Positions 1 through 30,691 of a stretch of 30,691 bases of DNA are shown piece after piece. The notes beneath the pieces were generated by a model. That model worked only from the letters and a program-made list of their open reading frames with translations, did no database searches and had not been told where the DNA came from. Origin of the DNA: a virus. Each line of letters opens with the position of its first letter. The first letter of the stretch is position 1. Position numbers and translations under genes: made by a program. The stretch lies in IMG/VR virus record IMGVR_UViG_3300033145_000390, positions 1 to 30,691 of that record; one strand, given 5' to 3'.

Positions 1-158
1 GACATATTGTCGATTTTCTTTTCTGTAGATACTTTCTTCTTCGTAACTGCACGCCTTCTGGAGAAGTTACGGCGGTCCTTTCGGATGTTTGCTAGAATAG
101 CTTGTAAAGCATCGGTAGATAACTCCGAGGCGCTTTGTTTAAGAGTTGTTTTGTCCAC
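1..158 (-). CDS. Partial basic protein of unknown function, cut by the window edge
   Basis: A reading frame opens with GTG at 158 and runs without a stop to the left edge, giving 52 visible residues. The start overlaps the TAG stop of the upstream gene by one base (TAGTG), and a GGGAGAGG Shine-Dalgarno lies just before it, so translational coupling is likely. The visible part begins with VDKTTLKQSASELSTDAL and becomes strongly basic (KDRRNFSRRR, TKKKVSTEKK), which would suit nucleic-acid binding, but no family is recognised. It is the last gene visible in the leftward operon. Confidence 0.6.
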   Translation of the reverse strand, partial: MDKTTLKQSASELSTDALQAILANIRKDRRNFSRRRAVTKKKVSTEKKIDNM

Positions 159-370
159 TAGCCTCTCCCCATCTTCAAAAAGTTCATAAGTTTAATCTTG
201 CGGGTGTAGATTCCTGTAAGAAATGCGGGAGCATCTTTGTTAAGCGCTTCTACCAAGTCCTCTACAATAAACTCGAAAACTGCCTTTCTCATTCCGTGAG
301 GCAAGAAGCGATTTAATGTAAAGTATTGCTCCTCAGTTAGCTCAATGTTCGTGACGCGGTGTCGGCTCAT
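158..370 (-). CDS. Small phage protein of unknown function (70 aa)
   Basis: This is a 70-residue protein starting MSRHRVTNIELTEEQ, with an AAAGGAATAACCT leader before the ATG. The pattern of LTEEQ, LPHGMRK and a helical VFEFIVEDLVEALN segment suggests a small mostly helical fold with a basic tail (TRKIKLMNFLKMGRG). I recognise similar short proteins in phage replication regions only by general look, so no function is assigned. A copy of the dispersed TGACCAAATTTGGTCA palindrome lies 24 bases upstream of the start, and the gene is coupled to the next one through the TAGTG overlap. Confidence 0.75.
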   Translation of the reverse strand: MSRHRVTNIELTEEQYFTLNRFLPHGMRKAVFEFIVEDLVEALNKDAPAFLTGIYTRKIKLMNFLKMGRG

Positions 371-393
371 AGGTTATTCCTTTGTTTATACTT

Positions 394-409
394 TGACCAA
401 ATTTGGTCA
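394..409. promoter_or_regulatory. Dispersed palindrome, copy 1 (operator candidate)
   Basis: TGACCAAATTTGGTCA is a perfect 16-base palindrome. On the minus strand the flanks read CTA before it and AAG after it, extending the symmetry. It sits in the gap between the 39-aa gene and the 70-aa gene, in the leader of the latter. It is one of about ten copies in the window. Confidence 0.75.
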
Positions 410-433
410 TAGAATATGTTAATTGCCATCTTT

Positions 434-553
434 TTATTGTCTCTCAAATATTATGAACCTTCCAAACCATATAACCCAGATGCTTGCGTCGTCCCAGTTG
501 AGATATGGGAGGAAGGTGAAAAAGGTCTTGCCGTAAGCGGGGATTAGTTTCAT
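434..553 (-). CDS. Tiny aromatic-rich protein (39 aa)
   Basis: An ATG at 553 overlaps the TGA of the upstream gene in an ATGA junction, and the frame runs 39 codons to a TAA. The protein starts MKLIPAYGKTFFTFLPYLNW and continues with a hydrophobic, tryptophan-rich stretch (WVIWFGRFIIF), so it may associate with a membrane or pack as a small beta/helix unit. The upstream GAGGAATCAG supplies a Shine-Dalgarno. The coupling and the coding-like composition make it likely to be real; the function is unknown. Confidence 0.6.
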   Translation of the reverse strand: MKLIPAYGKTFFTFLPYLNWDDASIWVIWFGRFIIFERQ

Positions 554-789
554 TCTGATTCCTCCGCCAACTTGGTGAAATGAGAGATCCAGCAATCGGT
601 ACAAGTTTTGTCCTTTGAATAGTTACAGGTTTTGCAAATATTTAAACGTTTAGACACATTCATATCTATATACTTAGCCACCAGCTTGATAACCTTTTTC
701 TGTAGTGCAAGGTCGGCTTCCAGGGTTGCTATATAATCCTCATAGTCATCTCTGATACCTTTTAATAATGCTTCTTCTTCCTCATTCAT
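550..789 (-). CDS. Small protein with coiled coil and paired CxxC motifs
   Basis: A 79-residue protein. Residues 1-40 are acidic and helical (NEEEEALLKGIRDDYEDYI...), predicted as a coiled coil. Residues 52-66 carry C52-x2-C55 and C63-x2-C66, a spacing suitable for one zinc ion. A GAAAGGATTGAGAG leader precedes the ATG. Its stop is coupled to the 39-aa gene. The structure suggests a small DNA-, RNA- or protein-binding zinc module, but this is inference and no family is recognised. Confidence 0.8.
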   Translation of the reverse strand: MNEEEEALLKGIRDDYEDYIATLEADLALQKKVIKLVAKYIDMNVSKRLNICKTCNYSKDKTCTDCWISHFTKLAEESE

Positions 790-806
790 CTCTCAATCCT
801 TTCTAA

Positions 807-882
807 CAGGCAGGTGAGCCTTTTACTCCCGCCAAAGTTCGCAACTGCTTCGAGACATAGCTGACCATTAAGCCACTGCCTG
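807..882 (-). other. tRNA-like or structured element bounded by a 7-bp stem
   Basis: On the minus strand this 76-base intergenic segment starts CAGGCAG and ends CTGCCTG, a perfect 7-bp terminal stem. TG follows it, then a D-arm-like GCT-TAATGGTC-AGC. A possible GGGAG/CTCAC arm lies next to the 3' stem, but it lacks the TTCGA T-loop, and no clear anticodon stem forms. It may be a decayed tRNA, another structured RNA, or chance. No protein-coding gene occupies it. Confidence 0.25.
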
Positions 883-888
883 TCAGGC

Positions 889-1185
889 TTATTTACTTGC
901 ATCGTATATTATAATAGAAAGATATAAAATAATTATAAATAGCCCTAAAATTGTATACTTGTCAGGAATATATACTTTCTTAACTTCTTTAATAATTGGG
1001 GTTTTTGGCGTCCACTTTCCACTATTATTAAAATCAATTTGGTTAATTAAACAACCACAAGAAGGACATCTATCTGACGCCATATGATTCTCATTATAAG
1101 GTGGTTTCCCATCTTTACTTCTCCATGCACATAAAAGACTAACACATTCATATTCAAAATCTGGATATTCCTCCGTACCATTCAT
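889..1185 (-). CDS. Small Cys-rich protein with a C-terminal membrane helix
   Basis: A 98-residue protein beginning MNGTEEYPDFEYEC with an AAGGAGAATAGAAG ribosome binding site. Cysteines at 14, 19, 40, 43 and 45, including CPSCGC, look like a zinc-binding module with the second knuckle at 40-45. Residues about 79-94 (ILGLFIIILYLSIIIY) form one strong transmembrane segment, leaving only four residues at the C terminus. This gives a tail-anchored layout with the Cys-rich domain probably in the cytoplasm. Function unknown; this stretch is more AT-rich than its neighbours. Confidence 0.75.
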   Translation of the reverse strand: MNGTEEYPDFEYECVSLLCAWRSKDGKPPYNENHMASDRCPSCGCLINQIDFNNSGKWTPKTPIIKEVKKVYIPDKYTILGLFIIILYLSIIIYDASK

Positions 1186-1197
1186 CTTCTATTCTCC

Positions 1198-1344
1198 TTA
1201 TTTAGCATCTATATATGGAGCAATTATTTCAATTAATGCTCTCAATCGCCACCATGTTTTCGGATTAGCCCACTTTGGATTTTCATCCTCAAGTTCTCTT
1301 GCCCTCTTATTAACTAATTCTTTAAGTTTTTCTGGCTTCATCAT
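1198..1344 (-). CDS. Small hypothetical protein (48 aa)
   Basis: A short gene with two adjacent ATG codons (1344 and 1341) after an AAGGGGATAG sequence; spacing slightly favours the second. The product begins MMKPEKLKELVNKRAREL and contains a KTWWRLRALIEIIAPYIDA segment, so it is probably an all-helical peptide with a double tryptophan. It ends with TAA two bases before the AAGGAGAATAG site of the next gene (889-1185), consistent with an operon. No family is recognised. Confidence 0.6.
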   Translation of the reverse strand: MMKPEKLKELVNKRARELEDENPKWANPKTWWRLRALIEIIAPYIDAK

Positions 1345-1362
1345 CTATCCCCTTATTTACAA

Positions 1363-1431
1363 CGGGGCGAGCAGGATTCGAACCTATAGACGGTCTTGTG
1401 CTTTAACTGGTTACCCTTCCGCCATCGCCCC
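1363..1431 (-). tRNA. tRNA-like gene, shortened or degenerate; anticodon not assignable
   Basis: Read on the minus strand, GGGGCGA at the 5' end pairs perfectly with TCGCCCC at the 3' end (7-bp acceptor, G discriminator). A T-arm is present with GG-TTCGAAT-CC and two weaker outer pairs, and TG follows the acceptor as in normal tRNAs. The total is only 69 bases. The segment between D-arm and T-arm (GTTAAAGCACAAGACCG) does not form a five-base-pair anticodon stem with a seven-base loop, so an anticodon cannot be read. CCA is not encoded. It is either a non-canonical or decaying tRNA, or a tRNA mimic. Confidence 0.5.
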
Positions 1432-1437
1432 GCTGGG

Positions 1438-1533
1438 TTATAATGCTATTGCGTCTATAATAATAGCTTTCCCTGTTTCCATAAGCTCAGACTGTGTTTC
1501 ATCATAATAGAGGAGGCCGTTAAGCCTCCTCAA
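1438..1533 (-). CDS. Possible 31-aa peptide with TTG start
   Basis: In the frame of the upstream gene, just past its TAA, an open stretch reads LRRLNGLLYYDETQSEL and then METGKAIIIDAIAL before TAA. The residue pattern looks coding, but the only upstream start is TTG at 1533 and the Shine-Dalgarno (GGAG) is far away. The first codons lie inside the 8-bp hairpin at 1510-1531. It could instead be decayed coding sequence from a longer gene. Confidence 0.25.
   Translation of the reverse strand: MRRLNGLLYYDETQSELMETGKAIIIDAIAL
1510..1531. terminator. 8-bp hairpin after the 134-aa gene
   Basis: GAGGAGGC and GCCTCCTC form a perfect 8-bp stem around a six-base CGTTAA loop. It lies 11 bases past the stop of the gene at 1543-1947. 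The stem is GC-rich, but on the minus strand it is followed by TATTATG and not by a T-run. Termination is therefore uncertain, and it may instead stabilise or block the mRNA. Confidence 0.4.
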
Positions 1534-1542
1534 TGTTACAAC

Positions 1543-1947
1543 TTATGCTCCACCAACGAACTTCTTGATAGTATTTCTAATCACGCCATCTTCCCCTTCG
1601 TCTTCCCCAACTATCCCGCTTCCCAGTGCTCCTTTGATATCGGCTAGATCTACTCCCTGCGAGTAGTCTATACTAAAGGCCTGATAGAATAGTTTCCACC
1701 TTTTGCGTTTCTTTTTCGATGACTTCTCGTCATCGTCTTCTGATGGGATGCTCAGATAAACGCGAATATCGTCTGCGTTTGGGAACTCAGGTGTGTCAAT
1801 AATTAGGCAGATTGATTTATTACCTGCCTGACTTTCGTGGGGGTTTGCGTCTTTTACTAGCAATTCTACCTCAGTGTCTGCAGGTATTACTTCTAAATCA
1901 AGATCTTCGTCGAGATCCATATTTAGGAAAGTGCCTTCTTCGCTCAT
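1543..1947 (-). CDS. Acidic phage protein, possibly an ssDNA-binding partner (134 aa)
   Basis: A 134-residue protein with an AAAGGAACAGCAAC ribosome binding site. Residues 10-35 are very acidic (DLDEDLDLEVIPADTEVE), the middle has beta-strand character (SICLIIDTPEFPNADDIRVY), then an acid/base switch (EDDDEKSSKKKRKRWK) and a C-terminal tail IKKFVGG. The layout recalls DUF669-like proteins that phages encode next to recombination ATPases, which may bind single-stranded DNA. That assignment rests on neighbourhood (exonuclease and RecA-like ATPase upstream) and general pattern, not on a firm motif. Confidence 0.75.
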   Translation of the reverse strand: MSEEGTFLNMDLDEDLDLEVIPADTEVELLVKDANPHESQAGNKSICLIIDTPEFPNADDIRVYLSIPSEDDDEKSSKKKRKRWKLFYQAFSIDYSQGVDLADIKGALGSGIVGEDEGEDGVIRNTIKKFVGGA

Positions 1948-1968
1948 GTTGCTGTTCCTTTCTTTTTG

Positions 1969-2154
1969 TTAAATACAGTGATTACGAATTATCACGCAGC
2001 CACCTATTACTGTGAAGGTGTTTAATGTATCAGCTTCTTCAAATTCTACACCTTGGTTGACTGTATACTTCAGCGTGCCTTCCTTCACGCGCTTGCGGAA
2101 GACTTTAACAGTTCCGCTATAGAGCTCTATGCAGGTATACTTATGCATACTCAT
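1969..2154 (-). CDS. Small beta-rich hypothetical protein (61 aa)
   Basis: Starts at ATG 2154, overlapping the exonuclease stop in an ATGA junction, with AAAGGAGGTAAATCTGC upstream. The sequence alternates polar and hydrophobic residues (YTCIELYSGTVKVFRKRV, TFTVIGGCVIIRN), suggesting a small beta-barrel. No family is recognised. Translational coupling to the exonuclease suggests the two are made together. Confidence 0.7.
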   Translation of the reverse strand: MSMHKYTCIELYSGTVKVFRKRVKEGTLKYTVNQGVEFEEADTLNTFTVIGGCVIIRNHCI

Positions 2155-2720
2155 GCAGATTTACCTCCTTTCACTTTGTTATAGATAGATATGGTTAAGT
2201 CTACATCGTACATAGGATTGTGGAGTTCTTCCTTTTTCACTTCGCTGCCTAGCTTTTCGGCTACCGTGCCGAGTTTGAAGTTTTTCATCTTGGGTCTTTC
2301 TACCATGAGGTAATGAGCTGCTAGACTCATAACGTCTATTGGCGGCGACCAGAAGAAACTTCCAAGGTACTTGTCGTTGTGCTTTTTGAACCACGCATAT
2401 AAGAAGTTATAGTCAAAGTGGGCGTTATAAGCAAGAAAGAATGCCTTATCGAGTTTGTTGTAAGGGTCTATAGATGACTCTAGAGCATTCCTGAACGTGT
2501 TGTAGCCTATTTCGCTGGGCATCCATCTAGAGAGTTCTGGTATGGTTACGCCGTTTACTTCTAACGCTTTGCTTTCTATCTCGTCGTTTATGTGAGATTG
2601 GCAATCTACCTGCGTGACGGTCTCGCTTTCTCCATCAAACAGTTTCATGTAAGCCCTTATAACTCCGTTCTTAATAGGATCTAGGCCTGTTGTTTCTACA
2701 TCAACGAATGCTAGTTTCAT
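2151..2720 (-). CDS. DnaQ-like DEDDh 3'-5' exonuclease
   Basis: The 189-residue product is a DnaQ/RNase T-type exonuclease that would remove nucleotides from 3' DNA ends using two metal ions. Exo I is FVDVETTGLDP (D7, E9), Exo II is NAHFDYNFL (D103), and Exo III is HNPMYD with H167 and D172 in the HxxxxD spacing of the DEDDh class. The start at ATG 2720 is chosen because GGAGGAGAAG precedes it and the catalytic domain begins at once; a longer frame exists but lies inside the ATPase gene. It overlaps that gene by 20 bases. There is no polymerase domain, so it is a stand-alone proofreading or recombination nuclease. Confidence 0.9.
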   Translation of the reverse strand: MKLAFVDVETTGLDPIKNGVIRAYMKLFDGESETVTQVDCQSHINDEIESKALEVNGVTIPELSRWMPSEIGYNTFRNALESSIDPYNKLDKAFFLAYNAHFDYNFLYAWFKKHNDKYLGSFFWSPPIDVMSLAAHYLMVERPKMKNFKLGTVAEKLGSEVKKEELHNPMYDVDLTISIYNKVKGGKSA

Positions 2721-3540
2721 CTTCTCCTCCTGCAACGAGTTCTTTATCCTGCCACGATTTGCCTGCTCTTTTAAGTAAAGCTCTAATATCAGGTTTCTCG
2801 AACTTTTCAAACTTATCTCCCCCCATTCTAGTCTCAGCCTTGAATCTACCGTCAGACTTGGTTTGGAGTTGGTGGATACCAGCAGCATTTACACGCATTA
2901 TGTACTTCTCATCGAACACCAAAGGGATTTGATCAGCAATCTTGCCCCACATAAGCAAGCCCATCTCAATAGAGCCTGTAAGCTCGTCCTGTTTTGCATG
3001 GAGGTGTCCAGTCATAAGAGTATGACAAGGCAAGGTCATGATTTCCTTGCGAAGTATATTCCCTGCATGGAGCTGTTGCCAGAGGTAGTCGGATTGGTAA
3101 GGAGCCTGACCTGCGTGAGTTGCTACACCTTTGCCAAGACCAGCTCTCATAATATGGTGCATAAGGCAGACTACCCAATTAGTTAAGGAGTCCATACCAT
3201 AAGTTCCGATAGAGGCAAAGAAGTTCATTCTCTTAAGCTCTAACATTCTCTTTTCCCAACGGAGATACTCAGAAGGTCTTTTCCAGTCGTCAGATTCGAA
3301 CTTCTCGACTATAATAAGGCCCCTTTTTATTAGAGGCTGAAGAGCTGCAGTTGTAGTTCCACCCGAGTCGAACGAGTGAATTAAGACGGGAAAGGGACAG
3401 GATGAATATAGCTGCGTTTTGCCACTGCCGTAGTCTCCAAGAGCCAGTATATTTGCATAAATAGATGCTGTTTGGCTATAGATCTCGGAGATTTCAGCAA
3501 AGGTTTTCCTAATAAGTAAGACTTGTTCATCTTTGTTCAT
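2701..3540 (-). CDS. Sak4-like RecA-fold ATPase (recombination or annealing protein)
   Basis: A 279-residue P-loop ATPase of the phage AAA_24/Sak4-like type, expected to bind single-stranded DNA and promote annealing or recombination. The Walker A is GDYGSGKT at residues 35-42, after a short helical N terminus. The phrase LIHSFDSGG and the later GTYGMDSLT (Walker B-like strand followed by Ser/Thr) and CHTLMTGHLHAKQD (sensor-like) fit the family. The C terminus is charged and may contact a partner. ATG 3540 is preceded by AAAGGAGGC, which abuts a copy of the dispersed palindrome. It is followed by the exonuclease and an acidic protein, a typical phage recombination cassette. Confidence 0.85.
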   Translation of the reverse strand: MNKDEQVLLIRKTFAEISEIYSQTASIYANILALGDYGSGKTQLYSSCPFPVLIHSFDSGGTTTAALQPLIKRGLIIVEKFESDDWKRPSEYLRWEKRMLELKRMNFFASIGTYGMDSLTNWVVCLMHHIMRAGLGKGVATHAGQAPYQSDYLWQQLHAGNILRKEIMTLPCHTLMTGHLHAKQDELTGSIEMGLLMWGKIADQIPLVFDEKYIMRVNAAGIHQLQTKSDGRFKAETRMGGDKFEKFEKPDIRALLKRAGKSWQDKELVAGGEDETSIR

Positions 3541-3551
3541 TTTGCCTCCTT

Positions 3552-3567
3552 TGACCAAATTTGGTCA
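3552..3567. promoter_or_regulatory. Dispersed palindrome, copy 2, touching the ATPase ribosome binding site
   Basis: TGACCAAATTTGGTCA, perfect palindrome. On the minus strand it is followed directly by AAGGAGGC and the ATPase start, so the right arm merges with the Shine-Dalgarno. A protein bound here, or a hairpin in the mRNA, could affect expression of the ATPase and exonuclease. Confidence 0.8.
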
Positions 3568-3577
3568 TAGGTTATAT

Positions 3578-3724
3578 TCATGTTATGTCTTCGTGTAGTC
3601 TTTTTAGTACGTTGATTGTCCTTTCGTTAACTATTCCTGCTATATGCGAGCATGTCATATATACTAGTATTATGAATAGCTCTGCAGTTGCTAACCAGAA
3701 CAGGATTATTTCTAGCCTAGTCAT
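3578..3724 (-). CDS. Small single-pass membrane protein (48 aa)
   Basis: An ATG at 3724 overlaps the end of the radical-SAM-like gene by eight bases and is preceded by GGATGAAAG. The protein begins MTRLEIILFWLATAELFIIL, giving one membrane helix over residues 4-25, then a polar tail (SHIAGIVNERTINVLKRLHED). The overlap and the clean hydrophobic segment support a real gene. Function unknown; holin- or antiholin-like roles cannot be excluded, but its early-operon position argues against lysis. Confidence 0.6.
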   Translation of the reverse strand: MTRLEIILFWLATAELFIILVYMTCSHIAGIVNERTINVLKRLHEDIT

Positions 3725-4445
3725 CTTTCATCCTTTCCATCGTCGCGAAGTATTCTCGCAGACAATTCCCGCAATGTTTGCAAAGACTCGAGCCAAAAAG
3801 TCCTTCGGTTCCACAGGAGTATACAAGAGGATTAGCTCTGTACGAGAACATTATCTTTCTCCACTTATAGTGGCATATTGCCCAGTATACATTGAGAGTC
3901 CTCTTGCGAAGCTCATAGTTGTTTGCGTGCCCGTCTCGAATTGCTTGAGCCTGACGATACGCCATAAAGGTTAGAACTACAGGTACGCCTTGCTCGGTGT
4001 AGTACTTCACAGCTTTATCTGCGAGATCGAGATTCCAAGTATTTGTGCGGAATCTCACGAACATAAGAGTCTTCGGTATAGTAGTTAGAGTGTGAAAACT
4101 TAGATCCGTCATACCACCAGGGTTTGCTGTAAGTACAAACGGGCTTATAAAGCCATCAGTCCAAGTTGCGTGACAGGTGTTATAGAACTTTCGAGGGTAC
4201 TTCTCGGTTTTCTCAAGTACCATATCTATATCGTTGGTGCTATCGTTCCCGTCATTTACTCGAACAATTCTATCTCCGACTTCCTCAACAGAAGGCATAT
4301 TTGGAGTATTCTTATCAAGAGGTTCTAAATAAGATCTTCCGCCGTTGAAGAAGCACTCATCACAGTTGTTAGGGCAGGCACCTTTTTGCGGGATGCAGCA
4401 GATTATACCACTGCCTTTAGATTTGGGATTCTCGATGTAGGTCAC
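3717..4445 (-). CDS. Radical-SAM-like Fe-S protein of unknown function
   Basis: A 242-residue protein with C24-x3-C28-x2-C31 (ACPNNCDECFF), the spacing of the radical SAM 4Fe-4S motif, right after an N-terminal strand (SGIICCIPQKG). A glycine-rich NGGRSY follows, then strand-like blocks (LMFVRFRTNTWNL, VPVVLTFMAY) compatible with a partial TIM barrel. C211, C222, C225 and C228 form a second cysteine group near the C terminus that could hold another cluster. Start is GTG 4445 with AAGGAGGACAAA upstream, in a GTGA overlap. I recall similar proteins in environmental phages without a known substrate; it does not match the QueE length and motif. Activity is inferred, not proven. Confidence 0.7.
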   Translation of the reverse strand: MTYIENPKSKGSGIICCIPQKGACPNNCDECFFNGGRSYLEPLDKNTPNMPSVEEVGDRIVRVNDGNDSTNDIDMVLEKTEKYPRKFYNTCHATWTDGFISPFVLTANPGGMTDLSFHTLTTIPKTLMFVRFRTNTWNLDLADKAVKYYTEQGVPVVLTFMAYRQAQAIRDGHANNYELRKRTLNVYWAICHYKWRKIMFSYRANPLVYSCGTEGLFGSSLCKHCGNCLREYFATMERMKDD

Positions 4446-4672
4446 TTTGTCCTCCTTGTATGTCCGCAGCTACGGCACACCACTTTAACTCCGCCCATTC
4501 GCACGTAGTACCACACATGATACGTCCACCATCTATGTAGACGGACTATCCAGTGGAGTGGAATAGGATAGAATACAGCTCTATCTGAGTGCATTTCTAT
4601 GTGCGACATTCCGTACCACCAAGATGGTAACATTCTGCCCTGCTCGATCTCGATTCTGCGTATTAGCTTCAC
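4442..4672 (-). CDS. Small Trp-rich protein with a C-terminal zinc knuckle
   Basis: GTG 4672 with AAGGAGGTGGAATT upstream is the best start; a longer frame lies inside the nuclease gene. The 76-residue product has a tryptophan-rich middle (SWWYGMSHIEM, LHRWWTYHVWYYVR) and ends VVCRSCGHTRRTK, a single CxxC. It overlaps the nuclease gene by four bases and the radical-SAM-like gene in GTGA. The position between two probable Fe-S proteins suggests a shared pathway, but the CxxC alone does not define a function. Confidence 0.7.
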   Translation of the reverse strand: MKLIRRIEIEQGRMLPSWWYGMSHIEMHSDRAVFYPIPLHWIVRLHRWWTYHVWYYVRMGGVKVVCRSCGHTRRTK

Positions 4673-5640
4673 AATTCCACCACCTTCTTTGCAGTTTCTT
4701 GTTTCTCCCGAGGATCCCAGTGATCTTCTATAAACCCAACAGGAGGCTCCTCGCACTTTCTAATAGGATTAAGCCAAGCGGCACAATAATCTCGGTATTT
4801 GCACCCAAAGTAATGACTGCAACTCTCGGTGTTTTTCGGGAAGGCATACATAATCTCTGAGTCTTCCTGGGTATGAGACAATAGCTCGAAGTCCTTATCT
4901 AACCGGTCATACCAGTAGTTAACAGTTGCCAGCCAGTCTATCATCTGCAACAGAGTTTTGCGTATGGGAACTCGATGGAACTCAGTATCCTTTGCACCAG
5001 CATAAGGAGTTCCATCTTTCTTCATCTTTGGAGGATTATGAATGAAGAGGCCATTCACTACCATACCAAAGATGTCTTCTGGTTTCTCATACATACAGTA
5101 TAAGACATGAGTATAACAGCCCATCTGAATCTTCTGCGCCCACTGGTTAGCCCACTGAGGCGAAAAGCGAGAGCCTGTCTTATGATCGAGAGAGAATATG
5201 CCTCGATGGTCGGCAATTATAGAGTCCATCTTGAAATAGATCTTGCGTGTTTCGTCTATAAGGACGCTACCCGCAACTTCCGTGTGTACAACGTCGAAGT
5301 CTTTATCGAGAATTGCATATTGCTGAGCGTATTGTGGAAGCGCACGCATTACATTGGCAGGAGTCTTCGGCGCATATATCGCGTCCATTTCGGGCGAGAA
5401 GAAGTCTCGGTAGTACTTTTCGAATAGAATATAAGCTTCGGTAAGACTCTCAGCGCTAAAGCCGTTTAGTAAGATATGCTCCATTGCGAGATGTAAGGCG
5501 GAGCCAAATTCGAGATGGATGTTTGGTTCATCTAATCGCCAGCCAAGAACATACTCGTAGAAGTATGCTCTAGCACAGACCATATAGGCCTGGAGCTTTG
5601 TAGGATCTTGGACTTGCCAAGTAGGTTGTTCTTTAATCAT
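4669..5640 (-). CDS. PD-(D/E)XK nuclease, RecB/Cas4-like with Fe-S cysteines
   Basis: A 323-residue exonuclease-type protein of the RecB/AddB/Cas4 superfamily. Residues 42-55 contain the GSALH helix (H50), E121 lies in HTEVAG, D139 in FKMDSII and D152-x-K154 in SLDHKTG; together they form the catalytic metal site. C22 near the N terminus and C274, C280, C286 (CSHYFGCKYRDYC) match the four-cysteine pattern that holds a 4Fe-4S staple in Cas4 and AddB. It probably processes DNA ends for replication or recombination with the Sak4-like ATPase. Start ATG 5640 follows AAGGAAAAGCAAG and overlaps the upstream gene by eight bases. Confidence 0.9.
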   Translation of the reverse strand: MIKEQPTWQVQDPTKLQAYMVCARAYFYEYVLGWRLDEPNIHLEFGSALHLAMEHILLNGFSAESLTEAYILFEKYYRDFFSPEMDAIYAPKTPANVMRALPQYAQQYAILDKDFDVVHTEVAGSVLIDETRKIYFKMDSIIADHRGIFSLDHKTGSRFSPQWANQWAQKIQMGCYTHVLYCMYEKPEDIFGMVVNGLFIHNPPKMKKDGTPYAGAKDTEFHRVPIRKTLLQMIDWLATVNYWYDRLDKDFELLSHTQEDSEIMYAFPKNTESCSHYFGCKYRDYCAAWLNPIRKCEEPPVGFIEDHWDPREKQETAKKVVEL

Positions 5641-5872
5641 CTTGCTTTTCCTTACGTTTTACTACATTATCTATAGGCTGTTTACAGACAGCGCCACGTG
5701 TATACTCATTGCCAGCGTTGTCTACGCTGTACATTAGGTACTTAGTGTTTTCAAATATTGCGAAGAGTCTTACTTCTCCATCAGAGGCGAAATTTAGCTT
5801 CCAATGTATTTCTATGGTGTAATTGGGCTGGCTAACTTCAATGTTGGCGGATAAGTGCTTAATCTTGCTCAT
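5633..5872 (-). CDS. Hypothetical beta-rich protein (79 aa)
   Basis: Begins MSKIKHLSANIEVS with GGAGAAAGAAG upstream, overlapping the preceding gene by 14 bases and the nuclease by eight. Alternating hydrophobic strands (YTIEIHWKLNF, EVRLFAIFENTKYLMYSV) and a charged C terminus (VVKRKEKQDD) suggest a small beta-sandwich. No motif is recognised. Its close coupling to the nuclease makes a joint role plausible. Confidence 0.7.
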   Translation of the reverse strand: MSKIKHLSANIEVSQPNYTIEIHWKLNFASDGEVRLFAIFENTKYLMYSVDNAGNEYTRGAVCKQPIDNVVKRKEKQDD

Positions 5873-6188
5873 CTTCTTTCTCCTTGTGAAATATTAGCTT
5901 TCTCGAAACATAAACATCTACTGCTGCATCTTCTATCCTCCATATTAAAAGGTTTAGTCTTCCATGCTTGACAGCAAATACGCTGCACGCAATCGCGTTC
6001 ATGATAGAAGGCCCGGACTGTAAGATGTAGTCAGTCGGCTCAGAGTCTTTAAGGAATTTCGTGAATGTTCTATACATATCATTCGTGCGATATTTGTCTA
6101 TCATATTGCGAGACATATATACGAGCTCGCCGAACTTCTTTGCAGAATCGAAGTTGTGACCTGAGTCATTTACGATAAAGACTTTCAC
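5859..6188 (-). CDS. Conserved-looking phage protein of unknown function (109 aa)
   Basis: Starts VKVFIVNDSGHNFDSAKKFG. Two GTG codons are adjacent (6191 and 6188); 6188 has the better spacing from GGGAG and forms a GTGA overlap with the upstream stop. The pattern, an N-terminal strand with NDSGH, then a helix, then DYILQSGPSIMNAIACSVFAVKHGRLNLLIW, looks like a Rossmann-type alpha/beta unit. I have the impression that similar proteins occur beside phage replication genes, without known activity. Confidence 0.75.
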   Translation of the reverse strand: MKVFIVNDSGHNFDSAKKFGELVYMSRNMIDKYRTNDMYRTFTKFLKDSEPTDYILQSGPSIMNAIACSVFAVKHGRLNLLIWRIEDAAVDVYVSRKLIFHKEKEDEQD

Positions 6189-6361
6189 CACCTATCTCCC
6201 ATTACGAAGATTACATGGTCTATTAAGCGGCGAGCATCGGTTAAGTCACAGCGGATGTCTAAGGTCATCTCGCCGTCTAATATATGCTCTAATCGTGCGG
6301 AGGCTTCTATCAAGAGCACTCCGTAGTGTTTAGTTGGTACTGGATGGGTAGTCTCAGGCAT
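6185..6361 (-). CDS. Small hypothetical protein (58 aa)
   Basis: An ATG at 6361 follows AAAAGGAGCTTAAAAG, and 58 codons run to a TGA that overlaps the next GTG start. The product begins MPETTHPVPTKHYGVLLIEA and continues with a helix rich in charged residues (SARLEHILDGEMTLDIRCDL) and LIDHVIFVMGDRW. It is probably a small alpha/beta protein. The strong ribosome binding site and coupling support it. No family is recognised. Confidence 0.65.
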   Translation of the reverse strand: MPETTHPVPTKHYGVLLIEASARLEHILDGEMTLDIRCDLTDARRLIDHVIFVMGDRW

Positions 6362-6364
6362 CTT

Positions 6365-6625
6365 TTAAGCTCCTTTTGGTCTTGTACTCATAGCTTCGTC
6401 TCGACTTGCCGCCCATAAGATATGAACTGGTGTAATAGCGGCGAGCACTGTAGATAGCACATTTCTTTCTCGCGGAATTAGAGGCACATCTCTTTGTATG
6501 CTATGTATAGTACCTATAATATGGGCTATCTGTCCATATCCTCTCATTCTGTTGAAGCTGCGCATCTGGGTAGCTGTTTGTGCCTTCGTGCTTCTTCTAT
6601 TAGTCTTCCGAGGTCTGTTTAGCAT
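6365..6625 (-). CDS. Basic small protein (86 aa)
   Basis: Start ATG 6625 lies within the end of the ligase gene (26-base overlap) after GGAGATAAAAG. The N-terminal third is highly basic (MLNRPRKTNRRSTKAQTATQ), and the rest is moderately hydrophobic (IAHIIGTIHSIQ, VLAAITPVHILWAA). This suggests a DNA-binding tail on a small domain. Function unknown; it probably shares the ligase transcript. Confidence 0.65.
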   Translation of the reverse strand: MLNRPRKTNRRSTKAQTATQMRSFNRMRGYGQIAHIIGTIHSIQRDVPLIPRERNVLSTVLAAITPVHILWAASRDEAMSTRPKGA

Positions 6626-7454
6626 CTTTTATCTCCATCAATATAGGCTCTAAAGGTATGCCAGAGTCGCTGAGGTTGTTGTATTTGAGATGGGCGATCT
6701 TTCCCGGAAGGTCAAATCTTCTTATCCACCATCCATATCTCTGCTCGTGAGTTAAACAGCCTGCTCCTGACTTAAAGTGATTACCTTTGTCATCATGTAG
6801 AAATAAGCCTCCGAGCATATTCTTAGGCTCGCCAATTTTCGAGATTGCTTCAAATCCACCGATTATAGTATAATCATCTGTCCTACCGGGTTTTAGCTTG
6901 AGAATACACTTCCGTTTGCCATAGAGATAGGAGGCATTAGGATCTCGAATTATAATGCCTTCGTAGCCATTGTTTATGAAAGCTGCAGTAGATTCTTGAA
7001 GCGTCTCTTGTGATATTGCTAAGCTCTCTACAAGTCTTAGTGGCGGTGCCAAGTCAAGGCTTTTAAGCCGGTATAGTCTTTCGTTTTGCCCTACACCTGA
7101 TATCATGTCAAAGATATGGAACGCTAGCGCTCCGTGATCTGCGTGTAGATTCTTCGTGCGGCTAAATATAGACATGATATCTTGCTGAGACATACCGTGA
7201 CAGTAAGCTTCGCCATCTAATGTAGGTGCCTCACCCCAATGAGGAAATGCTTTGTTAAGTGCATCTACAATATGAGGCATGCTAAACTTCTGCAAGCCTG
7301 TGCTGCTAAGTAGCATATAGCCATCGTGTGTAGGTACTGCCTTTATATGTGCGCCTTGGAGCTTGGGCTGTACTATAACCGTTGAAGGCATCTGGTCGAG
7401 GTGTCTACGCTCGAAAGGCTTTGCGAGCATGACTCCAGTTCGTGGTCTAGACAT
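6600..7454 (-). CDS. ATP-dependent DNA ligase, variant motif I
   Basis: A 284-residue nucleotidyltransferase-fold ligase that would seal nicks using ATP through a lysine-AMP intermediate. Motif I is K31-L-Q-G (canonical KxDG), motif III is LDGEAY (residues 79-84), FHIFDM follows, motif IV is YEGIIIRD and motif V is LKLKP. The C-terminal part (TIIGGFEAISKIGEPKNMLGG..., GKIAHLKYNNLS) is a shortened OB-fold-like domain, so this is a minimal phage ligase. Motif I has Gln in place of Asp, which may alter activity. Start ATG 7454 has GAAAGGTAATAAAAG upstream. Confidence 0.85.
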   Translation of the reverse strand: MSRPRTGVMLAKPFERRHLDQMPSTVIVQPKLQGAHIKAVPTHDGYMLLSSTGLQKFSMPHIVDALNKAFPHWGEAPTLDGEAYCHGMSQQDIMSIFSRTKNLHADHGALAFHIFDMISGVGQNERLYRLKSLDLAPPLRLVESLAISQETLQESTAAFINNGYEGIIIRDPNASYLYGKRKCILKLKPGRTDDYTIIGGFEAISKIGEPKNMLGGLFLHDDKGNHFKSGAGCLTHEQRYGWWIRRFDLPGKIAHLKYNNLSDSGIPLEPILMEIKDAKQTSED

Positions 7455-7477
7455 CTTTTATTACCTTTCTTATTGAA

Positions 7478-7549
7478 GCTATGGGAGGAGCGCTTGCGTG
7501 ATGCCGTATAAAGACTGCGACTATCTCCGTGCTACTATGCTCCCATAGC
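7478..7549. repeat. 72-nt element closed by a perfect 10-bp inverted repeat
   Basis: GCTATGGGAG (7478-7487) and CTCCCATAGC (7540-7549) are exact reverse complements 52 bases apart. They sit in the 118-base gap between the 154-aa gene and the ligase start. The middle has no coding frame with a ribosome binding site and no tRNA T-loop. It could be a leader RNA structure controlling ligase expression. Confidence 0.55.
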
Positions 7550-7572
7550 ATTACATAACTAGCAATATCTTA

Positions 7573-8037
7573 TTATGCTTTTTCTGCCAGTTTTGCTCTG
7601 ACAAGTCTGAGAAGTTCTTTCTCATCCATCTCACCGGCTGAAATCTTTGCGGCTATAACCGCAAAGGGATCTACCTTCTTGGGTTTTCCTACTATCTGGA
7701 GTGAAGGTACATAGGAAGTTCCAGCCTCAATTGCCTGGTCTGCTGTAAAAGTAAACTTAACGTCTTTGATCTTTTTCGTGCCATTTTTCAAAGCCTCTGC
7801 GTCTTCCTTCGAGCAGTGATTAAGTTTGTTTCTAACATTGCCCTGACACCCAATGACTGCGGCTTTAAGATATACGGAGAATACTACAGCTGCTCCGTAT
7901 TTCGAGACAGCCTCGTCCAGACAATGTCCGAGATCCTTTGTAAATTCTACCTTCCTTCCGGACTTTGGAGACTCAACGCTGATTGTGTCCATCTCTACAA
8001 TCTGTTCTTCTGTCAACTTTTTTGCTTCATCAGCCAT
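7573..8037 (-). CDS. Hypothetical phage protein, basic C-terminal half (154 aa)
   Basis: Starts MADEAKKLTEEQIVEMDTIS with CGAAAGGAATATTAAG upstream. The middle has a helical LGHCLDEAVSKYGAAVVFSVYLKAAVI segment and NVRNKLNHC. The C terminus is helical and charged (SAGEMDEKELLRLVRAKLAEKA). No family is recognised; its length and composition resemble phage virion-associated or ssDNA-binding proteins, but that is only a guess. The dispersed palindrome lies 36 bases upstream of the start. Confidence 0.75.
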   Translation of the reverse strand: MADEAKKLTEEQIVEMDTISVESPKSGRKVEFTKDLGHCLDEAVSKYGAAVVFSVYLKAAVIGCQGNVRNKLNHCSKEDAEALKNGTKKIKDVKFTFTADQAIEAGTSYVPSLQIVGKPKKVDPFAVIAAKISAGEMDEKELLRLVRAKLAEKA

Positions 8038-8072
8038 CTTAATATTCCTTTCGCTGATTATGTTTTAATCTA

Positions 8073-8089
8073 TGACCAAATTTTGGTCA
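8073..8089. promoter_or_regulatory. Dispersed palindrome, copy 3
   Basis: TGACCAAATTTTGGTCA, 8-base arms around one T. Flanks AATCTA and AAGGAG match the copies in the late region when read on the plus strand, although the genes around it are on the minus strand. It lies between the stop of the gene ending at 8096 and the start at 8037. Confidence 0.8.
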
Positions 8090-8095
8090 AAGGAG

Positions 8096-8530
8096 TCATC
8101 TTTTCCCATCTTGAAACCATGGGCGGTCACATCTCTCTGTTCTTAAGTACGTCTTGACAGCTTCCTCGCCATTGTCGAACACTTCTAGTGGAATCTCCGT
8201 CATGTTCATATAGGGAGCGTAGTCTATGTGTATACACACGTCTTCACCTTTATGTACTAGACAGGCGTATAGTCTTACACCTTTTCCAAAAGACTCAACG
8301 AGTTCCCTTGAGGTAAAGTTGTATAGAAAAGGCCATTCCTTCTGCGTAACAGCCTCGAATGCTTTGCGTGAAGGACGAGGAGGCTTACTAGCTTTCTTGA
8401 ACTCCTCTACGTTCTGTAATATAACATTCTTTATGGCCTCTGGAGTTATCTCTCCAATCTTTACGCGTTCGAGGAAGTCCTCTACTGTCATCTCTTCTTT
8501 CTCAAAGATTACTTTTCTATCTTTTAACAA
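8096..8530 (-). CDS. Hypothetical protein (144 aa; start uncertain)
   Basis: The frame is open further upstream to ATG 8581, but TTG 8530 is preceded by AAGGAG at ideal spacing, and ATG 8548 lacks a good site; ATG 8581 would overlap the 34-aa gene by 41 codons' worth of sequence less its own tail. From 8530 the product starts (M)LKDRKVIFEKEEMTVEDFLE. Helix, then basic KPPRPSRKAFEAVTQ, then WPFLYNFTSRELVESF and strands (YACLVHKGEDVCIHIDY) suggest an alpha/beta protein. No family is recognised. Confidence 0.65.
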   Translation of the reverse strand: MLKDRKVIFEKEEMTVEDFLERVKIGEITPEAIKNVILQNVEEFKKASKPPRPSRKAFEAVTQKEWPFLYNFTSRELVESFGKGVRLYACLVHKGEDVCIHIDYAPYMNMTEIPLEVFDNGEEAVKTYLRTERCDRPWFQDGKR

Positions 8531-8621
8531 TAATAAGTCTCCTTCCATTTTTCGTGAGGACCTGTTTGATAATCCTGCCATCGAACAGTACCTTTACTAT
8601 ATAATCGTTAGTTTCTTTCAT
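8517..8621 (-). CDS. Possible 34-aa basic beta peptide
   Basis: ATG 8621 begins a 34-codon frame ending in TAG at 8517. The product starts MKETNDYIVKVLFDGR and continues IIKQVLTKNGRRLIIVKR, an alternating pattern typical of a small beta-sheet. It overlaps the upstream gene by 14 bases and the next by 14 if that one starts at TTG 8530. Its Shine-Dalgarno is weak (AAAGCAAAG), so moderate confidence only. Confidence 0.45.
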   Translation of the reverse strand: MKETNDYIVKVLFDGRIIKQVLTKNGRRLIIVKR

Positions 8622-9018
8622 CTTTGCTTTGAACTGATTTCTCGTCATTGATAAGGGCATTAGAATTCTCCTTTAACAAATCTGCTATTTCAGTAGCTCT
8701 TTTATCCTGCACATCGCTCAGAACTTCGCTTATCACATCAAGCTGCAAGGCCTTCTTGACTCCTGTTCTATCTCGCAACTGACTCATCTGAAACCCATGA
8801 GACTTTAAGTACTCTAATGCATCGCCTACGTTAAACTTCAAACCTTGGTTTGCAACTGCGTCCATGCATAACCTTATAATGCTTGACCAAGATGATTTGT
8901 GTGCTACATCTTGCTGATTAAACACGCTGATGACACTTGCTAAAGTTCTGACGTCAACATAAGCACTGATAACAATAGAAGGGCAGGTTTTAGACTGGTC
9001 ACTTTCTTGCTGGTTCAT
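8608..9018 (-). CDS. Hypothetical protein, probably helical (136 aa)
   Basis: Starts at ATG 9018 in an ATGA overlap with the preceding stop, with GAGGAGAACTCAGA upstream. The N terminus is polar (MNQQESDQSKTCPS), followed by VISAYVDVRTLASVISVF, a basic SSWSSIIRLCMDAV helix and a GDALEYLKSHGFQMSQLRDR segment that could be a recognition helix. It may be a DNA-binding protein, but no motif is decisive. The C-terminal 20 residues are charged and likely flexible. Confidence 0.75.
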   Translation of the reverse strand: MNQQESDQSKTCPSIVISAYVDVRTLASVISVFNQQDVAHKSSWSSIIRLCMDAVANQGLKFNVGDALEYLKSHGFQMSQLRDRTGVKKALQLDVISEVLSDVQDKRATEIADLLKENSNALINDEKSVQSKDERN

Positions 9019-9266
9019 TCTGAGTTCTCCTCAGATTCTTTAAGACGCTTTCTCATCTTATCCTGAGTGCCTATGACGAACCGTCTGATGTTAGGAGGAG
9101 TGACAGGTGCAAGAAGTGTAATCTTGACTTCTATTTCCCAAGGAGGCTCATCTTCTTTAAACCTTTTTTTTGGTATGTATATACGTATAGAGTTAAGTAT
9201 ATCTACGTACTTCACGCCTTTCTTGCCTATCTTATCTCGTGTCATTGTGCCTTTTATTACTTTCAT
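9015..9266 (-). CDS. Basic hypothetical protein (83 aa)
   Basis: ATG 9266 with GAGGAAAGTG upstream is preferred over the adjacent GTG 9269. The product has a lysine-rich start (MKVIKGTMTRDKIGKKGVKY), strands (ILNSIRIYIPKKRF, PWEIEVKITLLAPV) and a charged helical tail (DKMRKRLKESEENSE). It overlaps the upstream gene by 35 bases. No family is recognised. Confidence 0.7.
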   Translation of the reverse strand: MKVIKGTMTRDKIGKKGVKYVDILNSIRIYIPKKRFKEDEPPWEIEVKITLLAPVTPPNIRRFVIGTQDKMRKRLKESEENSE

Positions 9267-9498
9267 CACTTTCCTCGACTTTCTGTTTAATAGCTTCTCG
9301 CAATGTGTCTATCTGCGCTTGTTGGTAGCCTACACATGCTGTAAGCCAGCCTATTGCGTAGGCAACACGTTTTAAGTCTTTGCATTCAGATTGGCGTATT
9401 AGACTCAGCACTGCCATATGCGTCTCTGCTTTTGCACCCTCATCTTGAGCTATGCCATCTCTCATTCTATCAAGTTTCTTCCTTATTTCTTCGTTCAT
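9232..9498 (-). CDS. Helical/coiled-coil small protein (88 aa)
   Basis: Starts MNEEIRKKLDRMRDGIAQ with AGAGAGGTAATATC upstream and an ATGA overlap with the previous gene. Nearly all residues fit helices, including AQIDTLREAIKQKVEESDESN at the C terminus, so a coiled coil is likely. A hydrophobic patch (VAYAIGWLTACVGY) lies in the middle. Function unknown. Confidence 0.7.
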   Translation of the reverse strand: MNEEIRKKLDRMRDGIAQDEGAKAETHMAVLSLIRQSECKDLKRVAYAIGWLTACVGYQQAQIDTLREAIKQKVEESDESNKRHNDTR

Positions 9499-9701
9499 GA
9501 TATTACCTCTCTTACAGTCCCGCTTTCGACTTTAACTTCTGCATACCAGGTGTGAGCCTCAGGAAAATGCGGGCCTTCGATATGCTCAGTTCCGTTTTGC
9601 TTTGGAGGAAATATACCTGGAGAGAATATCTCTATCTTATCGCCATTCTTGAGGGCTTCGATCAAGAGTTTCTTATGCTTAAAGTTCGGTCGTACGTACA
9701 T
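9495..9701 (-). CDS. Small hypothetical protein (68 aa)
   Basis: Starts MYVRPNFKHKKLLIEALKNG with AAGGGAGGCGTAG upstream. It continues with DKIEIFSPGIFPPKQNG, a His-rich HIEGPHFPEAHTWYAEV and strand VKVESGTVREVIS, suggesting a small beta-barrel. ATGA coupling to the next gene. The 110-base gap upstream holds no gene I can support. Confidence 0.7.
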   Translation of the reverse strand: MYVRPNFKHKKLLIEALKNGDKIEIFSPGIFPPKQNGTEHIEGPHFPEAHTWYAEVKVESGTVREVIS

Positions 9702-9811
9702 CTACGCCTCCCTTAAGCTTTATTTCGGTGACTAAATGTGAGGGTAATACTATATGACTGTATACGTCTTCGGTAAGTCGAATGATGCAGAATGTTGCAC
9801 GTGGAAAGTCG

Positions 9812-10108
9812 TTACTCAGCCTTCCCCTTGCTACTTTTACTGCCTGGTTGTGTGTCATCTTTTGGTTTCTCCTTGTTGTCTTTTTCTGCTAGTATTGCGA
9901 GTTCTTCTTTTGAGCACAGTGTATATAGTAATTCTGACGCTGTTGATATGAGCTCTATACTTGCCCTGAGTTTAAGTATTGCGTTGATAGGCTTCTTACA
10001 CATATTGTACTCTTGTGCGAGACATATATACGTAGCAGCTTTTCTAATGTCGTAATTAACTCCTGCTCTTAACAACACTTCGTCTGTTAGTCTTATAGGC
10101 ATACTCAT
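9812..10108 (-). CDS. Helical protein, first gene after promoter P1 (98 aa)
   Basis: ATG 10108 with GAGAGGAGGTGAACTATCAA upstream is the start; the frame is open further upstream, but that part covers the promoter. The product starts MSMPIRLTDEVLLRAGVNYD, then mostly helical segments (AATYICLAQEYNMCKKPINAI) and a flexible lysine/serine-rich tail (DNKEKPKDDTQPGSKSSKGK). Possibly an early regulatory or host-takeover protein given its position; this is inference. Confidence 0.75.
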   Translation of the reverse strand: MSMPIRLTDEVLLRAGVNYDIRKAATYICLAQEYNMCKKPINAILKLRASIELISTASELLYTLCSKEELAILAEKDNKEKPKDDTQPGSKSSKGKAE

Positions 10109-10141
10109 TTGATAGTTCACCTCCTCTCGCTTGATGTATAT

Positions 10142-10170
10142 AATATAATAAATCCATACCCAAGATGCAA
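10142..10170 (-). promoter_or_regulatory. Promoter P1 (leftward)
   Basis: On the minus strand TTGCAT (10170-10165) and TATATT (10147-10142) are separated by 17 bases, a sigma-70-type promoter. It precedes the GAGGAGGTGA leader of the gene at 10108. The -35 region is shared, as TTGCATCTTG, with P2 and P3. Confidence 0.75.
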
Positions 10171-10192
10171 GCATTATTTTACATCTTGGGTA
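10157..10192. repeat. 11-bp inverted repeat overlapping the P1 -35 box
   Basis: TACCCAAGATG (10157-10167) and CATCTTGGGTA (10182-10192) are perfect reverse complements with a 14-base gap. One arm overlaps the TTGCAT -35 box, a suitable place for a repressor or activator site. Confidence 0.65.
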
Positions 10193-10208
10193 AATAATTC
10201 GTGTACTC

Positions 10209-10225
10209 TGACCAAATTTTGGTCA
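10209..10225. promoter_or_regulatory. Dispersed palindrome, copy 4, upstream of P1
   Basis: TGACCAAATTTTGGTCA, 38 bases upstream of the P1 -35 box. The TGA stop codon of the preceding gene is inside it (10223-10225). Confidence 0.8.
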
Positions 10226-10393
10226 AAGAACAAATCGTATGGAAGTGGCGACTATACTGTATACTTCTCCATAGCTATCTGTTACTAACGCTATCTGATT
10301 GTGGTGAGGTCCCTTAAAGAACTTAATGAAGAAGCCACTTGTAGCATCAGTGCCAAATATGATAGCGTTGCCCTTCTCAAATTTCTGCTTCAT
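10223..10393 (-). CDS. Small protein, paralogue of its upstream neighbour (56 aa)
   Basis: Starts MKQKFEKGNAIIFGTDATSG with AACCGGAGGAATAATACT upstream. It resembles the gene at 10398-10580 in GFFIKFFKG / GFLIKFYLD, ALV and ATSIRF / ATSIKF. The fold looks like a small beta-barrel (SH3-like or similar, by pattern only). Function unknown; the pair arose by tandem duplication. Confidence 0.7.
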   Translation of the reverse strand: MKQKFEKGNAIIFGTDATSGFFIKFFKGPHHNQIALVTDSYGEVYSIVATSIRFVL

Positions 10394-10397
10394 AGTA

Positions 10398-10580
10398 TTA
10401 TTCCTCCGGTTTATCTTTAAATTTGATACTTGTAGCCCATGCGTCGTGCACCTGCCCATCAATATCCTCTACCAACGCCATATGGTAGCCCTTTCCATCG
10501 AGGTAGAACTTGATTAGAAATCCGTGCAGCTCGCTCTTGTTCTCTCCATACCTTTTCGTGAATGTAATTGCTCTTGCCAT
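10398..10580 (-). CDS. Small protein, paralogue of its downstream neighbour (60 aa)
   Basis: Starts MARAITFTKRYGENKSELHG with AAGGAGAGTGAGCAA upstream. Conserved with its neighbour: G-F-x-I-K-F, M/I-A-L-V and WATSIKF near the C terminus. Five strands and no helix are expected. It is in the P2 transcript. Function unknown. Confidence 0.7.
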   Translation of the reverse strand: MARAITFTKRYGENKSELHGFLIKFYLDGKGYHMALVEDIDGQVHDAWATSIKFKDKPEE

Positions 10581-10601
10581 TTGCTCACTCTCCTTGTAAG
10601 A

Positions 10602-10627
10602 AATGCGAGACATTCCTGCCTCGCATT
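10602..10627. terminator. 8-bp hairpin in the P2 operon
   Basis: AATGCGAG (10602-10609) and CTCGCATT (10620-10627) form a perfect stem with a 10-base loop in the gap between two genes. On the minus strand it is followed by TCTTAC, a weak T-tract. It may be a partial terminator or an mRNA processing or stability element. Confidence 0.45.
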
Positions 10628-10634
10628 AGTCATC

Positions 10635-10793
10635 TTATTGTCTCTGCAAAAGGTATGATAATACCACGACTAAATCCTCGAGATGGTTTATTTCCCTAAC
10701 AGCATCTTCTTGCTCGTTGTTGATAGCTCTTCCTCTGGCGCACTCGCACTTTTCGCGCATTTTATTGAGGACATCACTTACTTCTCTATCCAT
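10635..10793 (-). CDS. Small helical protein (52 aa)
   Basis: ATG 10793 follows GGAAGGAGGTGAACAAG, one of the best ribosome binding sites here. The product begins MDREVSDVLNKMREKCECAR and is helical throughout, ending VVVLSYLLQRQ. It contains a C-x-C pair. Function unknown. Confidence 0.65.
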   Translation of the reverse strand: MDREVSDVLNKMREKCECARGRAINNEQEDAVREINHLEDLVVVLSYLLQRQ

Positions 10794-10823
10794 CTTGTTC
10801 ACCTCCTTCCTCGCTGTTACTCG

Positions 10824-11039
10824 TTACTTTGCACCTTCCAGTTTGTCCTTTATACCCTTTGCGTGCCTTGCCACTTTTGTTATTGAGGCTGACAATTCTG
10901 TTAGTATTGCGTGCAATTCCTCCCATTGCGCCTCTGTAAGCGTATCATCTCCCGACAGTGAATCTTTCAATTCCTCCACCTTCACGTCATACTCTACTAT
11001 TTCTTCTTGTATATCGCAAATGTCGTCCAGCTTGCTCAT
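10824..11039 (-). CDS. Acidic coiled-coil protein, first gene of P2 (71 aa)
   Basis: ATG 11039 with GAAAGGAGGTGGGAAAGAA upstream is the start; a longer open frame covers the promoter and is rejected. The product begins MSKLDDICDIQEEIVEYDVK and has heptad-like leucines and valines through ELKDSLSGDDTLTEAQWEEL and SASITKVARHAKGIKDKLE. A helical hairpin or coiled coil is likely. It would be the first product from promoter P2. Confidence 0.75.
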   Translation of the reverse strand: MSKLDDICDIQEEIVEYDVKVEELKDSLSGDDTLTEAQWEELHAILTELSASITKVARHAKGIKDKLEGAK

Positions 11040-11070
11040 TTCTTTCCCACCTCCTTTCTCCTCATACCAT

Positions 11071-11099
11071 AATATAACACATTCCATTACAAGATGCAA
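11071..11099 (-). promoter_or_regulatory. Promoter P2 (leftward)
   Basis: Minus-strand TTGCAT (11099-11094), 17 bases, TATATT (11076-11071). It is nearly the same as P1 through TTGCATCTTG and TATATTAT, and precedes the AAGGAGGTG leader of the gene at 11039. Confidence 0.75.
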
Positions 11100-11135
11100 G
11101 CATTATTTCATTACTCGGGTAAATAATTTAACCTT

Positions 11136-11152
11136 TGTCCATAATTTGGTCA
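11136..11152. promoter_or_regulatory. Dispersed palindrome, copy 5, degenerate
   Basis: TGTCCATAATTTGGTCA differs at three positions from the common 17-base form. It is 36 bases upstream of the P2 -35 box, the same arrangement as copy 4 with P1, so it is taken as a diverged copy. Confidence 0.6.
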
Positions 11153-11172
11153 AAGGACAGATTGCGTGATTG

Positions 11173-11325
11173 CTACTTCTCCATCTCAAGCACTATATTT
11201 CTCACCTCTATAATCATTTCCTGCACCATCTCGCAGGAATTGATAGCCCTAGAATGCGAGCCATTTATTCCTGCATCTAACTCTACAAACATCATGTTTA
11301 GTAGATTCAGCAGTTCATCTTTCAT
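11173..11325 (-). CDS. Small acidic helical protein (50 aa)
   Basis: ATG 11325 follows GGAGGTGAGAACAA. The product starts MKDELLNLLNMMFVELDAGI, then NGSHSRAINSCEMVQEM and VRNIVLEMEK. It is mostly helical with a net acidic charge. Good ribosome binding site and composition; no family is recognised. It lies between the palindrome of P2 and the long inverted repeat. Confidence 0.6.
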   Translation of the reverse strand: MKDELLNLLNMMFVELDAGINGSHSRAINSCEMVQEMIIEVRNIVLEMEK

Positions 11326-11344
11326 TTGTTCTCACCTCCTCTCG

Positions 11345-11360
11345 TTGTGCTTTAGCACAA
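11345..11360. terminator. Short hairpin TTGTGCT-TT-AGCACAA
   Basis: A perfect 7-bp stem with a two-base loop, just outside the left arm of the long inverted repeat and 20 bases upstream of the 50-aa gene. It has no T-tract on the minus strand. Terminator or leader-structure role is uncertain. Confidence 0.35.
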
Positions 11361-11362
11361 CA

Positions 11363-11661
11363 TGGAACATAAATCTAATTCTAATTCTAATAACCTAAAT
11401 CTAAACCTAAATCTAACTGCCTTTTCCCATTCAAAATCCATAATTATCCGCTCTCACTATGCCATGCTCTATAGTATGTCCCATCCTTACCTTGATATGT
11501 ATCTGTTCTTTTTTTTTTTTTTTTTTTTTAAACAACTACATGGATATACCACTATACCATATAGTATACCGTGGTATATTGCATATATGTGATATGAATG
11601 GCATATGGCAGTTAGATTTAGGATTAGATTTTTAGCTAATTAGAATTAGAAATTCGTTCCA
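11363..11661. repeat. Long imperfect inverted repeat with CTAAWY hexamers, T-tract and nested palindromes
   Basis: The left arm (11363-11433) and the reverse complement of the right arm (11595-11661) match through TGGAAC, CTAATTCTAATT, CCTAAATCTAACTGCC and CCATTCA with a few gaps. Both arms consist largely of tandem CTAAWY hexamers. The 161-base centre holds a run of 21 T (11509-11529) and palindromes at 11544-11579. It contains no gene I can support. The location near the divergent region, strand symmetry and AT-richness suggest a replication origin or a regulatory cruciform. Confidence 0.75.
11544..11579. repeat. Nested palindrome with TATACCA motifs
   Basis: ATATACCAC (11544-11552) pairs perfectly with GTGGTATAT (11571-11579). 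Inside is ACTATA-CCA-TATAGT (11551-11565). The same TATACCA/TGGTATA word appears again at about 12590, 12640 and 12668-12683. Confidence 0.6.
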
Positions 11662-11672
11662 ATTGCATTCTA

Positions 11673-11690
11673 TGACCAAAAATTTGGTCA
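11673..11690. promoter_or_regulatory. Dispersed palindrome, copy 6
   Basis: TGACCAAA-AA-TTTGGTCA, perfect arms with a two-base spacer, just outside the right arm of the long inverted repeat and about 50 bases past the stop of the gene at 11741. Confidence 0.75.
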
Positions 11691-11740
11691 AAGAAGGACG
11701 CCCTTTCCTTCGTAAACATGGTCAGATGTCTAGTTTAAGT

Positions 11741-12295
11741 TTACTTCTTGGCGTCTTTCGCCAGGTTCATCAGCTTTGCCCTTAATATGGGTATATCAGT
11801 CATCCAGGTTGAGTAATCCCTCGGCGCAAGTATCTTACGGTCTTCGACAGTCATAAGATGCCCGTACTTGCTATACAAATCACGGATATCATCAACGACC
11901 TGGTTTGCCAAGCTCAGTTTAGCCTTGAGCTCCGCTTTCTCACCAGGTTTGCGCTCGGAAGGCTTCGGCACTTTCCATTTGAAAGTACTAAGTGCGAGAG
12001 TCTTAAGCGCGTTGTACTTAATTGCAAAGGACTTATCGGGGTTGTCGGTTGTTATCTTATCCCGAACAACCCTTTGACATAAGATATTAATCGATTTGAT
12101 AGCGAATGCTACCAATTCATCTTTTGTCAACTGACTGGTGTCGTATTGTACTTTTATTTCAACACCAGTGTAGCCCTTGCCAGTCGCTGAGTCAACAGCC
12201 TTGTCCGCGCCGTCAGGTCTTACCCTGAAGGACGTCTCGAACTTGTTGTCAGCAACCTTGATTATCTTATCGGTCTTGATTTCTTCATCAGTCAT
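11741..12295 (-). CDS. First leftward gene, unknown function (184 aa)
   Basis: ATG 12295 after GAGGATAATC is preferred to ATG 12307, which lacks a site. The product starts MTDEEIKTDKIIKVADNKFE. Residues 20-60 look beta-rich (TSFRVRPDGADKAVDSATGK), followed by helices with KLSLANQVVDDIRDLYSKYG and a C-terminal RAKLMNLAKDAKK. It might be a DNA-binding or replication-initiation protein because it lies beside the presumed origin and opens the leftward region, but no known domain is seen. Confidence 0.75.
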   Translation of the reverse strand: MTDEEIKTDKIIKVADNKFETSFRVRPDGADKAVDSATGKGYTGVEIKVQYDTSQLTKDELVAFAIKSINILCQRVVRDKITTDNPDKSFAIKYNALKTLALSTFKWKVPKPSERKPGEKAELKAKLSLANQVVDDIRDLYSKYGHLMTVEDRKILAPRDYSTWMTDIPILRAKLMNLAKDAKK

Positions 12296-12970
12296 GATTA
12301 TCCTCATAATGTGTTATAGGGCGGCAGGGCACGAATTACACTTCCGGTCTCCGCCTATCCATGCACATACGCGCACTTCGTATTAAGGCTCGTTCCGGCG
12401 ACGTCCGTCAATACCGCCCTTCGTTGAATAACCAGACACCTGACCATTTATTCATTCGTGCATCGGTTGCGCAGCTCCCATTGGCGGAGTCGTTCCGTTG
12501 TGCTTACGTACTACGACAGCACTATGTATGTTTCCATTACTCGTACATCGTGTTATTATGATTACTCGTGTTCGGTGGGTACATCTATACCATATATAAT
12601 AGCAAACACCGTGCCAACTCGAAAAACCACAACACCTGGTATAATCCACGGTGAGCTATACATCATGTGGTATAGATATACCAATGAGCACATGTCAAAT
12701 GTGGCAGCTTTCATGTCATTCATGCTGTTACGTCATGACATAGCTGCCATAATGGCAGGCCTAGAGGGGGATTTTTGGATTGGGCTATAGTTGACTGCTA
12801 ATTCGGTATATTCTACAAGATTTAGGCATGGAACTTTTATATTCCTGATGGTGCTGTTGGCTCTACCAACGAAGATAAATGTAAGGAAGATAATGCTTGT
12901 GCGGAATATACTACTCCCAGCCCCTCATTTTGAGAATTGCGAGATAACAAGGTTACAATCACGAAATCTA
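12296..12970. other. Divergent intergenic region, no gene supported
   Basis: About 675 bases between the leftward and rightward units. The part from 12310 to 12500 is visibly richer in G and C than the rest. It holds AGGGCGG (12318-12324) and its complement CCGCCCT (12414-12420), TGGTATAGATATACCA (12668-12683), hairpins at 12703-12758, and ATTTTTGG at about 12772. Open frames here lack ribosome binding sites and coding composition. It probably contains control sites and perhaps small RNAs. Confidence 0.6.
12703..12758. repeat. Two overlapping, mutually exclusive hairpins
   Basis: GGCAGCTTTCATGTCA (12703-12718) can pair with TGACATAGCTGCC (12736-12748, with a small bulge). The 3' part CTGCCAT of this arm can instead pair with ATGGCAG (12752-12758) in the perfect palindrome CTGCCATAATGGCAG (12744-12758). 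This is an attenuator-like layout. Confidence 0.5.
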
Positions 12971-12987
12971 TGACCAAATTTTGGTCA
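12971..12987. promoter_or_regulatory. Dispersed palindrome, copy 7, upstream of late promoter P3
   Basis: TGACCAAATTTTGGTCA with flanks AATCTA and AAGATC, 74 bases before the P3 -35 box. Confidence 0.8.
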
Positions 12988-13061
12988 AAGATCACGGATT
13001 GTGTGCAGATAAACCTGATCACATTTGTTCCCGAAAGTGCCACAACTACACAATTTTTATG

Positions 13062-13090
13062 TTGCATCTTGGGATCGTATCTATTATATT
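13062..13090 (+). promoter_or_regulatory. Promoter P3 (rightward, late operon)
   Basis: TTGCAT (13062-13067), 17 bases, TATATT (13085-13090). It shares TTGCATCTTGGG and TATTATATTA with P1. It is 30 bases upstream of the first late gene and is the only such promoter seen for the rightward unit. Confidence 0.75.
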
Positions 13091-13119
13091 ACATTAAATA
13101 CAGAATGGAGAACTCGCTA

Positions 13120-13368
13120 ATGGCTAAGGATAGTATAAGAGAGCAGCTAGCTGAACTTGCACATGATCAATGGTCTGGATGGATGGAGTATCTTTTCTCT
13201 AAGTCAACCTACAATAAGGATGGCACGGTTACTATTCCAAAGTGGGCAGTAGAAAGATGGGGCGCACAAATGGAATCGTCTTTTTCTGGCCTGACAGAGG
13301 AAGAAAGAGACAGTGACCGCGTAGAAGCCGATAAGTTCTTAAAAGTATTTGAGGCATTCGATGGCTAA
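13120..13368 (+). CDS. Small conserved phage protein (82 aa)
   Basis: ATG 13120 has GGAGAACTCGCTA before it; an in-frame ATG 15 bases earlier lacks one. The product starts MAKDSIREQLAELAHDQWSG and includes WMEYLF, TIPKWAVERWGAQM and TEEERDSDRVEADKFLKVFE. I recognise this pattern (QW..WM...PKWAVERW...L.EEE..SDR..ADK) from many phage genomes, where it is usually annotated as hypothetical. It overlaps the next gene by eight bases. Confidence 0.8.
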   Translation: MAKDSIREQLAELAHDQWSGWMEYLFSKSTYNKDGTVTIPKWAVERWGAQMESSFSGLTEEERDSDRVEADKFLKVFEAFDG

Positions 13369-13891
13369 GATTCCAGGAAATCCAGAGGATAGAAAATATA
13401 CTATCCAGCACCTTTGGCAGAAGCATCACGAGATTAAAAGACTCAAGCTTCTCGGCATGGGCAATATAGAAATAGCGAGAGCCCTCAATTGCACTCCGCA
13501 GAACATTTCAGATATATCAAATTCCCCTATTTTTCAGGCAGAGCTACAGATTCTAGCAACGGCTAGAGATTCGGCATCGGTAGATGTTGCGAGAGCAATA
13601 ATCTCGGAAGGCCCGAAGAGTCTCGAATTACTTTCACAAATTAGAGATAATAAAATAGATGGTGAGCATGCGCCGTTAGTACTTCGAGCTAAAGTTGCGG
13701 CTGACTTGCTTGATAGAAATCCGAGAACAGCAAAGGCTCGCAATATCTCAGGAAGCATTCTGCATGGGCATATAGTTCAAGGTGAGGTCTTAAGTAGAAT
13801 AAAACAGCGTGCGATAGCAGCTCGAGAGAGCGCAGTGAATGATGGAGCTGTCATTGTTGATGCAGAAATTGTACAAGAGGAGGTAGGATAA
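13361..13891 (+). CDS. Probable terminase small subunit (HTH protein)
   Basis: A 176-residue protein from ATG 13361. Residues about 33-55 (MGNIEIARALNCTPQNISDI) are a clear helix-turn-helix of the type found in small terminase subunits, which recognise phage DNA for packaging. The middle is helical (ASVDVARAIISEGPKSLELL) and the end is flexible (VNDGAVIVDAEIVQEEVG). It is first in the late operon but about 9 kb from the large subunit, so a transcriptional role is the main alternative. Confidence 0.65.
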   Translation: MAKIPGNPEDRKYTIQHLWQKHHEIKRLKLLGMGNIEIARALNCTPQNISDISNSPIFQAELQILATARDSASVDVARAIISEGPKSLELLSQIRDNKIDGEHAPLVLRAKVAADLLDRNPRTAKARNISGSILHGHIVQGEVLSRIKQRAIAARESAVNDGAVIVDAEIVQEEVG

Positions 13892-14367
13892 TGAAGAGTG
13901 GTGTTTTGCGAGATATGGCTGTAGTAACAATGGCTATGCTAGCTCTTGTGTTTATAGCTGCGTTTATTGGAGGCGCAGCTCGCGGCGAGGTCATAAACCT
14001 TGTCTCGTATGTCGATGCAGCAGCACCAAACACAGAGGTAGATAGTCTAACTGCTTCCAGCGGCGTTTCAGATGTAATATCCGTAACAGGAGCGAAAACT
14101 CTGTCTTGGGATGTTATAGCGTTCAACGTAGATACCAACGTGATCTTTAGGCTAGAAGCCGCTAAGATCAATGTTGAGTCCCACTTTATAAATGTAGACC
14201 CTAACGGAAATAACATAACTGTCACGACTGATGAGGCTACAGGTATATATGTAGAAATCGCAGATGGCTATAGATTCTTCCGTCTTAGAAAAGTCTCGGA
14301 GTCAGGAGGCGAGGACGTAGTCCTTCATAGCGTTGTCCGAGCTGGCTGGGGAGGAGCAATAGAATGA
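13891..14367 (+). CDS. Signal-anchored beta protein of the late block (158 aa)
   Basis: TAATG overlap with the previous gene and AGGAGGTAGGATA upstream. Residues 8-30 (DMAVVTMAMLALVFIAAFIG) form a signal anchor or signal peptide. The rest is beta-rich (NLVSYVDAAAPNTEVDSLTA, NNITVTTDEATGIYVEIADG). It would be exported or inserted in the inner membrane. Function unknown; it may be the shaft or base of the neighbouring fibre proteins. Confidence 0.7.
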   Translation: MKSGVLRDMAVVTMAMLALVFIAAFIGGAARGEVINLVSYVDAAAPNTEVDSLTASSGVSDVISVTGAKTLSWDVIAFNVDTNVIFRLEAAKINVESHFINVDPNGNNITVTTDEATGIYVEIADGYRFFRLRKVSESGGEDVVLHSVVRAGWGGAIE

Positions 14368-16055
14368 AACAGAAGGCGATTAATTTCCTAAGGCTTTTGC
14401 TTGGGTTCTTCTTTATCTGTACGATCGCGAGCGCGACAGGTAGGATATACTATTTTGATATTCGAAGCTCTGCAATCAAGTCTCTCGGAGATTTGAGCGA
14501 TGTGAGTAGTACGGCTATCTCGGGAAGCTATGGAATAGTAGTGAAGTACAACCATCTAACCGGTCTGTATGAGGCGTTGCAAGATAGCTTTGGCATAGCT
14601 GGCGGTGTCGATAGTTTAGTAGTTGATGAACTAACTATAGGTATGCTAAATGCAGATTCTATGACAGGTGGTATGGTAAGAGCTAATACGCTTGATGCTG
14701 CAACTATTATGGAAGCAGGCGTAGCGGACTGGGCAGATAGTACCGATATCACAGACGACGGAATAGGTAATGAAGACCTAGGCCCAAATATAGTTACTAC
14801 CACTGAGATTCGAGATGGCACGATAGCTGCAGTTGATATTGGCGACGCGGAGTTAGCGGCCTTAGCAGGTATAATGTCTGCTGCAGATAGACTCCCATAC
14901 TTTACAGGTTCTGGTACAGCTAATTTTACGTATCTATCTTCCTTTGCAAGAGGGATATTGGGAGACGATACTGACTCAGCCGTTAGAGCTACACTTGGCC
15001 TTGATGCTCTCGCGTTACTTGCTGCTGTTGACTCTTCAACTGTGACAGACGATGGTATAGGTAACGAGGATATCGGACCTAATACAGTCACGACGGTTGA
15101 GATTCGAGATCTAACTATTGCTAAAGGAGACCTTTCGGCAACTGCTGTAGATAGCTCTAAGGTTGCAGCGAAAGCTTTGTCTTTGGATGATATATCTACA
15201 TGGAACGCCTCTTATGGCTATGTTATAAAGTGGGATCCTGCAACTAGCGCGTGGTCGGCGCAGGTAGATAGTTTTGCTGTTATTGCCGGGGGAGCTTATA
15301 TTGACAGTACTAACATCACGAATGATAGTATTGGTGAAGAGGACTTAGGTCCAAATGTAGTTACGACTACAGCTATTAGAGATGGAACTATCGCGCTGGT
15401 CGATATAGCAGATGCAGCAACTGGGATAGATGATAATGATTTAGTTGAGGTAGACGGAGCAGACATCGCAGATGATGAGTATGCACGCTTTACATCAACC
15501 GGTCTAGAAAGTAGAACAGCAGCCGAAGTAGCGCAGGATATAGATGGAAGTATATCCAATGCGGGCTCTTTGGTTGAGACTGGAACAGTTGCTACTGGAA
15601 CATGGGCTAGCAATATCACACTGGGAATTGGTGAGAGTATACACCTTGCTCCGCCTAGTGGTCTTAGCGACGGAGAGTTTGTGGGTATGACTACTACTTT
15701 GGAGTCTGGTTATGATACTAGTGCGTTTGCTGATGTTGTCTATTTCGATGGTGGCACTACCGAGTTTTACCTAGCTGATCATGACACTGAGGCTGAAAGT
15801 GGGCCTGTTCCAATATATCTAGCGTTAGAGGCTAAGGGTGATGGTGTTTCGTGTATTGTTCTTATAGAAGGATGGATAAGAGAAGACGATTGGGACCTTG
15901 CAGCAGGTGCAACCGTGTATATAGGCAACACTGGAAATCCGACAACTACGGTTGGCGATATAGGATCTGGCGAATGGATACGAGCTATAGGCCACTCGTA
16001 CGATGCTGATACTATCTACTTCAATCCAGACGCTGTATGGGGGGAGGCGCCATAA
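14364..16055 (+). CDS. Large repeat-containing fibre-like protein with signal peptide (563 aa)
   Basis: Starts MKQKAINFLRLLLGFFFICT, a typical signal peptide, with GGGGAGGAGCAATAGA upstream. A repeat of about 36 residues occurs three times (roughly 125-161, 223-257, 314-350) with the pattern DSTxIT(D/N)DxIGxEDLGPNxVTTxxIRDxTIA. A second motif, GYxxKWDxxTxxWxAxxDSF, occurs at about 57-85 and 284-315. Such repeats are typical of phage fibre shafts and fibre-like adhesins. The C-terminal part (from about 420) is beta-rich with few repeats, perhaps a receptor-binding tip. An export signal on a fibre is unusual. Confidence 0.7.
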   Translation: MKQKAINFLRLLLGFFFICTIASATGRIYYFDIRSSAIKSLGDLSDVSSTAISGSYGIVVKYNHLTGLYEALQDSFGIAGGVDSLVVDELTIGMLNADSMTGGMVRANTLDAATIMEAGVADWADSTDITDDGIGNEDLGPNIVTTTEIRDGTIAAVDIGDAELAALAGIMSAADRLPYFTGSGTANFTYLSSFARGILGDDTDSAVRATLGLDALALLAAVDSSTVTDDGIGNEDIGPNTVTTVEIRDLTIAKGDLSATAVDSSKVAAKALSLDDISTWNASYGYVIKWDPATSAWSAQVDSFAVIAGGAYIDSTNITNDSIGEEDLGPNVVTTTAIRDGTIALVDIADAATGIDDNDLVEVDGADIADDEYARFTSTGLESRTAAEVAQDIDGSISNAGSLVETGTVATGTWASNITLGIGESIHLAPPSGLSDGEFVGMTTTLESGYDTSAFADVVYFDGGTTEFYLADHDTEAESGPVPIYLALEAKGDGVSCIVLIEGWIREDDWDLAAGATVYIGNTGNPTTTVGDIGSGEWIRAIGHSYDADTIYFNPDAVWGEAP

Positions 16056-17500
16056 TGACAAACTGGAAAGCTTGGCTCGCAGTTGGCGGTATTGTGTCTC
16101 TAGTTGCAGGCTGGGTTGCGTTACAGGGCGAGAGTCCTGCTCCTACAATCAGCCTTGCTAATATGACCTTTGCGCAGAAAGACTCTGTAGTAATTGCGGA
16201 GGTATCAGCCGCCAAGCCTGGCGAGGAGATCATATCTAATCGTCTGCCCAATCTTAAGACCTTCAAGGGGTATGAGCCTGGCAAGATGATTAATTATGTC
16301 TATACGGCTTCTCAACACTATTTAGACCCTGCTGATTCTGTATATAAGAGTATAGACCTAACTGTTCATAATGTGTCCGAAGACGTAAAAGATAACTCTG
16401 ATAGACTATTTGATAATTACGTTGACGCGGGTAATTATCGGTCTACTTGGTTTATTGATGAGCCTCATAATTACACGTTCTATGTAGATGATCACTATGT
16501 TAAGTATACCGCGCTGTTTGATACTACAGGAATTACTATTAGAACTGTATTACAAAATGGAGGCGTGAAACAAACTATTGTTTTACGAGATTCAGTGGCG
16601 GTCACAAGTTTATCCTGGCTTATTGAGACTAACGCTTTTATGGGTGAAGCGATTAAGGGTGCAATTACATTTACTGATGATGCAGAAGTAGACATCTTCT
16701 ATCTATCAACACCAACAGCATCTTACGGTATGTTTTCTTCTATTCCTGTAACTGTTATTATCTCTGGTGATACTCTTACATATAAACTGACTGTTCCTGA
16801 GAATGTAAAGTACCCAATCGAGGTTGATCCATCGACTAAAATAGTAGGGGATACAGCAGCAAATACTGGTCATCTCTATGATTCAAATGCAACATATTCA
16901 ACGGTGAGAGGTGATGTAGATGCAGCATCTGTAGAGCCCTATATATCAGTCCTTAATTTAATATCGGGTGGTCTCTATTATGTTGGAAGAGGCCCACTTT
17001 ATTTCGGTTCTCCAGGTATTGCCGAGGCAATTATAGATAGTGTTAAGATATGCATGGAAGATTCGGTAGAAACCATAGCTACCGATTACTATATACTACT
17101 TGTGGAAGGTACATTCTCTGGTGCTTTAGCAGGAACGCAATTCAACGATTTTACAGGTTGGAATGGTGGTGGCGCTACTCCTTATGCTGTAACGGTTTGG
17201 GCTGATTCTTTTAGCACAGCGGATTACGCTGTAAGTGACACTGTAAGAATTAAACTTAATGCTGATGGTTTAACCGGATTTAATAAAGCCGCCGCTAATA
17301 AATATATGTTAGTATCTAAAGGCGATAGAGATAGCACTGCGCCGTCAGATATTAGCTTTATCAGGTTTGCTAAACACAGTGTATATATGAAAATATGGTA
17401 CACTGCAGTTAGCAGTTGGGGATCAGTTTATGGCGTGGCGAACGTCACAAAGATGTGGGGAGTCACGGTAACTGGCGGTAAGCTATGGGGAGTAGACTAA
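16055..17500 (+). CDS. Membrane-anchored multi-domain beta protein (481 aa)
   Basis: ATG 16055 overlaps the previous TAA by one base with GGGGAGGCGCCATA before it. Residues 4-24 (WKAWLAVGGIVSLVAGWVAL) are a membrane anchor or signal. After a long beta-rich region comes LTYKLTVPENVKYPIEVDPST, like the end of DNRLRE-associated modules, then a second beta domain (SVLNLISGGLYYVGRGPLYF...). The C terminus ends with WGSVYGVANVTKMWGVTVTG, a repeated WG(V) pattern seen at the end of some phage tail proteins. Probably a virion surface or host-envelope protein. Confidence 0.65.
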   Translation: MTNWKAWLAVGGIVSLVAGWVALQGESPAPTISLANMTFAQKDSVVIAEVSAAKPGEEIISNRLPNLKTFKGYEPGKMINYVYTASQHYLDPADSVYKSIDLTVHNVSEDVKDNSDRLFDNYVDAGNYRSTWFIDEPHNYTFYVDDHYVKYTALFDTTGITIRTVLQNGGVKQTIVLRDSVAVTSLSWLIETNAFMGEAIKGAITFTDDAEVDIFYLSTPTASYGMFSSIPVTVIISGDTLTYKLTVPENVKYPIEVDPSTKIVGDTAANTGHLYDSNATYSTVRGDVDAASVEPYISVLNLISGGLYYVGRGPLYFGSPGIAEAIIDSVKICMEDSVETIATDYYILLVEGTFSGALAGTQFNDFTGWNGGGATPYAVTVWADSFSTADYAVSDTVRIKLNADGLTGFNKAAANKYMLVSKGDRDSTAPSDISFIRFAKHSVYMKIWYTAVSSWGSVYGVANVTKMWGVTVTGGKLWGVD

Positions 17501-17646
17501 TGATATGTAGACTAACACATTGTGGCAGCTTTGACACCTATACACTACACTACCTTACTAGAACATTGTTCTGGATGATTGTTGGGGTTTTAGTGGTGGT
17601 CGCCGTGGGCGCTGGTTGGTTCGCGCTGTGGCTCTTCCAACTATAA
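17500..17646 (+). CDS. Small single-pass membrane protein (48 aa)
   Basis: TAATG overlap with the previous gene. The product starts MICRLTHCGSFDTYTLHYLT and ends with a hydrophobic segment over residues 24-46 (FWMIVGVLVVVAVGAGWFAL) and WLFQL. It is a holin-sized membrane peptide; lysis is possible because a holin-like gene follows at 17839, but it is not shown. There is no strong ribosome binding site, so coupling is assumed. Confidence 0.6.
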   Translation: MICRLTHCGSFDTYTLHYLTRTLFWMIVGVLVVVAVGAGWFALWLFQL

Positions 17647-17662
17647 ATAATGGAGTGCTCTA

Positions 17663-17836
17663 ATGCCAAGTGTAAGGGCTGGAGAATCTAGAAAATCTTA
17701 TATAAGTCGCTGCATTCCTATAGTCATGAACGAGGAGTCTGGCAAGACTGCAAAACAAGCTGCGGGCAAATGCGCAGGCATGTACGATAACCATAAGAAG
17801 GGCAAGAGCATCACTAAGCACTTAAAAGGAGGTTGA
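17663..17836 (+). CDS. Small protein with the ES...FISRC-type phage motif (57 aa)
   Basis: ATG 17663 with TGGAGTGCTCTA upstream. The product is MPSVRAGESRKSYISRCIPI and so on, with conserved GES, S-R-C and later A-A-G-K-C-A-G-M-Y. I recognise a loose family in phages with E-S-x-x-x-F/Y-I-S-R-C followed by a second Cys about 25 residues on. The role is unknown; the two cysteines could bind metal or cross-link. Confidence 0.65.
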   Translation: MPSVRAGESRKSYISRCIPIVMNEESGKTAKQAAGKCAGMYDNHKKGKSITKHLKGG

Positions 17837-17838
17837 AG

Positions 17839-18111
17839 ATGGTTGAGTGGATTATAAGCACAGTAATGTCAGGCTGGGGAACTACGGTTCTGCTAGCCGT
17901 CATTAGTGCATTCGCTGGCAAGGGCTTTCTCAAGTACAAGAAGCTCACGAAAGAGATTCTAGACATCGGCGTGAAGTACAAAGCCATTACACATGAGAAG
18001 AGTCCGGGCGGCAAGGGCTGGACAGACAGTGAAAAGGACGCCTTTATTAAGGAAGTAGTTGAGGCGCTTCAAGCACTTGCCGTTGTAATCCCTTGGGGGA
18101 AGCGCATATGA
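17839..18111 (+). CDS. Holin-like protein (90 aa)
   Basis: ATG 17839 follows AAAAGGAGGTTGAAG. Residues 1-30 (MVEWIISTVMSGWGTTVLLA and on) include one membrane segment, followed by a charged C-terminal domain (KYKKLTKEILDIGVKYKAIT, WTDSEKDAFIKEVVEALQAL). This layout matches small phage holins with one N-terminal helix, or tape-like accessory membrane proteins. No endolysin is seen in the window, so the assignment is tentative. Confidence 0.5.
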   Translation: MVEWIISTVMSGWGTTVLLAVISAFAGKGFLKYKKLTKEILDIGVKYKAITHEKSPGGKGWTDSEKDAFIKEVVEALQALAVVIPWGKRI

Positions 18112-18353
18112 CTTCACCTAACAACAATCTATGGAAAGCCATTGGAGTGCTGGTTACGCTGTTAGCTATGACTGCAACGTTCGCCTTTGTCCAGTGGTCT
18201 ATGTCAGACGAGATAGCAGAGCTTCAGATGTCAGACGCTGTTACAGGGGAGCAGATGAAAGGCGTGAATCACGATGTAGCTAAGATACAGGATGAGTTGC
18301 AGGAAATAAAAGACATGCAGTATGAGATTCTGCTGCTATTGCGTGAACAATAA
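18108..18353 (+). CDS. Membrane protein with coiled coil, spanin/holin-like (81 aa)
   Basis: ATG 18108 overlaps the previous TGA by three bases with GGGGGAAGCGCAT before it. Residues 10-33 (LWKAIGVLVTLLAMTATFAF) are a membrane helix, then residues 36-81 form a coiled coil (EIAELQMSDAVTGEQMKGVN, IQDELQEIKDMQYEILLLLR). This looks like an inner-membrane spanin or a pair partner of the holin-like gene; neither is proven. Confidence 0.55.
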   Translation: MTSPNNNLWKAIGVLVTLLAMTATFAFVQWSMSDEIAELQMSDAVTGEQMKGVNHDVAKIQDELQEIKDMQYEILLLLREQ

Positions 18354-18357
18354 TCTA

Positions 18358-18374
18358 TGACCAAATTTTGGTCA
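18358..18374. promoter_or_regulatory. Dispersed palindrome, copy 8
   Basis: TGACCAAATTTTGGTCA starting five bases after the TAA of the previous gene, in a TAATCTA context, 14 bases before the next ATG. Confidence 0.8.
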
Positions 18375-18387
18375 GAGGTAACGATTA

Positions 18388-18750
18388 ATGGATTTAGCTG
18401 GAACATGGGATCTAATTATAGATCAAGGCACGACTTTTGAACGATATTTTCGCTGGGAAGACTCATCAGGCACAGCGAGGGATATTTCGAGCTATACCTT
18501 TCATATGAAGATTCGGAAGACTCACGATGATTCTGTTGTTATAGCTACAACCGAAGGTGGAAGCCCTACTATTGTAATCTCACAGCCTGGCGCAACTGGC
18601 GTTATCAAGGTGCTTATGACAGCGGCTAATACTGCTGCTCTCGACTTTGTCCGTGGAGTTTATGATATTGAGGCTATGTATAGTGGTGGTAATCCTCTTT
18701 ATCGTATAGTTCAAGGTAATGTAACTCTTCGTAAAGAGGTTACTTATTAA
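18388..18750 (+). CDS. Beta-sandwich phage structural protein (120 aa)
   Basis: Starts MDLAGTWDLIIDQGTTFERY, then FRWEDSSGTARDISSYTFHM and VYDIEAMYSGGNPLYRIVQG. The phrase D-Q-G-T/A-T-F followed by W-x-D-S-x-G and Y-x-x-x-M-x-I-R is common to a small beta-sandwich family in phage tail and fibre regions. It probably anchors or caps the large adhesin encoded next. Weak ribosome binding site (AGAGGTAACGATTA). Confidence 0.7.
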   Translation: MDLAGTWDLIIDQGTTFERYFRWEDSSGTARDISSYTFHMKIRKTHDDSVVIATTEGGSPTIVISQPGATGVIKVLMTAANTAALDFVRGVYDIEAMYSGGNPLYRIVQGNVTLRKEVTY

Positions 18751-18752
18751 TT

Positions 18753-20447
18753 ATGTACGATACTGATCTTATAAGAAATGTCTGGCAGGAAGAAGATGTC
18801 AATCGCACGATTGTGTTGCAGGATAGAACGCGGGACTTTCTAGGTAGAGGCGCAACAGCAGCTGCTACTAGAGTCACGGTGACTGATGGCTATACAGATA
18901 TGGGTACTATTGTAGTTACTCCTTTGTATGCCTTTTACTTCTTTGGGAAGATCCAAGATGATTTGGCTGTAGATCTCGAGGGGGTGTTGCTAGCTATAAC
19001 AGGCGATGCTACAGGTCAGGATACGACAGATGGCTCAGGAGATTTTGTAGTCTGGGCAATGTATGATGGAGATTATACACTTACGCCGTCAAAAGACGGG
19101 TATACCTTCACGCCTTCTGACGAGACTATCGATGGAGCCCAGATTGAAAAAGACTTTACAGGAACTAGAGTTGTCGTAAGTGGTAGTATATCTATTGATG
19201 GCGGCGGAGATTTGGAAGGCGCTACAGTTGCTATGACAGGCGAAAGCGATGATACTACAGATGCTAGTGGAGATTATTCCTTTGCTCCAGTTGTAGATGG
19301 AGAGAAGACCATAACTCCCACGAAGGTAGGCTACTCGTTTGCTCCCGAAACTTTGGATATTGAGGTATCTCGAGCAGACATAACTGGAAATGATTTTGTC
19401 GCTACAGCTACTGGCACCGTGTTTAATAATCGCAGAGTTATAACTATCGACAATGCTAAGGTTGATTCGGAGCTCACGGACTTCCCTGTTTATATAAAAG
19501 TCACGAATTTTGATAAAGCAAACCTCCGTGCTGATGGTCAGGATATTGTATTCTTTTTGAGTGATAACTCTACACAACTGCCCTTTGAGATTGAGAGATA
19601 TATAGACTCCGGTGGCACTGGCGTCTTGCATGGCTGGATTAAGGTGCCTACGGTTTCAGCGAGTGCCCCTACAGTCATTTATATGTACTACAATGCTCCT
19701 ACTTATACACAGCCCGCAGCTGATTCTACTTATGGCAGCGAGAACGTCTGGGATGCTAACTTTATAGGCGTCTGGCATATGTTAGATGATCCTGACAATG
19801 CTAGTATTCTTGATAGCACATCTGCAAGTTGGGATGGTACTAAAGGCGGAGCTGCCACGCCTGCTGAGACTACAAGTGGCAAAGTAGATAAGGCTCAGGC
19901 TTATAGCGCATCGAGTCCACATAAAATCACTACGCCGCATCACGCAGATTTGATGTCTGCCGCCAAGACCATTAGCTTCTGGCTTTATCTAGCTGGTACA
20001 GGTACCTATTCATTTATAAACAAAGGCTATGACGCAGGCTTTAATCTGCATAGAACAGGAGCTGGTAAGCTTACATTTAGATCAACAGATGACTTGTCAG
20101 CAGCTATTAGATTCGACGGCGATACTACACTAAATTCTGGGAGCTGGTATCGCTGCTGTGTAATATATGGAAGTGGGCCTACCTACGCACTTTATGTAAA
20201 TGAGAACGTTGAGGGTCTTTCAAGCGTGTCTGCCGGAAGTGGAGTGCTTGATATAACTGATGCTAATGATCTTATCTTTGGTTCTCGCGGAACTGACTTA
20301 TGGATGCTGGGAACGCTCGATGAGATTAGAATATCTGACAAGATTCGTGCCAAAGCCTGGTCGGATGCTGAGTATAGAAATCAGAACGATCCTGGAACTT
20401 TCTACTCCGTTGGCTCTGAAACTGGCGATACAAAGGTGGTGAGCTAA
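18753..20447 (+). CDS. Modular adhesin: repeat domains, DUF2341-like and LamG-like domain (564 aa)
   Basis: Residues 64-137 and 141-216 are two carboxypeptidase-regulatory-like repeats (TTDGSGDFVVW / TTDASGDYSFAP, with DGYTFTPSDETI / VGYSFAPETLDI). Residues about 228-320 match a DUF2341 domain (ITIDNAKVDSELTDFPVYIK, VIYMYYNAP). Residues about 335-555 are a concanavalin/LamG-like lectin domain (NFIGVWHMLDDP, GTLDEIRISDKIR). Such a set binds sugars or cell-surface polymers, so host attachment is likely. Start ATG 18753; no good Shine-Dalgarno, but one stop gap only. Confidence 0.75.
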   Translation: MYDTDLIRNVWQEEDVNRTIVLQDRTRDFLGRGATAAATRVTVTDGYTDMGTIVVTPLYAFYFFGKIQDDLAVDLEGVLLAITGDATGQDTTDGSGDFVVWAMYDGDYTLTPSKDGYTFTPSDETIDGAQIEKDFTGTRVVVSGSISIDGGGDLEGATVAMTGESDDTTDASGDYSFAPVVDGEKTITPTKVGYSFAPETLDIEVSRADITGNDFVATATGTVFNNRRVITIDNAKVDSELTDFPVYIKVTNFDKANLRADGQDIVFFLSDNSTQLPFEIERYIDSGGTGVLHGWIKVPTVSASAPTVIYMYYNAPTYTQPAADSTYGSENVWDANFIGVWHMLDDPDNASILDSTSASWDGTKGGAATPAETTSGKVDKAQAYSASSPHKITTPHHADLMSAAKTISFWLYLAGTGTYSFINKGYDAGFNLHRTGAGKLTFRSTDDLSAAIRFDGDTTLNSGSWYRCCVIYGSGPTYALYVNENVEGLSSVSAGSGVLDITDANDLIFGSRGTDLWMLGTLDEIRISDKIRAKAWSDAEYRNQNDPGTFYSVGSETGDTKVVS

Positions 20448-21733
20448 TGCCTTGCGATGTATCTGTACAGTCTGGAGAGGGCGCTTGGAGCGCTATGGTA
20501 ACTTGGTCATTTATGGGTGGGCCTTTCAGTAGATTTAAAGTCGAAGGCGACTATGGAAGGATAGTTAGCGGCAATAAGTTCACGACTTTCTTCTCTCCTA
20601 TAGGCGACGCCGGATTATATAAGGCATTTACTATCACAGCTTATGCAGCAGGTGAGGTAGAGATTCCGTGTATAACTCCTGTTTGGGGAACGCCTGATAG
20701 GGTTATGAAGCCTGAAGGTATAGAGGAGCCTGAGCCTAGCGGAAGGCCTGAGAAGCTCAAACCTGCTCCTCAGACCATTCCTAATCCTCCTGATGCAGGC
20801 GACCCTAATAGAGATGGTGGAGACGGCCCACTAGGCTTTGGGCCTAGCGCTGATGGGCCTTGGACGCCAATACCAATACCAGGAAGTCCCAATTTTCCAA
20901 CTCCAGATGGTGCTCCAGATGGCGGTGACCCTGGGAGTGGAGGCAGCGGTGATGGAGATGGTGACCCTATACAGTTTCAAGGTCCTAGCCAAGACCCTGG
21001 AGATCCTGATCCTTACTATATACGAGTCTGTAATGCTGCAGGATGTACTGTAACAGGACCGTTCGAGTGGCCTCTCAACGATGGGCCTGGGATAGAGGGA
21101 AGTATGGTAGATCCTAGTGGGCAGCCTCTACCAGGGCCACCTTCAATTCAGTTCGTGCCTGTAGGTGGAGGTACACCTATTACTGTCCCTGTAAATGAAG
21201 ATGGCACATTTGACTCTGGGCCTTTAGACGCTGGGGACTGGGACGTGTTTCCTATAATGGATCCTGAGCCAGATTTTATACCTTTAGGGGCTCCTGATGG
21301 TGAAGGTGGAGGTGCCACCGACGACGATCCTGCTCCTATTGGTGGAACCTCCGATGACCCTACTGGCGGAGATGGTACAGGTGGAGAGGGTAATGGCGAT
21401 CCTATTGGAGGAAGCGAAGACAATCCAGTTCCGCTGAGTCCTTTCTCGAGAGATGAGCCAAGTGGGCCTGCTGGTGCTGGCGGGCCTGGAGGCCCTATTG
21501 GAGTAGGCGCGATGGGTGTGCATCCTGGAGGACATACCGAAGCTACAGCAATACCTATTACGCCACAGCGTGAGGATGATGAGTTTCAAAGTATGACGAA
21601 GTTATCCTGTTGCGAGTCTCGTGAGGACGTAGCGTCTATAGTAGGCAAAGGTTGGGGAGGAGATAGATGGGGTATACTTGGCGGAGATAAGTATTATGTG
21701 TATAAAGGAGATAGGCTTGTTAAAGCGTGTTAA
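20447..21733 (+). CDS. Gly/Pro/Asp-rich protein with folded C-terminal cap (428 aa)
   Basis: TAATG overlap with the adhesin gene. Residues 1-80 form a beta domain (GAWSAMVTWSFMGGPFSRFK). From about 90 to 375 the sequence is an intrinsically disordered run rich in Gly, Pro and Asp, interrupted by a short beta unit at about 190-290 (YYIRVCNAAGCTVTGPFEWP). The C-terminal 45 residues (SMTKLSCCESREDVASIVGK...) look folded. It may be an extended spacer or surface protein associated with the adhesin. Confidence 0.65.
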   Translation: MPCDVSVQSGEGAWSAMVTWSFMGGPFSRFKVEGDYGRIVSGNKFTTFFSPIGDAGLYKAFTITAYAAGEVEIPCITPVWGTPDRVMKPEGIEEPEPSGRPEKLKPAPQTIPNPPDAGDPNRDGGDGPLGFGPSADGPWTPIPIPGSPNFPTPDGAPDGGDPGSGGSGDGDGDPIQFQGPSQDPGDPDPYYIRVCNAAGCTVTGPFEWPLNDGPGIEGSMVDPSGQPLPGPPSIQFVPVGGGTPITVPVNEDGTFDSGPLDAGDWDVFPIMDPEPDFIPLGAPDGEGGGATDDDPAPIGGTSDDPTGGDGTGGEGNGDPIGGSEDNPVPLSPFSRDEPSGPAGAGGPGGPIGVGAMGVHPGGHTEATAIPITPQREDDEFQSMTKLSCCESREDVASIVGKGWGGDRWGILGGDKYYVYKGDRLVKAC

Positions 21734-21785
21734 AAGATGGTGGAAGGTGTGGTGGTTTAGGGAGGTTATCAAACTATTAAGGTAG
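21717..21785 (+). CDS. Speculative 22-aa cationic tryptophan-rich peptide
   Basis: TTG 21717 follows AAAGGAGATAGGC at good spacing and opens a 22-codon frame overlapping the end of the previous gene. The product, (M)LKRVKRWWKVWWFREVIK and LLR, is amphipathic and positively charged. Many G-rich codons give Trp by chance, so this is weak; a lysis-related peptide is conceivable. Confidence 0.2.
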   Translation: MLKRVKRWWKVWWFREVIKLLR

Positions 21786-21797
21786 GAGGTAGAAGAC

Positions 21798-22100
21798 ATG
21801 GCGACGCAGAAGGCGTCAGAGCGCAGGGTAATCTTGCGTATAATACAGAATATGGTGCAACAGATGATCGAGGCTAACGAGCTCGTGTTTAAGGTAGGTA
21901 AGGAACTCGAGAAGACAGATGAGCCTGATGCGCAGATTAAGGCGGTATGCGATGCTATATTAACTGCGATGGGCCCGCCTGCTGTATGCACCGCTGAGGA
22001 AACGACCGATACTATGTGCGCAGGGATAGTGAACTTACTCAATGGTCAGGCTACGGACGATACCTATGGCCTGCTTGACTGGGAATACTTAAAGGAATAG
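21798..22100 (+). CDS. Tandem paralogue A, helical (100 aa)
   Basis: ATG 21798 with GTAGGAGGTAGAAGAC upstream. Shares its first 14 residues (MATQKASERRVILR) with the next gene and continues in parallel through ANE, GKEL, TDE, QI.AVCDAIL..MG, TMCAGI.NLLNGQAT and L.LLDWE. Helical, with three cysteines. Function unknown; it lies just before the large terminase gene, so a packaging role is possible. Confidence 0.75.
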   Translation: MATQKASERRVILRIIQNMVQQMIEANELVFKVGKELEKTDEPDAQIKAVCDAILTAMGPPAVCTAEETTDTMCAGIVNLLNGQATDDTYGLLDWEYLKE

Positions 22101-22109
22101 GAGGATAAC

Positions 22110-22418
22110 ATGGCAACTCAAAAAGCATCGGAGCGTAGAGTTATCCTTCGTAGGGTACTCGCGCTTGTAAACGAGATGATAACGGCCAACGAGATGATAT
22201 ACAGGATGGGCAAGGAGCTTACTTCAACTGATGAGTCATCGGCGCAGATTGCCGCAGTGTGTGACGCGATACTTGCGGGCATGGGCTCTGCGTTGACTGG
22301 CGTTAACGCCAATGAGGAAACCGGCGATACCATGTGCGCGGGCATTATAAATCTCTTGAACGGCCAAGCTACTCATGATACACTTGGAGCGTTAGACTGG
22401 GAGCACGCACCTGAATGA
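22110..22418 (+). CDS. Tandem paralogue B, helical (102 aa)
   Basis: ATG 22110 with AGGAGGATAAC upstream, nine bases after the stop of paralogue A. Over the 100 residues most motif positions are the same (see the paralogue A entry), with the middle extended (SALTGVNANEETGDTMCAGI). Its stop overlaps the terminase start (ATGA). No family is recognised. Confidence 0.75.
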   Translation: MATQKASERRVILRRVLALVNEMITANEMIYRMGKELTSTDESSAQIAAVCDAILAGMGSALTGVNANEETGDTMCAGIINLLNGQATHDTLGALDWEHAPE

Positions 22419-23938
22419 CCTCTAATCCTTACATACCTGAAGGCGTGGATAAAGAGATGGAAGAAATCTTGCAGGAGTGCTATCTTGACACGAAGTACTT
22501 CTGCAAGGTCTTCATGCCTAAGACTTTCTGGAAGCCTTTCTCGAAAGGCCATGATGAGCTGTTTAAGATTCTCGACGATGACAGCATTCAGAAGGCAGCT
22601 ATTGCTCTGCCTAGAGGCTGGGGTAAGACTTCGATAGTTAACAAGGCTTATCCCGCAAAGAAGATTGTGTTTCAAGACAGGCATTATATAGTGCCTATAT
22701 CGTCCACAAGCAGCTCAGCTAAGGAGTTTTCCGAGAATTTGAAAATGGAACTCCTTTACAACGAGGACCTTACGGATGTCTTCGGGCCAATAAGATCTAG
22801 CAATATGGGTCGTGATGCGGGGCCGTTCTCCACACAGGAGTGGATAACTTCAACAGACATTAAGGTTATGCCTCGTGGCGCAGGGCAGCAGATTCGTGGT
22901 AGGTTGTATAAGAACCATAGGCCTGATTTGTTCTTGGTAGACGATATAGAAGATGATGAAGCAGTCGAGAGCGATGAGAGGCGAGAGAAGTTAACAGACT
23001 GGTTCTTGAGTGCTGTTAGGAATAGTATAGAAGTTGGAGATTCTAGATGGAGAATCATTGTGATAGGAACTATCCTACATGAGGATTCATTGCTCGCAAA
23101 TCTTATTAGCCCGGACAAACATCAAGACTGGACTAAACTGCGATTAGAGCTTTGCGACGATAATTATCACAGCAACTGGCCTGACCACATGAGTGATAAG
23201 CAGGTTAGATTGCTAGCAGACGAATACAGGAATGCGGGCAAGCTTAGTATCTTCTACCGGGAGTTCCGCAATATACCTATTGCTAAGGAAGATCAGGGGT
23301 TTAAGGAAGAGTACTTTCAATACTACAAAGAGACAGAAGATGAGCTCAACCAAAACCCTGACGTGGAAAGTCTTGTTCTTGCCGATCCTGCTAAGACCAT
23401 GAAGGTTGGGAGCGCAAACACAGCTATCGTGGGAGTTAGCGTGAATACAAGGGAGAATAAGTACTACGTCAGGGATGTTATAGAAGCCAAGCTGCACCCC
23501 GATGAGCTTTACGAGAAGATGTTTGAGTTGGCAGATCGCATTAACGCGTTGGTTCTTGCGCCTGAAGTGACATCGTTGAATGAGTATATAACTTATCCAT
23601 TGCGCAACGCTATGATTAAGTCTGGAAAACATTACATAATCGTCGAGGTAAAGCCTAGGGAGGGCAAGACTGGGCCTAAGCGAAGTGGTGGATTGGTTCC
23701 TCTATATCGTACAGGCCTAGTCTATCATAACAAGATGGCTTGTGGCGCATTGGAAAAGTACCTTATGCAGTGGCCTAGACCCGCAAAATGGGATATTATA
23801 GATGCTTTTGCTGGGATGATATTTGCGCTTGATGAGGGCGAGAGATACTTTACGCCTCGTGACAGCGATGATGATATTGAAGCGGAGTATGCTGAGCTAG
23901 ACTATGAACCACCGTTGGAGTATGAACCGATAATTTAA
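22415..23938 (+). CDS. terL: Terminase large subunit
   Basis: A 507-residue packaging motor. Residues 65-72 (LPRGWGKT) are the Walker A, 171-177 (DLFLVDD) with IEDD the Walker B and catalytic acidic residues, and GTILHEDSL follows as the coupling motif. The nuclease half contains LADPAKT (D324) and DIIDAFAGMI near the end, supplying the metal-binding acidic residues of an RNase H-like fold. It should cut concatemeric DNA and pump it into the procapsid. ATGA overlap with paralogue B. Length is typical of the family. Confidence 0.95.
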   Translation: MTSNPYIPEGVDKEMEEILQECYLDTKYFCKVFMPKTFWKPFSKGHDELFKILDDDSIQKAAIALPRGWGKTSIVNKAYPAKKIVFQDRHYIVPISSTSSSAKEFSENLKMELLYNEDLTDVFGPIRSSNMGRDAGPFSTQEWITSTDIKVMPRGAGQQIRGRLYKNHRPDLFLVDDIEDDEAVESDERREKLTDWFLSAVRNSIEVGDSRWRIIVIGTILHEDSLLANLISPDKHQDWTKLRLELCDDNYHSNWPDHMSDKQVRLLADEYRNAGKLSIFYREFRNIPIAKEDQGFKEEYFQYYKETEDELNQNPDVESLVLADPAKTMKVGSANTAIVGVSVNTRENKYYVRDVIEAKLHPDELYEKMFELADRINALVLAPEVTSLNEYITYPLRNAMIKSGKHYIIVEVKPREGKTGPKRSGGLVPLYRTGLVYHNKMACGALEKYLMQWPRPAKWDIIDAFAGMIFALDEGERYFTPRDSDDDIEAEYAELDYEPPLEYEPII

Positions 23939-23942
23939 TCTC

Positions 23943-23959
23943 TGACCAAAATTTGGTCA
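23943..23959. promoter_or_regulatory. Dispersed palindrome, copy 9
   Basis: TGACCAAAATTTGGTCA starting five bases after the TAA of terL, in a TAATCTC context, and followed by the AGGTGGAGGT site of the portal gene. Confidence 0.8.
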
Positions 23960-23975
23960 TAGGTGGAGGTTACAA

Positions 23976-25925
23976 ATGCCTGTAATATTGAATCCTAACG
24001 TCGATGGTAGAGCACCTGGAAGGGACTCTCGCGCCGTTACGGATGTGCAGTATAACTATAAATATCCCTTAGGGCTTAAGCTTAAACCTGGTAGCATACA
24101 GCATGATAAACTTAGAGACGCTATTCTGGAAAGGGCTCAGCGAAGTCGAGACGCTATGAGCAGTCGCTTCGATAGCTGGAATGATATAGACAAGACACTA
24201 ACGGCTTATATTCCACTTAGCACAGTTGAGCAGAATTTAAAAGCAGATGATCCTACCAAGCCTATTTCCATTGTAGTCCCGTTGTCATATGCCACTATGG
24301 AAACCCTGCTGACTTATATGGTAGCTGCGTTTTTGGAGCAGCCTATCTTTCGATACGAGGGCTTTACAGGCGAAGACATTCTTGGCACAATGTTGCTTGA
24401 GAAGGTAGTGGAATTGCAGACACGCAAATCTGGTGCTGGACTGCAGCTCCATACTATGTTCCGTGACTCTCTTGCTTATGGCTTTGGCGCTGTCACTCCA
24501 ATCTGGAGCAAGAAATATGGCTACCAACGCGTGGCTAATAATAGAAGCTTGTGGACAACTGTGGGTAAGTATATAGGCCTAGCTGCAGAAACTCAAAGGG
24601 AAGAGGTTGTAAAGTTTGAAGGCAACGAGCTATATAATATAGATCCTTATATGTACCTGCCTGATCCCGGCTATGCTATTCAAGATGTCCAAAGAAGTGA
24701 GTATGCTGGCTGGCTACGACGCGAGAGCCGTATGGAGCTGCTATCTCGTGAGCGTTATGACGATGGATTCTTTAATGTTCAGTATCTCAAGCATATTGAC
24801 GGCAAGAGTGTTTTAGGTCTAGATTTGTCAAATCGTGATAGGTATGATGTAGCTACTGGGTCTATTCTAAGCACTAACACAACTGAGCCATTTGATATAG
24901 TGTATATGTATGTGGATCTAATTCCTGCTGACTGGGGGATTGGTAATAAGAAGTATCCCGAACTTTGGAGATTCGCGGTTGCCGGAGATCAGGTACTAAT
25001 AGCCTGTGAGCCTCTTGATCTAGATCATAATCTCAAACCTATTGCTGTTTGTGCTCCTGAGTACGATGGTCACAGCGTGTCTCCTGTGTCTAGGCTCGAA
25101 GTAGTCCAGGGCCTACAGACTATCATGGACTTCTTGTATAACTCTCATATAGCTAATGTGCGTAAGGCTATTAATGATATGTTTGTATTAGATCCTAGCA
25201 GAATCAATGTTAATGATCTACTACATCCTGGCCCCGGAAAGATTATTAGAACACGCAAAAAGGCTTGGGGATTAGGCGTTAAGGATATTATAGAGCAGCT
25301 TAAAGTCAGTGATGTAACAGCAAGACATCTTGTAGAGGCTCCAGCAGTTACTGGTATGTTAGATAGAATAATGGGGACTGAGGATGCTATTCAAGGCTCG
25401 CTGTCCAGGAAGAAGGAAAGGATCACTGCAACGGAGTATCAAGGCACGAAAGGCACTGCACTTTCACGATTGGAGAAGACTGCGAAGATTGCGAGTTTGC
25501 AGGCTATGGATCCTTTGGCTGAAATGTACGCTTCACAGACACAGCAGTTCATGTCGGAGGAGCAGTACGCTGATATTGCGGGAGAATATGAGGAGGAATT
25601 GCGGGCCGAGTTCGGTGACGCTGATAGAGTTCTAGTTGGGCCTCTTGACATCCTCACGCGTTTCAATGTAGTTCCTAGCGATGGTGGATTACCTGCATCT
25701 GGTGACCCACAACTATGGCTTTCAATGCTCCAGACGATTGGGAGCAACGAGAGTTTGGTTATGCACTTCGATATCGTACGAATCTTTAAGCACTGGGCTA
25801 GAATGGCCGGGGCTAAGAATATTAGTCAGTTTATATCGAGGCAAACTAATGCTGAGGTATTGCCTGATGAAGAAGTTGCTAGACAAGCTGAAGCAGGCAA
25901 TATTATACCTATGGAAGGATTGTAA
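23976..25925 (+). CDS. Portal-like protein (649 aa)
   Basis: Starts MPVILNPNVDGRAPGRDSRA with GGTGGAGGTTACAA upstream. The position between terL and an acidic scaffold gene, and the size, fit a portal, the dodecameric ring through which DNA enters. Supporting text includes helical RDAILERAQRSRDAMSSRFD, YMVAAFLEQPIFRYEG, FRDSLAYGFGAVTPIW, PVSRLEVVQGLQTIMDFLYN and LSRKKERITATEYQ. These are common in portals of podovirus-type phages. No single motif is decisive, so the call relies on context plus pattern. Confidence 0.8.
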   Translation: MPVILNPNVDGRAPGRDSRAVTDVQYNYKYPLGLKLKPGSIQHDKLRDAILERAQRSRDAMSSRFDSWNDIDKTLTAYIPLSTVEQNLKADDPTKPISIVVPLSYATMETLLTYMVAAFLEQPIFRYEGFTGEDILGTMLLEKVVELQTRKSGAGLQLHTMFRDSLAYGFGAVTPIWSKKYGYQRVANNRSLWTTVGKYIGLAAETQREEVVKFEGNELYNIDPYMYLPDPGYAIQDVQRSEYAGWLRRESRMELLSRERYDDGFFNVQYLKHIDGKSVLGLDLSNRDRYDVATGSILSTNTTEPFDIVYMYVDLIPADWGIGNKKYPELWRFAVAGDQVLIACEPLDLDHNLKPIAVCAPEYDGHSVSPVSRLEVVQGLQTIMDFLYNSHIANVRKAINDMFVLDPSRINVNDLLHPGPGKIIRTRKKAWGLGVKDIIEQLKVSDVTARHLVEAPAVTGMLDRIMGTEDAIQGSLSRKKERITATEYQGTKGTALSRLEKTAKIASLQAMDPLAEMYASQTQQFMSEEQYADIAGEYEEELRAEFGDADRVLVGPLDILTRFNVVPSDGGLPASGDPQLWLSMLQTIGSNESLVMHFDIVRIFKHWARMAGAKNISQFISRQTNAEVLPDEEVARQAEAGNIIPMEGL

Positions 25926-26215
25926 TGATAGACTGGAAAGTTGTTTTAAGCGACTTGGAGCATGGTAAAGATAGTAATGCTATAAAAGTTACTGAGTCTG
26001 AGGTCAAGGATTTTAAAGAACGAAGTGTCGTTTGGCAGTGGATGCAGCATACCTTGACTGAACAGTTAGTGACTCTTAGGGACACGCTCGAAGTTATGGG
26101 AAGCGACTATAGCCCAAATGATATAGTTCACACGCAAGCGGAGATATTCGCTATTAGGTCCTTGTTAGATCTACCTGACACGCTATTAAATTACTTAGAA
26201 GGAGGAAAGAAATGA
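25925..26215 (+). CDS. Small helical head protein (96 aa)
   Basis: TAATG overlap with the portal stop and GAAGGATTGTA before it. The product starts MIDWKVVLSDLEHGKDSNAI, then a helical WQWMQHTLTEQLVTLRDTLE and AEIFAIRSLLDLPDTLLNYL. It is probably a small accessory head or portal-associated protein. ATGA overlap with the scaffold gene. Confidence 0.7.
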   Translation: MIDWKVVLSDLEHGKDSNAIKVTESEVKDFKERSVVWQWMQHTLTEQLVTLRDTLEVMGSDYSPNDIVHTQAEIFAIRSLLDLPDTLLNYLEGGKK

Positions 26216-27084
26216 CTGATGAAATTGGAAAAGACTTGGCGGAGATGCTGGGAGAAGCTCCTACAGATACCTCTAATGCTTCTAAGGAAGAAGGTGAAGA
26301 GCTTGAAGATAAGAAAGACGAAGCCTCCGGAAAAGAGAAGGAAGCATTACAAGAAGAGGATGATGCGGGAGCGGAGGATAAAGGCGAAGATGAGGAAGGC
26401 GAAGAAGGAGAGACAAAAGCGGGCGAAGATGACGAGGCTAAGTCCGGAGCTGAGTCTGATGAATCTGATGAATCTGGTGAAGATACCGAACTAGAGGCAC
26501 TTCGTAAACAGAATGAACTGTTGCAGGAACAGCTAAGCAATGTGCTTGAGCCAAAGAAACCTGCTGAGACGGAGGAGCCTAAGGAAGAGGAACCTTCATT
26601 AGATGTATCAGATTACATTGATAGTGACGAGGTCTATGATGCTGTTTTACAAGACAAGGCAGCACTAAACAAGGTTTTGAATAAAGTAGCGGAGCATGCT
26701 TATTTAAAGGCTGTTGAGCATGTTACAAAAAGTATGCCTAGACTGATTACCAAGGTAGCTAAGGATGAAGTGTCAAGTCAAATTATGGCTAATGAATTCT
26801 TTAGGGCGCATCCCGAGTTGACCAAGCAACGCAAGTTCGTTGGCTTCGTGTACAACGAGATGCTCGAGAAGAATCCAGACAAGGACCCTATTACGATCTT
26901 GACAAATGAACTAGCTGGCGAAGTAAGAAGTAGATTAGGCATTGCTGGAAAGACACAGCCTACAAAAAAGAAAAAGGCTAGACCTCCCTTTACACCTGGC
27001 GGTGGAGGAAGAAGAGGCGGACAAGCGCCTAAGAAACCTACAGGTATAGGGGCAGATATTGCCGAGATGGAGAAACTACGATGA
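26212..27084 (+). CDS. Scaffold-like protein, very acidic then helical (290 aa)
   Basis: Residues 1-95 are a highly acidic, Glu/Asp/Lys/Ala/Ser-rich stretch with many GE, DE and EDD pairs, followed by a short coiled coil (LEALRKQNELLQEQLSNVLE), an alpha-helical domain with basic KSMPRLITKVAKDEV and HPELTKQRKFVGFVYNEMLE, and a lysine/glycine tail (TKKKKARPPFTPGGGGRRGG). Acidic N terminus plus basic C terminus beside the portal fit a scaffold that guides capsid assembly. Confidence 0.75.
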   Translation: MTDEIGKDLAEMLGEAPTDTSNASKEEGEELEDKKDEASGKEKEALQEEDDAGAEDKGEDEEGEEGETKAGEDDEAKSGAESDESDESGEDTELEALRKQNELLQEQLSNVLEPKKPAETEEPKEEEPSLDVSDYIDSDEVYDAVLQDKAALNKVLNKVAEHAYLKAVEHVTKSMPRLITKVAKDEVSSQIMANEFFRAHPELTKQRKFVGFVYNEMLEKNPDKDPITILTNELAGEVRSRLGIAGKTQPTKKKKARPPFTPGGGGRRGGQAPKKPTGIGADIAEMEKLR

Positions 27085-27644
27085 GCACTTTGACTAGTCT
27101 TGGTATTAAGGCCAAACCTGGGCTGGGCTACGTGATGTTTAACAAGGCGTTGGTTAGTGTTAATACTGATCTAGACGTTGAGCATTCTATGTGTGTTACA
27201 GGGGATGCTAGAATGGTCGGAGACCTTACAGTAACTAACTTGCGTACTCCGCACTGGCGGTATCCTAAAGTAGTCTGCGCATGTATAGCTGATATATCTA
27301 CAGCAGGCTTTCACTGGTTTGTAGTGCCTTTTACAGGATACATTACTAAAATCAGCACTGTTCTGTATGGTACTATTGCTACTGCCTCTGCTGTTGTAAC
27401 ACTTATAAAGCCTATTACTATGCCTTTACTATATCAGACGGCTTACTCTACAGTGACAATAGCTAGTGGGGGGTCGGCAGCTGCTGATATAGATACTGCT
27501 ACACTTGATTATACGAAAGCTTTGGATGTGTTAGTTGGGTCTGTATCGGCTGGGGACGCTCGTGCTGTTAGAACGAGCGGCGCTAGTACTAATGCTGTTA
27601 AGGTATCTGCTATAATTGAAATCTCTCACGACTGGCCTGGTTAA
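27081..27644 (+). CDS. Head fibre/decoration-like protein 1 (187 aa)
   Basis: Starts MSTLTSLGIKAKPGLGYVMF with ATGGAGAAACTACG upstream and an ATGA overlap. The section DLDVEHSMCVTGDARMVGDL is a beta-repeat like that in the next gene. The rest is beta-rich (VTLIKPITMPLLYQTAYSTV) and ends IIEISHDWPG, similar to IIEITRT at the end of the next gene. Likely a trimeric head fibre or decoration protein. Confidence 0.7.
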   Translation: MSTLTSLGIKAKPGLGYVMFNKALVSVNTDLDVEHSMCVTGDARMVGDLTVTNLRTPHWRYPKVVCACIADISTAGFHWFVVPFTGYITKISTVLYGTIATASAVVTLIKPITMPLLYQTAYSTVTIASGGSAAADIDTATLDYTKALDVLVGSVSAGDARAVRTSGASTNAVKVSAIIEISHDWPG

Positions 27645-27655
27645 GGAGGAACTCT

Positions 27656-28186
27656 ATGAGTATTGAAGGAGAATTAGCCAGAGCTGGCATAGTGACTCTG
27701 GATGACGAGACTATTATAACTAAGGATATGGTAGTCGCGCAAGATTTAAACGTCGAGGACAACCTTATAGTTGGAGGAGATTCAACTATAGATGGTGACC
27801 TATTTGTAAGCGGTGATCTTACAGGAACAGTTATAGGCACGTACTACCTACAGTTTAGGACCTTTGTTGTAAGTGGGGCTAACGATATCTATTTGGTCGT
27901 GCCTACAGGCGGAGATGGTAATATCACTGCAATTAAGGTTGTTGCAACGGTTGCGCTAACGTCTGCAGATGCTGATATAACTCTCAATGCAAACGGTGAT
28001 GCTAGTGATGCTAGCATTACGTTTACGCAAACTACACTAGCAGCCATTGGAAGCGTGGAGTCTATAGCCGTGGCGTCTACGGCTACCCATATAGATGTAG
28101 TAGCAGGTGAGTATATCAAGCTTACATCTGATGGCGGTCCTGATGCTGGCGAGGTCGATGGTATCATTGAAATAACTAGAACTTAA
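27656..28186 (+). CDS. Head fibre/decoration-like protein 2 (176 aa)
   Basis: ATG 27656 with TTAAGGAGGAACTCT upstream. Starts MSIEGELARAGIVTLDDETI, then VVAQDLNVEDNLIVGGDSTI / DGDLFVSGDLTG, a beta-repeat typical of phage spike bases. Then a beta-sandwich of alternating residues ending GIIEITRT. The N terminus MSI-x-G-x-L-x-x-AGI is shared with the gene at 28609, suggesting a common docking site. Confidence 0.7.
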   Translation: MSIEGELARAGIVTLDDETIITKDMVVAQDLNVEDNLIVGGDSTIDGDLFVSGDLTGTVIGTYYLQFRTFVVSGANDIYLVVPTGGDGNITAIKVVATVALTSADADITLNANGDASDASITFTQTTLAAIGSVESIAVASTATHIDVVAGEYIKLTSDGGPDAGEVDGIIEITRT

Positions 28187-28205
28187 TGAAAGGAAACAAT
28201 TTATT

Positions 28206-28571
28206 ATGACTTTACCTGGAACACCATTAGCGCAGGTTACCGCAGATAAGGGTATGCCTGCAAGAGAGAGCGTGTTGTTCTATACGTCTGCTACGGCAGC
28301 CACGCTCCAAATGACCATCAACGATCGGACTTACAACTTGACAACGTCAGGAGCGGCTCTTGCCGTTACGCTTCCGTCAGTGGCTGAGGCTGCAGGGATG
28401 ATGTTCTTTATCTACTTTATTAGCAAGGATAGTTCTTACTCTATTACGGTAGATGACAAGGGCGACGATATACCCTTTAGCCAGCTCACCATTGACACTG
28501 AAGACGATGCGTTTATTCTTATCAGCGATGGAATTCACTGGTATGCCATGAACGCTTCTGCGACAACTTAA
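28206..28571 (+). CDS. Beta-rich small structural protein (121 aa)
   Basis: ATG 28206 with GAAAGGAAACAATTTATT upstream. Starts MTLPGTPLAQVTADKGMPAR, then alternating strands such as LQMTINDRTYNLTTSGAALA and ITVDDKGDDIPFSQLTIDTE. A jelly-roll-like or small beta-sandwich structure is expected. It may be a decoration protein. The TAA precedes a palindrome copy by four bases. Confidence 0.7.
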   Translation: MTLPGTPLAQVTADKGMPARESVLFYTSATAATLQMTINDRTYNLTTSGAALAVTLPSVAEAAGMMFFIYFISKDSSYSITVDDKGDDIPFSQLTIDTEDDAFILISDGIHWYAMNASATT

Positions 28572-28575
28572 TCTA

Positions 28576-28592
28576 TGACCAAATTTGGGTCG
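28576..28592. promoter_or_regulatory. Dispersed palindrome, copy 10, degenerate
   Basis: TGACCAAATTTGGGTCG has two changes from the usual form. It is in a TAATCTA context after the previous stop, and its right arm runs into the AAGGAG site of the next gene. Confidence 0.65.
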
Positions 28593-28608
28593 AAGGAGAT
28601 AATATATT

Positions 28609-29541
28609 ATGTCTATAAGAGGTTCTTTGCGGAAGGCTGGAATCTCCTCTGATGGCGCTAACATTGATGTTTTTAGAGGGACTCTTACCGCAAGAAATGT
28701 GATAACGCCTGAAGGCGACTCGTTCTATGTGGACTGTCGCAGATCAATAAGCGGAAACGGTAAGTCCTGGAACACCGCTTTCGTGACGATTCAGGAAGCT
28801 ATTACAGCTTCCAACGCCCAGATCGACTGGTCATTAACACCGTGGTTGGTTGACAACTGGATTCATGTTGCCTCTGGGTTGTACGAAGAGGCATTGACGC
28901 CGCCTTATTCCTGTCATATAATAGGATATGGTGTGTTAGGCACGGATACCGCTGTTGAGATTCACCCCGCAGCTGGTAGTGCTATGGCTGGAACAGGCCT
29001 TGGTCTTGAGATGGTTAATATAAGGTTTGAGGCTGTAAACGCAGTTCCGGTGCTTGACTTCGGTGTCTGCAATCAGGTCATTATTAGAGACTGCGAGATT
29101 CTCCCTGCGACAAACTCTGTCACTCACGGAATTTCCATCGAGAATGGAACTCACGTACGTATTCTCCGAAACTCGTTCCATCAGAGTCAAGGGACACCTG
29201 GATTCTCTCATGGAATCTATGCAGCTGGAGGAGCTGACAAGTACCTACACGCATCAAAGATTATAGGTAATTACATCTCAGGCATCGCGTCTGGTGGCGT
29301 AGGTATCTATATAGCAGCTGACTGCACAGCAACAGAAACCTTGATACAAGATAACACTATCAACGTACCTGGAGCTGGAATAGGTATCGACGATAACAAT
29401 GGGAACTCTCTAGTTGTTGACAACAGAATCTTTGTCGGTGGCAGTGGCGATGCAATCGATCATGCGGGAGGTGCCTCGAAGACTCTAGGCAACCTTTGCA
29501 ATGTTAATGGAACTGTCTTGTGGGAAACCACTATATCATAA
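28609..29541 (+). CDS. Right-handed beta-helix (pectin-lyase-like) spike protein (310 aa)
   Basis: ATG 28609 with CGAAGGAGATAATATATT upstream. Starts MSIRGSLRKAGISSDGANID, the docking-like N terminus shared with the gene at 27656. From about residue 40 it has a repeated beta-helix pattern (YVDCRRSISGNGKSWNTAFV, ISIENGTHVRILRNSFHQSQ, VGIYIAADCTATETLIQDNT). This fold is found in tail spikes and in capsid-associated depolymerases. No catalytic acid pair can be fixed by eye, so enzyme activity is uncertain. Confidence 0.8.
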   Translation: MSIRGSLRKAGISSDGANIDVFRGTLTARNVITPEGDSFYVDCRRSISGNGKSWNTAFVTIQEAITASNAQIDWSLTPWLVDNWIHVASGLYEEALTPPYSCHIIGYGVLGTDTAVEIHPAAGSAMAGTGLGLEMVNIRFEAVNAVPVLDFGVCNQVIIRDCEILPATNSVTHGISIENGTHVRILRNSFHQSQGTPGFSHGIYAAGGADKYLHASKIIGNYISGIASGGVGIYIAADCTATETLIQDNTINVPGAGIGIDDNNGNSLVVDNRIFVGGSGDAIDHAGGASKTLGNLCNVNGTVLWETTIS

Positions 29542-29551
29542 GGAGGTAATT

Positions 29552-29695
29552 GTGCCAGTTAAGAAAACTGTAACACCAATGGACGAAGGCGCAGCTCCTG
29601 TTAAGGGTATAGTTAGGGGCAAGTGCATGAAATGCGGACTCGAATGGGGCTGGGTAGGTTCTCCTTGTCTCGCCTGTGGTGGAAACGTAAAGTAA
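29552..29695 (+). CDS. Small zinc-ribbon protein (47 aa)
   Basis: GTG 29552 after AAGGAGGTAATT is the start; the longer frame upstream lies inside the spike gene. The product begins VPVKKTVTPMDEGAAPVKGI and carries C-x-x-C and C-x-x-C (GKCMKCGLEWGW, SPCLACGGN), a zinc ribbon. It may be a small regulatory or virion-associated protein. It is expressed between the spike and the capsid gene. Confidence 0.7.
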   Translation: MPVKKTVTPMDEGAAPVKGIVRGKCMKCGLEWGWVGSPCLACGGNVK

Positions 29696-29714
29696 TTGAA
29701 AGGAATCTTATATT

Positions 29715-30691
29715 ATGGCTAATACATATTTTGTAGGTCTTCGTGCCACGAACGACGTGATTACCGACGAAGATCCGGAACACTGGAGAGTAGGTATTTT
29801 ACGCCTCTTTCCTAACGGCATGGCGCCGTTGACGGGACTGACCGCCCTGATGAAGCGCGAGAAAGTCGACAACCCACACTATCACTGGTGGACTAAGACT
29901 CTACCAACGCAGAGAGCTACTATGGTTGTGTATGTAGATGCAGGTCTAGAGACAGCATACACGACTGGTCTTGACTACGCTGCTGGAACAACAGTCTACT
30001 GTAAGATGTCGGCTGCTGCAGCTACACAGTTCAGAGCAGGTCACCAGGTTCTTTTGCGTGACCCTGATGACTACAACGTTGACCTTAACGCGAGGGTCAC
30101 AAGTGTCGTTACGAACGGCGATAGTTCATATATCGCCTGTATTCTGCTCGCTGCCGATACGCAGACTGTCACGACTACCGATCTCTCTGACGCTACCGTA
30201 GTTATTGTCATCGGTAACATGAATCCGCAAGGCGGAACTCGTCCAGAGGCTATCTCGGTCGTGCCTGAGGAGCTTGAGAATTACACGCAAATCTGGCGTA
30301 ATTCACTTGATCTCTCTCGTACCATGATGGAAACTAAACTCCGCACAACCGGTAACAAGACGTATGCAGAGGCCAAAATGGACGCTCTGCAGCTTCACGG
30401 AATGGAGATGGAGAAGTCTCTGTTCTGGAGCACTATCTATTCAACTGGAACAGGCTCGAATGGAAAGCCTCTATATGCAACTCGCGGTCTTATTTCGTGG
30501 ATCAAGAGTTACGGAACCGTACAGGACTTTACCCTTGACACGGGAGCCGACTATGCCGGTAAGACCTGGCTGCAAGCTGGTGAGCAATGGATCGATGAGC
30601 ATCTTGAGGAGGTCTTCCGATTTGGCGGACAGGAGAGACTTGCATTTATAGGCTCTGGCGCTCTGTTAGGAATCCAGAGGCTTGTCAAGGA
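29715..30691 (+). CDS. Probable major capsid protein, partial
   Basis: ATG 29715 with TTGAAAGGAATCTTATATT before it opens a frame with no stop to the right edge (about 325 residues visible). It starts MANTYFVGLRATNDVITDED and contains MKREKVDNPHYHWWTKTLPT, NMNPQGGTRPEAISVVPEEL, YTQIWRNSLDLSRTMMETKL and MDALQLHGMEMEKSLFWS. These are features of HK97-fold capsid proteins of the DUF5309/SU10-type group. The position after scaffold and fibre genes fits. The end is missing. Confidence 0.8.
   Translation, partial: MANTYFVGLRATNDVITDEDPEHWRVGILRLFPNGMAPLTGLTALMKREKVDNPHYHWWTKTLPTQRATMVVYVDAGLETAYTTGLDYAAGTTVYCKMSAAAATQFRAGHQVLLRDPDDYNVDLNARVTSVVTNGDSSYIACILLAADTQTVTTTDLSDATVVIVIGNMNPQGGTRPEAISVVPEELENYTQIWRNSLDLSRTMMETKLRTTGNKTYAEAKMDALQLHGMEMEKSLFWSTIYSTGTGSNGKPLYATRGLISWIKSYGTVQDFTLDTGADYAGKTWLQAGEQWIDEHLEEVFRFGGQERLAFIGSGALLGIQRLVK

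Follow-up and report, generated by a model that had tools for sequence, protein, structure and literature searches.

We analysed a stretch of virus DNA, bases 1-30691 of a linear virus record of 33,984 bases (hereafter the window), in which a palindrome recurs in the gaps between genes. The palindrome appears to be this bacterial virus's own version of an address tag, and the tag changes together with the DNA-reading part of a fusion protein, made up of a ParB N-terminal (CTPase-fold) domain, a ParB-type HTH and an N6/N4 DNA methyltransferase. Judging from sequence comparisons, we consider it probable that the dyads are parS-like loading sites and that their binder is this phage ParB-HTH-methyltransferase, the window phage's own gene being predicted from relatives.

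A dispersed palindrome in the gaps between genes

The initial annotation had listed ten copies of the palindrome, and each of its ten coordinates is exact. Its claim that the arms are conserved applies to eight of the ten, which read perfectly as TGACCAAA-(0-2)-TTTGGTCA; the arms of the copies at 11136 and 28576 are imperfect (TGTCCATAATTTGGTCA and TGACCAAATTTGGGTCG, respectively). An eleventh copy, CTTTGTCCAAATTTGGTCAAAG, lies at 31074, outside the window in the remaining part of the 33,984-base record. With its CT/AG flanks the element spans 22-24 bp, CTnTGACCAAA-(0-2)-TTTGGTCAnAG (Table 1); the copies are short and AT-centred. An unbiased finder of recurring dyads (arms 11, spacer 0-2) returned a single cluster of 11 in this record, with 1 as the next best; in 15 Markov random genomes no cluster exceeded 2.

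All copies are intergenic, as had been claimed, on our own reading of the gene starts. Three of them (11133, 12968 and 31074) fall inside mechanically called ORFs, where they lie upstream of likelier start codons or where the ORFs themselves are spurious. The AATCTA context that had been noted around copies often proved to be the TAA stop codon of the upstream gene joined to the CTA flank.

Table 1. Positions of the dyads and of gene c17 in the window, with the corresponding places in the related genomes G001 and G002.
Feature	Sequence	Position	Strand	Context
Dyad, spacing 0	CTTTGACCAAATTTGGTCATAG	391..412		Upstream of gene 158-370(-)
Dyad, spacing 0	CTTTGACCAAATTTGGTCATAG	3549..3570		Upstream of Sak4-like gene (-)
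Dyad	CTATGACCAAATTTTGGTCAAAG	8070..8092		Upstream of c16 gene 7573-8037(-); orthologous place in G001 holds dyad 2777
Dyad	CTCTGACCAAATTTTGGTCAAAG	10206..10228		About 35 bp upstream of sigma70-like promoter 10142-10170(-)
Degenerate dyad	CTTTGTCCATAATTTGGTCAAAG	11133..11155		About 33 bp upstream of promoter 11071-11099(-)
Dyad, spacing 2	CTATGACCAAAAATTTGGTCAAAG	11670..11693		Same region in G001 (48394) and G002 (37376)
Dyad	CTATGACCAAATTTTGGTCAAAG	12968..12990		Upstream of late operon/TerS; same place in G001 (46875) and G002 (35989)
Dyad	CTATGACCAAATTTTGGTCAGAG	18355..18377		Gap before gene 18388-18750(+)
Dyad	CTCTGACCAAAATTTGGTCATAG	23940..23962		Gap between TerL and portal genes, also occupied in G001 (dyad 35155)
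Degenerate dyad	CTATGACCAAATTTGGGTCGAAG	28573..28595		Gap between 28206-28571 and 28609-29541
Gene c17, 70 aa		158..370	-	Last complete early gene before contig end

Private dyads in related phages

Relatives were collected by searches with TerL and portal; a search with a tail-fibre-like protein as the query yielded no relatives. The window's exact word is absent from the three closest records (G001-G003), and scanning IMG/VR for it gave scattered matches only, mostly single. The initial annotation had named absence of the word from matching positions in relatives as evidence against its proposal; this objection does not hold, though in a way that was not foreseen: the word itself is absent, but a different dyad occupies several of the shared gene boundaries. 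Nearly every relative has its own dyad by the same finder, usually of 23 bp with CT...AG ends and in the frame CTnTG...CAnAG, with other frames used by G005, G010 and G011. The dyad is CTCGTTAACAAATTGTTAACGAG in G001, CTGYRTAACAWWWTGTTAYRCAG in G002, CTATGTCCCAAATTGGGACATAG in the Desulfofustis phage OP947158, CTATGGGGAATTATTCCCCAAAG in G009 and G012 and CTTCGTTCATTTTATGAACATAG in G007 and G013, and a 48-kb contig in a Clostridia MAG carries CTTTGATGATTAAATCATCAAAG 22 times. The window's dyad is distinguished by ACCA, that of the Desulfofustis phage by TCCC and that of G012 by GGGG. Altogether we counted 39 different half-site cores in 60 genomes or loci, a few of which may be chance, since some loci have only two or three copies. 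Even contigs of a single metagenome differ in the address that they carry.

The places taken by the dyads recur. They include the gap upstream of TerS, TerL/portal, c9/c11, the region that follows the major capsid gene and, in most genomes, a position at the early operon's end or past it; many copies stand 10-30 nt ahead of a start codon. Round the genome the sites are spaced more evenly than random (combined p 6e-5, assuming near-complete circular contigs), a pattern that fails in G006, G007 and G013.

A ParB-HTH-methyltransferase fusion in the early region

The fusion is an early protein. All ten relatives' fusion proteins that were scanned matched both ParB_N (PF02195) and N6_N4 MTase above the Pfam cut-offs, and the match to Pfam HTH_ParB was marginal (0.04). 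A profile of the fusion aligned with solved ParB and Noc chains over the N-domain and HTH (E 1e-13 to 1e-17), weakly with KorB (9e-5), and with CcrM and a DNA cytosine-N4 methyltransferase at about 1e-18 to 1e-20. AGGRR, ENxxR, DPPY (D235 PPY) and PxxGSG are conserved in at least 90% of the fusions. The relatives' proteins share with ParB/parS-type clamps an N-domain with GxxRR and ENxxR boxes and a central ParB-type HTH, through which the profile aligns; they also carry the DPPY and FxGxG-type motifs of N6/N4 DNA methyltransferases, from which the activity is predicted.

In G001 a dyad of its own, at 7719, lies upstream of the c17 orthologue (7800-8063), after which comes the ParB-HTH-methyltransferase gene (8220-9542). 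By this gene order, the fusion gene of the window phage should lie just past c17, beyond the contig end; a search for a close relative of the window phage carrying the missing gene found none. Among annotated phages, the full-length fusion was found only in Desulfofustis phage LS06-2018-MD01 (OP947158, gene at 10342-11634) and Microcystis phage Mel-JY34; in the latter the HTH is divergent and no dyad was detected.

Co-variation of the HTH and the motif

We applied sliding-window partial Mantel tests to an 80-locus expansion of the set, with PDDEXK as the phylogeny control. Along the fusion the correlation with the motif has a median of 0.04, and it reaches 0.36-0.45 in the HTH, the only part of the fusion that tracks the motif. 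Windows in the polymerase and primase also correlate with motif distance (with fewer taxa and higher medians), so the Mantel result cannot decide the question by itself; earlier whole-protein Mantel tests on 12-13 genomes were uninformative, and the one on the fusion (12 genomes) gave no signal.

A scan of all columns for association with G at motif position 6 singled out column 147, with p 2.6e-7. This position was picked after the table had been inspected, and the value carries no correction for the number of residue splits tried; a fairer measure is the distance to the second-best column (2.2e-4), which column 147 surpasses by three orders of magnitude. Column 147 holds His or Arg in all 9 genomes whose motif has G at this position, against 2 of the 30 others, the two exceptions to the rule being L204 and G006. 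When the HTH is left out of the tree, this G requires 7 changes, at least 6 of them forced, and is convergent; in independent pairs the residue shifted in the same direction in 6 of 6 (sign test p 0.03).

Column 147 follows the G-K-S motif and aligns with ParB residue 173, so that a target dependent on the residue after G-K-S, another property of ParB/parS-type clamps, is found here on a statistical basis. In Caulobacter ParB, the specificity residue R173 makes contact with parS at guanine 1, and the R173Q change contributes to a switch to NBS (PMC7383237). The earlier proposal that one DNA-binding protein acts at all copies is supported, and the evidence suggests that, among the proteins tested, the ParB-HTH-methyltransferase is the best-supported candidate for it.

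Alternative explanations

Previously proposed binders, encoded at 158-370, 8608-9018 and 13361-13891, are no longer favoured. A beta strand of c17 (158-370) is invariant while the motifs differ, and the TerS-like protein (13361-13891) keeps one recognition helix across genomes whose motifs are not alike. The protein c23 (8608-9018), read as a ribbon-helix-helix regulator with the dyads as its operators, is small, fast-evolving and early, occurs in 13 of 13 genomes with an early region, has a strand-helix-helix layout (AlphaFold pLDDT 87) and gives isolated weak matches to RHH_5, ParD and RHH_1 models. We nonetheless regard it as an improbable binder: its motif tracking is weak (0.17-0.23) and not peaked like that of the ParB HTH, only 3 of the 12 scored have a site immediately upstream of the c23 gene, and no PDB fold match is significant. 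The c16 protein tracks the motif moderately (partial r 0.35-0.36) but lacks a recognisable DNA-binding fold, and Foldseek with c23 and c16 found nothing significant. As to promoters of a single-subunit phage RNA polymerase, a search for that polymerase (PF00940) had no match in 13 genomes, and the control search matched nowhere either. With the binder unchanged, the strongest competing reading is KorB-like silencing, in which the ParB-type protein would act mainly as a silencer or roadblock at promoters and gene boundaries and the methyltransferase would be secondary. KorB is detectably related to the fusion and silences over >1 kb (PMC11790492), and silencing would suit sites that lie in short gaps beside start codons, at or beyond the early-operon end in most genomes and, for some DFP/G015 sites, over a TATAAT promoter. 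Against it, sigma70-like promoters near the sites are weakly enriched (27 versus 16.8 expected) and none was found at a fixed distance from them, the sites are symmetric with no consistent orientation to transcription, and the catalytic motifs of the methyltransferase are at least 90% conserved; we consider it unlikely as the main function.

The initial annotation had itself favoured either a phage repressor or stoperator system or an mRNA-level switch. The sites that a lysogeny repressor uses as stoperators or operators, like those of Cluster A mycobacteriophages, are likewise dispersed and intergenic with one specificity per phage (PMC6550527), but this reading is disfavoured, and in our view very unlikely, because 13 genomes yielded neither a tyrosine integrase nor a serine recombinase nor a CI-type HTH_3 above the cut-off; several of these records are fragments, so that absence is not proof; the symmetry of the sites and their lack of orientation with transcription also speak against it. 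ParABS-type segregation is disfavoured because no ParA (PF13614) was found in 13 genomes, some of them fragments. The many copies 10-30 nt before start codons and the 8-9 bp stem that can be drawn speak for a hairpin or switch acting in the leaders of mRNAs. The compensatory arm pairing of an RNA hairpin was, however, not found: at variable symmetric positions the arms pair in 264 of 412 cases, fewer than the 298 ± 7 for re-paired half-sites. The half-sites thus vary independently, which argues for a DNA site and not an RNA hairpin; with further copies at the early operon's convergent end, an RNA element seems extremely improbable. Purine/pyrimidine asymmetry at position 3 is above chance (97 versus 77 ± 5), and its polarity relative to transcription is inconsistent (33/12 in early loci, 19/17 in genomes). 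As to chance, an artefact of composition or the spread of a mobile palindrome, the copies are indeed short and AT-centred, but the random genomes stay at clusters of 2 or fewer and several of the same boundaries are used by relatives with other sequences, and we give this explanation next to no credence.

Comparison with known systems

ParB/parS and Noc/NBS have in common with the fusion the ParB_N domain, the ParB-type HTH, palindromic sites and a base-setting residue after G-K-S (PMC7383237), and Noc binding sites share the dispersal of the phage dyads, being scattered round a chromosome. Unlike in those systems, the C-terminal part of the fusion is an N6/N4 methyltransferase and no ParA gene was found in the 13 genomes, some of them fragments; the phage dyads are 23 bp and different in nearly every lineage, whereas parS and OB are 16-bp sites. 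KorB of plasmid RK2 is also a ParB-family clamp, acting from 16-bp OB operators (PMC11790492), but it works with KorA, has no methyltransferase and forms one plasmid system and not a diversified address set. The same domain pair is present in the phage ParB-CTPase::N6_N4 methyltransferase fusions of a 2025 survey (PMC12704722). In its available part, the survey lists N6_N4 MTase as one of the partner domains that phage proteins join more frequently to the ParB fold, proposes no more than a possible part in anti-defence or in interactions between phage and host, and gives no cognate DNA site (PMC12704722); relative to that part, a ParB-type HTH and a candidate genome-wide site set are added here.

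Cluster A stoperators, with 20-36 intergenic sites per phage and phage-dependent specificity, resemble the dyads, but they are 13-14 bp long, asymmetric, oriented with transcription and bound by a lysogeny repressor monomer (PMC6550527, PMC3029335); the sites here are dyads of inconsistent polarity, and neither an integrase nor a repressor above cut-off was found in our 13 genomes, several of them fragments. The SAS/ESAS repeats of Cluster K lie just upstream of the start codons of orthologous genes, and the inverted-repeat consensus of ESAS varies by subcluster, its function being unknown there; ESAS differ in their 17-bp arms, their 4-13 bp spacer and their tie to the 13-bp asymmetric SAS (PMC3203893). 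The linked 13-bp SAS, GGGATAGGAGCCC, is at chance level here, with 4 matches at 3 mismatches versus 5.3 expected. The conserved inverted repeats (CIRs) of phiC31 are palindromic, dispersed in the phage genome and bound by the lysogeny repressor.

A proposed mechanism

If the dyads are parS-like loading sites of the ParB-HTH-methyltransferase, each HTH would read one half-site and a dimer would sit on the dyad. The methyltransferase takes the place of the usual ParB C-terminal dimerisation domain; CcrM-like enzymes dimerise, so it could close the clamp. Each phage keeps about ten copies of its private version, genome-wide and between genes, and the HTH and the sites change together. According to the available part of the survey, related phage ParB folds bind CTP or ATP (PMC12704722). 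By analogy with ParB, Noc and KorB, the NTP-bound clamp may close after loading and slide from the sites, which would carry the methyltransferase over neighbouring DNA, and the phage's own genome would be methylated because it carries the address.

The methylation step, taken on its own, is possible but doubtful. We are similarly tentative about addressed methylation as a whole, according to which the clamp would load at private palindromes a few kb apart, slide and mark the phage genome as self. Specificity would then come from the address used for loading and not from any short motif that is methylated. With private addresses, relatives that infect the same cell or live side by side would not share the mark; such addresses fit self-marking or the avoidance of cross-talk between relatives.

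Phage ParB-CTPase-fold/DNA methyltransferase fusions were surveyed in 2025, with no known role in the part of that survey available, and one large lineage of them now has candidate binding sites. In this lineage the whole site set changes with its reader, often staying at the same gene boundaries, and the result is a natural library in which dozens of ParB specificities are paired with their addresses. The function of the fusion becomes directly testable, and it could reveal genome methylation by address rather than by motif, which would be categorically new if real.

Results

Three almost identical sigma70-like promoters are found at the early/late divergence of the window, and all three have one dyad upstream, ~33-71 bp from the -35 box. 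Non-coding DNA close to the early promoters also contains two degenerate telomere-like repeats, which form an inverted pair flanking a long T run; this arrangement is a possible origin or regulatory structure.

Features of the window, with strand and sequence where assigned
Feature	Position	Strand	Sequence
c17 member	158-370	-	
c16 member	7573-8037	-	
sigma70-like promoter	10142-10170	-	TTGCATCTTG-N13-TATATT
sigma70-like promoter	11071-11099	-	TTGCATCTTG-N13-TATATT
telomere-like repeat	11370-11420		CTAAATCTAATTCTAA
T run	~11510-11530		
telomere-like repeat	11609-11660		CTAAATCTAATTCTAA
sigma70-like promoter	13062-13090	+	TTGCATCTTG-N13-TATATT

Dyad sites are slightly polar: over all sites, one half has a purine and the other a pyrimidine at half-site position 3 in 97 cases, more than the 77±5 expected of independent halves. 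Vibrio phage VS-ABTNL-3 (locus L087) carries a different dyad, TCAATCGACgAGTCGATTGa, in four copies (at 173, 6568, 23359 and 38800), and its homologue of the ParB-methyltransferase, the favoured candidate dyad binder, has a degenerate HTH. One Clostridia MAG includes a 48-kb contig (L127 / G014:C23; JAUUZE010000001.1) that is a phage of the window's lineage and carries the dyad CTTTGATGATTAAATCATCAAAG 22 times; the contig's presence there may reflect either a host link or mis-binning.

The protein c16 is kept across ~80 loci, and it too diverges in step with the motif (partial r 0.36, a partial Mantel correlation of protein divergence with motif distance, with PDDEXK as phylogeny control). Its AlphaFold model has a pLDDT of 89, and a search for fold matches to the predicted structure found none that was significant. 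The gene for c17, a small, conserved early protein with the pattern RLSIEIS...PWG...F, adjoins the ParB-methyltransferase gene. In many genomes a dyad is located 9-24 nt upstream of the c17 gene. c17 may be a partner of the ParB-methyltransferase.

Follow-up and report, generated by a model that had tools for sequence, protein, structure and literature searches.

A gapped inverted repeat of tandem hexamers around a run of 21 T residues heads the early operon of this uncultured tailed phage, and a matching arrangement occupies the equivalent position in about 25 other phages that share with it either the capsid gene or an early DNA-binding-like gene. Because these relatives keep the layout in position with different sequences, we conclude that the element is a real conserved control site. 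Our best reading, to which we attach a probability of roughly 0.4, is that this site, located where the early (replication) operon begins, would act at the DNA level as an iteron/A-tract replication origin. The roles of origin, operator and packaging site are mutually compatible and not exclusive. Replication origins and packaging sites have hardly ever been identified in uncultured tailed phages, and an element recognisable by its layout rather than its sequence would help to locate the starting points of both processes in a large group of environmental phages.

Genomic context

The window, the whole stretch of DNA analysed here, comprises bases 1–30691 of a 33,984-base IMG/VR virus record; the record is a fragment, near-complete relatives measuring 43–52 kb. 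The phage belongs to the Caudoviricetes and is kin to Desulfofustis phage LS06-2018-MD01 (MD01), its closest named relative, at 36% terminase identity; the capsids of MD01 and of the close relative G001 are 42% identical. The MD01 genome, assembled from a metagenome as a complete circle, has been linked by CRISPR spacers to a sulfate-reducing host, and a lytic lifestyle is predicted for it (PMC10370329).

Gene calls in the window are mechanical ORFs. The left half contains leftward early/replication genes, including a DnaQ-like exonuclease (2151), a Sak4-like annealing ATPase (2701), a PD-(D/E)XK nuclease (4669) and an ATP-dependent ligase (6600). Rightward structural genes fill the right half, with a terminase (22415) and, as judged by alignment to relatives, a portal-like (23976) and a capsid-like gene (29715). 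Just past 30691, a short run of Ns interrupts the capsid gene of the record (G000) and leaves 11 X residues in its reading frame, so the contig was scaffolded after the window end. We also observe among the early genes a leftward frame (3717–4445) for a 242-aa cysteine-rich protein (CCIPQKGACPNNCDECFF...) that has no Pfam match and is possibly a metal-cluster or radical-SAM-like protein.

Anatomy of the element

The best-matching parts of the two arms, at 11363–11442 and 11586–11661, both contain CTAAnn hexamers. Seven units lie on the plus strand at 11375–11418, and the inverted units of the right arm (TTAGnn) number five on the minus strand at 11612–11649, plus a TTAG at 11632. Alignment of the arms continues past the hexamers to approximately 11353–11481 and 11542–11672, pairing GTTCCA with TGGAAC on the outer side, and AACTGCC with GGCAGTT and CCATTC with GAATGG on the inner side; overall, the arms are about 86% alike. 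Within the 34 kb contig, a density of at least four CTAAWY per 60 bases is reached only in these two arms. The gapped arm alignment scores 102, about 12 sd above the mean of 200 dinucleotide shuffles (33.9, sd 5.7, maximum 53), and among inverted repeats with arms within 700 bases the element is the strongest of the contig (72; runner-up 28). The large CTAAWY inverted repeat with small gaps that a preliminary description had reported around the T run is thus borne out, while the likeness of its hexamers to telomere repeats turns out to be superficial.

Between the arms, the T21 tract (11509–11529, plus strand) corresponds to A21 on the early-transcript strand and occupies the same position as the tracts of relatives. 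A nested palindrome, ATATACCAC(TATACCATATAGTATACC)GTGGTATAT, spans 11544–11579; it had been called perfect, which holds for its 9-base outer arms but not for the whole, since the palindrome is interrupted and continues with an inner TATAC/GTATA pair.

The element sits between a small leftward gene for a 188-aa protein (11741–12307, minus strand), which has a weak homologue in G002 (3.4e-5) and a syntenic counterpart in G001, and the small ORF that opens the leftward early operon (50 aa; 11173–11325, minus strand, start at 11325), preceded by a strong ribosome-binding site (GGAGGTGAG). We found no convincing gene inside the element, in agreement with the preliminary description: a 76-codon plus-strand frame at 11362 merely reads through the T run. 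Searches of the region with Rfam covariance models gave no match at E 0.1, a tRNA search found none, and neither a nucleotide search of the phage collection nor an exact 20-base search of IMG/VR returned a match.

The same layout in related phages

A capsid-profile search yielded 77 related loci, and a second search with the early protein encoded beside the element added about 10 further phages with the same layout. The shared place, upstream of TerL and next to the early promoter, has the early operon on one side and on the other a small leftward gene, which often comes with a terminator. Position, arm complementarity and an AT-rich or homopolymer core are kept, whereas the repeat unit is almost wholly different between lineages, with the arms still complementary. 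Conservation of hexamer number, proposed earlier as a check, is therefore not what we see: number and sequence of the units vary and the layout stays. As to relatives missing the region, the other outcome envisaged at that time, the opposite was found, with relatives carrying the element.

The units and cores differ from case to case. G010 has ATYGTA/TACAAA arrays around A19, G014 ATTGTT-type arrays around A19, G027 TACGTT-type arrays around 24 A/T, and MD01 CCCGTAATC...GTTTTCTG around A17; the contig of G001 ends 100 bases beyond the tract, cutting off the element. In most relatives the core is (TA)n, an A-tract or purine-rich AT, and it is usually purine-rich on the early strand. A scan for A15 picked out one tract each in six genomes; its location was the same in all six and, in five, the A-run lay on the strand opposite to that of the structural genes.

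When each genome was scanned without bias for its strongest inverted repeat, the same place came up in G000, G005, G013, G014, G019, G026, G027, G029, MD01 and G008. The top inverted repeat encloses a homopolymer in 8 of the 12 genomes that have one of at least 9 bases. All 23 elements delimited beat 20 shuffles each (z 3 to 21); their boundaries were drawn by eye after a first look, so that these z-scores are not independent of selection, while the genome-wide ranking is. The automatic scan gave no clear element in G018, G030, G004, G015–G017 and similar contigs, some of which are partial.

The element is not an assembly artefact, because its arms are only about 86% alike and A/T runs recur in five other independent assemblies. 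In fact, the suspicion that the T run is an assembly error is answered by runs of 17–24 A/T at the same place in these five relatives. The exact length of the T run could be wrong by one or two bases; the relatives, too, are metagenome assemblies, in which homopolymer lengths may err by 1–2 bases.

More broadly, we consider it highly improbable that the element reflects chance, an artefact, transposon ends or a telomere-resolution site. Such origins are suggested by the low complexity of the sequence and by arms that resemble terminal inverted repeats or telomere-like hexamers, but chance and artefact are opposed by the shuffle tests and by recurrence in independent assemblies, a complete circular genome among them. 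Transposon ends and telomeres are opposed by the lack of any gene between the arms and by the absence of the protelomerase (PF16684) and tyrosine integrase (PF00589) families from the 16 genomes of the group, the window's genome being a fragment. Telomere resolution, integration and ParA-type partition are thus disfavoured, as their marker genes were not found. We rejected an N15-type telomere-resolution site, which would be a spacer-free near-perfect palindrome, in view of arms that are imperfect and stand 60–160 bases apart. A transposon or integration site was set aside on the enclosed sequence and, as far as tyrosine integrases go, on the recombinase search, and a ribbon-helix-helix-type partition centromere, as far as ParA-type partners go, on the absence of PF13614 from the 16 genomes.

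A role at the DNA level

About 16 of the 23 elements have a sigma-70-like promoter immediately ahead of the arm, with a predicted start −13 to +31 bases from the arm start. This placement raises the possibility that transcription of the early genes starts at the arm and yields an RNA leader folded into a long hairpin, which would control the first genes or resist decay. Arm mismatches on the early strand, where G.U outnumbers A.C by 127 to 69, point the same way, but the excess falls to 68 versus 45 (p 0.04) under a stricter alignment. Moreover, once dinucleotide composition is controlled, both strands fold equally well, with a mean z of −6.18 on each (Stouffer −1.14), and the transcribed strand has no stronger structure than the complementary one; we consequently read the G.U excess as compositional. 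In G005, G029 and Kuura, a consensus promoter lies downstream of the element, which speaks against a leader as its general function. Since the strands fold equally and the promoter may lie on either side of the element, we prefer a function of the DNA itself to an RNA leader, which we now hold to be improbable and have dropped as first choice.

Repeat units and the early DNA-binding-like protein

The early gene at 8608–9018 (minus strand) of the window encodes a protein with a ribbon-helix-helix-like sequence pattern; in the A4 subtype of the family, the pattern is strand-helix-helix, V.VWxDSRxLATL..W...FMSEVVR.PLE.L. Homologues occur in 13 relatives, often starting right at the element border, and a DNA-binding-like gene is often the first gene past the element; in the window, the candidate gene lies 2.3 kb away. 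W01, G029 and G027 have the element, and no homologue of the candidate protein was detected in them. The AlphaFold model of the adjacent protein is poor (pLDDT 48.6), and a profile of the A4 type found no relative in Pfam, PHROGs or the PDB; the ribbon-helix-helix fold is for these reasons a guess from sequence pattern. Two subtypes of the family, compared with 50,697 phage records, gave no match, and no known initiator family was matched.

The unit follows the subtype of this protein. The 15 phages with an A4-type neighbour have a unit in common (TTARTG, TGTCGT): TGTCGT occurs in 12 of these 15 elements (0.7 expected) and in none of 12 others (Fisher p 4e-5), and TTAATG is present in 43 copies in the 15 phages' arms. 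These units face inward: forward copies number 45 in the first half of the elements against 11 in the second, reverse copies 1 against 29. As A4-type elements are otherwise hardly alignable, the simplest reading is that the unit is a binding site for a lineage-specific protein; common ancestry of the A4 subclade can contribute to the sharing.

The element might therefore be read as a pair of inverted operator arrays for an early ribbon-helix-helix-like protein, which would loop across the A-tract core and switch the promoter with no role in replication. An early promoter always adjoins the element, mostly at the distances given above, the protein gene is often nearby and unit sequence tracks its subtype, all of which this explanation would account for. 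Against it, operators do not need complementarity over the full length of the arms, including non-repeated GC blocks and outer arm ends, the long A-tract is left unexplained, and the protein gene lies kilobases off in the window's group and is missing in some relatives. We regard operators for the early protein as a somewhat doubtful alternative that ranks second, close behind the origin.

Similar arrangements are seen in ribbon-helix-helix centromere and operator arrays (omega heptads, ParR/parC), in which short tandem units also stand in opposite orientations and a small ribbon-helix-helix-like protein is encoded alongside. Our phages differ in that no ParA-type partner was found and that they look lytic, and the ribbon-helix-helix fold of their candidate protein is putative.

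A candidate replication origin

We rank a replication origin first because of the anatomy of iteron-like arrays with an AT-rich core, the location right before the replication operon and the phages' own PolA-type machinery for autonomous replication, its polymerase being present in 15 of the 16 genomes. Of the features expected of iteron origins, the element has both tandem direct repeats and an adjacent AT-rich segment (T21 and the AT palindrome). In the mechanism that we propose, a small early DNA-binding protein, for which the 8608–9018 product is the candidate, would load onto the inverted hexamer arrays and pair both arms. The strained AT-rich/A-tract core would then melt, or the arms would fold back, and this, together with transcription from the adjacent early promoter, would allow the phage primase and PolA-type polymerase to start.

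Several observations speak against an origin: a packaged DNA end lies inside the element of Caulobacter phage Kuura, no known initiator family was found, the candidate protein has no family match and yields a poor fold model, its gene is distant from the element in the window, and no homologue was detected in W01, G029 and G027. The preliminary suggestion of an origin with a strand-separation site, or of a structural switch, fits the anatomy and its conservation across relatives and stands as a candidate reading, and the Kuura end points to packaging instead or as well.

Cumulative GC skew, recommended earlier as a check, reaches its minimum at the switch in gene direction, 1–2 kb rightward of the element, in about half of the genomes and elsewhere in the others; the single leftward gene between element and minimum keeps the coding-strand skew. 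Because skew follows the gene strand, it neither supports nor excludes an origin, and we dropped it as a test confounded by gene direction.

Known iteron origins (lambda ori, iteron plasmids) likewise combine short direct-repeat arrays with an AT-rich stretch in the neighbourhood of an early promoter and of a DNA-binding-like gene. In the phage element, by contrast, the arrays are mirrored around the core, the units are 6–9 bases long, the initiator is a candidate and sequence turns over between close relatives. The SV40 and herpesvirus oriS origins, where inverted protein sites flank an A/T tract or palindrome, belong to unrelated viruses with unrelated proteins and are an analogy of design only.

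Packaging and cultured distant relatives

The only experimental landmark comes from Kuura, whose 606-base terminal repeat, defined by PhageTerm, starts at 43208 (PMC9959647). This position falls inside the Kuura element, between its A12 tract and right arm, and favours a packaging role in that phage. By extension, the element could be a packaging or concatemer-junction site, at which a foldback would help the terminase to cut and duplicate the terminal repeat; its location about 2 kb upstream of a putative small terminase gene would suit this function. However, Kuura is a distant relative, at 29% capsid identity, with weaker arms (z 4.0), and MD01 is a circular assembly while several contigs self-close via short overlaps, so that fixed ends are only putative in the clade. 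On balance, we consider packaging as the main role unlikely. Clustering of contig ends near the element was dropped as a sign of packaged ends, since self-closing contigs make such breaks arbitrary and thus uninformative.

A hairpin with such a role has reportedly been proposed for the T7 concatemer junction, and the T7 terminal-repeat boundary resembles the Kuura site in having a foldback near the packaging end. The clade's elements differ in adding tandem arrays and a long A-tract, which to our knowledge are not part of the T7 site, and the mapped end is that of Kuura.

Comparable sites occur in other cultured phages. Kuura (GGGCAGTT arrays, A12), Vibrio phage VS-ABTNL-3 (ATTTTTA arrays, G6-A8-G6 core) and Microcystis phage Mel-JY34 (T9) each exceed 100 of 100 shuffles, and Polaromonas phage Tiera has a similar site; on the basis of position and layout only, these elements may be homologous to those of the clade. 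The PaMx41-related Neko is borderline, with 1 of 100 shuffles as good, and PaMx41 has no inverted repeat in the stretch examined. The layouts of Kuura, VS-ABTNL-3, Mel-JY34 and Tiera may make the element testable in culture. In the corresponding non-coding region of Tiera (L233 43892–44071), we also observe a stretch of about 80 bases that is duplicated in direct tandem (AGTATCCGGTGGGCGCG...GATATAACGAACA, twice).

A wider proposal would combine these roles: a fast-turnover cis element whose layout persists throughout a large set of uncultured phages, its sequence and the protein that reads it being rewritten jointly from lineage to lineage, with one site serving as origin, early-promoter control and packaging junction. 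Taken as a whole, this proposal is quite unlikely. If true, it would show in nature how a repeat array and its cognate binding protein can co-evolve at such a pace that sequence similarity vanishes and architecture stays.

Dispersed palindromes

A near-palindrome, TCTATGACCAAATTTTGGTCAAAG, with close variants, is present in about 11 mostly intergenic copies in both gene modules, at 394, 3552, 8073, 10209, 11136, 11673, 12971, 18358, 23943 and 28576 of the window and at 31077 of the contig (14 matches versus 2.2 expected). Several copies directly precede a ribosome-binding site. One, TATGACCAAA.TTTGGTCAAA at 11671–11692, borders the inverted-repeat element on the side of the upstream gene, and in G001, as in G000, a dispersed copy borders the element. 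The palindrome sequence of the window is absent from six relatives. Relatives have dispersed palindromes of their own, of similar size, such as CTTGTTAACAAATTGTTAAAGAG in G001 and TTTCGACAGAATCTGTCAAAACT in G004, with copies at 2120, 2771, 7713 and 14911 of L031 and at 8059 and 13552 of L147; it looks as though every phage possessed operator or promoter sites of its own.
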